DNA from: Diplosphaera chodatii
Lineage: Eukaryota; Chlorophyta; Trebouxiophyceae; Prasiolales; Stichococcaceae
Reading direction: 5' to 3'
Length of the DNA stretch: 64,000 nucleotides
Assembly (NCBI GenBank): GCA_032358165.1
Contig: JAALGY010000012.1
Span: 372,001-436,000, forward strand
Shown here: piece by piece, positions 1 through 64,000 of the stretch
How the letters are laid out: every line of letters starts with the position of its first letter
Numbering within the stretch: position 1 is the stretch's first letter
Notes under the pieces: model-generated
The model's input: only the letters and a program-made list of their open reading frames with translations
The model's database searches: none
What the model was told of the DNA's origin: nothing
Position numbers and translations under genes: made by a program

Positions 1-98
1 GCACTGTCTCGCACGACTACGGTGAATGCCCACCACACTCACGTCGACGCACACCGCCTACACCTCACACCTCACCTGCCAGCACCCGCCGTCACCTT

Positions 99-150
99 CA
101 CCTTCACTTTGTAAAAAACAAACAAACAAACAAACAAACACCTTCACTTT
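99..150 (+). mobile_element. tail-only LINE-B insertion with 12-bp target-site duplication
   Basis: The 12 bases at 99-110 (CACCTTCACTTT) are repeated exactly at 139-150. Between them is only GTAAAAAACAAAC followed by further CAAA units, which is the 3' terminus of LINE-B. The intact minisatellite reads straight across. This is best explained as target-primed reverse transcription that stopped after about 28 nt. Confidence 0.8.
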
Positions 151-159
151 CGGTCCCAT

Positions 160-500
160 CCTGGACTCTCACCGCCACTCACCCTCACCTACACCCTCAC
201 ACCTCACCTGCCAGCACCCGCCGTCATTTTCGCCTTCACCTTTGGTCCCATCCTGGACTCCCACCGCCGCTCACCCTCACCTACACCCTCACACCTCACC
301 TGCCAGCACCCGCCGTCGCTATCACCTTCACTTTCGGTCCCATCCTGGACTCCCACCGCCGCTCACCCTCACCTACACCCTCACACCTCACCTACCAGCC
401 ACCGCCGTCGCCTTCGCCTTCACTTTCGGTCCCATCCCGGACTCCCACCACCACTCACCCTCACCTATACACCCGTACCTCACCTGCCCAGTCCGCACTG
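160..500 (+). repeat. LINE-B 3' UTR minisatellite, about 92-bp unit
   Basis: Repeated blocks carry TTTCGGTCCCATCCTGGACT and CACCTCACCTGCCAGCACCC. The strands are strongly asymmetric: C/T-rich in LINE-B sense, G/A-rich on the complement. The same unit recurs at about 1260-2390, 31010-31665, 50820-51100, 51249-51480 and 54148-54540. Confidence 0.85.
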
Positions 501-1087
501 GGCCAAGATCAAGAACAAGAGCAAGAGCAAGACCAAGACCTTAGTAGCATGACAGCACCTAGCAGCGGCCACCCGCGGAGCCCGCGCGGATGGGAGCACC
601 TGCCTCAGAGGACCCTGGTGCCCGGTGTTGTGCATATCGGACAGCTTGCGGCGTCAGCCGCCAGCCCTCTGTTGTTTGCCAGCGCCAGCCCTCAGTCCCT
701 TTGGGTTTGGTTGCTTTCACCAGCGTGCAGGGCGCCTCGCGGCGTATCCGGTCCCAGCGGGCCCAGAGCTCGGCGTACTTGTACGCAACCGGTCCCTGCA
801 TGTCTGCGCGGGGTTTTCTGGGTTTACCCGCGGGTGCCGTGGCACGTGGACAGACAGATGATACGACATTTCTAGAGTGATAGACCCGCAGCGGTGCGAC
901 TTCGCCGCGAGTGCGTGGTATTGCTGCCGCCGCCGCTAGGTCCCCGCACTTGTACGACCATTAGGTAGCCTTCCTCATCGGGACTATTGCCTTGCGCTGG
1001 TCTCATGGGCCCTGCATTCCCTTGTGGTTTCAGTGTCCTCCATCGACATATTTCGAAAATGACGTTTTGATGACATACTCAGCCGCC

Positions 1088-1105
1088 CTCACGTTCACAC
1101 GTGAG
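1088..1105 (+). promoter_or_regulatory. 3'-terminal stem-loop of LINE-B RNA
   Basis: CTCACGT, a 4-nt loop TCAC, then ACGTGAG give a perfect 7-bp stem about 60-70 nt before the tail. It is also present at about 52105 and 55655 on the plus strand, and in inverted copies at about 6737 and 50512. Changes there keep pairing (a U-G wobble in one, a different loop in the other). Such 3' stem-loops are known RT recognition sites in some LINEs; that role is inferred here. Confidence 0.5.
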
Positions 1106-1259
1106 AAGCCGCATTGTGCCGCAGAGCCTCGTTCTTGAGCTTGGTTCTGGTCTGGACGCCCTTTGTAAAAAACAAACAAACAAACAAACAAACTAACTAA
1201 GGTCTTGGTCGTGCTCTTGCTCTTGTTGTTGATCTTGGTCCAGTGCTGACTGGGCAGGC

Positions 1260-2390
1260 GAGGTGCGGGTGTATATGTGAGGGTGAGTGGTCGTGGGAGT
1301 CCAGGATGGGACCGAAAGTGATGGTGAAGGCGACGGCGGGTGCTGGCAGGTGAGGTGCGAGGGTGTAGGTGAAGGTGAGTGGCGGTGGGAGTCCAGGATG
1401 GGACCGAAAGTGAAGGTGAAGACGATGACGGGTGCTGGCAGGTGAGGTGTGAGGGTGTAGGTGAGGGTGAGTGGCGGTGGGAGTCCAGGATGGGACCGAA
1501 AGTGAAGGTGAAGGTGACGGCGGGTGCTGGCAGGTGAGGTGTGAGGGTGTAGGTGAGGGTGAGCGGCGGCGGGAATCCAGGATGGGACCGAAAGTGAAGG
1601 TGAAGGTGACGGCGGGTGCTGGCAGGTGAGGTGTGAGGGTGTAGGTGAAGATGAGCGGCGGTGGGAGTCCAGGATGGGACCGAAAGTGAAGGTGAAGACG
1701 ACGGCGGGTGGTGGTAGGTGAGGTGTGAGGGTGTAGGTGAAGGTGAGCGGCGGTGGGAGTCCAGGATGGGACCGAAAGTGAAGGTGAAGGCGACGGCGGG
1801 TGCTGGCAGGTGCGGTGTGAGGGTGTAGGTGAGGGTGAGTGGCGGTGGGAGTCCAGGATGGGACCGAAAGTGAAGGTGAAGACGACGGCGGGTGCTGATA
1901 GGTGAGGTGTGAGGGTGTAGGTGAAGGTGAGCGGCGGTGGGAGTCCAGGATGGGACCGAAAGTGAAGGTGAAGACGACGGCGGGTGCTGGTAGGTGAGGT
2001 GTGAGGGTGTAGGTGAGGGTGAGCGGCGGTGGGAGTCCAGGATGGGACCGAAAGTGAAGGCGGAGGCGACGGCGGGTGCTGGTAGGTGAGGTGTGAGGGG
2101 TGTAGGTGAGGGTGAGCGGCGGTGGGAGTCCAGGATGGGACCGAATTTCAAGGTGAAGGCGACGGCGGGTGCTGGTAGGTGAGGTGTGAGGGTGTAGGCG
2201 AAGGTGAGCGGCGGTGGGAGTCCAAGATGGGACCGAAAGTGAAGGTGATGGCGACGGCGGGTGCTGCTGGCAGGTGAGGTGTGAGGGTGTAGGTGAAGGT
2301 GAGTGGTGGTGGGAGTCCAGGATGGGACCGAAAGTGAAGGTGAAGGCGAAGGCGGGTGCTGGCAGGTGAGGTGTGAGGGTGTAGGCGGTG
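1260..2390 (-). repeat. LINE-B 3' UTR minisatellite, 92-bp unit, about 12 units
   Basis: The GTCCAGGATGGGACCG landmark recurs every 92 bp (1391, 1483, 1575, 1667). Most units differ at only a few bases and some carry short indels. More than one frame of the C-rich strand is free of stops, so long open frames here carry no weight as genes. Confidence 0.85.
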
Positions 2391-2442
2391 TGCGTCGGCG
2401 TGAGTGTGGTGGGCATTCACCGTAGTCGTGCGAGACAGTGCT

Positions 2443-3228
2443 TCAGATGAGTTGGAGGCGCGGTGGGGAGGCAGCCGTCGGGGGTGGTTGCTGCGATGTT
2501 TGCGGCGGGGGTCCAGGGCGGGACTCAGGCTGGGGCTGAGGTTGGCGCTGAGGCTGTGGACGTGATTGTGACTGTGGCTGTGGACGTACTGCTGGCAGCG
2601 GCACTGGGTGAGTGGCCGTCCAGCGGACGACAAGGTCTCGGCCGTTCATGCTGCAGAGGCCGCTCGCGATCCAGATCCTTTTGAAGTCGGTCATGGGGTT
2701 GTTGTCGTCGTCAATCTGCTGGCCTCGCTGAGCTCCAGTCATGTGCGCGTCGCACTGCTGTGCTAGCTCCGTGGGGGACGTGTAGGCGGCAATGAACTCG
2801 GTTCGCATCGACTGCACGGCGGAGTGGAGGGTGGCGGTGGCGATAGATGTAGATGAGGGTGTGGGGCCACCATGGTGGACAGCACAGTGGGCGTCCCAGG
2901 CCTTCTGTAGGTAGGTGACCCGAAGCCGGGTCCACAGCTCAAGGTCTAGGCGGCCAGGGTGCCAGGCAGTGGGGTCGCCGGCGATGATGACGTCAGGAGT
3001 GGTTGGGGGTGTGTGGCCGCCGTCGATGGCAGCCCACAAGTCGCAGAGCCACTGGAGGGCAGGGCGTGTGAGCGGGCAGTGGAGGAGGACGTGGGTGGTG
3101 TTGGCAACGGTGGTGGGCTGCAGGGTGGCGGGGTTGTTGACGAGCGGGGTACGGCAAGCCGGCCAGCGGCAGCAGGCCCTCTGCATGGGGGTGTCACCTG
3201 ACATGTCGACAGCGGCGTGCTTATAGAC
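2443..3228 (-). pseudogene. LINE-B ORF2 C-terminal fragment (Cys/His finger)
   Basis: Encodes the last about 260 residues of LINE-B ORF2. The segment has a Cys/His cluster (CCRWPAC ... THVLLHC) of the type found C-terminal to the RT in many LINE ORF2 proteins (a finger of presumed nucleic-acid-binding function), followed by a Gln/Pro-rich tail and a stop at 2443-2445. The frame is open, but everything upstream is missing because of the LINE-A junction at about 3228, so it is a remnant. It is nearly identical to 31719-32500 and to the opposite-strand piece 30183-30892. Confidence 0.8.
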
Positions 3229-4014
3229 ATTGACATTGATTACATACTGGTGGTGGGCCATTTTGGCCTAGCCATTGACATTGACATTGATTACATACTG
3301 GTGGTGGGCCATTTTGGCCTAGCCACAGGCTCTGGCGGAATAACCCAGAGCAACTTGCACAACGAGTCGTGTCCGAAACCGTTCACTCCCCGCTGACAGA
3401 ATGGGTCCACTCAATCCCGGTTGGATGTACACCCCTCCAACTCTGCACATTGATCATGACAAACCCGCAAAAAGGCTGCCAGTTGCCCGGCATCTTGTTG
3501 CATAAAGTCCGCCACTGAGGTGATGTTGCTGTCCTGAAACAGCTCAGAATGCTGCACCCTCTGATCTACTAGAGCAGGACACCCCCAGACCATGTGCGCC
3601 TCATCATCCACCACGCCGCAGCTACACCGCTGACACAGCCGCTCTGCCCGCGGCAGACGCTGCCACCTCCCTGTTTCCACCCCCAGCATGTGACTGCCCA
3701 TCCGAAACTGTGCTAACCGCCGACGACCGGTCTTGGAGGCGACTGCCTGCAAGTAGCCGGCCAGCTGGTAGTTGTCACCGTTCACAGGGCCCCTGACTCC
3801 CAGCCACTCACGCACTTTGCGCAAGTCGCTGCCATTCACAGCATCGAATGTGCGACGCTGCAGGTGTGCACTGACAACCGAAGTGTCAATGCGCTGCGGC
3901 ACGCCGTCAACGATGGGTGACATGAAGTGCAGGAACGAGCACACCTGGGCAGCCCAGCATGCTGAGCTGGTCTTGCTGCGCCCCGGCCGGGTGGCCAGAG
4001 CACAGTTCTCCCTA
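3229..4014 (-). mobile_element. LINE-A 3' end, with the terminal 47 bp duplicated
   Basis: Minus-strand LINE-A 3' UTR and ORF2 C-terminus (stop at 3411). The last about 47 bp of the element, ending GACATTGACATTGATTACAT in this orientation, occur twice in tandem at 3229-3275 and 3276-3322. This is probably a tail-only LINE-A insertion beside or into an existing LINE-A end. The coding part reads to about 4014, where it meets another LINE-A. Confidence 0.8.
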
Positions 4015-4790
4015 AATAGCCACAGGCTCTGGCGGATAAACCCAGAGCAACATGCACAACGAGTCGCGTCCGAAACCGTTCACTCCCCGCTGACAGAATG
4101 GGTCCACTCAATCCCGGTTGGATGTACACCCCTCCAACTCCGCACAATGATCATGACAAACCCGCAAAAAGGCTGCCAGTTGCCCGGCATTCTGCTGCAT
4201 AAAGTCCGCCACTGAGGTGATGTCGCTGTCCTGAAACAGCTCATAATGCTGCACCCTCTGATCTACTAGAGCTGGATACCCCCAGACCATGTGCGCCTCA
4301 TCATCCACCACGCCGCAGCTACACCGCTGACACAGCCGCTCTGCCCGCGGCAGACGCTGCCACCTCCCTGTCTCCACCCCCAGCATGTGACTGCCCATCC
4401 GAAACTGTGCTAACCGCCGACGACCGGTCTTGGAGGCGACTGCCTGCAAGTAGCCGGCCAGCTGGTAGTTGTCACCGTTCACAGGGCCCCTGACTCCCAG
4501 CCACTCACGCACTTTGCGCAAGTCGCTGCCATTCACAGCATCGAATGTGCGGCGCTGCAGGTGTGCACTGACAACCGAAGTGTCAATGCGCTGCGGCACG
4601 CCGTCAACGATGGGTGACATGAAGTGCAGGAACGAGCACACCTGGGCAGCCCAGCATGCTGAGCTGGTCTTGCTGCGCCCCGGCCGGGTGGCCAGAGCAC
4701 AGTTCTCCAGGAATGCCTGCTTGGTGAGGCGTGTGTCCGGCATCGCGACCAGCCGATTCCAGAACCGGCAGATGGCCAGCGTTGCCGTGT
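4015..4790 (-). mobile_element. LINE-A 3' fragment lacking its terminal 45 bp
   Basis: A second minus-strand LINE-A. It starts within the 3' UTR at the GCCACAGGCTCTGGCGG motif and lacks the hairpin and (AATGTC)n tail that other copies have. ORF2 C-terminal coding runs 4108-4790 with the Cys/His finger intact, then joins a LINE-B RT fragment on the other strand. Confidence 0.75.
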
Positions 4791-4987
4791 GCACGCCGAC
4801 GACACCACCATCCACGCCGCCTCCGCAGCGGACTGCGACAAGATCATCGAAGGACCTGTTGCCGCCTTCGCTGCCGCCTCGGGCGCCCAGCTCAACCCCA
4901 CCAAGACCAAGTCCCTGCTGTTCGGCTCGGCTGCCCGGCAACCCGCCCACACCAGTGCCGCCACCGGCATCACATAGACCCCACACC

Positions 4988-5220
4988 GTTCATTGGACAC
5001 CGTTCAGGGACCGGGTTCGATCCCTGGCGGTGGCGGAAGTTTCGGGTCTAGTTCCGTGTGGGACCAACCCACCCCACCCTATGCAAGTGGTTGCTTCGGC
5101 AATCTGCCCTCCATGGTTTGTGTATATAAGTCGTTGAAAAACGCAATACACAAACAGCCTTCCGGTCAAAGGTCCTTTTCCATCGCTATTTGCACTTCCC
5201 TTACCGCTATCCATTCCATT
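4988..5220 (+). mobile_element. T-arm element, single full unit (233 bp)
   Basis: Flanked by a 7-bp direct repeat CCACACC (4981-4987 and 5221-5227); the other LINE-B copies read straight through. It contains CCGGGTTCGATCCCTGG (a 5-bp-stem tRNA T-arm with a perfect B-box) near its start and TATATAAG further down. It ends in the constant 3' sequence TTACCGCTATCCATTCC. No ORF. Confidence 0.8.
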
Positions 5221-5616
5221 CCACACCACACATATGTCAACCACTTGGGCGTCATCGTCGGCTGCGGCAGCGACGCTATCGACGCTCGCCAGCACAAGAT
5301 CAACTCCCGGATCGGCCTTATCGGCAAGGCGGTCCTGCAGTGGTCCAAGCACGCCATCTCCTTCTTTGGACGGGCGTACGTCGGCAAGCAGAACCTGCAG
5401 TCGCAGCTGGTGCACCTCCTCAGCTTCGACTCCCTCACAGCCACCCAACTGGCGAAGCTCAACACCCTCATCTACGGCTACATCAGTCGCAATCGCTACA
5501 ACACTGACCCCTCTCCGCCAACTGCAACCCGAAGCGACTTGTGTGCGGCCTCTCCCGACGAGCTGGTGGCGCTGGCGCCCCCTCCCTTGAGCTCTTCGCC
5601 ACCGCCCTGGCAGCGA

Positions 5617-5864
5617 CATCACCTCAGTGGCGGACTTTATGCAGCAGGATGCCGGGCAACTGGCAGCCTTTTTGCGGGTTTGTCATGATCATTGTGCAGA
5701 GTTGGAGGGGTGTACATCCAACCGGGATTGAGTGGAACCATTCTGTCAGCGGGGAGTGAACGGTTTTGGACACGACTCGTTGTGCATGTTGCTCTGGGTT
5801 ATTCCGCCAGAGCCTGTGGCTAGGCCAAAATGGCCCACCACCAGTATGTAATCAATGTCAAATG
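5617..5864 (+). mobile_element. LINE-A 3' end, 5'-truncated, 11-bp TSD
   Basis: The last about 30 ORF2 codons plus the 3' UTR of LINE-A. The duplicated target CCTGGCAGCGA stands at 5606-5616 and 5865-5875, inside LINE-B ORF2. Classical 5'-truncated insertion. Confidence 0.85.
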
Positions 5865-6250
5865 CCTGGCAGCGAAGCGAGCGTTCCGCCTGTTCCAGCC
5901 GACGCCAGCAGTGTGGAAATCCATTCACGGCTTTCACCTCATGCGAGCTCCGGCATCCTCCATCCCCCACACCGACGCGCCAGCCCGAGCCCTTCACCGT
6001 TGGGGCCTCGGACCTGCCATCATGGCATCCACTCTCAACATCGCCACTGTGCCATCGCTCCCGCCACGCCTGCGCGACGGCGTCGCGGCTGCTCACCGCA
6101 TCGGGATTGGGCGCAACCTGGACCCAGAGCAGCAGCATACACACCGCCTCGTCATGCGAGATCGCCTGTTCTTCAGCCGACGTGCCATCGCTGACCCTAT
6201 CGCCCACGACGCCGACCTCATCGGAGCTGCATCCCTTGGCCTCTGGTCCC

Positions 6251-6845
6251 ACAGTTTCGGATGGGCAGTCACATGCTGGGGGTGGAGACAGGGAGGTGGC
6301 AGCGTCTGCCGCGGGCAGAGCGGCTGTGTCAGCGGTGTAGCTGCGGCGTGGTGGATGATGAGGCGCACATGGTCTGGGGGTGTCCAGCTCTAGTAGATCA
6401 GAGGGTGCAGCATTCTGAGCTGTTTCAGGACAGCGACATCACCTCAGTGGCGGACTTTATGCAGCAGGATGCCGGGCAACTGGCAGCCTTTTTGCGGGTT
6501 TGTCATGATCATTGTGCAGAGTTGGAGGGGTGTACATCCAACCGGGATTGAGTGGAACCATTCTGTCAGCGGGGAGTGAACGGTTTCGGACACGACTCGT
6601 TGTGCATGTTGCTCTGGGTTTTTCCGCCAGAGCCTGTGGCTTTTTTGTTTGTTTGTTTGTTTGTTTTTTACAAAGGGCGTCCAGACCAGAACCAAGCTCA
6701 AGAACAAGGCTCTGCGGCACAATGCGGCTTCCCACGTGTGAACGTGAGGGCGGCTGAGTATGTCATCAAAACGTCATGTTCGAAATATGCCTGTGGCTAG
6801 GCCAAAATGGCCCACCACCAGTATGTAATCAATGTCAATGTCAAT
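6251..6845 (+). mobile_element. LINE-A 3' end inside LINE-B, itself carrying a LINE-B 3' end
   Basis: LINE-A ORF2 C-terminus (finger; stop at about 6551) and 3' UTR ending in AATGTCAATGTCAATG. The target duplication is very short or absent. The 3' UTR is interrupted by a minus-strand LINE-B end at 6642-6788, giving three levels of nesting. Confidence 0.8.
6642..6788 (-). mobile_element. LINE-B 3' terminal 147 bp, 10-bp TSD
   Basis: The duplicated target GCCTGTGGCT stands at 6632-6641 and 6789-6798 in the LINE-A 3' UTR. The insert is the end of the LINE-B 3' UTR with its stem-loop and (CAAA)n tail, in reverse orientation. Confidence 0.85.
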
Positions 6846-7190
6846 GCCTTGACGACTTGCGGGCAGCCATCGAGGGCGACCCCCAGTTCGCTGCCGTCGC
6901 ACGCGGGGACCTTGCCGTCATCCGTGCCTCCCTTGATGCCACCATGCGGCTAGCGCTCGAGGCGAACACCAACCAGGCGGACATGGCAGCCCTTCCCGTC
7001 GCCCCACTGCCGCCTCGACAGTCGGCTCGCAGCGTTCCGCTGCCGGTGCCACCTGCCGCACCCCATACACCTCGCCAGCCAGGCACACACCGTCCGGACC
7101 CTCCAGCGACAGCACCGCCCACGACGACCAGCCCACGTGAGCCTGCACCCGCCGCAGACGCCTCAGCCGCAGCACCCTTGGCAAGCACCC

Positions 7191-7994
7191 ATTTGCACTT
7201 CCCTTACCGCTATCCATTCATTGGACACCGTTCAGGGACCGGGTTCGATCCCTGGCGGTGGCGGAAGTTTCGGGTCTAGTTCCATGACATTGACATTGAT
7301 TACATACTGGTGGTGGGCCATTTTGGCCTAGCCACAGGCTCTGGCGGAAAAACCCAGAGCAACATGCACAACGAGTCGTGTACGAAACCGTTCACTCCCC
7401 GCTGACAGAATGGTTCCACTCAATCCCGGTTGGATGCACACCCCTCCAACTCTGCACATTGATCATGACAACCCCGCAAAAAGGCTGCCAGTTGCCCGGC
7501 ATCCTGCTGCATAAAGTCCGCCACTGATGTGATGTTGCTGTCCTCAAACAGCTCCGAATGCTGCACCCTCTGATCTACTAGGGCTGGACACCCCCAGACC
7601 ATATGCGCCTCATCATCCACCACGCCGCAGTTACACCGCTGACACAGCCGCTCTGCCCGCGGCAGCCGCTGCCACCTCCCTGTTTCCACCCCCAGCATGT
7701 GACTGCCCATGCGAAACTGTGCTAACCGCCGACGACCGGTCTTGGAGGCGACTGCCTGCAAGTAGCCGGCCATCTGGTAGTTGTCACTGTTCACAGGGCC
7801 CCTGACTCCCAGCCACTCACGCACTTTGCGCACTTTCCGTGTGGGACCAACCCACCCCACCCTATGCAAGTGGTTGCTTCGGCAATCTGCCCTCCATGGT
7901 TTGTGTATATAAGTCGTTGAAAAACGCAATACACAAACAGCCTTCCGGTCAAAGGTCCTTTTCCATCGCTATTTGCACTTCCCTTACCGCTATC
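7191..7994 (+). mobile_element. T-arm element with partial tandem unit, split by LINE-A
   Basis: Begins with about 30 bp of the unit's 3' end (ATTTGCACTTCCC...CTATCC), followed by a full unit; hence 1.1 units in tandem. It is interrupted at 7284-7834 by a minus-strand LINE-A end. It ends in the constant CTTACCGCTATCC. Total inserted length without the LINE-A is 249 bp. Confidence 0.75.
7284..7834 (-). mobile_element. LINE-A 3' fragment inside the T-arm element
   Basis: LINE-A 3' UTR and ORF2 C-terminus (stop at 7420) in reverse orientation, with a 4-bp repeat TTCC on either side (7280-7283, 7835-7838) inside the element's GTCTAGTTCCGTG sequence. Confidence 0.75.
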
Positions 7995-9247
7995 CACTGC
8001 CGCCGCCACCTCGCCCGCACGATCCTCCACTGACCCTTGCAACTCGGCCCACCCCGCCGACCACACAGCTCACTGGTCACCGACGACGAGCAGCCCGCCC
8101 CCCTACCACCTGCCCCCCACCACAACGCCGCCGCCTCCCCTCCCTTGTGCCGGATTGCGTCGTCCACGACCACGCCACACTGCCAGCCTGCCGTCGCCCC
8201 ACCAACTCCTGGCTGTACATGCCTCTCATCCTCGACGGCGTCCACATGCCACTCGCCGCCCGCCCTGACGCCCACTCTTTCCCCCGCCCGCCAGCCTTCG
8301 CTCAGCATGTGCAGGCACTCAGAGGAGTGTTCGCACGGCAACCTGTCCCCATTACACTCGACATCATCCGACACACGTACCACCTCGACGCCCACGCCCA
8401 CATCGCCGCCCACCACCAGGAACACCTCCTCGGCCTGGATGCACCACTTGGGCAGCGCATCGCCATGTACAGCTTGCAGCTGGTCAGAGACGCACTGGCA
8501 TCTCAGGCGGCTGCCATGCCCGACCCTCCGCCACCAACCACCACAGCCGGTCACTCAACGACCTCCTCCAGCGCACCCAGCCCTGCCATCACCACCGCCG
8601 CTGCCACCCGCAGCCGACGTCGCAACCGCAGTCCGCCTCGTACACACGCCTCCCCACTAAGCCAAGTGCTTCCGCCACCCCCACCTCTGCCGCCACCCCC
8701 GCCTCTGCCGCCTCCCCCACTTCAGCAGCCGGACGTCACGCCGTCCACGACAGCCTTGGCCCTTGCCCCACACCAACCCCCAGCGTGGGAAGTGTGCTTG
8801 CGTGCGGCTGGTGTCTGGCTCCCGCCGTACCACCCGCCGCCCCCGCACCCGTCTGATGCCCCAGGCACAGGACCTCCTCCGTCAATCGACGTCTCGGAGC
8901 AGTGGGAGGTTGACTCTGCCCACCGCTTCGTGCGCCGCCAGGGCGATGATCGACTCTACCGCGTGCGCTTCGACCACAGCCTCGCTGCCCATGACGACGC
9001 TGCCTCACTCCTCGACGCCCAGCCGCCCTGGCAACCCTGCCATCTTGTCATGTGGTCACCTCCCGCACACCGCGCGGCTGCTGGCGCAGCGCCATCGGCC
9101 GACAGGAACGACAGTGACGTGCCCGCTCACAAGAAGATGGATCGCCCCTACTTCCTTGCCGAGCTCGCCGATCTGACCATCGTCCCCGACATCTACGGCT
9201 AAGGCGAAGAAGACCGCAACCTCATGGAGTACGAGGTCTCCCTTGGA

Positions 9248-10090
9248 GCTTGGGCGGTTCCCAGTGGCGCACACGGCAACGCTGGCCATCTGCCGGTTCT
9301 GGAACCGGCTGGTCGCAATCCCGGACACCCGCCTCACCAAGCAGGCATTCCTGGAGAACTGTGCTCTGGCCACACGGCCGGGGCGCAGCACCAGCAGCTC
9401 AGCATGCTGGGCTGCCCAGGTGTGTTCGTTCCTGCACTTCATGTCACCCATCGTTGACGGCGTGCCGCAGCGCATTGACACATCTGTTGTCACTGCACAC
9501 CTGCAGCGCCGCACCTTCGATGCTGTGAATGGCAGCGACTTGCGCAAAGTGCGTGAGTGGCTGGGAGTCAGGGGCCCTGTGAACAGTGACAACTACCAGA
9601 TGGCCGGCTACTTGCAGGCAGTCGCCTCCAAGACCGGTCGTCGGCGGTTAGCACAGTTTCGCATGGGCAGTCACATGCTGGGGGTGGAAACAGGGAGGTG
9701 GCAGCGGCTGCCGCGGGCAGAGCGGCTGTGTCAGCGGTGTAACTGCGGCGTGGTGGATGATGAGGCGCATATGGTCTGGGGGTGTCCAGCCCTAGTAGAT
9801 CAGAGGGTGCAGCATTCGGAGCTGTTTGAGGACAGCAACATCACATCAGTGGCGGACTTTATGCAGCAGGATGCCGGGCAACTGGCAGCCTTTTTGCGGG
9901 GTTGTCATGATCAATGTGCAGAGTTGGAGGGGTGTGCATCCAACCGGGATTGAGTGGAACCATTCTGTCAGCGGGGAGTGAACGGTTTCGTACACGACTC
10001 GTTGTGCATGTTGCTCTGGGTTTTTCCGCCAGAGCCTGTGGCTAGGCCAAAATGGCCCACCACCAGTATGTAATCAATGTCAATGTCAAA
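9248..10090 (+). mobile_element. LINE-A 3' copy (843 bp) with 4-bp TSD
   Basis: Starts within ORF2 at the GRFPVAHTATLAICRFWNR region, keeps an open frame to the stop at 9953 and a complete 3' UTR. The target TGGA is repeated at 9244-9247 and 10091-10094 in LINE-B. This copy has several private substitutions (for example APAAQ for RPAQ in an overlapping frame), so it is somewhat older or from another source copy. Confidence 0.8.
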
Positions 10091-10633
10091 TGGAACGGCA
10101 CACCTCCTGGAGTCGGAGCTTCTCCAGCAAGGCCGCATCACCTTGGCCACCACGCAGCCCACAGCCATCCCTCGTTGGTTCGCCCCAGGCTACGCTCACG
10201 TCGAGGCCGCCGAGCATGCCGTCATCACCGAGGCCCAGCAGCACCGCACGGCTCAGCGGGACCACATCGACCACCCAGACTGGGTTACACGCACCTCCCC
10301 GCAGGCACCACTGGCGATAACAGAAGCTGCTGCACCCCACTCCACTTCTCCGACGCCCACTCAGCCGACTCAGCCAGACTCCCCACCCCCTGCCGACCAA
10401 CCCACACCTAGCTCCCCACGCCCTGACTCGCCCTCGCCAACGGCAGCTCCACACCGTCTCCCATGCTTCATCGCCATCACAGGGCCCCAACCAAGCGTGC
10501 ACGCTATGGCAACACGGGCCCGCGACCCACAGCAGCGGCCCCAAGCACACACTCGCCGGCCCCACCAACAACGCCATCCTCCTCAGGACAACACCGCCCC
10601 TGCCGTCGCCTCCAAGTACCGCCGCTGCTGGGA

Positions 10634-12298
10634 ATTGACATTGATTACATACTGGTGGTGGGCCATTTTGGCCTAGCCACAGGCTCTGGCGGATAAACCC
10701 AGAGCAACATGCACAACGAGTCGTGTCCGAAACCGTTCACTCCCCGCTGACAGATTGGTTCCACTCAATCCCGGTTGGATGTACACCCCTCCAACTCTGC
10801 ACAATGATCATGACAAACCCGCAAAAAGGCTGCCAGTTGCCCGGCATCCTGCTGCATAAAGTCGGCCACTGAGGTGATGTCGCTGTCCTGAAACAGCTCA
10901 GAATGCTGCACCCTCTGATCTACTAGAGCAGGACACCCCCAGACCATATGTGCCTCATCATCCACCACGCCGCAGCTACACCGCTGACACAGCCGCTCTG
11001 CCCGCGGCAGACGCTGCCACCTCCCTGTCTCCACCCCCATTCATTGGACATCGTGAGGGACTCGGTTCGATCCCTGACGGTGGCGGAAGTTTCGGGTCTA
11101 GTTCCGTGCGGGACCAACCCACCCCACCCTATGCAAGTGGTTGCCTCGGCAATCTGCCCTCCATTGTTTGTGTATATAAGTCGTTGAAAAACGCAATACA
11201 CAAACATCCTTCCGGTCAAAGGTTCTCTTTTCCATCGCTATTTGCAACTTCCCTTACCGCTTTCCATTCCAGCATGTGACTGCCCATCCGAAACTGTGCT
11301 AACCGCCGACGACCGGTCTTGGAGGCGACTGCCTGCAAGTAGCCGGCCAGCTGGTAGTTGTCACCGTTCACAGGGCCCCTGACTCCCAGCCACTCACGCA
11401 CTTTGCGCAAGTCGCTGCCATTCACAGCATCGAATGTGCGGCGCTGCAGGTGTGCACTGACAACCGAAGTGTCAATGCGCTGCGGCACGCCGTCAACGAT
11501 GGGTGACATGAAGTGCAGGAACGAGCACACCTGGGCAGCCCAGCATGCTGAGCTGGTCTTGCTGCGCCCCGGCCGGGTGGCCAGAGCACAGTTCTCCAGG
11601 AATGCCTGCTTGGTGAGGCGTGTGTCCGGCATTGCGACCAGCCGGTTCCAGAACCGGCAGATGGCCAGCGTTGCCGTGTGTGCCACCGGGAATCGCCCAA
11701 GCTCCCCCAACACCGCCACGTTGGGAGTGCCTGTACGCACTCCAAGAACAGACCGAAGAAACTTCCGATGGACAAGCTCACAAGTGTCCATGCCACTACC
11801 GCACAACGCCCCCGGTCCCCATGTTTCGACGCCATAAAGCATAACAGGACGTACTAGTGCATCGAACAAGTGTAGCTGCAGTGCTGGGTCATGTAAGCTC
11901 AGGTCATGGCAACGATGCTGCAATGCAAGTGCGGCGCGCTGGGCGGAGGCCGCTCTGCCGATGCTAGCGGCAGCAAAAGAACTACGACTGGAAATGTCAA
12001 CCCCCAAATATGTAAAGGAGTCCAGCACTTCGATGGGAGCATGCATGTAGGTGAGAACCGGTGGTGCAGCAGCCTGGGCTCCGTACACCACGACCTTAGT
12101 CTTCTTCACGTTGACGGTGAGGCGCCACCGCTTGCAGTACGACTCCAGCAGGTCGAGCTGCGCCTGCAGGCCGCGTACGGATGTGGACACCAGGTCCAGA
12201 TCATCTGCATAGAAGAGGGCAGGTGCCTGCACACCACACAGGGTGGGCAGGTCCAGGTCCGCGCCGGCAGCCTCCAGCTCCGCTTGGAAATCCCAGGC
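10634..12298 (-). mobile_element. LINE-A ORF2 3' half and 3' UTR (in R1)
   Basis: Covers ORF2 from just before the FYADD motif (DFQAELEAAG) through the thumb, the C-terminal finger and the stop (10765), then the 3' UTR. The reading frame is broken by the T-arm element at 11040-11268. At its 5' edge the 13-bp sequence CCCAGGCCTTCTG is directly repeated (about 12290-12315), a likely junction duplication. Confidence 0.8.
11040..11268 (+). mobile_element. T-arm element, subfamily b, single unit, unique to R1
   Basis: 229 bp with a 3-bp repeat CCA on both sides. It carries the diagnostic subfamily-b changes shared with 36661-36951: ACTCGGTTCGATCCCTGACGG instead of the usual T-arm sequence, TTGCAACTT, and CGCTTTCC at the 3' end. 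R2 and R3 lack it, so it inserted after the unit was duplicated (or was lost by conversion). Confidence 0.8.
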
Positions 12299-12521
12299 CT
12301 TCTGTCCCAGGCCTTCTGTAGGTAGGTGACCCGAAGCCGGGTCCACAGCTCAAGGTCTAGGCGGCCAGGGTGCCAGGCAGTGGGGTCGCCCGCGATGATG
12401 ACGTCAGGAGTGGTTGGGGGTGTGTGGCCGCCGTCGATGGCAGCCTACAAGTCGCAGAGCCACTGGAGGGCAGGGCGTGTGAGCGGGCAGTGGAGGAGGA
12501 CGTGGGTGGTGTTGGCATTTG
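12299..12521 (-). mobile_element. LINE-B ORF2 C-terminal fragment (in R1)
   Basis: Encodes the segment around WTRLRVTYLQKAWD and the finger region (THVLLHCPL) in reverse orientation. Both ends are cut by LINE-A. The same piece occurs in R2 (about 15871-16093) and R3 (about 19443-19665). Confidence 0.75.
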
Positions 12522-12952
12522 ACATTGATTACATACTGGTGGTGGGCCATTTTGGCCTAGCCACAGGCTCTGGCGGAAAAACCCAGAGCAACATGCACAA
12601 CGAGTCGTGTCCGAAACCGTTCACTCCCCGCTGACAGAATGGTTCCACTCAATCCCGGTTGGATGTACACCCCTCCAACTCTGCACAATGATCATGACAA
12701 CCCCGCAAAAAGGCTGCCAGTTGCCCGGCATCCTGCTGCATAAAGTCCGCCACTGTGGTGATGTCGCTGTCCTCAAACAGCTCAGAATGCTGCACCCTCT
12801 GATCTACTAGAGCTGGACACCCCCAGACCATGTGTGCCTCATCATCCACCACGCCGCAGCTACACCGCTGACACAGCCGCTCTGCCCGCGGCAGACGCTG
12901 CCACCTCCCTGTCTCCACCCCCAGCATGTGACTGCCCATCCGAAGCCTTCGT
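12522..12952 (-). mobile_element. LINE-A 3' UTR and finger region (in R1)
   Basis: From the terminal GACATTGATTACAT through the ORF2 stop (12649) to the MGSHMLGV codons, then an abrupt join to plus-strand LINE-B at about 12953. Same structure in R2 and R3. Confidence 0.8.
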
Positions 12953-14437
12953 TCAGCATGTGCAAGCACTCAGAGGAGTGTTCGCACGACAATCTGTCCC
13001 CATCACACTCGACATCATCCGACACACGTACCACCTGGACGCCCACGCCCACATCGCCGCCCGCCACCAGGAACACCTCCTCGGCCTGGATGCACCACTT
13101 GGGCAGCGCATCGCCATGTACAGCCTGCAGCTGGTCAGAGACGCACTGGCATCTCAGGCGGCTGCCATGCCCGACCCTCCGCCACCAACCACCACAGCCG
13201 GTCACTCAACGACCTCCTCCAGCGCACCCAGCACTGCCATCACCACCGCCGCTGCCACCCGCAGCCGACGTCGCAACCGCAGTCCGCCTCGTACACACGC
13301 CTCCCCACTAAGCCAAGTGCTTCCGCCACCCCCACCTCTGCCGCCACCCCCGCCTCTGCCGCCTCCCCCACTTCAGCAGCCGGACGTCACGCCCTCCACC
13401 ACAGCCTTGGCCCTTGCCCCACACCAACCCCCAGCGTGGGAAGTGTGCTTGCGTGCGGCTGGTGTCTGGCTCCCGCCGTACCACCCGCCGCCCCCGCACC
13501 CGTCTGATGCCCCAGGCACAGGACCTCCTCCGTCAATCGACGTCTCGGAGCAGTGGGAGGTTGACTCTGCCCACCGCTTCGTGCGCCGCCAGGGCGATGA
13601 TCGACTCTACCGCGTGCGCTTCGACCACAGCCTCGCTGCCCATGACGACGCTGCCTCACTCCTCGACGCCCAGCCCCCCTGGCAACCCTGCCATCTTGTC
13701 ATGTGGTCACCTCCCGCACACCGCGCGGCTGCTGGCGCAGCGCCATCGGCCGACAGGAACGACAGTGACGTGCCCGCTCACAAGAAGATGGATCGCCCCT
13801 ACTTCCTTGCCGAGCTCGCCGATCTGACCATCGTCCCCGACATCTACGGCTAAGGCGAAGAAGACCGCAACCTCATGGAGTACGAGGTCTCCCTTGGAAC
13901 GGCACACCTCCTGGAGTCGGAGCTTCTCCAGCAAGGCCGCATCACCTTGGCCACCACGCAGCCCACAGCCATCCCTCGTTGGTTCGCCCCAGGCTACGCT
14001 CACGTCGAGGCCGCCGAGCATGCCGTCATCACCGAGGCCCAGCAGCACCGCACGGCTCAGCGGGACCACATCGACCACCCAGACTGGGTTACACGCACCT
14101 CCCCGCAGGCACCACTGGCGATAACAGAAGCTGCTGCACCCCACTCCACTTCTCCGACGCCCACTCAGCCGACTCAGCCAGACTCCCCACCCCCTGCCGA
14201 CCAACCCACACCTAGCTCCCCACGCCCTGACTCGCCCTCGCCAACGGCAGCTCCACACCGTCTCCCATGCTTCATCGCCATCACAGGGCCCCAACCAAGC
14301 GTGCACGCTATGGCAACACGGGCCCGCGACCCACAGCAGCGGCCCCAAGCACACACTCGCCGGCCCCACCAACAACGCCATCCTCCTCAGGACAACACCG
14401 CCCCTGCCGTCGCCTCCAAGTACCGCCGCTGCTGGGA
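12953..14437 (+). pseudogene. LINE-B ORF2 Pro-rich linker segment (in R1)
   Basis: Covers the alpha-helical stretch starting at AFVQHVQALRGVFARQ, the Pro-rich stretch (PPPPPLPPPPPLPP), a conserved block (EVCLRAAGVWLP ... AHRFVRRQGD) and the region to KYRRCWE. It has an in-frame TAA at about 13851, at the same place as in copy 3 (about 9200), where the longer LINE-B at 33680 has TAC. The R units therefore descend from the same defective lineage as copy 3. Confidence 0.75.
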
Positions 14438-17400
14438 ATTGACATTGATTACATACTGGTGGTGGGCCATTTTGGCCTAGCCACAGGCTCTGGCGGATAA
14501 ACCCAGAGCAACATGCACAACGAGTCGTGTCCGAAACCGTTCACTCCCCGCTGACAGATTGGTTCCACTCAATCCCGGTTGGATGTACACCCCTCCAACT
14601 CTGCACAATGATCATGACAAACCCGCAAAAAGGCTGCCAGTTGCCCGGCATCCTGCTGCATAAAGTCGGCCACTGAGGTGATGTCGCTGTCCTGAAACAG
14701 CTCAGAATGCTGCACCCTCTGATCTACTAGAGCAGGACACCCCCAGACCATATGTGCCTCATCATCCACCACGCCGCAGCTACACCGCTGACACAGCCGC
14801 TCTGCCCGCGGCAGACGCTGCCACCTCCCTGTCTCCACCCCCAGCATGTGACTGCCCATCCGAAACTGTGCTAACCGCCGACGACCGGTCTTGGAGGCGA
14901 CTGCCTGCAAGTAGCCGGCCAGCTGGTAGTTGTCACCGTTCACAGGGCCCCTGACTCCCAGCCACTCACGCACTTTGCGCAAGTCGCTGCCATTCACAGC
15001 ATCGAATGTGCGGCGCTGCAGGTGTGCACTGACAACCGAAGTGTCAATGCGCTGCGGCACGCCGTCAACGATGGGTGACATGAAGTGCAGGAACGAGCAC
15101 ACCTGGGCAGCCCAGCATGCTGAGCTGGTCTTGCTGCGCCCCGGCCGGGTGGCCAGAGCACAGTTCTCCAGGAATGCCTGCTTGGTGAGGCGTGTGTCCG
15201 GCATTGCGACCAGCCGGTTCCAGAACCGGCAGATGGCCAGCGTTGCCGTGTGTGCCACCGGGAATCGCCCAAGCTCCCCCAACACCGCCACGTTGGGAGT
15301 GCCTGTACGCACTCCAAGAACAGACCGAAGAAACTTCCGATGGACAAGCTCACAAGTGTCCATGCCACTACCGCACAACGCCCCCGGTCCCCATGTTTCG
15401 ACGCCATAAAGCATAACAGGACGTACTAGTGCATCGAACAAGTGTAGCTGCAGTGCTGGGTCATGTAAGCTCAGGTCATGGCAACGATGCTGCAATGCAA
15501 GTGCGGCGCGCTGGGCGGAGGCCGCTCTGCCGATGCTAGCGGCAGCAAAAGAACTACGACTGGAAATGTCAACCCCCAAATATGTAAAGGAGTCCAGCAC
15601 TTCGATGGGAGCATGCATGTAGGTGAGAACCGGTGGTGCAGCAGCCTGGGCTCCGTACACCACGACCTTAGTCTTCTTCACGTTGACGGTGAGGCGCCAC
15701 CGCTTGCAGTACGACTCCAGCAGGTCGAGCTGCGCCTGCAGGCCGCGTACGGATGTGGACACCAGGTCCAGATCATCTGCATAGAAGAGGGCAGGTGCCT
15801 GCACACCACACAGGGTGGGCAGGTCCAGGTCCGCGCCGGCAGCCTCCAGCTCCGCTTGGAAATCCCAGGCCTTCTGTCCCAGGCCTTCTGTAGGTAGGTG
15901 ACCCGAAGCCGGGTCCACAGCTCAAGGTCTAGGCGGCCAGGGTGCCAGGCAGTGGGGTCGCCCGCGATGATGACGTCAGGAGTGGTTGGGGGTGTGTGGC
16001 CGCCGTCGATGGCAGCCTACAAGTCGCAGAGCCACTGGAGGGCAGGGCGTGTGAGCGGGCAGTGGAGGAGGACGTGGGTGGTGTTGGCATTTGACATTGA
16101 TTACATACTGGTGGTGGGCCATTTTGGCCTAGCCACAGGCTCTGGCGGAAAAACCCAGAGCAACATGCACAACGAGTCGTGTCCGAAACCGTTCACTCCC
16201 CGCTGACAGAATGGTTCCACTCAATCCCGGTTGGATGTACACCCCTCCAACTCTGCACAATGATCATGACAACCCCGCAAAAAGGCTGCCAGTTGCCCGG
16301 CATCCTGCTGCATAAAGTCCGCCACTGTGGTGATGTCGCTGTCCTCAAACAGCTCAGAATGCTGCACCCTCTGATCTACTAGAGCTGGACACCCCCAGAC
16401 CATGTGTGCCTCATCATCCACCACGCCGCAGCTACACCGCTGACACAGCCGCTCTGCCCGCGGCAGACGCTGCCACCTCCCTGTCTCCACCCCCAGCATG
16501 TGACTGCCCATCCGAAGCCTTCGTTCAGCATGTGCAAGCACTCAGAGGAGTGTTCGCACGACAATCTGTCCCCATCACACTCGACATCATCCGACACACG
16601 TACCACCTGGACGCCCACGCCCACATCGCCGCCCGCCACCAGGAACACCTCCTCGGCCTGGATGCACCACTTGGGCAGCGCATCGCCATGTACAGCCTGC
16701 AGCTGGTCAGAGACGCACTGGCATCTCAGGCGGCTGCCATGCCCGACCCTCCGCCACCAACCACCACAGCCGGTCACTCAACGACCTCCTCCAGCGCACC
16801 CAGCACTGCCATCACCACCGCCGCTGCCACCCGCAGCCGACGTCGCAACCGCAGTCCGCCTCGTACACACGCCTCCCCACTAAGCCAAGTGCTTCCGCCA
16901 CCCCCACCTCTGCCGCCACCCCCGCCTCTGCCGCCTCCCCCACTTCAGCAGCCGGACGTCACGCCCTCCACCACAGCCTTGGCCCTTGCCCCACACCAAC
17001 CCCCAGCGTGGGAAGTGTGCTTGCGTGCGGCTGGTGTCTGGCTCCCGCCGTACCACCCGCCGCCCCCGCACCCGTCTGATGCCTCAGGCACAGGACCTCC
17101 TCCGTCAATCGACGTCTCGGAGCAGTGGGAGGTTGACTCTGCCCACCGCTTCGTGCGCCGCCAGGGCGATGATCGACTCTACCGCGTGCGCTTCGACCAC
17201 AGCCTCGCTGCCCATGACGACGCTGCCTCACTCCTCGACGCCCAGCCCCCCTGGCAACCCTGCCATCTTGTCATGTGGTCACCTCCCGCACACCGCGCGG
17301 CTGCTGGCGCAGCGCCATCGGCCGACAGGAACGACAGTGACGTGCCCGCTCACAAGAAGATGGATCGCCCCTACTTCCTTGCCGAGCTCGCCGATCTGAC

Positions 17401-18009
17401 CATCGTCCCCGACATCTACGGCTAAGGCGAAGAAGACCGCAACCTCATGGAGTACGAGGTCTCCCTTGGAACGGCACACCTCCTGGAGTCGGAGCTTCTC
17501 CAGCAAGGCCGCATCACCTTGGCCACCACGCAGCCCACAGCCATCCCTCGTTGGTTCGCCCCAGGCTACGCTCACGTCGAGGCCGCCGAGCATGCCGTCA
17601 TCACCGAGGCCCAGCAGCACCGCACGGCTCAGCGGGACCACATCGACCACCCAGACTGGGTTACACGCACCTCCCCGCAGGCACCACTGGCGATAACAGA
17701 AGCTGCTGCACCCCACTCCACTTCTCCGACGCCCACTCAGCCGACTCAGCCAGACTCCCCACCCCCTGCCGACCAACCCACACCTAGCTCCCCACGCCCT
17801 GACTCGCCCTCGCCAACGGCAGCTCCACACCGTCTCCCATGCTTCATCGCCATCACAGGGCCCCAACCAAGCGTGCACCCTATGGCAACACGGGCCCGCG
17901 ACCCACAGCAGCGGCCCCAAGCACACACTCGCCGGCCCCACCAACAACGCCATCCTCCTCAGGACAACACCGCCCCTGCCGTCGCCTCCAAGTACCGCCG
18001 CTGCTGGGA
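14438..18009. repeat. composite tandem repeat unit R2 (3,572 bp)
   Basis: Near-perfect copy of R1 without the T-arm insertion. LINE-A minus 14438-15870 keeps an uninterrupted frame (14569-15918 reads from the RT active site to the stop). Single-base differences include CCTCAGGC for CCCCAGGC at about 17083 and GCACCCTATGG for GCACGCTATGG at about 17878. Confidence 0.9.
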
Positions 18010-21000
18010 ATTGACATTGATTACATACTGGTGGTGGGCCATTTTGGCCTAGCCACAGGCTCTGGCGGATAAACCCAGAGCAACATGCACAACGAGTCGT
18101 GTCCGAAACCGTTCACTCCCCGCTGACAGATTGGTTCCACTCAATCCCGGTTGGATGTACACCCCTCCAACTCTGCACAATGATCATGACAAACCCGCAA
18201 AAAGGCTGCCAGTTGCCCGGCATCCTGCTGCATAAAGTCGGCCACTGAGGTGATGTCGCTGTCCTGAAACAGCTCAGAATGCTGCACCCTCTGATCTACT
18301 AGAGCAGGACACCCCCAGACCATATGTGCCTCATCATCCACCACGCCGCAGCTACACCGCTGACACAGCCGCTCTGCCCGCGGCAGACGCTGCCACCTCC
18401 CTGTCTCCACCCCCAGCATGTGACTGCCCATCCGAAACTGTGCTAACCGCCGACGACCGGTCTTGGAGGCGACTGCCTGCAAGTAGCCGGCCAGCTGGTA
18501 GTTGTCACCGTTCACAGGGCCCCTGACTCCCAGCCACTCACGCACTTTGCGCAAGTCGCTGCCATTCACAGCATCGAATGTGCGGCGCTGCAGGTGTGCA
18601 CTGACAACCGAAGTGTCAATGCGCTGCGGCACGCCGTCAACGATGGGTGACATGAAGTGCAGGAACGAGCACACCTGGGCAGCCCAGCATGCTGAGCTGG
18701 TCTTGCTGCGCCCCGGCCGGGTGGCCAGAGCACAGTTCTCCAGGAATGCCTGCTTGGTGAGGCGTGTGTCCGGCATTGCGACCAGCCGGTTCCAGAACCG
18801 GCAGATGGCCAGCGTTGCCGTGTGTGCCACCGGGAATCGCCCAAGCTCCCCCAACACCGCCACGTTGGGAGTGCCTGTACGCACTCCAAGAACAGACCGA
18901 AGAAACTTCCGATGGACAAGCTCACAAGTGTCCATGCCACTACCGCACAACGCCCCCGGTCCCCATGTTTCGACGCCATAAAGCATAACAGGACGTACTA
19001 GTGCATCGAACAAGTGTAGCTGCAGTGCTGGGTCATGTAAGCTCAGGTCATGGCAACGATGCTGCAATGCAAGTGCGGCGCGCTGGGCGGAGGCCGCTCT
19101 GCCGATGCTAGCGGCAGCAAAAGAACTACGACTGGAAATGTCAACCCCCAAATATGTAAAGGAGTCCAGCACTTCGATGGGAGCATGCATGTAGGTGAGA
19201 ACCGGTGGTGCAGCAGCCTGGGCTCCGTACACCACGACCTTAGTCTTCTTCACGTTGACGGTGAGGCGCCACCGCTTGCAGTACGACTCCAGCAGGTCGA
19301 GCTGCGCCTGCAGGCCGCGTACGGATGTGGACACCAGGTCCAGATCATCTGCATAGAAGAGGGCAGGTGCCTGCACACCACACAGGGTGGGCAGGTCCAG
19401 GTCCGCGCCGGCAGCCTCCAGCTCCGCTTGGAAATCCCAGGCCTTCTGTCCCAGGCCTTCTGTAGGTAGGTGACCCGAAGCCGGGTCCACAGCTCAAGGT
19501 CTAGGCGGCCAGGGTGCCAGGCAGTGGGGTCGCCCGCGATGATGACGTCAGGAGTGGTTGGGGGTGTGTGGCCGCCGTCGATGGCAGCCCACAAGTCGCA
19601 GAGCCACTGGAGGGCAGGGCGTGTGAGCGGGCAGTGGAGGAGGACGTGGGTGGTGTTGGCATTTGACATTGATTACATACTGGTGGTGGGCCATTTTGGC
19701 CTAGCCACAGGCTCTGGCGGAAAAACCCAGAGCAACATGCACAACGAGTCGTGTCCGAAACCGTTCACTCCCCGCTGACAGAATGGTTCCACTCAATCCC
19801 GGTTGGATGTACACCCCTCCAACTCTGCACAATGATCATGACAACCCCGCAAAAAGGCTGCCAGTTGCCCGGCATCCTGCTGCATAAAGTCCGCCACTGT
19901 GGTGATGTCGCTGTCCTCAAACAGCTCAGAATGCTGCACCCTCTGATCTACTAGAGCTGGACACCCCCAGACCATGTGTGCCTCATCATCCACCACGCCG
20001 CAGCTACACCGCTGACACAGCCGCTCTGCCCGCGGCAGACGCTGCCACCTCCCTGTCTCCACCCCCAGCATGTGACTGCCCATCCGAAGCCTTCGTTCAG
20101 CATGTGCAAGCACTCAGAGGAGTGTTCGCACGACAATCTGTCCCCATCACACTCGACATCATCCGACACACGTACCACCTGGACGCCCACGCCCACATCG
20201 CCGCCCGCCACCAGGAACACCTCCTCGGCCTGGATGCACCACTTGGGCAGCGCATCGCCATGTACAGCCTGCAGCTGGTCAGAGACGCACTGGCATCTCA
20301 GGCGGCTGCCATGCCCGACCCTCCGCCACCAACCACCACAGCCGGTCACTCAACGACCTCCTCCAGCGCACCCAGCACTGCCATCACCACCGCCGCTGCC
20401 ACCCGCAGCCGACGTCGCAACCGCAGTCCGCCTCGTACACACGCCTCCCCACTAAGCCAAGTGCTTCCGCCACCCCCACCTCTGCCGCCACCCCCGCCTC
20501 TGCCGCCTCCCCCACTTCAGCAGCCGGACGTCACGCCCTCCACCACAGCCTTGGCCCTTGCCCCACACCAACCCCCAGCGTGGGAAGTGTGCTTGCGTGC
20601 GGCTGGTGTCTGGCTCCCGCCGTACCACCCGCCGCCCCCGCACCCGTCTGATGCCCCAGGCACAGGACCTCCTCCGTCAATCGACGTCTCGGAGCAGTGG
20701 GAGGTTGACTCTGCCCACCGCTTCGTGCGCCGCCAGGGCGATGATCGACTCTACCGCGTGCGCTTCGACCACAGCCTCGCTGCCCATGACGACGCTGCCT
20801 CACTCCTCGACGCCCAGCCCCCCTGGCAACCCTGCCATCTTGTCATGTGGTCACCTCCCGCACACCGCGCGGCTGCTGGCGCAGCGCCATCGGCCGACAG
20901 GAACGACAGTGACGTGCCCGCTCACAAGAAGATGGATCGCCCCTACTTCCTTGCCGAGCTCGCCGATCTGACCATCGTCCCCGACATCTACGGCTAAGGC

Positions 21001-21581
21001 GAAGAAGACCGCAACCTCATGGAGTACGAGGTCTCCCTTGGAACGGCACACCTCCTGGAGTCGGAGCTTCTCCAGCAAGGCCGCATCACCTTGGCCACCA
21101 CGCAGCCCACAGCCATCCCTCGTTGGTTCGCCCCAGGCTACGCTCACGTCGAGGCCGCCGAGCATGCCGTCATCACCGAGGCCCAGCAGCACCGCACGGC
21201 TCAGCGGGACCACATCGACCACCCAGACTGGGTTACACGCACCTCCCCGCAGGCACCACTGGCGATAACAGAAGCTGCTGCACCCCACTCCACTTCTCCG
21301 ACGCCCACTCAGCCGACTCAGCCAGACTCCCCACCCCCTGCCGACCAACCCACACCTAGCTCCCCACGCCCTGACTCGCCCTCGCCAACGGCAGCTCCAC
21401 ACCGTCTCCCATGCTTCATCGCCATCACAGGGCCCCAACCAAGCGTGCACGCTATGGCAACACGGGCCCGCGACCCACAGCAGCGGCCCCAAGCACACAC
21501 TCGCCGGCCCCACCAACAACGCCATCCTCCTCAGGACAACACCGCCCCTGCCGTCGCCTCCAAGTACCGCCGCTGCTGGGC
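18010..21581. repeat. composite tandem repeat unit R3 (3,572 bp)
   Basis: Same order and length as R2. LINE-A frame open over 18141-19490. It differs from R1/R2 at about 19590 (GCCCACAAG for GCCTACAAG). The right edge is marked by CTGGGCATTGACATTG instead of CTGGGAATTGACATTG. Confidence 0.9.
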
Positions 21582-22489
21582 ATTGACATTGATTACATAC
21601 TGGTGGTGGGCCATTTTGGCCTAGCCACAGGCTCTGGCGGAATAACCCAGAGCAACATGCACAACGAGTCGTGTCCGAAACCGTTCACTCCCGGCTGACA
21701 GAATGGTTCCACTCAATCCCGGTTGGATGTACACCCCTCCAACTCTGCACAATGATCATGACAAACCCGCAAAAAGGCTGCCAGTTGCCCGGCATCCTGC
21801 TGCATAAAGTCGGCCACTGAGGTGATGTCGCTGTCCTGAAACAGCTCAGAATGCTGCACCCTCTGATCTACTAGAGCAGGATACCCCCAGACCATATGTG
21901 CCTCATCATCCACCACGCCGCAGCTACACCGCTGACACAGCCGCTCTGCCCGCGGCAGACGCTGCCACCTCCCTGTCTCCACCCCCAGCATGTGACTGCC
22001 CATCCGAAACTGTGCTAACCGCCGACGACCGGTCTTGGAGGCGACTGCCTGCAAGTAGCCGGCCAGCTGGTAGTTGTCACCGTTGACAGGGCCCCTGACT
22101 CCCAGCCACTCACGCACTTTGCGCAAGTCGCTGCCATTCGAATGTGCGGCGCTGCAGGTGTGCACTGACAACCGAAGTGTCAATGCGCTGCGGCACGCCG
22201 TCAACGATGGGTGACATGAAGTGCAGGAACGAGCACACCTGGGCAGCCCAGCATGCTGAGCTGGTCTTGCTGCGCCCCGGCCGGGTGGCCAGAGCACAGT
22301 TCTCCAGGAATGCCTGCTTGGTGAGGCGTGTGTCCGGCATTGCGACCAGCCGGTTCCAGAACCGGCAGATGGCCAGCGTTGCCGTGTGTGCCACCGGGAA
22401 TCGCCCAAGCTCCCCCAACACCGCCACGTTGGGAGTGCCTGTACGCACACCAAGAACAGACCGAAGAAACTTCCGATGGACAAGCTCAC
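21582..22489 (-). mobile_element. partial fourth unit: LINE-A 3' part, split by full-length LINE-A
   Basis: Minus-strand LINE-A 3' UTR and ORF2 C-terminus (stop at 21713). It differs from R1-R3 (AATAACCC, CCGGCTGAC, and an 8-bp deletion of ACAGCATC at about 22138 that shifts the frame). At 22489 it is broken by the full-length LINE-A; it resumes at 28570. Confidence 0.8.
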
Positions 22490-22884
22490 TTTTCCGTTTG
22501 CATACTCGGAAGGGTTTCCTGCGCACGTTCTATACACGCTCTCTGGCCACATACAGGCTCTCTACAACAACCGCGAACGATCCCGCGCTGCCCGGTGTCC
22601 GGCAGCACGCTCACAGGAGGCCAACCGCACCCAACCAACCAACCCCGTCAAACCACGCAACCCTGCGCTCTACACCCCTCAACCTGCTTGCAAACCTTGC
22701 AAACAGACCCATCTCACACACACCATCCTTCTGCTGCAAGTTCGCAGCCATCGCACCTCATTTGAGGCCATTGCACCTCGTTTGAGGCGTCCCATACTGA
22801 CTCCAACCGCTCATATCGTGTCACACACACCCAGCAGCTGCATTACAAGCTGCATCCATCCATCTACCTCCTATACATCATAAC
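22490..22884 (+). promoter_or_regulatory. LINE-A 5' UTR
   Basis: About 395 bp with no ORF of note, C/T- and CA-rich, with a short direct repeat TTGAGGC..TTGCACCTCGTTTGAGGC at about 22760-22785. Presumed to hold the internal promoter, as in other LINEs; no promoter motif is recognisable. Confidence 0.5.
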
Positions 22885-24555
22885 ATGACGATCTGCACGC
22901 GTTCGTTCTCTGACGTTGTCTCCTCAACAGATGCGGCGATGGACTGGGCGACGGTTGCGTCACTGAGTGACCTGGCTGCACTCCGGAAGATCGCCAAACG
23001 GTACAACGTGTCTGTTCGCAGGGGCGCCAACGCAGAAACGGTTCGTCGGCAGCTACACGCCGTCATGGAGCCAATGGACGGCATTGCGGACGCTGCACTT
23101 GCAGAGTTTTCGGTGTCGGACTCCAGCGCCGATTTGAGTCAGCAGTCCTGCACGCACAACGCGGCACCCATCAGCGAGGCCTATACGGCGCCTGCTGCTC
23201 AGCAGCGGCCACCCAGGGGCCCCCTGCGTGGACTTGCATGCGTGCATGCAACTGCAGATGATGCTGACTTGGATCACGTGACTGCCCAGACTGCTCAGGG
23301 TGATTCCAGTGCAGGCTGTGCAGTCCCACAGCCCTCGTCCAACGCTGCCATTGCGCCATACTTGCGCAGGATTGCGTCTCTTGAGGCCGAGGTGCAGCAG
23401 CTGAAGCTTGAGGCAGCAGCACATCAGCAAGCGGCACTGCAGCAGCAATGCCAGCCAGTCAAGCTTGTCATACATGTGCAGCAGCCACAGCCCAACAGCA
23501 GCAGCCAGGAGCAGCAGATGGCACCGGACAGGCAGCATGCAGCTCCAGAGCAGCATGCAGCACCCGCGCCAGCAGCTCCCAGCAGCCAGCCTGCAACATC
23601 AGCAACGGCATCAGCAGCAGCATTGCCACAGCAGCCAACAGCAACCAGCCGGCCCAGCATTGATCCACAGCAGCAGCCGCGGCTCCCAGCACGCAGCAGC
23701 AGCACTGGATCAGCAGCATGGGTCTTCAGCGGCTTGGATTTTGCAGCAGGCAGCAGCAGCGATGTTGCCGCAGCGGCAGTACAGGGTTTCTGCACCAGCA
23801 AGCTTTGCTTGCAAGATGCTGCACAGCACATCACCGTGATGCGTGTCAGCAAGCAGAAGACCGGTCTGGCTGTTGTCAGCATTGACGATGGTGCTTTTGT
23901 GCGCAGGATGTGCAGCGCGAAAGCGCGCCTTCCCCGCACTTGCGGTGTTTCAGTTTATGAGAGTGTGGCACCGCAGCGTCGGGACGCAGCGGCACAGCTG
24001 CGCAGGAGCCAGCACCATGCAGCCCAGGACGCAGCTCCGGTGGCGAACGCACGCCGCGCAGCCGCAGATGCTATGCAATTTGCACAGCATCACCTCGCGC
24101 CGCGCCGGCAGCGGCGGCCAAGCGCATTTGCACTTCCCTTACCGCTATCCATTCATTGGACACCGTTCAGGGACCGGGTTCGATCCCTGGCGGTGGCGGA
24201 AGTTTCGGGTCTAGTTCCGTGTGGGACCAACCCACCCCACCCTATGCAAGTGGTTGCTTCGGCAATCTGCCCTCCATGGTTTGTGTATATAAGTCGTTGA
24301 AAAACGCAATACACAAACAGCCTTCCGGTCAAAGGTCCTTTTCCATCGCTATTTGCACTTCCCTTACCGCTATCCAGCGCTCTTGGCCCTCACCCTGCTG
24401 TTGCTCCCCTTGGCATTGCATCACGCTTTGCTGTGCTGCCTGTTGAGCCCACTTCTCACACATCACCTGGTGGCCCCACTTTGGCTGAGGGAACATCACC
24501 CTCTCCAGCAAAGGCGCCAGCCACCCCCAACCCCACCCCCAACCATGTCTGCTAG
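22885..24555 (+). pseudogene. LINE-A ORF1 (coiled-coil RNA-binding-type protein), interrupted by a T-arm element
   Basis: ATG at 22885. Removing the element and one AGCG target copy (24125-24379, 255 bp) gives a continuous frame ending at TAG 24553-24555. Visible: an N-terminal helical region, a short coiled coil (RRIASLEAEVQQLKLEA, residues about 155-175), a long Gln/Ala/Ser-rich low-complexity tract, then a region (residues about 290-350) with beta-strand-like pattern (HITVMRVSKQKTGLAVVSID) and a basic Ala/Arg-rich end. LINE ORF1 proteins bind the element RNA; that role is inferred from position and coiled coil, as I see no CCHC knuckle. The TAG is in frame with ORF2 and no AUG precedes the ORF2 endonuclease, so an ORF1-ORF2 fusion by readthrough is possible. 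Confidence 0.65.
24125..24375 (+). mobile_element. T-arm element with partial tandem unit, in LINE-A ORF1
   Basis: 251 bp between AGCG repeats (24121-24124, 24376-24379). Begins with about 30 bp of unit 3' end, then a full unit. B-box GGTTCGATCCC at about 24178, TATATAAG at about 24287. The inserted length of 255 keeps the ORF1 frame. Confidence 0.8.
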
Positions 24556-27500
24556 GGGTGTTGGGGCCGGGCTGCGCCCGGCGCAATCCGGTCCCCTAAC
24601 AGCGCCCTGTCTGTGCTGAGCCTGAACGTCCAGGGGTGGCTGACCAGAGATGCATCTGCGCTATCGCAGGTCATCAAGGCGGCTGACTTCGACGTGCTGG
24701 CCTTCAGCGAGACGTGGGCGCGGGAGGGGACCGACGCGCCGGAGCTGGACGGCTTCACATCTGTCCTTCACCTGCCGCGGAGCCGGCGTCAGCAGCGTGG
24801 CGGTGCACGTGGCGGCCTCGCTGTCTACGTCGCCGACAAGCTTGCATCATCGGTGACACACTTGTCAACTGGACCCCAAAACTGCTATGCTGTTTTGAGG
24901 TTTGACAAGGCTGTCGGTCAGGAGGAGGATGCTTACATGATTCCATGCTACATACCACCCGAGGGAAGCCCATCCTTTGATGGCAAGGGCCCTGCGGTCT
25001 GGGAGGCGTTACGTGAGGAGGTGAGCGCCACCTGCCGCATGGGGCATGTGTTTGTTGTTGGAGACCTGAACGCACGCACCAGCACCTGCCCGGACTTCCC
25101 GGGATCTGTCGATCACCCTGTCACAGAGGAGTTCCTGCCCTCCACCGCCCCTCCTGTGCAGTCACAGCGGCACAGCCGCGACAACAGGGAGCGGCCCAAC
25201 AGGTGGGGCAGGGCTCTGCTTGACATGTGTGTTGAGACATCCGTCAGGATTGCTAACGGTCGTGTTTCAGGAGATGAGGAGGGACAGGTCACTTTTGTTA
25301 GCCAAAGTCAGGTGGGCAGCAGCCTGATTGACTATGTGCTTGCAAGTGCTGATGCATTCCCTTTGATTCATTCCCTAACAGTACTCCCCGCTCCTGAGTC
25401 GGACCATGCAGCCTTGCATCTGCTCATCAAGAGGACCGCCGCCGCTCAGCAGCCGCTCCCACGTCGCCAGCGCCGCCGCCATCAGCAGCAGCAACCGCAG
25501 CAGCCCACGACCCAGCAGCCCCTGCGCCTCGGCGCAGCGCAGCTGGAAGTGTGGCAGCAGCGCCTGCAGCAGCCTGATGCGGCAGCCCAACTGGTCGACA
25601 TTGCAGCGGCAGCAGATGCCGCCCTGGTACCCGATGACATGCATGCTGTGGGCATGCAGTTCGATCAGCTCATTAAGACCACGCAGGCTGAGGTGGCTGC
25701 AACAGCGCCGGCCGCCAAGGGGCGGCGGCGGGACCGCAACGCTGTGCCTCGCTGGTGGGATGCTGACCTGGCACGCGGACGCCGCGCAGCGCGGCAAGCC
25801 GCGCGGCGCGACCCGCAGTCACCGGCTGCTCGCGCGCTCCGCCAGCAGTACCAGCACCTGCTACGCCGCACCCAGCGCCAGTGGACCCGCAGTCAGGCTC
25901 TCGCCCTCACTGAACTGGCTCGATCAACCAACTCCAAAAAGTTCTGGCAAAAGTTCAAACCCGCTAAGAAGCGGTCGTGTCCCATAGCAGATGATGTGAT
26001 GCTTGACTCCTTCCGGAAACTGCTGGATGCCCCCACAGTTTCATCAAGCACTGCAGGTACCTCGGGTAGTGGTGCTGCGCCACCTTTTGCCGACGGGAGC
26101 GAGCTCAACTCGCCCTTCACAGCCGGCGCCGTGCAACAGGCTATAGGAGCCCTGCGCGGAGGCAAAGCAACGGTGGGCCTGCTCAAATTGGATGCTTTAT
26201 CTGTTGCAGCGGCGCAGCTTGCACCTTGTCTTGCATCTGTTTTTAACGCTTGTCAAAGGGTGGCAGCGTTGCCAAGGGGCTGGGCTCTGTGCGGCATCAC
26301 GCCGATCCACAAGGGGGGCGACACATCCGATCCGGGTAATTACCGTGGCATTGCTGTTGGCTCTTTATTGGCAAAGCTATATGCTTGCATGCTTAACGAA
26401 AAGCTTATGAGGTGGACCGAGCAGCACCAGCTGCGCGCACGCGGACAGGCGGGCTTCCGCAAGGACCACCGCACCACCGATCAAACCTTCGTCCTTCGCA
26501 CCCTCATCGAGAAGGCCAAGGCAGATAAGCAGCCTCTATACTCTTGCTTTGTCGATTTCAAGAAAGCATACGACACTGTACCTCGTGATTTGCTTTGGGA
26601 GAAGCTGCAGCGGATTGGGGTGCATGGGGAGTTTCTGAGGGGCGTGCAGGCACTGTATGCTGATGTGCCCATGGCACTGCAGTTTGAAGGGGGAATGTCC
26701 GACACATTTCAGAGCACTCTGGGGGTTAAGCAGGGATGTCCACTATCTCCAACCCTTTTCGGGATTTACATTGACGATTTCCAAGCGGAGCTGGAGGCTG
26801 CCGGCGCGGACCTGGACCTGCCCACCCTATGTGGTGTGCAGGCACCTGCCCTCTTCTATGCAGATGATCTGGACCTGGTGTCCACATCCGTACGCGGCCT
26901 GCAGGCGGTAATGGATAGCGGTAAGGGAAGTGCAAATAGCGATGGAAAAGGACCTTTGACCGGAAGGCTGTTTGTGTATTGCGTTTTTCAACGACTTATA
27001 TACACAAACCATGGAGGGCAGATTGCCGAAGCAACCACTTGCATAGGGTGGGGTGGGTTGGTCCCACACGGAACTAGACCCGAAACTTCCGCCACCGCCA
27101 GGGATCGAACCCGGTCCCTGAACGGTGTCCAATGAATGGATAGCGGTAAGGGAAGTGCAAATAGCGATGGAAAAGGACCTTTGACCGGAAGGCTGTTTGT
27201 GTATTGCGTTTTTCAACGACTTATATACACAAACCATGGAGGGCAGATTGCCGAAGCAACCACGCCGCAGGCGCAGCTCGACCTGCTGGAGTCGTACTGC
27301 AAGCGGTGGCGCCTCACCGTCAACGTGAAGAAGACTAAGGTCGTGGTGTACGGAGCCCAGGCTGCTGCACCACCGGTTCTCACCTACATGCATGCTCCCA
27401 TCGAAGTGCTGGACTCGTTTACATATTTGGGGGTTGACATCTCCAGTCGTAGTTCTTTTGCTGCCGCTAGCATCGGCAGAGCGGCCTCCGCCCAGCGCGC

Positions 27501-28437
27501 CGCACTTGCATTGCAGCATCGTTGCCATGACCTGAGTTTGCATGACCCAGCACTGCAGCTACACTTGTTCGATGCACTAGTACGTCCTGTTATGCTTTAT
27601 GGTGTCGAAACATGGGGTCCTGGGGCGTTGTGCGGTAGTGGCATGGACACTTGTGAGCTTGTCCATCGGAAGTTTCTTCGGTCTGTTCTTGGAGTGCGTA
27701 CAGGCACTCCCAACGTGGCGGTGTTGGGGGAGCTTGGGCGATTCCCGGTGGCACACACGGCAACGCTGGCCATCTGCCGGTTCTGGAACCGGCTGGTCGC
27801 AATGCCGGACACACGCCTCACCAAGCAGGCATTCCTGGAGAACTGTGCTCTGGCCACCCAGCCGGGGCGCAGCAAGACCAGCTCAGCATGCTGGGCTGCC
27901 CAGGTGTGCTCGTTCCTGCACTTCATGTCACCCATCGTTGACGGCGTGCCGCAGCGCATTGACACTTCGGTTGTCAGTGCACACCTGCAGCGCCACACAT
28001 TCGATGCTGTGAATGGCAGCGACTTGCGCAAAGTGCGTGAGTGGCTGGGAGTCAGGGGCCCTGTGAACGGTGACAACTACCAGCTGGCCGGCTACTTGCA
28101 GGCAGTCGCCTCCAAGACCGGTCGTCGGCGGTTAGCACAGTTTCGGATGGGCAGTCACATGCTGGGGGTGGAGACAGGGAGGTGGCAGCGTCTGCCGCGG
28201 GCAGAGCGGCTGTGTCAGCGGTGTAGCTGCGGCGTGGTGGATGATGAGGCGCACATGGTCTGGGGGTGTCCAGCTCTAGTAGATCAGAGGGTGCAGCATT
28301 ATGAGCTGTTTCAGGACAGCGACATCACCTCAGTGGCGGACTTTATGCAGCAAGATGCCGGGCAACTGGCAGCCTTTTTGCGGGTTTGTCATGATCATTG
28401 TGCAGAGTTGGAGGGGTGTACATCCAACCGGGCTTGA
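24556..28437 (+). pseudogene. LINE-A ORF2: APE endonuclease, reverse transcriptase, Cys/His finger
   Basis: Frame runs from the codon after the ORF1 TAG; the first AUG is only at 24937, inside the endonuclease. APE motifs, counting from 24613: LSLNVQGW (2-9), SETW (32-35), GDLNAR (150-155), DYVLAS (240-245), SDH (263-265), which supply the metal-binding and catalytic Asn/Asp/His of this nuclease. RT motifs: NYRGIAVGS (about 576), FVDFKKAYDTV (about 646), GVKQGCPLSPTLFGIYID (about 705) and the catalytic FYADD (about 747). After the T-arm insertion (26908-27266) come the thumb region and a C-terminal finger CQRC-SCG ... EAHMVWGC. The protein would nick target DNA and copy element RNA. The insertion brings in a TGA at about 27133, so the product is truncated unless removed. 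Confidence 0.85.
26908..27266 (-). mobile_element. T-arm element dimer (1.6 units) in LINE-A ORF2
   Basis: Reverse orientation, 359 bp, between 7-bp repeats GCAGGCG (26901-26907, 27267-27273). One full unit (about 26912-27134) followed by a partial unit stopping in GAAGCAACCAC; the variable edge is the element's 5' side. The net insertion of 366 bp keeps the host frame, and its edges can be read as GTAATG...CCGCAG. Confidence 0.85.
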
Positions 28438-28569
28438 GTGGAACCATCCTGTCAGCGGGGAGTGAACGGTTTTGGACACGACTCGTTGTGCATGTTGCTC
28501 TGGGTTATTCCGCCAGAGCCTGTGGCTAGGCCAAAATGGCCCACCACCAGTATGTAATCAATGTCAATG
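28438..28569 (+). promoter_or_regulatory. LINE-A 3' UTR with hairpin and hexamer tail
   Basis: About 130 bp after the ORF2 stop. Near the end GGCCAAAATGGCC can form a 5-bp stem with an AAA loop, followed by ACCAGTATGTAATCAATGTC and one or more AATGTC repeats. The same end is found in every LINE-A copy in the window. A short tandem-repeat tail rather than poly(A), and a nearby hairpin, are typical of RT recognition ends in some LINE clades. Confidence 0.6.
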
Positions 28570-29470
28570 ACAAGTGTCCATGCCACTACCGCACAACGCC
28601 CCCGGTCCCCATGTTTCGACGCCATAAAGCATAACAGGACGTACTAGTGCATCGAACAAGTGTAGCTGCAGTGCTGGGTCATCCAAGCTCAGGTCATGGC
28701 AACGATGCTGCAATGCAAGTGCGGCGCGCTGGGCGGAGGCCGCTCTGCCGATGCTAGCGGCAGCAAAAGAACTACGACTGGAAATGTCAACCCCCAAATA
28801 TGTAAAGGAGTCCAGCACTTCGATGGGAGCATGCATGTAGGTGAGAACCGGTGGTGCAGCAGCCTGGGCTCCGTACACCACGACCTTAGTCTTCTTCACG
28901 TTGACGGTGAGGCGCCACCGCTTGCAGTACGACTCCAGCAGGTCGAGCTGCGCCTGCAGGCCGCGTACGGATGTGGACACCAGGTCCAGATCATCTGCAT
29001 AGAAGAGGGCAGGTGCCTGCACACCACACAGGGTGGGCAGGTCCAGGTCCGCGCCGGCAGCCTCCAGCTCCGCTTGGAAATCGTCAATGTAAATCCCGAA
29101 AAGGGTTGGAGATAGTGGACATCCCTGCTTAACCCCCAGAGTGCTCTGAAATGTGTCGGACATTCCCCCCTCAAACTGCAGTGCCATGGGCACATCAGCA
29201 TACAGTGCCTGCACGCCCCTCAGAAACTCCCCATGCACCCCAATCCGCTGCAGCTTCTCCCAAAGCAAATCACGAGGTACAGTGTCGTATGCTTTCTTGA
29301 AATCGACAAAGCAAGAGTATAGAGGCTGCTTATCTGCCTTGGCCTTCTCAATGAGGGTGCGAACGACGAAGGTCTGATCGGTGGTGCGGTGGTCCTTGCG
29401 GAAGCCCGCTTGTCCGCGTGCGCGCAGCTGGTGCTGCTCGGTCCACCTCATAAGCTTTTCGTTAAGCATG
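28570..29470 (-). mobile_element. continuation of the fourth-unit LINE-A (RT domain part)
   Basis: Continues the LINE-A broken at 22489. It covers ORF2 from the CDTS end back through FYADDLDL, GVKQGCPLSP, FVDFKKAYDTV to LMRWTEQHQLRARGQ at 29470. Longer than the LINE-A in R1-R3, which stops at DFQAELEA. Confidence 0.8.
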
Positions 29471-30055
29471 CAAGAAACTTCCGATGGACAAGCTCACAAG
29501 TATCCATGCCACTACCGCACAACGCCCCAGGACCCCATGTTTCGACACCATAAAGCATAACAGGACGTACTAGTGCATCGAACAAGTGCAGCTGCAGTGC
29601 TGGGTCATGCAAGCTCAGGTCATGGCAACGATGCTGCAATGCAAGTGCGGCGCGCTGGGCGGAGGCCGCTCTGCCGCTAGCATCGGCAGCAAAAGAACTA
29701 CGACTAGAGATGTCAACCCCCAAATAGGTAAACGAGTCCAGCACTTCGATGGGAGCATGCATGTAGGTGAGAACCGGTGGTGCCGCAGCCTGGGCTGCGT
29801 ACACCACGACCTTAGTCTTCTTCACGTTGACGGTGAGGCGCCAGCGTTTGCAGTACGACTCCAGCAGGTCGAGCTGCGCCTGCAGGCCGCGTACGGATGT
29901 GGACACCAGGTCCAGATCATCTGCATAGAAGAGGGCAGGTGCCTGCACACCACACAGGGTGGGCAGGTCCAGGTTCGCGCCGGCGGCCTCCAGCTCCGCT
30001 TGGAAATCGTCAATGTAAATCCCAAAAAGGGTTGGAGATAGTGGACATCCCTGCT
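29471..30055 (-). mobile_element. LINE-A ORF2 fragment
   Basis: Internal ORF2 piece (from VHRKFL back to GVKQGCPLSP), abutting the previous copy at GCATGCAAGAAAC and LINE-B at about 30055. It has private changes such as ADASGRAAS (the AASIGRAAS region) and YAAQAAA. Confidence 0.75.
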
Positions 30056-30892
30056 AGCTGGGAACAGCTCTGCGGCACCAACATCCGCAAGGCCGATGTT
30101 GCCGTCGCCTGGCGAGCCCTTCACTGCCAACTCCGCACACAAACAAACAAACAAACTCCGCACACCATCCTTCCTCACCTACTGCCGCTATAAGCACGCC
30201 GCTGTCGACATGTCAGGTGACACCCCCATGCAGAGGGCCTGCTGCCGCTGGCCGGCTTGCCGTACCCCGCTCGTCAACAACCCCGCCACCCTGCAGCCCA
30301 CCACCGTTGCCAACACCACCCACGTCCTCCTCCACTGCCCGCTCACACGCCCTGCCCTCCAGTGGCTCTGCGACTTGTGGGCTGCCATCGACGGCGGCCA
30401 CACACCCCCAACCACTCCTGACGTCATCATCGCGGGCGACCCCACTGCCTGGCACCCTGGCCGCCCAGACCTTGAGCTGTGGACCCGGCTTCGGGTCACC
30501 TACCTACAGAAGGCCTGGGACGCCCACTGTGCTGTCCACAATGGTGGCCCCACACCCTCATCTACATCTATCGCCGCCGCCACCCTCCACTCCGCCGTGC
30601 AGTCGATGCGCACCGAGTTCACTGCCGCCTACACGTCCCCCACGGAGCTAGCACAGCAGTGCGACGCGCACATGACTGGAGCTCAGCGAGGCCAGCAGAT
30701 TGACGACGACAACAACCCCATGACCGACTTCAAAAGGATCTGGATCACGAGCGGCCTCTGCAGCATGAACGGCCGAGACCTTGTCGTCCGCTGGACGGCC
30801 ACTCACCCAGTGCCGCTGCCAGCAGTACGTCCACAGCCACAGTCACAATCACGTCCACAGCCTCAGCGCCAACCTCAGCCCCAACCTGAGTC
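30056..30892 (+). pseudogene. LINE-B ORF2 C-terminal fragment
   Basis: Reads from EQLCGTNIRKADVAVAWRAL through the Cys/His finger (CCRWPAC ... THVLLHC) to the Gln/Pro-rich tail, cut at about 30892 where the near-full-length minus-strand LINE-B begins. A tail-only insertion at 30141-30153 shifts its frame. It is orientated head-on to the minus-strand copy, so about 800 bp of LINE-B coding sequence is present as an inverted repeat with 31719-32500. Confidence 0.75.
30129..30165 (+). mobile_element. tail-only LINE-B insertion with 12-bp TSD
   Basis: AACTCCGCACAC at 30129-30140 is repeated at 30154-30165, separated only by AAACAAACAAACA. The uninterrupted target is seen at about 32800 (other strand). 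A 13-nt insert of pure LINE-B tail. Confidence 0.8.
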
Positions 30893-31009
30893 TTCTGGGC
30901 TCCGCGGGTGGCCGCTGCTAGGTGCTGTCATGCTACTAAGGTCTTGGTCTTGCTCTTGCTCTTGTTTCTTGATCTTGGCCCAGTGCGGACTGGGCAGGTG
31001 AGGTACGGG

Positions 31010-31665
31010 TGTATAGGTGAGGGTGAGTGGTGGTGGGAGTCCAAGATGGGACCGAAGGTGAAGGTGAAGGCGATGACGGGTGCTGGTAGGTGAGGTGTGG
31101 AGGGTGTAGGTGAAGGTGAGCGGCGGTGGGAGTCCAGGATGGGACCGAAGGTGGAGGTGAAGGTGACGGCGGGTGCTGGCAGGTGAGGTGTGAGGGTGTA
31201 GGTGAAGGTGAGTGGCGGTGGGAGTCCGGGATGGGACCGAAAGTGAAGGCGAAGGCGACGGCGGTGGCTGGTAGGTGAGGTGTGAGGGGGTAGGTGAGGG
31301 TGAGCGGCGGTGGGAGTCCAGGATGGGACCGAAAGTGAAGGTGAAGGCGACGGCGGGTGCTAGCAGGTGAGGTGTGAGAGTGTAGGTGAGGGTGAGCGGC
31401 GGTGGGAGTCCAGGATGGGACCGAAAGTGAAGGTGAAGGCGACGGCGGGTGCTGGCAGGTGAGGTGTGAGAGTGTAGGTGAAGGTGAGCGGCGGTGGGAG
31501 TCCAGGATGGGACCGAAAGTGAAGGTGAAGGCGACGGCGGGTGCTGGCAGGTGAGGTGTGAGGATGTAGGTGAAGGTGAGTGGCGGTGGGAGCCCAGAAT
31601 GGGGTTGAAAGTGAAGGTGGAGATGACGGCGGGTGCTGGCAGGTGAGGTGTGAGGTGTAGGCGGT
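31010..31665 (-). repeat. LINE-B 3' UTR minisatellite, about 7 units
   Basis: Same 92-bp unit as at 1260-2390, with small indels. The LINE-B ORF2 stop is just upstream in sense (31719-31721). Confidence 0.85.
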
Positions 31666-32511
31666 GTGCGTCGGCGTGAGTGTGGTGGGCATTCACCGTA
31701 GTCGTGCGAGACAGTGCTTCAGATGAGTTGGAGGCGCGGTGGGGAGGCAGCCGTCGGGGGTGGTTGCTGCGATGTTTGCGGCGGGGGTCCAGGGCGGGAC
31801 TCAGGTTGGGGCTGAGGTTGGCGCTGAGGCTGTGGACGTGATTGTGACTGTGGCTGTGGACGTACTGCTGGCAGCGGCACTGGGTGAGTGGCCGTCCAGC
31901 GGACGACAAGGTCTCGGCCGTTCATGCTGCAGAGGCCGCTCGCGATCCAGATCCTTTTGAAGTCGGTCATGGGGTTGTTGTCGTCGTCAATCTGCTGGCC
32001 TCGCTGAGCTCCAGTCATGTGCGCGTCGCACTGCTGTGCTAGCTCCGTGGGGGACGTGTAGGCGGCAGTGAACTCGGTGCGCATCGACTGCACGGCGGAG
32101 TGGAGGGTGGCGGCGGCGATAGATGTAGATGAGGGTGTGGGGCCACCATTGTGGACAGCACAGTGGGCGTCCCAGGCCTTCTGTAGGTAGGTGACCCGAA
32201 GCCGGGTCCACAGCTCAAGGTCCAGGCGGCCAGGGTGCCAGGCAGTGGGGTCGCCCGCGATGATGACGTCAGGAGTGGTTGGGGGTGTGTGGCCGCCGTC
32301 GATGGCAGCCCACAAGTCGCAGAGCCACTGGAGGGCAGGGCGTGTGAGCGGGCAGTGGAGGAGGACGTGGGTGGTGTTGGCGACGGTGGTGGGCTGCAGG
32401 GTGGCGGGGTTGTTGACGAGCGGGGTACGGCAAGCCGGCCAGCGGCAGCAGGCCCTCTGCATGGGGGTGTCACCTGACATGTCGACAGCGGCGTGCTTAT
32501 AGCGGCAGTAG

Positions 32512-32775
32512 TCCTTTTCCATCGCTATTTGCACTTCCCTTACCGCTATCCATTCATTGGACACCGTTCAGGGACCGGGTTCGATCCCTGGCGGTGGCGG
32601 AAGTTTCGGGTCTAGTTCCGTGTGGGACCAACCCACCCCACCCTATGCAAGTGGTTGCTTCGGCAATCTGCCCTCCATGGTTTGTGTATATAAGTCGTTG
32701 AAAAACGCAATACACAAACAGCCTTCCGGTCAAAGGTCCTTTTCCATCGCTATTTGCACTTCCCTTACCGCTATC
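32512..32775 (+). mobile_element. T-arm element, 1.2 units, in LINE-B ORF2
   Basis: 264 bp between CAGTAG repeats (32506-32511, 32776-32781). Starts inside the 3' end of one unit (TCCTTTTCCATCGC) and continues through a full unit. Both ends therefore share about 40 bp as direct terminal repeats. Confidence 0.8.
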
Positions 32776-33225
32776 CAGTAGGTGAGGAAGGATGGTGTGC
32801 GAAGTTGGCAGTGAAGGGCTCGCCAGGCGACGGCGACATCGGCCTTGCGGATGTTGGTGCCGCAGAGCTGTTCCCAGCAGCGGCGGTACTTGGAGGCGAC
32901 GGCAGGGGTGGTGTTGTCTTGAGGAGGATGGCGTTGTTGGTGGGGCCGGCGAGCGTGTGCTTGGGGCCGCTGCTGTGGGTCGCGGGCCCGTGTCGCCATA
33001 GCGTGCACGCTTGGTTGGGGCCCTGTGATGGCGATGAAGCATGGGAGACGGTGTGGAGCTGCTGTTGGCGAGGGCGAGGCAGGGCGTGGGGAACTAGTTG
33101 TGGGCTGGTCGGCAGGGGGCGGGGAGTCCGGCTGAGTCGGCTGAGTGGGCGTCGGAGAAGTGGAGTGGGGTGCAGCAGCTGCTGTTATCGCCAGTGGTGC
33201 CTGCGGGGAGGTGCGTGTAACCCAG

Positions 33226-33454
33226 GCTGGATAGCGGTAAGGGAAGTGCAAATAGCGATGGCAAAGGACCTTTGACCGGAAGGCTGTTTATGTATTGCGT
33301 TTTTCAACGACTTATATACACAAACCATGGAGGGCAGATTGCCGAAGCAACCACTTGCATAGGGTGGGGTGGGTTGGTCCCACACGAAACTAGACCCGAA
33401 ACTTCCGCCACCACCAGGGATCGAACCCGGTCCCTGAACGGTGTCCAATGAATG
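33226..33454 (-). mobile_element. T-arm element, single unit, in LINE-B ORF2
   Basis: About 229 bp starting GCTGGATAGCGGTAAGG and ending GTCCAATGAATG. The host sequence CCCAGTCTGGG is split here with loss of one T. Two private changes: GGCAAAGG and CACCACCAGGG in the T-arm stem. Confidence 0.7.
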
Positions 33455-36400
33455 CTGGGTGGTCGATGTGGTCCCGCTGAGCCGTGCGGTGCTGCTGGGC
33501 CTCGGTGATGACGGCATGCTCGGCGGCCTCGACGTGAGCGTAGCCTGGGGCGAACCAGCGAGGGATTGCTGTGGGCTGCGTGGTGGCCAAGGTGATGCGG
33601 CCTTGCTGGAGAAGCTCCGACTCCAGGAGGTGCGCCGTTCCAAGGGAGACCTCGTATTCCATGAGGTTGCGGTCTTCTTCGCCGTAGCCGTAGATGTCGG
33701 GGACGATGGTCAGATCGGCGAGCTCGGCAAGGAAGTAGGGGCGATCCATCTTCTTGTGAGCGGGCACGTCACCATCGCTCCCGTCGGCCGATGGCGCCGT
33801 GTCATCGATGGTGCAGCGTGTGGGAGGTGACCACATGACGAGATGGCAGGGTCTCCAGGGGGGCTGGGCGTCGAGGAGTGAGGCAGCGTCGTCATGAGCA
33901 GCGAGGCTGTGGTCGAGGCGCACGCGGTAGAGTCGACCATCGCCCTGGCGGCGCACGAAGCGGTGGGCAGAGTCAACCTCCCACTGCTCCGAGACGTCGA
34001 CAGACGGAGGAGGCCCTGTGCCTGGCGCATCACACGGGTGCGGGGGCGGCGGGTGGTATGTCGGGAGCCAGACACCAGCCGCACGCAGGCACACTTCCCA
34101 CGCTGGGGGTTGTGGTGGCCGTGGCGCATGGTGTGGGGCAAGGGGCAAAGCTGTGGTGGAGGGCGCGACGTCCGGCTGCTGAAGTGGGGTAGGCGGCAGA
34201 GGCGGGGGTGGCGGCAGAGGTGGGGGTGGCGGAAGCACTTGGCTTAGTGGGGAGGCGTGTGTTCGAGGCGGACTGCGGTTGCGACGTCGGCTGCGAGTGG
34301 CAGCGGCGGTGGTGATGGCAGTGCTGGGTGCGCTGGAGGAGGTCGTTGAGTGACCGGCTGTGGTGGTTGGTGGCGGAGGGTCGGGCCTGGCAGCCGCCTG
34401 GGATGCCAGTGCGTCTCTGATCAGCTGCAGGCTGTACATGGCGATGCGCTGCCCAAGTGGTGCATCCAGGCCGAGGAGGTGTTCCTGGTGGTGGGCGGCG
34501 ATGTGGGCGTGGGCGTCGAGGTGGTACGTGTGTCGGATGATGTCGAGTGTAATGGGGACAGGTTGCCGTGCGAACACTCCTCTGAGTGCCTGCACATGCT
34601 GAGCGAAGGCTGGCGGGCGGGGGAAGGCGTGGGCGTCAGGGCGGGCGGCGAGTGGCATGTGGACGGCGTCGAGGATGAGAGGCATGTACAACCAGGAGTT
34701 GGTGGGGCGACGGCAAGCTGGCAATGTGGCGTGGTCGTGGACGACGCAATCAGGCACAAGGGAGGGGAGGCGGCGGCGTTGCGGTGGGGGGCAGGTGGTA
34801 GGGGGGCGGGCTGCTCGCCGTCGGTGACCAGTGAGCTGTGTGGTCGGCGGAGTGGGCCGAAGTGCAAGGGTCAGTGGAGGATCGTGCGGGCGAGGTGGCG
34901 GCGGCAGTGGGGTGCTTGCCAAGGGTGCTGCGGCTGAGGCGTCTGCGGCGGGTGCAGGCTCACGTGGGCTGGTCGTCGTGGGCGGTGCTGTCGCTGGAGG
35001 GTCCGGAGGATGTGTGCCTGGCTGGCGAGGTGTATGGGGTGTGGCTGGTGGCACTGGCAGCGGAACGCTGCGAGTCGACTGCCGAGGCGGCAGTGGGGCG
35101 ACGGGAAGGGCTGCCATGTCCGCTTGGTTGGTGTTCGCCTCGAGCGCTAGCCGCATGGTGGCATCAAGGGAGGCACGGATGACGGCAAGGTCCCCGCGTG
35201 CGACGGCAGCGAACTGGGGGTCGCCCTCGATGGCTGCCCGCAGGTCGTCAAGGGACCAGAGGCCAAGGGATGCAGCTCCGATGAGGTCGGCGTCGTGGGC
35301 AATAGGGTCAGCGATGGCACGCTGGCTGAAGAACAGGCGATCTCGCATGATGAGGCGGTGCGTATGCTGCTGCTCAGGGTCCAGCTTGCGCCCAATTCCG
35401 ATGCGGTGAGCAGCCGCGACGCCGTCGCGCAGGCGTGGCGGGAGCGATGGCACAGTGGCGATGTCGAGAGTGGATGCCATGATGGCAGGTCCGAGGCCCC
35501 AACGGTGAAGGGCCCGGGCTGGCGCGTCGGTGTGGGCAATGGAGGATGCCGGAGCTCGCATGAGGTGAAAGCCGTGAATGGATTTCCACACTGCTGGCGT
35601 CGGCTGGAACAGGCGGAACGCTCGCTTCGCTGCCAGGGCGGTGGCGAAGAGCTCAAGGGAGGGGGCGCCAGCGCCACCAGCTCGTCGGGAGAGGCCGCAC
35701 ACAAGTCGCTTCGGGTTGCAGTTGGCGGAGAGGGGGTCGGTGTTGTAGCGGTTGCGACTGATGTAGCCGTAGATGCGGGTGTTGAGCTTCGCCAGTTGGG
35801 TGGCTGTGAGGGAGTCGAAGCTGAGGAGGTGCACCAGCTGCGACTGCAGGTTCTGCTTGCCGACGTACGCCCGTCCAAAGAAGGAGATAGCGTGCTTGGA
35901 CCACTGCAGGACCGCCTTGCCGATAAGGCCGATCCGGGAGTTGATCTTGTGCTGGCGAGCGTCGATAGCGTCGCTGCCGCAGCCGACGATGACGCCCAAG
36001 TGGTTGACATATGTGTGGTGTGGGGTGTATGTGATGCCGGTGGCGGCACTGGTGTGGGCGGGTTGCCGGGCAGCCGAGCCGAACAACAGGGACTTGGTCT
36101 TGGTGGGGTTGAGCTGGGCGCCCGAGGCGGCAGCGAAGGCAGCAACAGGTCCTTCGATGACCTTGTCGCAGTCCGCTGCGGAGGCGGCGTGGATGGTGGT
36201 GTCGTCGGCGTGCATGTGGCAGGGGGGAGCAGCTCCGCCAAAGGGGAGGACGATGGGTTGCACGGCACCAGCGGCGACCATGCGTCGAGTGAGGGCGGCG
36301 AGAGTCTGGAGCTGCAGGATGTAGAGCAGTGACGAGGGGGGGCTGCCTTGGAGTGCGCCGCTGTTGATGGGAATGGGGTCGGTGGGGGCGCCGTTGACGC

Positions 36401-36503
36401 GGATGCGCCCAAGGGTGTCGGTCATAAAGAGGGTAGCCCAGCGCTGGGCGCCCTCTCCAAACCGCATGGCCTCCATGACCCTCAATGTCCAGGCTCGGTC
36501 CAT

Positions 36504-36506
36504 TCA
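36504..36506 (-). other. in-frame UGA in the LINE-B RT core
   Basis: The frame reads FLDFAKAFD, TGA, MDRAWTLRVMEAM. The second LINE-B copy that covers this point (49899-49901) has the same TGA in the same context (GACTGAATGGAC). Confidence 0.8.
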
Positions 36507-36660
36507 GTCGAAGGCCTTGGCGAAGTCGAGGAAGAGCATGGCTCCATCGGTGTCATGGGTGGTGAGGAGGTCGGCGAGCTCGGTGTGGTTGAGGATGTTG
36601 TCGCCAATCCAGCGGCCGGGGAGGAAGCCAGTCTGTGTGGGGTCGATGACGGGTCCAAGG

Positions 36661-36951
36661 AAAGCGGTAAGGGAAGTTGCAAATAGCGATGGAAAAGAGA
36701 ACCTTTGACCGGAAGGCTGTTTGTGTATTGCGTTTTTCAACGACTTATATACACAAACAATGGAGGGCAGATTGCCGAGGCAACCACTTGCATAGGGTGG
36801 GGTGGGTTGGTCCCGCACGGAACTAGACCCGAAACTTCCGCCACCGTCAGGGATCGAACCGAGTCCCTCACGATGTCCAATGAATGGAAAGCGGTAAGGG
36901 AAGTTGCAAATAGCGATGGAAAAGAGAACCTTTGACCGGAAGGCTGAAGGC
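36661..36951 (-). mobile_element. T-arm element, subfamily b, 1.25 units, in LINE-B ORF2
   Basis: 291 bp between CCAAGG repeats (36655-36660, 36952-36957). The about 58-bp terminal stretch AAAGCGGTAAGGGAAGTTGC...AAGGCTG is present at both ends. Compared with the unoccupied site at 50045-50060 in the other LINE-B copy. Confidence 0.85.
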
Positions 36952-38851
36952 CCAAGGGCGTGGGCGAGGCGGGTGGCAAAGGCGCGGGAGGCGATCTTGA
37001 CGTCGGCGTTGATGCCTGCAATAGGTCGGCGGTTGGCAAGGTCGCGGGCATCGCCTCGCTTTGGGACGAGGGTGTAGTCGGAGGTGCGCTGACGAGGCGA
37101 CATGGTGGGCCGGGCACCAGCCGTGTGGCAGGCATTGAAGGCTCGTGTGAGAGGGAGGCCGAGCTTGTCCCAGAGTTGGACGTACAGCTCAGCTGGCAGG
37201 CCGTCCGGACCAGGGCTCTTGCCGCGTTGTGCCGCGCGGGCGGCGGCCGTGAGCTCCTTGTGTGTGAGTGGCTCGTCGCAGGCGGCAGCATCGGCGGCAG
37301 CGACGGTGGTGTCGAGGGAGGCAAGGAGCTGGTCCTGAGCGGCGCGGCATGTTGGGCGGGCGGCGAAGTGGCGGGTGTAGTGGTCGGCGATGAGCTGTTG
37401 GGCGTGGGCGAGGCCGTCGGCCGTGTCAAGGCCGACATACATGCCATTGCTGGAGTCCAGCACCGAGGTGAAGGTGGTGTCGCTGAAGTGGCGGGGGTCG
37501 CAGCGAGCGTGGAAGTAGTGAGTGGGCTTCTCGAAGAACATGAGCTCCAACGCCCGGGCGCGATCGAGTGCAAGCTGGGCGTGGCGGTCGTGGTGGGCTT
37601 GCAGGGCGTCGGCAACGGTGTGGAAGGCGGCGCGTGCGGCGTCGCGAGCATCGTCTGTCGCAGCGATGGGCAGCTGAGAAGCTGCAAAGGCGACGGCCTC
37701 TTGCAGGTGCCGAAGCTCCAGGCGTCTGCGACGTGTGTCGGTGGCAGTGCGCCGCTGGGCGAGCAGGCGGATGCAGGAAAGCATGTCCTCCAACAGCCCT
37801 TGCGGGTCGGTGTCTCGCAGCTCCGGGGGGGCGGCGCCGTCGTCGGGAGAGGGCGAGGCGTGTTGGCTTGCGGCGGCCAGGAGGCGGAGGAAGTCGGCGG
37901 CCCGGCGCGAGGAGTCTTGCTGATGGAGCCTGTCGGCCATAAGGCGGTCGAGGGCATTTTCCAGCTCAGTGACGAAGTCGGCGTCTGCGAGGAGGGGGAG
38001 GGGGAAGCGCCATGGTGGGCGAGCCCGCAGCACCGAACCAGGGAGCGTGAAGGCGAAGGTGACGCCGCGGTGGTCGCTGTGGAAGTCGTCAACGATGGTG
38101 GCGTGTGGTTGATGGTGGAGGAGGGCCTCAGCGACTAGCCACTTGTCGAGTCGAGAGGCGCCGTGGTCGGCGTTGCGAGAGACGAAGGAGAAGTCGGTGG
38201 CAGGGTGGGGGTGGCAGTGCCGCCAGGCATCAGCCAGGCCGGCGGAGGTGGCGAGGTGTTGCAGCTCAGGGGCGCCGACCAATCGACCGGATCGCTGGCT
38301 AGCGGTGGGGGTGGCATCATGGACGGTGTCGATGCAGTTGAAGTCGCCGCACAAGAGGACCGTGCGGTGGCTGTCGGCGGACGGCAAGTCTCCGGCAAGG
38401 GTGGGGATGAAGGCGAGGCGTGGGTGTTGATCGCATGGCGTGTAGGCGGTGATGACGGAGTATAGGTGACCATGGAGTGCGAAGTCGACGCGAAGTCGGC
38501 GGCCGTCGTCTGTGCTGGGGCCGACTTCGTCGACGGCAGTGCAGCCGCAGGACTCGCGGATGAGGATGGCCACCCCGGCGGTGGCGCGTCGGCGCCGTTC
38601 GCCGGGGTCAGTGGTGGCGGCGGGGCCCCGCCGCCAGAAGGACCAGCCTGGCCAGGGCTGGCCCGGGGCCGCCCCCGTTTGCGCCCACTGGTTGCCGTCG
38701 TCAGAGGCACGTTGATGTGTCTCCTGGAGGCAGATGACGTCCCAGGGCCCGTTGGTCAACGTCGCGAACAGAGCGCGGCGCTTGTCCAAGTCGGCGAGCC
38801 CGTTGACGTTCAGTGACAGCAGGCGCAGGCGGGGGCGGTCGGGGTGGGCGC

Positions 38852-41095
38852 TCATGGCGCCCCGCCGCGGCGCCCTGCGGCGCCGCGGCCAGTCTGTGGG
38901 TCGAAGCCGGCGGCGGTGGAGGCCCGGCCTGCAGCCCAGCGGGGCAGCGAGGGTAGCCAGTAGGCGCTGGGGCGGCTGCTGAGGCGGCCGCTCCTGGTGA
39001 CTGTCGGGGAGGGTGACAGCGCGCCCTGGCTCCGCGTCATGGCCGCATGCGACCGCCAGGTGCCCGGCAGGTCGGCATCGTGGCGGGCGGCGCATGTGCG
39101 GGGCGTCCGCTGCCGGCGAGGCTGCAGCCAGGGCTGCTCCGGCGGGGCTGGTGATGGCGAGGTGGTGAGGGGCACGGGGCCCGGCTCCCTGTTGCAACGG
39201 GCGATGTCGGCGAGGGTGGTCTGGCGGTTTGCCCAGTGGCAACGCCAGCGGTTGGTGGTTGCCGTGAGGAGATGGAGGGCGACGGGTGTCAGGGGGACGC
39301 CGTGTGAGCGGTGTCGGTCGAGGTCGGATGCTGGCAGGCAGGAGGCCCACTCGGTGAGGATGTGGTCGAGAGGGGCGTGAGCGTCTGTGCCGTCCATGTG
39401 CAATACCTCCGACAACAGGGCCAAGTGGCCCGCTTCCATGACACAGCTGTCGGGCATCGAGGCGATGGCCACGTCGACGTCTGTGTGGGGGACCCAGTGT
39501 CCGGCCGGTGGGCAGCTGTCGTCGTGGCGGCGAAGGATGCGGTCGAGTGATGGCAGCAGCGCGCCAGGGATGGCAAGTCCAGTACCGCAAGTGGTCCAGG
39601 TGTTCCAGAGCACCGGCTCTGACTGGCGGGCCTCCTGCAAGGCGGCGGCAGCCGCCTGTGGCGAGAGCGCCGGAGCCAGATCGACCAGGTGGGAGAGGAA
39701 GCCCTCGGGGATGGGATCATGCACCATCTCTGAGTGCCGGGTGGTGGGGGCCGGTGCGGCTGGACCGCCGGACGGCGGTGCTAGCAGCGGAGGTGCCGCT
39801 GTACGGCTGCGGGCACGGGTGGAGACGCCTGTGAAGCCAAGCCCAGTGGGGCTTGCGCCAATGCGGCCGAGGGTAGAGGCCGCGGTGGGGGCCCTCAGGC
39901 GGCTGTGGACAGCCGCATAGCTGGACACCTGTCGTGCAGCTCGGGCGGAGCCGTCCAGAGTGGCAACGTCAGTCTCCATGGCGGCGACGCCAGCGTCTGT
40001 CGCTGGAGCTGGGGGCAACTGGGGAAACACCCGAATGGGAGGGTCAGCGTCCGCAGCGGCGGGGCCCATGGGGCCCAAGAGGTCGCCTGTGCGACGCCGT
40101 TGTGCTGGGGGGGGTGGCTGGTCGTCGGCTACTGATGCTGTGTCAGTGCCGTCGCTGTCGAGCATGGGGTGGCCAGCATCGTGGGAGTCGCCATCGTCGC
40201 CCGGAGGAGCCTCCGTGTCGCTCATGGGTGAAGCACCATCGTCAGAGGGGGCGGTGGCGGGCGTCTCGGTGGCCCGAGAGGCAGCTCTCCTGCTGGCGAC
40301 GTCGGGTGCCGGTGTGGCGGCGGCAGCTGGTGGCGGTGGCGACGGCGGTTGCGGAGGTGGGGGGCGTTGCTGGTGGGGTGACTGGCGGGGGGGTGTGATG
40401 AGGATGTCCCTGTCGCCGGAGAAGGTGGCAGTGACCGTGATAGGGCCGGTGTGGGCGCCGCGGTCGATGTCCCGCACCCGCGGGCAGAGACCATGTGCGG
40501 GGTCCTCCATCCTCACAATCGCCCTCACGACGGTGGTGTTCCCGTGAACCGTCTGCAGGTGGGCAGGCAGGCGGGCGCCTCCCAACATTTCGGTCAAGAC
40601 CTGGAAGTCCGAGTCGTTGTAGCCTGAGGCGAGCAAGAGGGCCCGGGTGACTCCGGCAATGTTGTCGGCGTTGGCCATGTGGTGGATGATTAGCTCGGTA
40701 GTGCCGAGGGGCAGCAGCATGCCGCAGGGCTGACACTGAGTGGCCGTGACTTGGAGCTCGGCGCCCGTGGAAGGCGACAGCAGGGTGAAGCTGCGCTGCT
40801 GCAATAGGGCATCCACGTGGGCGACGCCGCCGCGAGCAGCGGTGGCGAAGAGCTTGACGGTGAGGACGCCATCACCGACAGCATGGGCGCCCATCAGGTC
40901 GAAGGTGCCAATGCGGTTGTCCAGCAGCTGGATGAGCTCGAGCTTGACTGTGTTGGCGTCAGCGGTGGCTGGCAAGGCGACCCTGACTGCAATGGGCAGT
41001 AGCGCAAGGCTGGTCGCCAGGTCGACAGCACGTTCGGCCCGTAGCCTAGGTGCGCCACCACGCCGCAGCTGCTCAAGCGAGAGCGTGAGGCTCAT
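38852..41095 (-). CDS. LINE-B ORF1 protein
   Basis: Start chosen at the ATG followed by SLTLSLEQLRRGG (41095); the frame is open further up, to an ATG at 41320, but that part is low-complexity 5' UTR-like sequence. About 747 residues. The N-terminal about 250 residues look folded (DLATSLALLPIAVRVALPA, a Cys pair, ANADNIAGVTRALLLASGYN), followed by a Pro/Ala/Asp-rich disordered middle and a C-terminal helical part (FLSHLVDLAPALSPQ; W-rich end). No zinc knuckle or esterase motif is seen. By position it is the element's ORF1, presumed RNA-binding and required in cis for the RNP. The stop TGA shares ATGA with the ORF2 start, which suggests termination-reinitiation coupling. Confidence 0.65.
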   Translation of the reverse strand: MSLTLSLEQLRRGGAPRLRAERAVDLATSLALLPIAVRVALPATADANTVKLELIQLLDNRIGTFDLMGAHAVGDGVLTVKLFATAARGGVAHVDALLQQRSFTLLSPSTGAELQVTATQCQPCGMLLPLGTTELIIHHMANADNIAGVTRALLLASGYNDSDFQVLTEMLGGARLPAHLQTVHGNTTVVRAIVRMEDPAHGLCPRVRDIDRGAHTGPITVTATFSGDRDILITPPRQSPHQQRPPPPQPPSPPPPAAAATPAPDVASRRAASRATETPATAPSDDGASPMSDTEAPPGDDGDSHDAGHPMLDSDGTDTASVADDQPPPPAQRRRTGDLLGPMGPAAADADPPIRVFPQLPPAPATDAGVAAMETDVATLDGSARAARQVSSYAAVHSRLRAPTAASTLGRIGASPTGLGFTGVSTRARSRTAAPPLLAPPSGGPAAPAPTTRHSEMVHDPIPEGFLSHLVDLAPALSPQAAAAALQEARQSEPVLWNTWTTCGTGLAIPGALLPSLDRILRRHDDSCPPAGHWVPHTDVDVAIASMPDSCVMEAGHLALLSEVLHMDGTDAHAPLDHILTEWASCLPASDLDRHRSHGVPLTPVALHLLTATTNRWRCHWANRQTTLADIARCNREPGPVPLTTSPSPAPPEQPWLQPRRQRTPRTCAARHDADLPGTWRSHAAMTRSQGALSPSPTVTRSGRLSSRPSAYWLPSLPRWAAGRASTAAGFDPQTGRGAAGRRGGAP

Positions 41096-43060
41096 GGCTG
41101 GGCGAGGTGCAGGATGGCCGTGGTGGTGGGCGTCGGTGTAGGTGTTGGATGAGGGGCGATGGCGGCGATGGCGGCCGCTGCTGCGGCCATGTGTGGGCAA
41201 GGGCCTAGCTGCTGGGGATTGGGGGGCGGTGGGCGTGGCGGGAAGCATGCTGAAGGGGTGGGGACGGAGGGTTGTGGCGTGGGCGGCAGGCAAGTGCTGG
41301 GCAGCAGTGCTGGGCAGCACTCAGAGCAAGGTGCAGCAGGTGACAGGCTGAGGGTAGTGGCGGATGCTGGAGGGAGGCAGGCTGGTGATGGCGGCGGCAG
41401 CAGGCGGTGGGCAGCACCCAGATCAGGGTGCAGCAGGCGGCAGGCTGAGGGTGGTGTGGACGGTGTTGAAGACGGCAGGCTGGTGTTGGCGGCGGCGGCA
41501 GGCGGCGGGCAGCACCCAGGTCAGGGTGCAGCAGGTGGCAGGCCGAGGGTAGTGGCGGATGCTGGAGGGAGGCAGGCTGGTGATGGCGGCGGCAGCAGGC
41601 GGTGGGCAGCACCCAGATCAGGGTGCAGCAGGCGGCAGGCTGAGGGTGTGTGGATGGTGGTGAAGACGGCAGGCTGGTGATGGCGGCGGCGGCAGGCGGT
41701 GGGCAGCACTCAGACCAGGGTGCAGCAGGTGGCAGGCTTCGGGTGTGTGGATGGTGGTGACGACGGCAGGCTGGCGTTGGCGGCGGCGGCAGGCGGCACT
41801 CAGATCAAGGTGCAGCAGGTGGCAGGCTGTGGGTGGTGTGGATGGTGATGAGGATGGCAGGCTGGTGTTGGCGGCGGCGGCAGGCGGCGGGCGGCACTCA
41901 GACCAGGGTGCAGCAGGTGGCAGGCTGTGGGTGGTGTGGATGGTGGTGCGGATGGCAGGCTGGTGTTGGCGGCGGCGGCAGGCAGCGGGCAGCACTCAGA
42001 CCAGGGTGCAGCAGGTGGCAGGCTGAGGGTGGTGTGGATGGTGGTGAAGATGGCAGGCTGGTGTTGGCGGCGGCGGCAGGCGGCGGGCGGCACTCAGACG
42101 AGGGTGCAGCAGATGGCAGGCTGAGGGTGTGTGGATGGTGGTGACGACGGCAGGCTGGCGTTGGCGGCGGCGGCAGGCGGCACTCAGATCAAGGTGCAGC
42201 AGGTGGCAGGCTGTGGGTGGTGTGGATGGTGATGAGGATGGCAGGCTGGTGTTGGCGGCGGCGGCAGGCGGCGGGCGGCACTCAGACCAGGGTGCAGCAG
42301 GTGGCAGGCTGAGGGTGGTGTGGATGGTGGCGAAGACGGCAGGCTGGTGTTGGCGGCGGCGGCAGGCAGCGGGCAGCACTCAGACCAGGGTGCAGCAGGT
42401 GGCAGGCTGAGGGTGGTGTGGATGGTGGTGAAGATGGCAGGCTGGTGGTGGCGGCGGCGGCAGGCGGTGGGCAGCACTCAGACGAGGGTGCAGCAGATGG
42501 CAGGCTGAGGGTGTGTGGATGGTGGTGACGACGGCAGGCTGGCGTTGGCGGCGGCGGCAGGCGGCGGGCGGCACTCAGACCAGGGTGCAGCGAGTGGCAG
42601 GCGGCGGGTGTTGATGGTGATGGCAGGCGGTGGGAGGCTGGTGAGAGGGGCTGACGGGGGAGCTGGCACTGCTGATGTGGGCAGTGCAGAACGCCGAGGG
42701 GCAGGTGGCACGTGCAGGCACGTGCCGAGGACGGCGATCGAAAGGGGGAGCTGGGAAACTGGGTGGCGGACTGCTGACGTGGCAGTAGCAGCACGTGCGA
42801 GCACGTGCCGCTGGCTGTGTGGATGACGGGGACGGTGGGGGCCTTCAGTGGGCGCCTGCAGCAAAGCGGAGGACAACCGACAGCAGGAAAGCCCAGCGAC
42901 GGGCGATGGACGTTGCCGATGCCGGCGCGCAACGCGACTGACGCACAGCTGAAGCCGGTGCGGGTGGCTGGCCGGGGTGCGGTTGGTATTCCCCGTCGGA
43001 GTGGGAATCGTTAGCTATGTAGGCTGCAAAGCAAAGGATTCCCGCGATGGGGATTATCAC
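41096..43060 (-). promoter_or_regulatory. LINE-B 5' UTR region
   Basis: About 2 kb upstream of ORF1. Most of it is a minisatellite (41280-42610). Beyond that, 42611-43060 has two imperfect palindromes with CACGTG boxes (GCACGTGCAGGCACGTGCC at 42707-42726; CACGTGCGAGCACGTGCC at about 42792-42809) and no gene. CACGTG is the E-box/G-box core; a regulatory role is only a guess. Confidence 0.5.
41280..42610 (-). repeat. LINE-B 5' UTR minisatellite, about 96-98-bp unit, about 13 units
   Basis: CAGGCTGGTGTTGGCGGC recurs at 41858, 41956 and 42054, that is every 98 bp, with units also containing GGGTGCAGCAGGTGGCAGGC. A higher-order pattern is visible: a block of four units at about 41740-42125 repeats at about 42126-42510. 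Tandem monomers in the 5' UTR are known in other LINEs, where they act as promoter units; inferred here. Confidence 0.75.
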
Positions 43061-43174
43061 GCTGCTAAGGGGGTGGGGGTGGGGGGTGGGGTGCCTAAAC
43101 CCTAAACCCTAATTCCAACTTTCCAAGATAGCTTCTCGGATATATTTGGATTTTAGGGTTTAGGGTTTAGCAGC
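43061..43174. repeat. telomere-motif inverted repeat with embedded G-quadruplex tract
   Basis: Left arm GCTGCTAA (43061-43068) plus CTAAACCCTAAACCCTAA (43095-43112); right arm TTAGGGTTTAGGGTTTAGCAGC (43153-43174), the exact reverse complement once the 26 bp at 43069-43094 and one copy of CTAA are removed. The central 40 bp are A/T-rich (GGATATATTTGG). The two telomere-type arrays point outward from each other. Confidence 0.8.
43069..43094 (+). other. perfect G-quadruplex motif
   Basis: Four G runs of 5, 5, 6 and 4 separated by single T residues, then TGC. Flanked on both sides by CTAA, as though inserted with a 4-bp duplication into the left arm of the inverted repeat. Confidence 0.8.
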
Positions 43175-43683
43175 TGGCGGGAGATGGGGACGGCAGGAAG
43201 TAGCGACGGCAGGTGACGGGAAGCAGGCAGCAGGCGAGGGGAGGCTGGCAGCAGGAAGCTGCAAGGGTAGGCGGCAGGAAGCAGGCAGTGGGCTGAAGGG
43301 CGGGGGTGGCCGGATGTAGCGACGGCAGGCGGTAGGAAGCAGGCAGCAGGCGGATGCCCGTGTGCGGCACAAAGGCTCACGCGAGGCCGGCCTCGAGGCC
43401 GCCCGGCGGGACGCGCGGACAAGATGGTCGACGGATCTAGAAGCAAGGGTGTAGGTGAGGCACTCTACGTGGTTGCGTCCAGGATGGGGGCGGCGTTTGG
43501 AAGGGGCGCGGCGCGCAAGGTCCACGGAGGGCTCAGCTGTGCACGGGGCTGCTGGGTGCTCGCGGCGGCTGCTGGGCACGCGGCTCTCGCGGACTGCTCG
43601 TCTCACTGTGGTGAATCACCGTGTGCAATGCTGCAGAGGGCTATTTTGAGAGTGAAAACGAGAAGTGAAGCTGAAGTGAAGCT
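43175..43683. other. GC-rich spacer, no gene recognised
   Basis: The first half is built of irregular repeats of GGCAGGAAGCAGGCAG-type sequence; the second half is unique GC-rich sequence ending GTGAAAACGAGAAGTGAAGC. Open frames here are short and low-complexity. It could be the remnant of the insertion site of the LINE-B, or of another repeat. Confidence 0.5.
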
Positions 43684-44169
43684 TAGGTCATGGCAACGAT
43701 GCTGCAATGCAAGTGCGGCGCGCTGGGCGGAGGCCGCTCTGCCGATGCTAGCGGCAGCAAAAGAACTACGACTGGAAATGTCAACCCCCAAATATGTAAA
43801 CGAGTCCAGCACTTCGATGGGAGCATGCATGTAGGTGAGAACCGGTGGTGCCGCAGCCTGGGCTGCGTACACCACGACCTTAGTCTTCTTCACGTTGACG
43901 GTGAGGCGCCACCGCTTGCAGTACGACTCCAGCAGGTCGAGCTGCGCCTGCAGGCCGCGTACGGATGTGGACACCAGGTCCAGATCATCTGCATAGAAGA
44001 GGGCAGGTGCCTGCACACCACACAGGGTGGGCAGGTCCAGGTCCGCGCCGGCGGCCTCCAGCTCCGCTTGGAAATCGTCAATGTAAATTCCGAAAAGGGT
44101 TGGAGATAGTGGACATCCCTGCTTAACCCCCAGAGTGCTCTGAAATGTGTCGGACATTCCCCCCTCAAA
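43684..44169 (-). mobile_element. LINE-A RT fragment
   Basis: Minus-strand ORF2 from AQRAALALQHRCHD back to GGMSDTFQST, interrupted at 44169 by a plus-strand LINE-A; continues at 45226. Confidence 0.8.
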
Positions 44170-45225
44170 CAGCACTGCAGCTACACTTGTTCGATGCACT
44201 AGTACGTCCTGTTATGCTTTATGGTGTCGAAACATGGGGACCGGGGGCGTTGTGCGGTAGTGGCATGGACACTTGTGAGCTTGTCCATCGGAAGTTTCTT
44301 CGGTCTGTTCTTGGAGTGCGTACAGGCACTCCCAACGTGGCGGTGTTGGGGGAGCTTGGGCGGTTCCCGGTGGCACACACGGCAACGCTGGCCATCTGCC
44401 GGTTCTGGAATCGGCTGGTCGCGATGCCGGACACACGCCTCACCAAGCAGGCATTCCTGGAGAACTGTGCTCTGGCCACCCGGCCGGGGCGCAGCAAGAC
44501 CAGCTCAGCATGCTGGGCTGCCCAGGTGTGCTCGTTCCTGCACTTCATGTCACCCATCGTTGACGGCGTGCCGCAGCGCATTGACACTTCGGTTGGTTGT
44601 CCAGTGCGACACACCTGGCATGCCGCCGCCAGCTGGCACCAATTTCGCATGCTGTGCAACTGCGCACGCGAGCGACCTGCGCAAAGTGCGTGAGTGGCTG
44701 GGAGTCAGGGGCCCTGTGAACGGTGACAACTACCAGCTGGCCGGCTACTTGCAGGCAGTCGCCTCCAAGACCGGTCGTCGGCGGTTAGCACAGTTTCGGA
44801 TGGGCAGTCACATGCTGGGGGTGGAAACAGGGAGGTGGCAGCGTCTGCCGCGGGCAGAGCGGCTGTGTCAGCGGTGTAGCTGCGGCGTGGTGGATGATGA
44901 GGCGCACATGGTCTGGGGGTGTCCTGCTCTAGTAGATCAGAGGGTGCAGCATTCTGAGCTGTTTCAGGACAGCAACATCACCTCAGTGGCGGACTTTATG
45001 CAACAAGATGCCGGGCAACTGGCAGCCTTTTTGCGGGTTTGTCATGATCAATGTGCAGAGTTGGAGGGGTGTACATCCAACCGGGATTGAGTGGACCCAT
45101 TCTGTCAGCGGGGAGTGAACGGTTTCGGACACGACTCGTTGTGCATGTTGCTCTGGGTTATTCCGCCAGAGCCTGTGGCTAGGCCAAAATGGCCCACCGC
45201 CAGTATGTAATCAATGTCAATGTCA
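44170..45225 (+). mobile_element. LINE-A 3' copy with an indel-rich patch
   Basis: Inserted into the minus-strand LINE-A with loss of a few target bases (CTCAAAC...AGTGCCATGG). ORF2 C-terminus, stop at 45088-45090, 3' UTR complete. Between 44590 and 44680 about 30 extra bases are scattered through an otherwise recognisable stretch, unlike the clean substitutions elsewhere. Confidence 0.75.
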
Positions 45226-45340
45226 GTGCCATGGGCACATCAGCATACAGTGCCTGCACGCCCCTCAGAAACTCCCCATGCACCCCAATCCGCTGCAGCT
45301 TCTCCCAAAGCAAATCACGAGGTACAGTGTCGTATGCTTG
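45226..45340 (-). mobile_element. LINE-A RT fragment (continuation)
   Basis: Continues 43684-44169 with ORF2 codons for KKAYDTVPRDLLWEKLQRIG; cut at about 45340 by LINE-B. Confidence 0.75.
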
Positions 45341-46725
45341 ACCAGTGAGCTGTGTGGTCGGCGGGGTGGGCCGAGTTGCAAGGGTCAGTGGAGGATCGTG
45401 CGGGCGAGGTGGCGGCGGCAGTGGGGTGCTTGCCAAGGGTGCTGCGGCTGAGGCGTCTGCGGCGGGTGCAGGCTCACGTGGGCTGGTCGTCGTGGGCGGT
45501 GCTGTCGCTGGAGGGTCCGGACGGTGTGTGCCTGGCTGGCGAGGTGTATGGGGTGTGGCTGGTGGCACTGGCAGCGGAACGCTGCGAGTCGACTGCCGAG
45601 GCGGCAGTGGGGCGACGGGAAGGGCTGCCATGTCCGCCTGGTTGGTGTTCGCCTCGAGCGCTAGCCGCATGGTGGCATCAAGGGAGGCACGGATGACGGC
45701 AAGGTCCCCGCGTGCGACGGCAGCGAACTGGGGGTCGCCCTCGATGGCTGCCCGCAAGTCGTCAAGGGACCAGAGGCCAAGGGATGCAGCTCCGATGAGG
45801 TCGGCGTCGTGGGCGATAGGGTCAGCGATGGCACGTCGGCTGAAGAACAGGCGATCTCGCATGACGAGGCGGTGAGTGTGCTGCTGCTCTGGGTCCAGGT
45901 TGCGCCCAATCCCGATGCGGTGAGCAGCCGCGACGCCGTCGCGCAGGCGTGGCGGGAGCGATGGCACAGTGGCGATGTCGAGAGTGGATGCCATGATGGC
46001 AGGTCCGAGGCCCCAACGGTGAAGGGCTCGGGCTGGCGCGTCGGTGTGGGGGATGGAGGATGCCGGAGCTCGCATGAGGTGAAAGCCGTGAATGGATTTC
46101 CACACTGCTGGCGTCGGCTGGAACAGGCGGAACGCTCGCTTCGCTGCCAGGGCGGTGGCGAAGAGCTCAAGGGAGGGGGCGCCAGCGCCACCAGCTCGTC
46201 GGGAGAGGCCGCACACAAGTCGCTTCGGGTTGCAGTTGGCGGAGAGGGGTCGGTGTTGTAGCGATTGCAACTGATGTAGCCGTAGATGAGGGTGTTGAGC
46301 TTCGCCAGTTGGGTGGCTGTGAGGGAGTCGAAGCTGAGGAGGTGCACCAGCTGCGACTGCAGGTTCTGCTTGCCGACGTACGCCCGTCCAAAGAAGGAGA
46401 TGGCGTGCTTGGACCACTGCAGGACCGCCTTGCCGATAAGGCCGATCCGGGAGTTGATCTTGTGCTGGCGAGCGTCGATAGCGTCGCTGCCGCAGCCGAC
46501 GATGACGCCCAAGTGGTTGACATATGTGTGGTGTGGGGTCTATGTGATGCCGGTGGCGGCACTGGTGTGGGCGGGTTGCCGGGCAGCCGAGCCGAACAGC
46601 AGGGACTTGGTCTTGGTGGGGTTGAGCTGGGCGCCCGAGGCGGCAGCGAAGGCGGCAACAGGTCCTTCGATGATCTTGTCGCAGTCCGCTGCGGAGGCGG
46701 CGTGGATGGTGGTGTCGTCGGCGTG
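45341..46725 (-). pseudogene. LINE-B ORF2 fragment, from the RT active site to the Pro-rich linker
   Basis: Minus-strand. Reads HADDTTIHAASAADCDK through the thumb region to TPPTTQLTG. Contains a +/-1 frameshift at about 46250 (GAGAGGGGTCGG versus GAGAGGGGGTCGG at 35735) and a TAG after TGI at about 46539 where the copy at 36030 has TAC. Clearly non-functional. Confidence 0.75.
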
Positions 46726-47154
46726 CACACGGCAACGCTGGCCATCTGCCGGTTCTGGAATCGGCTGGTCGCGATGCCGGACACACGCCTCACCAAGCAG
46801 GCATTCCTGGAGAACTGTGCTCTGGCCACCCGGCCGGGGCGCAGCAAGACCAGCTCAGCATGCTGGGCTGCCCAGGTGTGCTCGTTCCTGCACTTCATGT
46901 CACCCATCGTTGACGGCGTGCCGCAGCGCATTGACACTTCGGTTGTCAGTGCACACCTGCAGCGCCGCACATTCGATGCTGTGAATGGCAACGACTTGCG
47001 CAAAGTGCGTGAGTGGCTGGGAGTCAGGGGCCCTGTGAACGGTGACAACTACCAGCTGGCCGGCTACTTGCAGGCAGTCGCCTCCAAGACCGGTCGTCGG
47101 CGGTTAGCACAGTTTCGGATGGGCAGTCACATGCTGGGGGTGGAGACAGGGAGG
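46726..47154 (+). mobile_element. LINE-A ORF2 fragment (C-terminal part)
   Basis: Plus-strand, from HTATLAICRFWNRL to MLGVETGR, fused at 47154/47155 to a more upstream LINE-A segment. The order of segments is non-collinear, so this is a junction between two copies. Confidence 0.75.
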
Positions 47155-49385
47155 AAGCACTGCAGGTACCTCGGGTAGTGGTGCTGCGCCACCTTTTGCC
47201 GACGGGAGCGAGCTCAACTCGCCCTTCACAGCCGGCGCCGTGCAACAGGCTATAGGAGCCCTGCGCGGAGGCAAAGCAACGGTGGGCCTGCTCAAATTGG
47301 ATGCTTTATCTGTTGCAGCGGCGCAGCTTGCACCTTGTCTTGCATCTGTTTTTAACGCTTGTCAAAGGGTGGCAGCGTTGCCAAGGGGCTGGGCTCTGTG
47401 CGGCATCACGCCGATTCACAAGGGGGGCGACACATCCGATCCGGGTAATTACCGTGGCATTGCTGTTGGCTCTTTATTGGCAAAGCTGTATGCTTGCATG
47501 CTTAACGAAAAGCTTATGAGGTGGACCGAGCAGCACCAGCTGCGCGCACGCGGACAAGCGGGCTTCCGCAAGGACCACCGCACCACCGATCAGACCTTCG
47601 TCGTTCGCACCCTCATTGAGAAGGCCAAGGCAGATAAGCAGCCTCTATACTCTTGCTTTGTCGATTTCAAGAAAGCATACGACACTGTACCTCGTGATTT
47701 GCTTTGGGAGAGGCTGCAGCGGATTGGGGTGCATGGGGAGTTTCTGAGGGGCGTGCAGGCACTGTATGCTGATGTGCCCATGGCACTGCAGTTTGAGGGG
47801 GGAATGTCCGACACATTTCAGAGCACTCTGGGGGTTAAGCAGGGATGTCCACTATCTCCAACCCTTTTCGGGATTTACATTGGATGGATAGCGGTAAGGG
47901 AAGTGCAAATAGCGATGGAAAAGGACCTTTGACCGGAAGGCTGTTTGTTGACATTGACGATTTCCAAGCGGAGCTGGAGGCTGCCGGCGCGGACCTGGAC
48001 CTGCCCACCCTGTGTGGTGTGCAGGCACCTGCCCTCTTCTATGCAGATGATCTGGACCTGGTGTCCACATCCGTACGCGGCCTGCAGGCGCAGCTCGACC
48101 TGCTGGAGTCGTACTGCAAACGCTGGCGCCTCACCGTCAACGTGAAGAAGACTAAGGTCGTGGTGTACGCAGCCCAGGCTGCGGCACCACCGGTTCTCAC
48201 CTACATGCATGCTCCCATCGAAGTGCTGGACTCGTTTACATATTTGGGGGTTGACATCTCCAGTCGTAGTTCTTTTGCTGCCGCTAGCATCGGCAGAGCG
48301 GCCTCCGCCCAGCGCGCCGCACTTGCATTGCAGCATCGTTGCCATGACCTGAGCTTGCATGACCCAGCACTGCAGCTGCACTTGTTCGATGCACTAGTAC
48401 GTCCTGTTATGCTTTATGGTGTCGAAACATGGGGACCGGGGGCGCTGTGCGGTAGTGGCATGGACACTTGTGAGCTTGTCCATCGGAAGTTTCTTCGGTC
48501 TGTTCTTGGAGTGCGTACAGGCACTCCCAACGTGGCGGTGTTGGGGGAGCTTGGGCGATTCCCGGTGGCACACACGGCAACGCTGGCCATCTGCCGGTTC
48601 TGGAATCGGCTGGTCGCGATGCCGGACACACGCCTCACCAAGCAGGCATTCCTGGAGAACTGTGCTCTGGCCACCCGGCCGGGGCGCAGCAAGACCAGCT
48701 CAGCATGCTGGGCTGCCCAGGTGTGCTCGTTCCTGCACTTCATGTCACCCATCGTTGACGGCGTGCCGCAGCGCATTGACACTTCGGTTGTCAGTGCACA
48801 CCTGCAGCGCCGCACATTCGATGCTGTGAATGGCAGCGACCTGCGCAAAGTGCGTGAGTGGCTGGGAGTCAGGGGCCCTGTGAACGGTGACAACTACCAG
48901 CTGGCCGGCTACTTGCAGGCAGTCGCCTCCAAGACCGGTCGTCGGCGGTTAGCACAGTTTCGGATGGGCAGTCACATGCTGGGGGTGGAAACAGGGAGGT
49001 GGCAGCGTCTGCCGCGGGCAGAGCGGCTGTGTCAGCGGTGTAGCTGCGGCGTGGTGGATGATGAGGCGCATATGGTCTGGGGTTGTCCAGCTCTAGTAGA
49101 TCAGAGGGTGCAGCATTCTGAGCTGTTTGAGGACAGCGACATCACCTCAGTGGCGGACTTTATGCAGCAAGATGCCGGGCAACTGGCAGCCTTTTTGCGG
49201 GTTTGTCATGATCATTGTGCGGAGTTGGAGGGGTGTACATCCAACCGGGCTTGAGTGGAACCATCCTGTCAGCGGGGAGTGAACGGTTTCGGACACGACT
49301 CGTTGTGCATGTTGCTCTGGGTTATTCCGCCAGAGCCTGTGGCTAGGCCAAAATGGCCCACCACCAGTATGTAATCAATGTCAAA
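47155..49385 (+). mobile_element. LINE-A copy from pre-RT region to 3' end
   Basis: Starts at STAGTSGSGAAPPFADG (a few residues before the RT) and runs through NYRGIAVGS, FVDFKKAYDTV, GVKQGCPLSP, FYADD and the finger to the stop at 49252-49254, then the 3' UTR. A 68-bp T-arm fragment at 47883-47950 shifts the frame. Apart from that, this is the second most complete LINE-A RT in the window. Confidence 0.8.
47883..47950 (-). mobile_element. T-arm element, 68-bp solo 3' end
   Basis: Reverse orientation; between ACATTG repeats (47877-47882, 47951-47956). Contains only the constant 3' portion (GGATGGATAGCGGTAAGG ... AAGGCTGTTTGTTG). Shows that 5'-truncated insertions occur and that the 3' 65 bp suffice. 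Confidence 0.8.
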
Positions 49386-49611
49386 AAGCAGGATGCCGGG
49401 CAACTGGCAGCCTTTTTGCGGGCTTGTCATGATCATTGTGCAGAGTTGGAGGGGAGTACATCCAACCGGGATCGAGTGGAACCATTCTGTCAGCGGGGAG
49501 TGAACGGTTTCGGACACGACTCGTTGTGCATGTTGCTCTGGGTTATTCCGCCAGAGCCTGTGGCTAGGCCAAAATGGCCCACCACCAGTATGTAATCAAT
49601 GTCAATGTCAA
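49386..49611 (+). mobile_element. LINE-A 3' end, 5'-truncated
   Basis: The last about 20 ORF2 codons plus the full 3' UTR with AATGTCAATGTCAATG tail, placed directly behind the tail of the previous copy. Confidence 0.8.
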
Positions 49612-51248
49612 TGGCAAGGGGGAGCAGCTCCGCCAAAGGGGAGGGCGATGGGTTGCACGGCACCAGCGGCGACCATGCGTCGAGTGAGGGCGGCAAGAGT
49701 CTGGAGCTGCATGATGTAGAGCAGTGACGAGGGGGGGCTGCCTTGGAGTGCGCCGCTGTTGATGGGAATGGGGTCGGTGGGGGCACCATTGACGCGGATG
49801 CGCCCAAGGGTGTCGGTCATAAAGAGGGCAGCCCAGCGCTGGGCGCCCTCTCCAAACCGCATGGCCTCCATGACCCTCAAGGTCCAGGCTCGGTCCATTC
49901 AGTCGAAGGCCTTGGCGAAGTCGAGGAAGAGCATGGCTCCATCGGTGTCATGGGTGGTGAGGAGGTCGGCGAGCTCGGTGTGGTTGAGGATGTTGTCGCC
50001 AATCCAGCGGCCGGGGAGGAAGCCAGTCTGTGTGGGGTCGATGGCGGGTCCAAGGGCGTGGGCGAGGCGGGTGGCAAAGGCGCGGGAGGCGATCTTGACG
50101 TCGGCGTTGATGCCTGCGATAGGTCGGCGGTTGGCGAGGTCGCGGGCATCGCCTCGCTTTGGGACGAGGGTGTAGTCGGAGGTGCGCTGACGAGGCGACA
50201 TGGTGGGCCGGGCACCAGCCGTGTGGCAGGCATTGAAGGCTCGTGTGAGAGGGAGGCCGAGCTTGTCCCAGAGTTGGACGTACAGCTCAGCTGGCAGGCC
50301 GTCCGGACCAGGACCTCCGGACCTCTTGCCGCGTTGTGCCGCGCGGGCGGCGGCCGTGAGCTCCTTGTGTGTGAGTGGCTCGTCGCAGGCGGCAGCATCG
50401 GCGGCAGCGACGGTGTTTGTTGTTTGTTTGTTTGTTTGTTTTTTACAAAGGGCGTCCAGACCAGAACCAAGCTCAAGAACAAGGCTCTGCGGCAAATGCG
50501 GCGTCTCACGTGCGAACGTGAGGGCGGCTGAGTATGTCATCAAAACGTTCTGTTCGAGATATGTCGATGGAGGACACTGAAACCACGAGGGAATGCAGGG
50601 CCCATGAGACCAGCGAAAGGCAATAGTCCCGATGAGGAAGGCTACCTAATGGTCGTACAAGTGCGGGGACCTAGCGGCGGCGGCAGCAATGCCACGCACT
50701 CGCGGCTAAGTCGCACCGCTGCGTGTCTATCACCCTAAAAAAGTCGTAACGTCTGTCTGTCCACGTGCCACGGCACCCGCGGGTAAACCCAGAAAACCCC
50801 GCGCAGACATGCAGGGACCGGTGAGGGTGTAGGTGAGGGTGAGCGGCGGTGGGAGTCCAGGATGGGACCGAAAGTGAAGGCGAAGGCGATGGCGGGCGCT
50901 GATAGGTGAGGTGTGAGGGTGTAGGTGAGGGTGAGCGGCGGTGGGAGTCCAGGATGGGACCGAAAGTGAAGGTGAAGGCGACGGCGGGTGCTGGTAGGTG
51001 AGGTGTGAGGGTGTAGGTGAGGGTGAGTGGCGGTGGGAGTCCAGGATGGGACCGAAAGTGAAGGTGAAGGCGATGACGGGTGCTGGCAGGTGAGGTGTGA
51101 AGCGACGGTGGTGTCGAGGGAGGCAAGGAGCTGGTCCTGAGCGGCGCGGCATGTTGGGCGGGCGGCGAAGTGGCGGGTGTAGTGGTCGGCGATGAGCTGT
51201 TGGGCGTGGGCGAGGCCGTCGGCCGTGTCAAGGCCGACATACATGCCA
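49612..51248 (-). pseudogene. LINE-B ORF2 RT fragment, split by a LINE-B 3' end
   Basis: Minus-strand RT domain: YVGLDTADGLAHAQQLIADH (51248 side), GKRSGGPGPDGLPAELY, the priming-loop region, FLDFAKAFD, TGA at 49899-49901, MDRAWTLRV and PINSGALQGSPPSSLL. It has 9 extra bases in the GKSPGPDG motif (GGACCTCCGGACC, 50312-50324). Interrupted at 50416-51100. Confidence 0.8.
50416..51100 (-). mobile_element. LINE-B 3' end (685 bp) inserted in LINE-B, 10-bp TSD
   Basis: AGCGACGGTG at 50406-50415 and 51101-51110. The insert holds the tail, the 3' stem-loop, the conserved 3' UTR (with an internal deletion) and three minisatellite units, in reverse orientation. Confidence 0.9.
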
Positions 51249-52203
51249 CTTCACTTTCGGTCCCGTCCTGGACTCCCACCGCCGCTCACCTTCGCCTACA
51301 CCCTCACACCTCACCTGCCAGCACCCGCCGTCGCCTTCACCTTCACTTTCGGTCCCATACCGGACTCCCACCGCCGCTCACCCTCACCTACACCCTCACA
51401 CCTCACCTGCCAGCACCCGCCGTCGCCTTCACCTTCACTTTCAGTCCCGTCCTGGACCCCCACCGCCACTCACCCTCACCTATACGCCCGTACCTCACCT
51501 GCCCAGTCAGCACTGGGCCAAGATCAAGAACAAGAGCAAGAGCAAGAGCAAGACCTTAGTAGCATGACAACACCTAGCAGCGGCCACCCGCGGAGCCCGC
51601 GCGGATGGGAGCACCTGCCTCAGAAGACCCTGGTGCCCGGTGTTGTGCATATCGGACAGCTTGCGGCGTTAGCCGCCAGCCCTCTGTTGTTTGCCAGCGC
51701 CAGCCCTCAGTCCCTTTGGGTTTGGTTGCTTTCACCAGCATGCACGGCGCCTCGCGGCGTATCCGGTCCCAGCGGGCCCAGAGCTCGGCGTACTTGTACG
51801 CAACCGGTCCCTGCATGTCTGCGCGGGGTTTTCTGGGTTTACCCGCGGGTGCCGTGGCACGTGGACAGACAGACGTTACGACATTCCTAGAGTGATAGAC
51901 CCGCAGCGGTGCGACTTCGCCGCGAGTGCGTGGCATTGCTGCCGCCGCCGCTAGGTCCCCGCACCTGTACGACCATTAGGTAGCCTTCCTCATCGGGACT
52001 ATTGCCTTTCGCTGGTCTCATGGGCCCTGCATTCCCTTGTGGTTTCAGTGTCCTCCATCGACATATTTCGAACATGATGTTTTGATGACATACTCAGCCG
52101 CCCTCACGTTCACACGTGAGAAGCCGCATTGTGCCGCAGAGCCTTGTTCTTGAGCTTGGTTCTGGTCTGGACGCCCTTTGTAATAAAAAAAAAAAAAAAA
52201 AAG
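51249..52203 (+). mobile_element. LINE-B 3' end with poly(A)-like tail
   Basis: Minisatellite (to about 51480), conserved 3' UTR, then CTTTGTAATAA followed by about 17 A. The tail is a pure A run instead of (CAAA)n, which may be a slippage variant or a different poly(A) state. Joins LINE-A coding sequence directly. Confidence 0.8.
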
Positions 52204-53465
52204 ACTAAGGTCGTGGTGTACGCAGCCCAGGCTGCGGCACCACCGGTTCTCACCTACATGCATGCTCCCATCGGAGTGCTGGACTCGTTTACCTATTTGG
52301 GGGTTGACATCTCAAGTCGTAGTTCTTTTGCAGCCGCTAGCATCGGCAGAGCGGCCTCCGCCCAGCGCGCCGCACTTGCATTGCAGCATCGTTGCCATGA
52401 CCTGAGCTTGCATGACCCAGCACTGCAGCTGCACTTGTTCGATGCACTAGTACGTCCTGTTATGCTTTATGGTGTCGAAACATGGGGTCCTGGGGCGTTG
52501 TGCGGTAGTGGCATTGACATTGATTACATACTGGTGGTGGGCCATTTTGGCCTAGCCACAGGCTCTGGCGGAATAACCCAGAGCAACATGCACAACGAGT
52601 CGTGTCCGAAACCGTTCACTCCCCGCTGACAGAATGGGTCCACTCAATCCCGGTTGGATGTACACCCCTCCAACTCTGCACATTGATCATGACAAACCCA
52701 AGTGGCATGGACACTTGTGAGCTTGTCCATCGGAAGTTTCTTCGGTCTGTTCTTGGTGTGCGCACAGGCACTCCCAACGTGGCGGTGTTGGGGGAGCTTG
52801 GGCGATTCCCGGTGGCACACACGGCAACGCTGGCCATCTGCCGGTTCTGGAATCGGCTGGTCGCGATGCCGGACACACGCCTCACCAAGCAGGCATTCCT
52901 GGAGAACTGTGCTCTGGCCACCCGGCCGGGGCACATCAAGACCAGCTCAGCATGCTGGGCTGCCCAGGTGTGCTCGTTCCTGCACTTCATGTCACCCATC
53001 GTTGACGGCGTGCCGCAGCGCATTGACACTTCGGTTGTCAGTGCACACCTGCAGCGCCGCACATTCGATGCTGTGAATGGCAGCGACTTGCGCAAAGTGC
53101 GTGAGTGGCTGGGAGTCAGGGGCCCTGTGAACGGTGACAACTACCAGCTGGCCGGCTACTTGCAGGCAGTCGCCTCCAAGACCGGTCGTCGGCGGTTAGC
53201 ACAGTTCCGGATGGGCAGTCACATGCTGGGGGTGGAGACAGGGAGGTGGCAGCGTCTGCCGCGGGCAGAGCGGCTGTGTCAGCGGTGTAGCTGCGGCGTG
53301 GTGGATGATGAGGCGCACATGGTCTGGGGGTGTCCAGCTCTAGTAGATCAGAGGGTGCAGCATTCTGAGCTGTTTCAGGACAGCGACATCACCTCAGTGG
53401 CGGACTTTATGCAGCAGGATGCCGGGCAACTGGCAGCCTTTCTGCGGGTTTGTCATGATCATTGT
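52204..53465 (+). mobile_element. LINE-A ORF2 3' half, split by a LINE-A tail
   Basis: From KTKVVVYAAQAAAPP to the finger, broken off within the last codons at CATGATCATTGT (53465). Interrupted at 52515-52700. Confidence 0.8.
52515..52700 (-). mobile_element. LINE-A 3' terminal 186 bp, 8-bp TSD
   Basis: AGTGGCAT at 52507-52514 and 52701-52708. The insert is the LINE-A 3' UTR and the last ORF2 codons in reverse orientation. Confidence 0.9.
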
Positions 53466-53962
53466 TGACATTGACATTGATTACATACTGGTGGTGGGCC
53501 ATTTTGGCCTAGCCACAGGCTCTGGCGGAATAACCCAGAGCAACATGCACAACGATTCGTGTCCGAAACCGTTCACTCCCCGCTGACAGAATGGTTCCAC
53601 TCAATCCCGGTTGGATGTACACCCCTCCAACTCTGCACATTGATCATGACAAACCCGCAAAAAGGCTGCCAGTTGCCCGGCATCTTGTTGCATAAAGTCC
53701 GCCACTGAGGTGATGTTGCTGTCCTGAAACAGCTCAGAATGCTGCACCCTCTGATCTACTAGAGCAGGACACCCCCAGACCATGTGCGCCTCATCCTCCA
53801 CCACGCCGCAGCTACACCGCTGACACAGCCGCTCTGCCAGCGGCAGACGCTGCCACCTCCCTGTTTCCACCCCCAGCATGTGACTGCCCATCCGAAACTG
53901 TGCTAACCGCCGACGACCGGTCTTGGAGGCGACTGCCTGCAAGTAGCCGGCCAGCTGGTAGT
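53466..53962 (-). mobile_element. LINE-A 3' fragment, about 497 bp
   Basis: 3' UTR plus ORF2 C-terminus (stop at 53601) in reverse orientation, inserted in the plus-strand LINE-A near its stop; a TTGT/TTTGT repeat flanks it. Confidence 0.75.
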
Positions 53963-54147
53963 TTGTGCAGAGTTGGAGGGGTGTACATCCAACCGGGATT
54001 GAGTGGACCCATTCTGTCAGCGGGGAGTGAACGGGGAGTAAACCCTGACACGACTCGTTGTGCATGTTGCTCTGGGTTATTCCGCCAGCGCCTGTGGCTA
54101 GGCCAAAATGGCCCACCACCAGTATGTAATCAATGTCAATGTCAATG
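53963..54147 (+). mobile_element. LINE-A 3' UTR (end of the split copy)
   Basis: Continues the copy broken at 53465 (GCAGAGTTGGAGGGGTG...), with a small duplication-like change (GGGGAGTAAACC) at about 54035, to the AATGTCAATGTCAATG tail. Confidence 0.75.
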
Positions 54148-55762
54148 ACTCACCTTCACCTACACCCTCACACCTCACCTGCCAGCACCCGCCGTCGCCT
54201 TCACCTTCACTTTCGGTCCCATCCTGGACTCCCACCACCACTCACCTTCACCTACACCCTCACACCTCACCTGCCAGCACCCGCCGTCGCCTTCACCTTC
54301 ACTTTCGGTCCCGTCCTGGACTCCCACCGCCGCTCACCTTCGCCTACACCCTCACACCTCACCTGCCAGCACCCGCCGTCGCCTTCACCTTCACTTTCGG
54401 TCCCATACCGGATTCCCACCGCCGCTCACCCCCACCTACACCCTCACACCTCACCTGCCAGCACCCGCCGTCGCCTTCACCTTCACTTTCGGTCCCATCC
54501 TGGACTCCCACCGCCGCTCACCCTTACCTATACGCCCGTACCTCATCTGCCCTGTCAGCGCTGGGCCAAGATCAAGAACAAGAGCAAGAGCAACACCAAG
54601 ACCTTAGTAGCATGACAACACCTAGCAGCGGCCACCCGCGGAGCCCGCGCGGATGGGAGCACCTGCCTCAGAAGACCCTGGTGCCCGGTGTTGTGCATAT
54701 CGGACAGCTTGCGGCGTCAGCCGCCAGCCCTCTGTTGTTTGCCAGCGCCAGCCCTCAGTCCCTTTGGGTTTGGTTGCTTTCACCAGCATGCATTGACATT
54801 TTGACATTGATTACATACTGGTGGTGGGCCATTTTGGCCTAGCCACAGGCTCTGGCGGAATAACCCAGAGCAACATGCACAACGAGTCGTGTCCGAAACC
54901 GTTCACTCCCCGCTGACAGAATGGGTCCACTCAATCCCGGTTGGATGTACACCCCTCCAACTCTGCACAATGATCATGACAAACCCGCAAAAAGGCTGCC
55001 AGTTGCCCGGCATCTTGCTGCATAAAGTCCGCCACTGAGGTGATGTCGCTGTCCTGAAACAGCTCAGAATGCTGCACCCTCTGATCTACTAGAGCTGGAC
55101 AACCCCAGACCATGTGCGCCTCATCATCATCCACCACGCCGCAGCTACACCGCTGACACAGCCGCTCTGCCCGCGGCAGACGCTGCCACCTCCCTGTTTC
55201 CACCCCCAGCATGTGACTGCCCATCCGAACTGTGCTAACCGCCGACGACCGGTCTTGGAGGCGACTGCCTGCAAGTAGCCGGCCAGCTGCATGCAGGGCG
55301 CCTCACGGCGTATCCGGTCCCAGCGGGCCCAGAGCTCGGCGTACTTGTAAGCAACCGGTCCCTGCATGTCTGCGCGGGGTTTTCTGGGTTTACCCGCGGG
55401 TGCCGTGGCACGTGGACAGACAGACGTTTTGACATTTCTAGAGTGATAGACCCGCAGCGGTGTGACTTCGCCGCGAGTGCGTGGCATTGCTGCCGCCGCC
55501 GCTAGGGTCCCGCACCTGTACGACCATTAGGTAGCCTTCCTCATCGGGACTATTGCCTTTCGCTGGTCTCATGGGCCCTGCATTCCCTTGTGGTTTCAGT
55601 GTCCTCCATCGACATATTTCGAACATGATGTTTTGATGACATGCTCAGCCGCCCTCACGTTCACACGTGAGAAGCCGCATTGTGCCGCAGAGCCTTGTTC
55701 TTGAGCTTGGTTCTCGTCTGGACGCCCTTTGTAAAAAACAAACAAACAAACAAACAAAAACT
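54148..55762 (+). mobile_element. LINE-B 3' end, split by LINE-A
   Basis: Minisatellite 54148-54540, conserved 3' UTR 54610-54792 and 55289-55735, 3' stem-loop at about 55655, (CAAA)n tail at about 55733-55762. Interrupted at 54793-55288. Confidence 0.85.
54793..55288 (-). mobile_element. LINE-A 3' copy (496 bp), 7-bp TSD
   Basis: GCATGCA at 54786-54792 and 55289-55295. Contains 3' UTR and ORF2 C-terminus (stop at 54931), with an extra GAT codon in the VVDDEAH motif (VVDDDEAH). Confidence 0.85.
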
Positions 55763-58060
55763 TGACATGTGTGTTGAGACATCCGTCAGGATTGCTAACG
55801 GTCGTGTTCCAGGAGATGAGGAGGGACAGGTCACTTTTGTGACATTGACATTGATTACATACTGGCGGTGGGCCATTTTGGCCTAGCCACAGGCTCTGGC
55901 GGAATAACCCAGAGCAACATGCACAACGAGTCGTGTCCGAAACCGTTCACTCCCCGCTGACAGAATGGGTCCACTCAATCCCGGTTGGATGTACACCCCT
56001 CCAACTCTGCACATTGATCATGACAAACCCGCAAAAAGGCTGCCAGTTGCCCGGCATCTTGTTGCATAAAGTCCGCCACTGAGGTGATGTTGCTGTCCTG
56101 AAACAGCTCAGAATGCTGCACCCTCTGATCTACTAGAGCAGGACACCCCCAGACCATGTGCGCCTCATCATCCACCACGCCGCAGCTACACCGCTGACAC
56201 AGCCGCTCTGCCCGCGGCAGACGCTGCCACCTCCCTGTTTCCACCCCCAGCATGTGACTGCCCATCCGAAACTGTGCTAACCGCCGACGACCGGTCTTGG
56301 AGGCGACTGCCTGCAAGTAGCCGGCCAGCTGGTAGTTGTCACCGTTCACAGGGCCCCTGACTCCCAGCCACTCACGCACTTTGCGCAGGTCGCTGCCATT
56401 CACAGCATCGAATGTGCGGCGCTGCAGGTGTGCACTGACAACCGAAGTGTCAATGCGCTGCGGCACGCCGTCAACGATGGGTGACATGAAGTGCAGGAAC
56501 GAGCACACCTGGGCAGCCCAGCATGCTGAGCTGGTCTTGCTGCGCCCCGGCCGGGTGGCCAGAGCACAGTTCTCCAGGAATGCCTGCTTGGTGAGGCGTG
56601 TGTCCGGCATCGCGACCAGCCGATTCCAGAACCGGCAGATGGCCAGCGTTGCCGTGTGTGCCACCGGGAACCGCCCAAGCTCCCCCAACACCGCCACGTT
56701 GGGAGTGCCTGTACGCACTCCAAGAACAGACCGAAGAAACTTCCGATGGACAAGCTCACAAGTGTCCATGCCACTACCGCACAACGCCCCCGGTCCCCAT
56801 GTTTCGACACCATAAAGCATAACAGGACGTACTAGTGCATCGAACAAGTGTAGCTGCAGTGCTGGGTCATGCAAGCTCAGGTCATGTGAGCCAAAGTCTG
56901 GTGGGCAGCAGCCTGATTGACTATGTGCTTGCAAGTGCTGATGCATTCCCTTTGATTCAATCCCTAACAGTACTCCCCGCTCCTGAGTCGGACCATGCAG
57001 CCTTGCACCTGCTCATCAATGTGACCGCCGCCGCTCAGCAGCCGCTCCCACGTCGCCAGCGCCGCCGCCATCAGCAGCAGCAACCGCAGCAGCCCACGAC
57101 CCAGCAGCCCCTGCGCCTCGGCGCAGCGCAGCTGGAAGTGTGGCAGCAGCGCCTGCAGCAGCCTGATGCGGCAGCCCAACTGGTCGACATTGCAGCGGCA
57201 GCAGACGCCGCCCAGGTACCCGATGACATGCATGCTGTGGGCATGCAGTTCGATCAGCTCATTGAGACCACGCAGGCTGAGGTGGCTGCAACAGCGCCGG
57301 CCGCCAAGGGGCGGCGGCGTGACCGCAACGCTGTGCCTCGCTGGTGAAATGCTGACCTGGCCCGCGGACGCCGCGCAGCGCGGCGAGCCGCGCGGCGCGA
57401 CCCGCAGTCACCGGCTGCTCGCGCGCTCCGCCAGCAGTACCAGCACCTGCTACGCCGCACCCAGCGCCAGTGGACCCGCAGTCAGGCTCTCGCCCTCACC
57501 GAACTGGCTCGATCAATCAACTCCAAAAAGTTCTGGCAAAAGTTCAAACCCGCTAAGAAGCGGTCGTGTCCCATAGCAGATGATGTGATGCTTGACTCCT
57601 TCCAGAAACTGCTGGATGCCCCCACAGTTTCATCAAGCACTGCAGGTAGCGTGGCAGGTAGCGTGGCAGCGTCTGCCGCGGGCAGAGCGGCTATGTCAGC
57701 GGTGTAGCTGCGGCGTGGTGGATGATGAGGCACATATGGTCTGGGGGTGTCCAGCTCTAGTAGATCAGAGGGTGCAGCATTCTGAGCTGTTTGGACAGCT
57801 GTTTAGGACAGCGACATCACCACAGTGGCGGACTTTATGCAGCAGGATGCCGGGCAACTGGCAGCCTTTTTGCGGGGTTGTCATGATCATTGTGCAGAGT
57901 TGGAGGGGTGTACATCCAACCGGGATTGAGTGGAACCATTCTGTCAGCGGGGAGTGAACGGTTTCGGACACGACTCGTTGTGCAAGTTGCTCTGGGTGTT
58001 TCCGCCAGAGCCTGTGGCTAGGCCAAAATGGCCCACCACCAGTATGTAATCAATGTCATG
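55763..58060 (+). mobile_element. LINE-A copy, endonuclease end to 3' UTR, internally deleted and split
   Basis: Blocks: 55763-55842 (LDMCVETSVRIANG, endonuclease) and 56890-58060. The second block holds the DYVLAS/SDH end of the endonuclease and the linker, with a TGG-to-TGA change at about 57346, then at about 57647 jumps by deletion to the finger, past a short tandem GGTAGCGTGGCA (57645-57668). The tail is expanded as ATGTC pentamers (58055-58085). This is the right-hand limit of the LINE-A/LINE-B block. Confidence 0.75.
55843..56884 (-). mobile_element. LINE-A 3' copy (1,042 bp), 5-bp TSD
   Basis: TGTGA at 55838-55842 and 56885-56889. Open frame from about 56880 to the stop at 55975, no internal stop. 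Complete 3' UTR. Confidence 0.85.
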
Positions 58061-58085
58061 TCATGTCGTATCAATGTCATGTCAT

Positions 58086-58939
58086 GCCAGGCCATGCGAA
58101 GTGGTTCTGCTGCACTGCGACCCTTTGCAATGCAGATATCGGACAGAGAGGAAGGAAGACTACATGTACGCCCTGACACAGAAACACGGCTTACGCAGGG
58201 GGCGCCAGCAGAGGCGACATGCATACACAAGAAATGAAACCAAACAGAAACAGAAACAAGATGGAACCAACGTAGACACAATCAGTTATCTGTTCAGGTT
58301 GGACAGTGGTCTTCGGCCACTGCCATCGGCGTGCAATGCAGGCCATGTCCACTTCCGACTTCCAGCTGCATGCATCGTGCCTTCCGTTCACGCCTGAGCT
58401 CCTGTATCTGCAAAGAGAATCGATCAGGCCAGGATTGTGGGCACCCTTCTGTAACTGCACGGTGGTGTCAACAGGCCAAGAAGTGAGTGCTGTCGTGTGC
58501 ATGACACGTTCACGATATCTCAAATACCTCGTGTATACTGCCGAACCAAGCAGTACTTGGGTCGAATGCAGTCGCGACGTATCAGACATACGAGAGCAGC
58601 TGCGGTTGAGATTGCAGTTGAAACAAGCAACACGAAGGAGCTCACCAGAGTAGGATGCAAGAAGCCTTGTCGGCGACCTACAAATGAGAAGGCTCGCATA
58701 CTATCTCATGGACGGATTTGCCAGACAGGTCGACATGTGCATGCTGCTCTACCTGCAGGTTGTGTGGTTCTGTAGGCACATAATGCTGGACCAGCAGCAG
58801 AAAGCATCATGGTCGACCAACCATCGTCGCAGATGCAATTGCAGTAGGGGTCAAGGACACCATGCAAGCACAGACTTCCACGTAATGTGCAAGCCTGTAG
58901 CCAGAAGTCCGGCCATGTCAAATTGATATCTCATGGATG
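58086..58939. other. unique sequence, no gene recognised
   Basis: AT-richer sequence right of the transposon block. Open frames on both strands overlap and none shows a known motif. A minus-strand frame at 58191-58589 has a hydrophobic run (SILFLFLFGFISCVC), but it derives from an AAACAGAAACAGAAACAAG repeat, so I do not call a membrane segment. It could hold 3' exons or the 3' UTR of the minus-strand gene to the right. Confidence 0.4.
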
Positions 58940-61113
58940 CTACGGTATCAATGTGTGTAGTCTCGGTTACTATCCTGTAAGGGCGGCGTTGATAGGGTGA
59001 CTCCAGGAGGATCTGGGTTCAACGTGTATACATTGTCCACGGTAATTTTCCCAAAGCGACCAAAATAGTCGTCTGGTTGTGATAGCAGATACTGCTGTGC
59101 TGCATTCGCCCAGTCTTTGACATTCAACGGTGTCTCAAGTTGCACACTGGTGTCCAACACAGTGCTTCCTGGTCGGACTTTCAGCACATGCACCGATGTT
59201 GCGGCAACCATGGAGAATTGTGCAATCCGATACCGAAAGCTGCAATCGGTATGCGTGCATCAACTGCACATGTACAGTAAGAAGAGACACCGTTTGCTGG
59301 TCTTGCATCATTAATCACCTCTCAATGAATGCTATGCTATCAAAGACAGGCGACGTGAACAATGTAAAGTCCAAGTCTGAAAAGCAGACTGAGAAGTGCA
59401 TATTGTGAGGAAAACTTTGGGGGCTTCTTGCAGGCGGCGGCGGCATTGCTTGGCGTTGAGGCTCGGCAGCAAATGTAAATGGCACGGAGATAGGGATTGT
59501 GCCTTGACTCCACATAAGCAGATAAGTACACTGTCCTGTCAGGCCGATGGTGCACCCCGCCGTAATTGGGACACTCAAGACTTTGCTCAAACTTGACGAG
59601 ATCTCGACAGTCTCGGATTGCACGGCCCAATGCAATTCGCTGGTGGAAGGTTGTGCTTGGCATGTGCCACCCTTCAGCGTAAATAGCTCTGATACGTTGC
59701 CGGTGTTCTGAATAACGACGTCAATATTTCCCGTGCATATGATATCTTCCGACAACACGAATGACGCATGTATGACATTGGCAATGCCTCTGGGGGGTGG
59801 CAGCAGAGAGAGTTGCAACCCAGTGCAGTCTAATCCAATAACAAAAGTTGCAGGTCCGTCGTTGTTGCACGCAATCGTCTCTTTTGACGAGAAGACATTG
59901 TCGCTGAATGTATAGGCTTCGCCAATCACCATCGAGCAGTTCCAACCATGGTGCGCTATCATGAGCGCTTGAGATAAGGTTTGCGCTCGGAATGGTGACA
60001 GTTGATCCAATGGATCCGTGCCAGGAGAAGGAGTAATGCAATTGCCCTGGAGGTCGCATTGAAAGCAGTCGTACCAAGATTGGTCGCTTATACCAACATG
60101 TTGCTGACCTTCACCTATAACTTCCAATGGGACAAGGAAGCCTGCGACATCACGAGGATAGTGAGGGCAGCAGCAGGTCGAGTTGCCTGTTCAGATCAGA
60201 TGTCATGTAACATGCTCACCTGGAAAGCTTTGCTCACTAGTATGCTTGAACAGCGCAACATCAACGATGGCCTCCTGGCCATTGACCGATGGGGCAGTAA
60301 TGGACATCGACATGTTAATGTAGGGTGCGATGAACTTGGTGTCTGGACTTGCACCAATTTTTAACGTATAATGGGCGACTTCGATACGATCAGCCACCAG
60401 TGTTGTTGTGATTGTTGGATCACTATCCGGAAGCTCAATCATGAATGCCTGATACTCCGTGCGGTTACGAGCAATGTCAAAAGCGGCACTGCCGCAACAC
60501 ATGCCTGACGAATTGACTGAATTACACTCGTCCGGCAGATGCCTTTCGAATGCGTTATGGTAACTTCCAAAGAAGCTGAGCGGAAACACTTTGGGCACAA
60601 ATATGTCTAATCAGTGTCTATGGCGACCTGTTTTAGGGTGCAAGCGGCGTTTTCAACTGTGATAGAACTGCACAATGTCACCTATTGGGACCGCAGCTTC
60701 TGGTATCTCAGAGGCAAACGACACGGTGAGTGGCGTAGCAACAGTCCAAAGTTGACCATGCTCGTCAGCAACCCTAGTCCCTGCTTGTGTGCAAGGTGAG
60801 CGCTGCACTGCTGTGTTGTGTGACCATGCTGACAACAGCCGTCCATCCCACTGTGGACGACGCGGTCATACGCGCAGATACCCAATGCATATGTTACATC
60901 TTGTTGAGGGGATGACACACCCGATGGTAGGGTCCAATTTTGCTGCAGAAGAGGGCCTGTGCCTGACGCGCTCCCGTGAATCTGCAGTATGGGCCTGCAT
61001 GGAGAGTCTGGGTCCACCAGCAGATTGCATCCAGAAAACACGCTTGAACCCATCAGTGTCTCGGAATACGCCAAAGTGCCAATCATTGCTAGTACTGCCA
61101 AACACAGCAACAT
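58940..61113 (-). CDS. multi-exon secreted protein, HAP2/GCS1-like gamete fusogen (candidate)
   Basis: HAP2/GCS1 is the eukaryotic class-II-type membrane fusogen of gametes. Coding blocks on the minus strand: about 61113-60800, 60790-60650, 60598-60220, about 60186-59400 and about 59250-58960; exact exon edges are uncertain. The N-terminus MLLCLAVLAMIGTLAYS is a good signal peptide (start chosen there; the frame is open to 61188), followed by a spaced Cys pair, as at the HAP2 N-terminus. Further on: GCC, GMCCG, STCCC, a Cys-rich stretch (WYDCFQCDLQGNC) and a block VVIQNTGNVSELFTLKGGTC ... CTYLLMWSQG that fits HAP2 domain III (NTG, tethered Cys). A CCAG/GTGAGC donor at 60219 and downstream CAG acceptors support splicing. 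No transmembrane helix was found and the last block (VLKVRPGSTVLDTSVQLE ... GRFGKITVDNV) may be another domain or gene. Family assignment rests on pattern, not alignment. Confidence 0.45.
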
Positions 61114-61189
61114 GGCCTCAACTCTGTACCAAAAGACATTCAGTGGCACATCAGACTCGCAAGTTAGGTCGTTTGGATGTCGGCCCAAC

Positions 61190-62430
61190 TGTTTTAAGAA
61201 GACACTTCAGCATGCACGCTCTACTCAACAGTCAGTGCATGCTCTCGGCTGCGCAACGACATCGAAGACCTTCCCCGGCAACTGAACGGCTCTGTCGCAC
61301 TGTACATTGGGGAGGAAGAGAGACAGAGAAAGAGAGTGAGGAACCCCGACGGGGTGGACGGCAACTCCCGCTGAGTGCCCAGTAGTTTGACTTCTTACCC
61401 TTGAAGCGACTTTTACTAGATTGACTCGAAGCGTCGAAGGCCATCGAACTGGACGTCTGGACCCTACCTTGCCCCGGAAGCATCCTTATCTCTGTTCTCC
61501 AGATTTCCCTGATACCCAATGAGGTAGAGGAATTGTAGCCTACCCGGATGCGATGGCGCAATGTGCATGGGTCAAAAGTCTCAACAGGGCAAATGACGGA
61601 GGAGGGACAGCTCACCCGTTCAGCCCGACATCTTGCTAAAAGTCTGGGTACACCTTGACATATATGAGATGGCTCTTCTTCCCATCCCACGTCCCCACTC
61701 ACCACGGGAGCCTGAATACATGGGTGACTCGCCGGTAACCTGTGGCAAACTGCGCTCCCAGCTAGCGGGGGCAATCTATATGTACACCCAGCAAAGAGTA
61801 GAGTAGTGAGACAGAGGCAGAGTGGCGTGCCTAGCAAGCAGCTGCATGGCCTCCTGGGCCCGAGATACAAGTCAAGGCGTACCCCAAGAGGCAGATAGAT
61901 GTACCAGGTAGGAACAGGCCAGGAGTGGGGCCAGGGCTACCTGTACATGCATACTTTCAGATGTCAGCGGGGTTGGCGGTTGGGATCACAAGCGTAAGCC
62001 CAGGAGACACCCGCAATCCCGCCAGGCTGCAGTAGCAAAGAGTACTCGGTGCCAAGGGAAAAACAATTGGCATTCGCACGTGCAGGACGCGAGTTTATCC
62101 CCCACCGGCATGACAGGGCAGAGGATGCTGCGGCCGTGCATCTTGAAAGGCTGTGGCCTTGTGGGCCAGTGGACAACGACGCTGCCCCCGTCTTGACAAA
62201 ACACTTAACTTGTACCCCTTGTCGACAAGGACATAATTATTTCTCAACCCTCCGTCGGCCGCACGCACAGCAAGCAAGGCTTTTGGCTGTGCGACGCCGC
62301 ATCAAGCATGCAGATGATGTTGGAGGTCCATAAACACTAGGGTCTGGCAGCGCAAATGGCCGGCGGGCAAGCTCAGCTGTTCCGGAAATACTGGCTTAGG
62401 GTTTACGCTCGCTCTCAGCGGCTGAACGTA
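61190..62430. other. intergenic or unrecognised, about 1.2 kb
   Basis: Contains a 212-codon minus-strand frame (61232-61870) and shorter ones (for example 62049-62333 plus), none with a motif, signal or codon pattern I can assign. May include the promoter of the minus-strand gene (upstream of 61113). A single GCTTAGGGTTTACG at 62393-62406 is telomere-like by chance. Confidence 0.4.
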
Positions 62431-62433
62431 AAG

Positions 62434-62462
62434 AGTTTGGCTCCTAAAAGGGGAGCCAAACT
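62434..62462. other. perfect 11-bp hairpin
   Basis: AGTTTGGCTCC (62434-62444), 7-nt loop TAAAAGG, GGAGCCAAACT (62452-62462). A second small inverted repeat TTTACG/CGTAAA lies just left (62402-62432). It stands about 40-60 bp before recognisable LINE coding sequence. Not a bacterial terminator context; function unknown. Confidence 0.6.
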
Positions 62463-62499
62463 AACACAGCAAGTCTACACTCCCGCTGATTGGACCTGA

Positions 62500-64000
62500 T
62501 TGGAGGCATTCTATCAGGCAACACAGCCACTTGAACCTGCACCACTGACAACGGAGACCAGGAGTTATGAGGCGCCCGAGCATGCCATAGTGCATGCCCC
62601 CACACGCAGTTCCGTTGACAAAACGACACACTGCTTCACAGATGGCAGCAAGTCAAAGCACAACAATGGGGACGAGGTCCTCACAGCGGCAGTGGTGAAG
62701 TCCATAGAGGATGGTAGCCAGAACATAGAATTGACCTGCCGGTGGAGAACCATGACCTGCGGATACAAACGAGCATAAGAGCGGAGCACGTTGCACTGGC
62801 CACAGCTGTGGCTGATGCCCCAGCAGATAGGCCTATCTTCACTAACAGCCTCACGAGCATATCGAATATCAAGGGTATGCTGAGCACCCGGAAAGGTACA
62901 GGAATCATAAACACCGGCTGGTCCTGTCAGAAATTGCACAGACACCGAGTTCAAAGCAGATCTCGATAAGGAAGGTCCGTGCGCACAGCGGCATGGAGGG
63001 AAACGATGTAGCGGACGGTATCGCAGCTGGCAAAGTCATCTGTGGTGAGAGCAGAACCTATGATGAAAACAGTCAAGCATGCCGAGGACTTGCTTGAATC
63101 CTGTATGAGAAAGAATCCCTGAACTCAGAAAACACTTCTGAGGAACGGGCCGTGAACGATCTGTCAGCACACCCAGGTTGCCACCAAGCACTACGACAAG
63201 GAGCAACAGCAGCAAGTGCTCAAGAGCACCTGTCCCATAAATCGCAAACTAAGTGCCCTGCAAGAAGGAGGAATCAATGAGCAGATTACCTATAGCTATT
63301 GGACAGATACAGCACTGAGTTGCCATAGGCGCACCATCATGCTGGCACGGTTTAACAGGACGTAGACACAGAAGCAGAAGCATAGGTTGCTGCCGGAAGG
63401 TAACGGCCTGCCTCGGCCAGGTGCCAACTCTGCAAGGAAGACGTTGGTGAAAACGCCCAACACTCCATGGAGGAGTGCACATTTGGTGAGAAGATGCGCA
63501 TACGAAAGCGGCGGCATGATGAGGCAGCCTCGGTACCTATCACGGAGGCCATGCGACATGGCCAACATGCAGGCTGCTACATACATGTGGACGACGCTGA
63601 CCCCATGAACCCACCTGACACAATCGGCAATGCCCGCAAGGCGCTCATGACATGGCTCAGGGGTGATCATCAAAAGACCTCTTGTCCGGATATCGTGCTG
63701 GTCGTAGGGTGGGACGTGCATGGAAACCACGTAGCCTGCGATGGGGGTCCGGCAATATACCTCGTCGAGGTCAAGTGCACCGAGGACTACAATGTGCACG
63801 CGGCAGCCCAGGGCATCGCAATGACACAGCACAGCAGACTCTTGGCTCACCTGACACAAAGATGGCCGGGTGGAACGTACAGGTCCCCCCTCTGGTGTTT
63901 GGCTCGTTTGGCACCGTGAGAACGGAGACGGAGCAACACCTTGGCACCCTGGGGGTGGATGATGGTCAGGATCTCAAGGCCCTGCTGGAGACCGTGCACG
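62500..64000 (+). pseudogene. RandI/Dualen-like LINE, decayed 3' part: RNase H, zinc finger, restriction-like endonuclease
   Basis: Plus-strand, several frames. RNase H: CFTDGSK (about 62632-62652), RAEHVAL (about 62779), TNSLTSI, where the catalytic TDS Asp is Asn (about 62843), and AHSGMEGNDVADG (about 62982-63020). Finger: CQLC ... QHSMEEC, then KRRHDEA (63422-63520). Endonuclease-like block: CPDIVLVVGW (about 63684) and IYLVEVKC (about 63759), a PD...E-x-K pattern; then, after a frameshift at about 63865, VPPLVFGSFGTV. LINEs carrying such a C-terminal nuclease are known from Chlamydomonas-type algae (RandI/Dualen). Frameshifts and stops show it is dead. The clade call is inference; RT is not in the window. 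Continues past 64000. Confidence 0.65.

Follow-up and report, generated by a model that had tools for sequence, protein, structure and literature searches.

Our results indicate that the genome of Diplosphaera chodatii harbors a non-autonomous, non-coding retroelement that resides mostly in centromere-like clusters of LINEs and that we judge to be retrozyme-like. From the lengths of its copies and from its internal junctions we infer a circular template, and we lean toward a mode of propagation in which a small circular RNA would be copied once around, target-primed by a LINE. The window, the whole stretch of 64,000 nucleotides that was analyzed (contig JAALGY010000012.1, positions 372,001 to 436,000), contains the following features.

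4988..5220, + strand: A copy, 1.0 unit, followed by tail ATTCCATT; flanked by TSD CCACACC
7191..7995, + strand: A copy, 1.1 units, starting at unit position 201; split at ~7287-7834 by a LINE piece
~7287-7834, within the A copy 7191..7995: LINE 3' piece, inverted and 5'-truncated, with GGAA flanks (LINE strand)
11040..11268, + strand: B copy, 1.0 unit
24126..24375, + strand: A copy, 1.11 units; TSD AGCGC
24147..24159, + strand: predicted hairpin TCCA-TTCAT-TGGA at the boundary between units (counted from unit start 24151)
24151-24375, + strand: reference unit (A), within the copy 24126..24375
24177..24187, + strand: B-box-like GGTTCGATCCC, unit 27-37, within a long predicted hairpin
24286..24293, + strand: TATATAAG of the reference unit, unit 136-143
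24556..28574, + strand: host LINE copy, Exo_endo_phos plus RVT_1, split by the element at 26913-27263; TCAATG-type 3' tail; likely mobilizer
26913..27263, - strand: A copy, 1.56 units, within the LINE reading frame
32511..32776, + strand: A copy, 1.18 units; TSD CAGTAG
33228..33454, - strand: A copy, 1.0 unit
36659..36946, - strand: B copy, 1.27 units
47886..47948, - strand: A copy, 63 bp, starting at unit position 163, close to the proposed transcript start

A sequence-only reading of the window had proposed one compact retroelement family with nine insertions in two subfamilies, and all nine copies of the unit were indeed recovered where it had placed them; BLAST with a dimer query found no tenth copy in the window. 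The non-coding unit measures 225 bp in subfamily A and 227 bp in subfamily B, the two being about 93% alike. The B-box GGTTCGATCCC begins at unit position 27 in A, and TATATAAG begins at position 136 in A and 135 in B. The nine window copies also agree with that reading in their constant 3' end (CGCTATCC in A, CGCTTTCC in B), their varying 5' ends and their 1.x units: five exceed one unit, at 1.11 to 1.56 units (7191, 24126, 26913, 32511, and 36659), three comprise about 1.0 unit (4988, 11040, and 33228), and one is 63 bp long (47886). The short TSDs it described hold up, the flanks matching over 5 bp or more in 60 of 143 cleaned copies versus 8.5% when flanks are re-paired; a TSD of at least 3 bp is absent from 24% of cleaned copies versus 43% in the null. 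De-duplication reduced 168 hits to 149, and leaving out 6 that run into another unit gave the 143 clean ends. Loci chosen among the longest (20), by the B-box (18), or by an internal junction (40) stand outside all proportions given here. No description of such an element was found in open PMC papers.

The exact unit end, TCCCTTACCGCTWTCC, occurs 473 times genome-wide versus 0 times for the reversed control, which excludes chance as the source of the repetition; because this is a count of unit ends, copies longer than 1.0 unit may count twice. Among the unit ends listed, 98 of 100 lie in one block per contig (five contigs), amid EN+RT LINEs. Most of the 151 RVT_1 matches listed, from the best 150 of 318 candidates scored, are likewise concentrated in a single block on each contig, though not without exceptions; the contigs are not known chromosomes. 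This layout resembles that of ZeppL centromeres.

The host LINE in the window encodes an AP endonuclease and a reverse transcriptase in its reading frames, and the resident LINE is the likely mobilizer of the element. Exact target positions are common to both in 8 of 123 cases, where the null has a mean of 1.36 and reached this value in 0 of 300 runs. Sharing amounts to 10 versus 3.9 in the null at ±1 (P = 0.02) and 14 versus 6.2 at ±2 (P = 0.01). Within ±4 bp it is not significant (14 of 123 versus a null of 9.7, sd 3.2), and since the exact-position test was run after this result was known, the link to the LINE is of moderate strength. The first base of the target is C in 46%, A in 33%, and G in 5% (without the shared-CC shift); an earlier count of 64 C in 97 assigns the shared CC to the target and is therefore inflated. 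The sequence-only reading had suggested looking for an autonomous partner with a common 3' end. The resident LINE does not share its 3' end with the element: the two tails show no homology (ATTCC or ATCC in the element, TCAATG type in the LINE) and every CCATTCCAT in the five blocks is an element end. Some LINEs do not require a shared 3' end.

Kinship with Penelope-like elements (PLEs) had also been suggested, and the 1.x tandem layout of the element is indeed reminiscent of that shown by PLEs (PMC7229834, in the part available). However, a GIY-YIG search of the 85.6 Mb genome gave a single match, on C55, at 27.7 bits and just above the cut-off, in a search that exon-split genes can escape. 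No hammerhead was found in the unit with Rfam, and exact target positions are shared with the resident AP-endonuclease LINE. We consider it extremely improbable that the element is a PLE or a non-autonomous derivative of one.

The distribution of copy lengths bears on the template. The contiguous-block set contained 62 copies, of which four were dropped: three composite B entries on C7, and a copy that owes its 5' end to the insertion of a LINE. The 58 kept comprise 16 copies of at most 130 bp, 2 of 131-218 bp, 26 of 219-235 bp, and 14 of 241-351 bp, with none longer than 351 bp. Over the same 120-nt stretch, stops occurred in 14 of 14 second passes versus 16 of 58 first passes (Fisher P = 5e-7); with nothing dropped, the values are 14 of 17 and 16 of 62 (P = 3.6e-5). 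LINE copies in the same blocks are often at least 450 bp long (49 of 85) and rarely 219-235 bp (1 of 85), lengths that are estimates with a ceiling of 3,500, which points to the template, and not the enzyme, as what limits the element. This length pattern and the junctions and outer 3' ends described below are what would be expected if a circular RNA were copied by target priming, a route proposed for retrozymes. The decay among long copies is not quite smooth, which counts against a once-around model: their starts form a small hump at 116-135 (10 of 82) and are nearly absent from 136-155 (1 of 82).

If a multi-unit master locus gave rise to a linear tandem RNA whose copies were truncated at the 5' end, the exact junctions would have been inherited from the DNA. 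This mechanism nevertheless seems decidedly unlikely, as it predicts neither the peak at 1.0 unit nor the change in stop rate between passes, and copies of at least 450 bp should be as common as they are for the LINE, whereas they number 0 of the 58 kept and 3 of 62 with composites. No A array above 1.67 units was seen among the candidates scored and the junctions listed, the longest A copy measuring 373 bp (1.67 units; best 40 of 326 candidates scored). In B, composite loci reach about 2.1-2.2 units; C7 has three such entries, of which two are alike, and C37 has one. We read them as nested insertions. The variant at B position 169 agrees between units in all 3 informative simple copies, but among three composite loci the units disagree in 2.

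Internal junctions number 107 genome-wide. Of the 100 listed, some of which are segmental duplicates and so not all independent, 98 are exact and 2 are point variants; with 0-25 bases allowed, 0 of these 100 have an extra tail, and 0 are A/B chimeras. Unlike these invariant junctions, outer 3' ends carry slipped tails, with ATTCC or ATCC in 93 of 143; that 0 external ends begin with ATTCAT is partly by construction, as the 6 run-on hits were left out. At outer 3' ends the final copied base is unit position 4, which sits in the loop of the predicted boundary hairpin. A paired-variant test on 49 copies gave 1 variant common to both units, 1 confined to the full unit, and 19 confined to the partial unit, of which 14 fall at the outer edge of one copy, where the alignment probably enters the flank; the A copies are too uniform for this test to decide. 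For a monomer to be released by cleavage, a locus would have to contain two complete boundaries. None was seen: the 100 junctions listed (of 107) include no pair on the same strand within 300 bp of each other, and this observation counts against the model.

R2-type enzymes are capable of template jumping, in which the reverse transcriptase leaves the 5' end of one RNA for the 3' end of another. End-to-end jumping between linear monomer RNAs would explain the peak at 1.0 unit, and the CCATTC carried by both unit ends could make such a jump seamless. Jumps onto tailed or otherwise different RNAs would, however, be expected to produce tail repeats and A/B chimeras, and neither occurs in the 100 listed junctions; A and B may have been active at different times and never together, which weakens the argument from chimeras. 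A second template should moreover be copied as well as the first, against stops in 14 of 14 (14 of 17) versus 16 of 58 (16 of 62). We therefore regard this mechanism as fairly unlikely.

The short copies offer a hint of where transcription begins. Of the 16 short copies, 7 form a cluster at 62-67 nt (P = 9e-6 under a crude uniform null), and since 0 of 14 second-pass copies measure 287-292, it is confined to the first pass. In a larger set, 7 of 24 short copies start at 160-165 versus 5 of 88 longer copies (P = 0.0035), the start hypothesis having been framed after two window copies near that position had been seen. The cluster probably marks a transcript start below TATATAAG.

tRNA-derived SINEs are short, non-coding, LINE-dependent elements with TSDs and a B-box. 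The element shares these properties, its LINE dependence being putative, and it differs in having no A-box that could be seen by reading, in carrying TTTT and TATA inside the unit, and in its invariant unit junctions. An ordinary SINE transcribed by Pol III from the B-box would accord with GGTTCGATCCC in both reference units, with the TSDs, and with the position of the dominant 5'-end group (unit 216 to 6), 21-36 nt upstream of the B-box. This origin is highly improbable, as ARAGORN calls no tRNA in the window, TTTT lies at unit 189, upstream of the 3' end, the tail is unlike that of the LINE, and the 1.x junctions would be left unexplained.

The earlier proposal of a tRNA T-arm with a B-box stands as far as the motif is concerned; a conserved tRNA part is not supported. 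A tRNA-like T-stem is possible in A, where the match is weak (mascRNA-like, 19.9 bits, E = 0.15, against a gathering score of 42.5); two of its five pairs are broken in B, as read from the A/B alignment, and an alternative hairpin across the same stretch is predicted in both. A conserved tRNA-mimic T-arm was thus rejected. Folding z values are -2.3 (A) and -2.0 (B), and -1.1 for the 60-nt hairpin piece by itself. In line with the earlier reading, Rfam scans of the window (E ≤ 1) and of a single copy each of A and B (E ≤ 10) found no hammerhead, and no Rfam ribozyme of any kind was found in these two copies.

Taken together, these features are consistent with the following cycle. A TATA box within the unit would direct an RNA start about 23-28 nt past its first T, at about unit 159-166, and a 225-nt monomer would be freed and circularized at the boundary, which is predicted to lie in the loop of the hairpin UCCA-UUCAU-UGGA. 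The resident LINE, through its endonuclease and reverse transcriptase, would nick the target, whose 3' G may pair with the boundary C, in keeping with the observed C bias, so that copying would begin there; occasional slippage at the start could give the ATTCC or ATCC tails. After one lap of the putative circle, copying would mostly stop within a few bases, as the length pattern suggests, or displace the first strand for tens of bases before stopping, giving 1.0 to 1.67 units. Linear transcripts primed at the first boundary may yield the 62-67-bp copies. More tentatively, the predicted three-way junction of the element, which places the boundary in a hairpin loop, could be an undescribed self-cleaving motif or a substrate of tRNA-type cleavage and ligation; the element would then be a hammerhead-free circular-RNA retroelement that feeds the centromere through rolling target-primed copying by a centromeric LINE.

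As far as the available parts of the cited papers go, circular RNA has been proposed as the template of new retrozyme copies (PMC4918200, PMC7229834). The non-LTR retrozymes of metazoans have non-coding units of ~170-400 nt in tandem, TSDs when present, and circular RNA, with mobilization by LINEs or PLEs proposed (PMC7229834). The element is like them in its short, non-coding 1.x/tandem units with TSDs and unlike them in that they carry type I hammerheads, that those of the coral studied range from dimers to 62-mers whereas the A copies seen here reach at most 1.67 units (PMC7229834), and that most of its listed copies lie in algal centromere-like LINE clusters. Plant LTR retrozymes have a promoter within the repeat (PMC9695139), and the length of cDNA from their circular template is proposed to vary with processivity (PMC4918200, PMC11722881); both properties may apply to the element. 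They differ in their two LTRs with type III hammerheads, their PBS and PPT, their mobilization by Ty3/gypsy, and their larger size (PMC4918200, PMC11722881). Zepp/ZeppL LINEs form highly localized clusters of nested 5'-truncated insertions at putative centromeres (PMC8226300). The host LINE looks like them in its clustering and its AP endonuclease and reverse transcriptase; Zepp and ZeppL are themselves LINEs, and the available part of PMC8226300 mentions no non-autonomous partner.

Beyond the first reading, our analysis adds centromere-like confinement, once-around lengths, invariant internal junctions, a first-pass-only cluster at 62-67 nt, and the predicted boundary hairpin. The genome itself would serve as the readout, through a stop rate that jumps after one lap and a closure point that does not vary. 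The element also offers a testable case for a new motif of RNA cleavage or closure. If confirmed, the model would establish hammerhead-free retrotransposition of circular RNA by way of a LINE, together with a partner element that contributes to building the centromere-like clusters of an alga.

All nine insertions proposed in the sequence-only reading are present, and they form the complete set for the window. The unit of this noncoding element measures 225 bp in subfamily A and 227 bp in subfamily B. Since mean BLAST identity to the subfamily's own reference is 99.5% in A (n = 43) and 98.5% in B (n = 19), both subfamilies look recent, with A the younger.

The lengths of the copies suggest that the element's templates end, or are blocked, once around. 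The five contiguous centromere-like blocks, on contigs C1, C7, C8, C10, and C13, contained 62 cleaned copies, of which 58 were kept; those removed are one copy interrupted by a LINE and three entries that are composite. Sixteen measure at most 130 bp, 2 measure 131 to 218 bp, 26 measure 219 to 235 bp, 14 measure 241 to 351 bp, and none is longer. Long copies cross the stretch of the template from unit position 215 to 96 twice, and stops within it account for 16/58 copies on the first pass and 14/14 on the second (P = 5e-7; for the full set of 62, 16/62 versus 14/17, P = 3.6e-5). In the same blocks, 49 of 85 copies of the resident LINE reach at least 450 bp, and this, together with the stop pattern, indicates that the limit lies in the element's own templates. 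In a larger series of 82 copies above 236 bp, chosen for length, numbers fall as the extra sequence grows from about 10 to about 150 bases; starts at 116 to 135 form a slight hump (10), and a single start lies at 136 to 155. A circular RNA template would explain the sharp onset of the stops, because the enzyme would run into the first strand that it had made. With a linear RNA template, the 5' ends would have to be scattered in exactly the observed manner.

Among the short copies of the block set, 7/16 have lengths of 62 to 67 nt, corresponding to starts at about 159 to 164. A start near 165 had been predicted after two window copies near 165 had been seen; the first base of TATATAAG is unit position 136 in A. 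None of the 14 second-pass copies falls at the equivalent 287 to 292 (one lies at 286), and in a larger set, starts at 160 to 165 occur in 7/24 short versus 5/88 longer copies (P = 0.0035). Because the cluster is confined to the first pass, a putative RNA 5' end accounts for it better than a pause site would. Pol III read-through is disfavored by the TTTT at unit position 189.

Internal junctions, where a unit end meets a unit start, were searched with 0 to 25 bases of any kind allowed between the two and with A/B pairing free. Of the 100 junctions listed, 98 are exact and 2 carry a single substitution; none contains a tail repeat, and none is an A/B chimera. Some are segmental duplicates (e.g., on C22), and independent events are therefore fewer than those listed; the fetched, de-duplicated copies contain 65 A-A and 19 B-B junctions. 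Exact, nonchimeric junctions speak against jumps from one RNA molecule to another, provided that the two subfamilies were at some time active simultaneously. A variant at position 169 of B is concordant in three informative simple 1.x-unit copies and discordant in two of three composite loci (about 2.1 to 2.2 units); we read the composite loci as probable nested insertions. No locus with two full boundaries was seen among the matches listed. Monomers may be released from a lost or unassembled master, by cleavage of another kind, or through RNA-to-RNA copying, which is reported for plant retrozymes (PMC11722881).

In the predicted circular fold of both A and B, the boundary lies in the loop of a small hairpin (UCCA-UUCAU-UGGA), adjoined by a long hairpin that carries the B-box-like sequence. 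A 95-nt piece is predicted to close with the stem ACUUCC/GGAAGU in both subfamilies; in A, upstream ACCGC would replace the usual partner of the long hairpin's lower strand. Stability z scores of this piece are -2.3 and -2.0, with 7/200 shuffles equally stable in each subfamily. Alignment and fold, read by eye, show two pairs of the long hairpin switched in B to other standard pairs and one lost. Support for the predicted fold is modest and comes from two subfamilies only. A tRNA T-arm had been described in every unit; A can form the T-stem, but B cannot.

Tails were read after CGCT[A/T]TCC at 143 cleaned 3' ends: ATTCC (64), ATTCCATTCC or longer (14), ATCC (15), A (23), AT (11), ATT (4), ATTC (3), and other (9). 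In the five blocks, each occurrence of CCATTCCAT is an element end. The first target base at 123 sites is C in 46%, A in 33%, T in 17%, and G in 5%, against a background of 36% C and 26% G. The tails and the C bias suggest that the 3' end of the target pairs with C at the template end and then slips by the CATTC period, in a telomerase-like stutter. The LINE's own 3' end in the five blocks has a tail with a variable number of TCAATG-type repeats. Target site duplications (TSDs) matching over at least 5 bp flank 60/143 copies (8.5% in a re-paired null); since 34/143 have no match of at least 3 bp, either part of the boundaries are placed wrongly or not every insertion made a duplication.

The genome comprises 85.6 Mb in 55 contigs; the window is C10:372001-436000, and its GC content is 61%. 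The genome has 56 matches to chlorophyll a/b-binding genes, as befits a photosynthetic host, and these genes, the GC content, and the block layout suggest a green alga. Light-harvesting genes are paired, with near-equal scores, across C10/C37, C26/C27, C17/C45, C9/C31, C14/C24, and C25/C41, a pattern that a diploid or hybrid assembly would show. A 16-mer of the element's 3' end occurs 473 times (control, 0), a number of unit ends and not of copies. Those listed, 100 in all, fall on contigs C1, C7, C8, C10, and C13, and 98 lie in a single block per contig; one on C1 and one on C10 lie outside, the first being a 1.0-unit copy. The second, far from the cluster, is a piece of about 19 nt of the element's 3' end with a tail (C10:1313250-1313850), which sits in an apparent proline-rich repeat-coding stretch. 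Internal junctions (100 of 107 listed) are found on 26 contigs, in a single block on each.

LINE frames in the window contain Exo_endo_phos and RVT_1 domains. Most of the 151 RVT_1 matches listed are clustered likewise, largely in the element's blocks; outside are the five top-scoring matches (C9:2207, C15:15469, C33:38008, C34:15431, and C26:4328801) and a few others. The first four of these, the best matches, are compact (432 to 483 bp), lie less than 40 kb from the contig start and outside LINE clusters, and perhaps represent another reverse transcriptase family. Zepp and ZeppL centromeres are described as a single LINE cluster per chromosome (PMC8226300; PMC11005252). The layout here, seen on contigs, is similar, and we call the blocks centromere-like on the basis of this LINE layout. 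Window positions 12762-22561, with equal-length open reading frames at 12762, 16334, and 19906, appear to hold a stretch of about 3,572 bp, LINE sequence included, three times in tandem. LINE reverse transcriptase matches at C30:745849-773444 are spaced nearly regularly (mostly 3.5 kb, then 1.9 kb) and look like LINE pieces arrayed in tandem. Sequence of the 92-bp satellite type holds several LINE and element insertions. The satellite arrays of the window are as follows.

141-488, 92-bp satellite, dispersed array
1253-2385, 92-bp satellite, dispersed array
30993-31661, 92-bp satellite, dispersed array
50821-51100, 92-bp satellite, dispersed array
51249-51503, 92-bp satellite, dispersed array
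54149-54551, 92-bp satellite, dispersed array
41311-42610, distinct array of about 98 bp, higher-order period 384 bp

GIY-YIG has one match in the genome (C55:11277-11501; 27.7 bits), inside an open frame of 194 amino acids. Intact copies of the resident LINE exist, since a homologue of its frame, 1,152 amino acids long and 98% identical over 89% of the query, carries both domains. Element and LINE share the exact target position at 8/123 sites (null mean, 1.36, with 8 reached in 0/300), but at a tolerance of ±4 bp they share 14 versus 9.7 expected, which is not significant. We suggest, with moderate confidence, that the element is mobilized by the resident LINE. For circular retrozyme RNA, Cervera and colleagues proposed that the length of the cDNAs varies with processivity (PMC4918200); the D. 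chodatii element has a processivity-like length pattern of this kind, here with a fixed start point.
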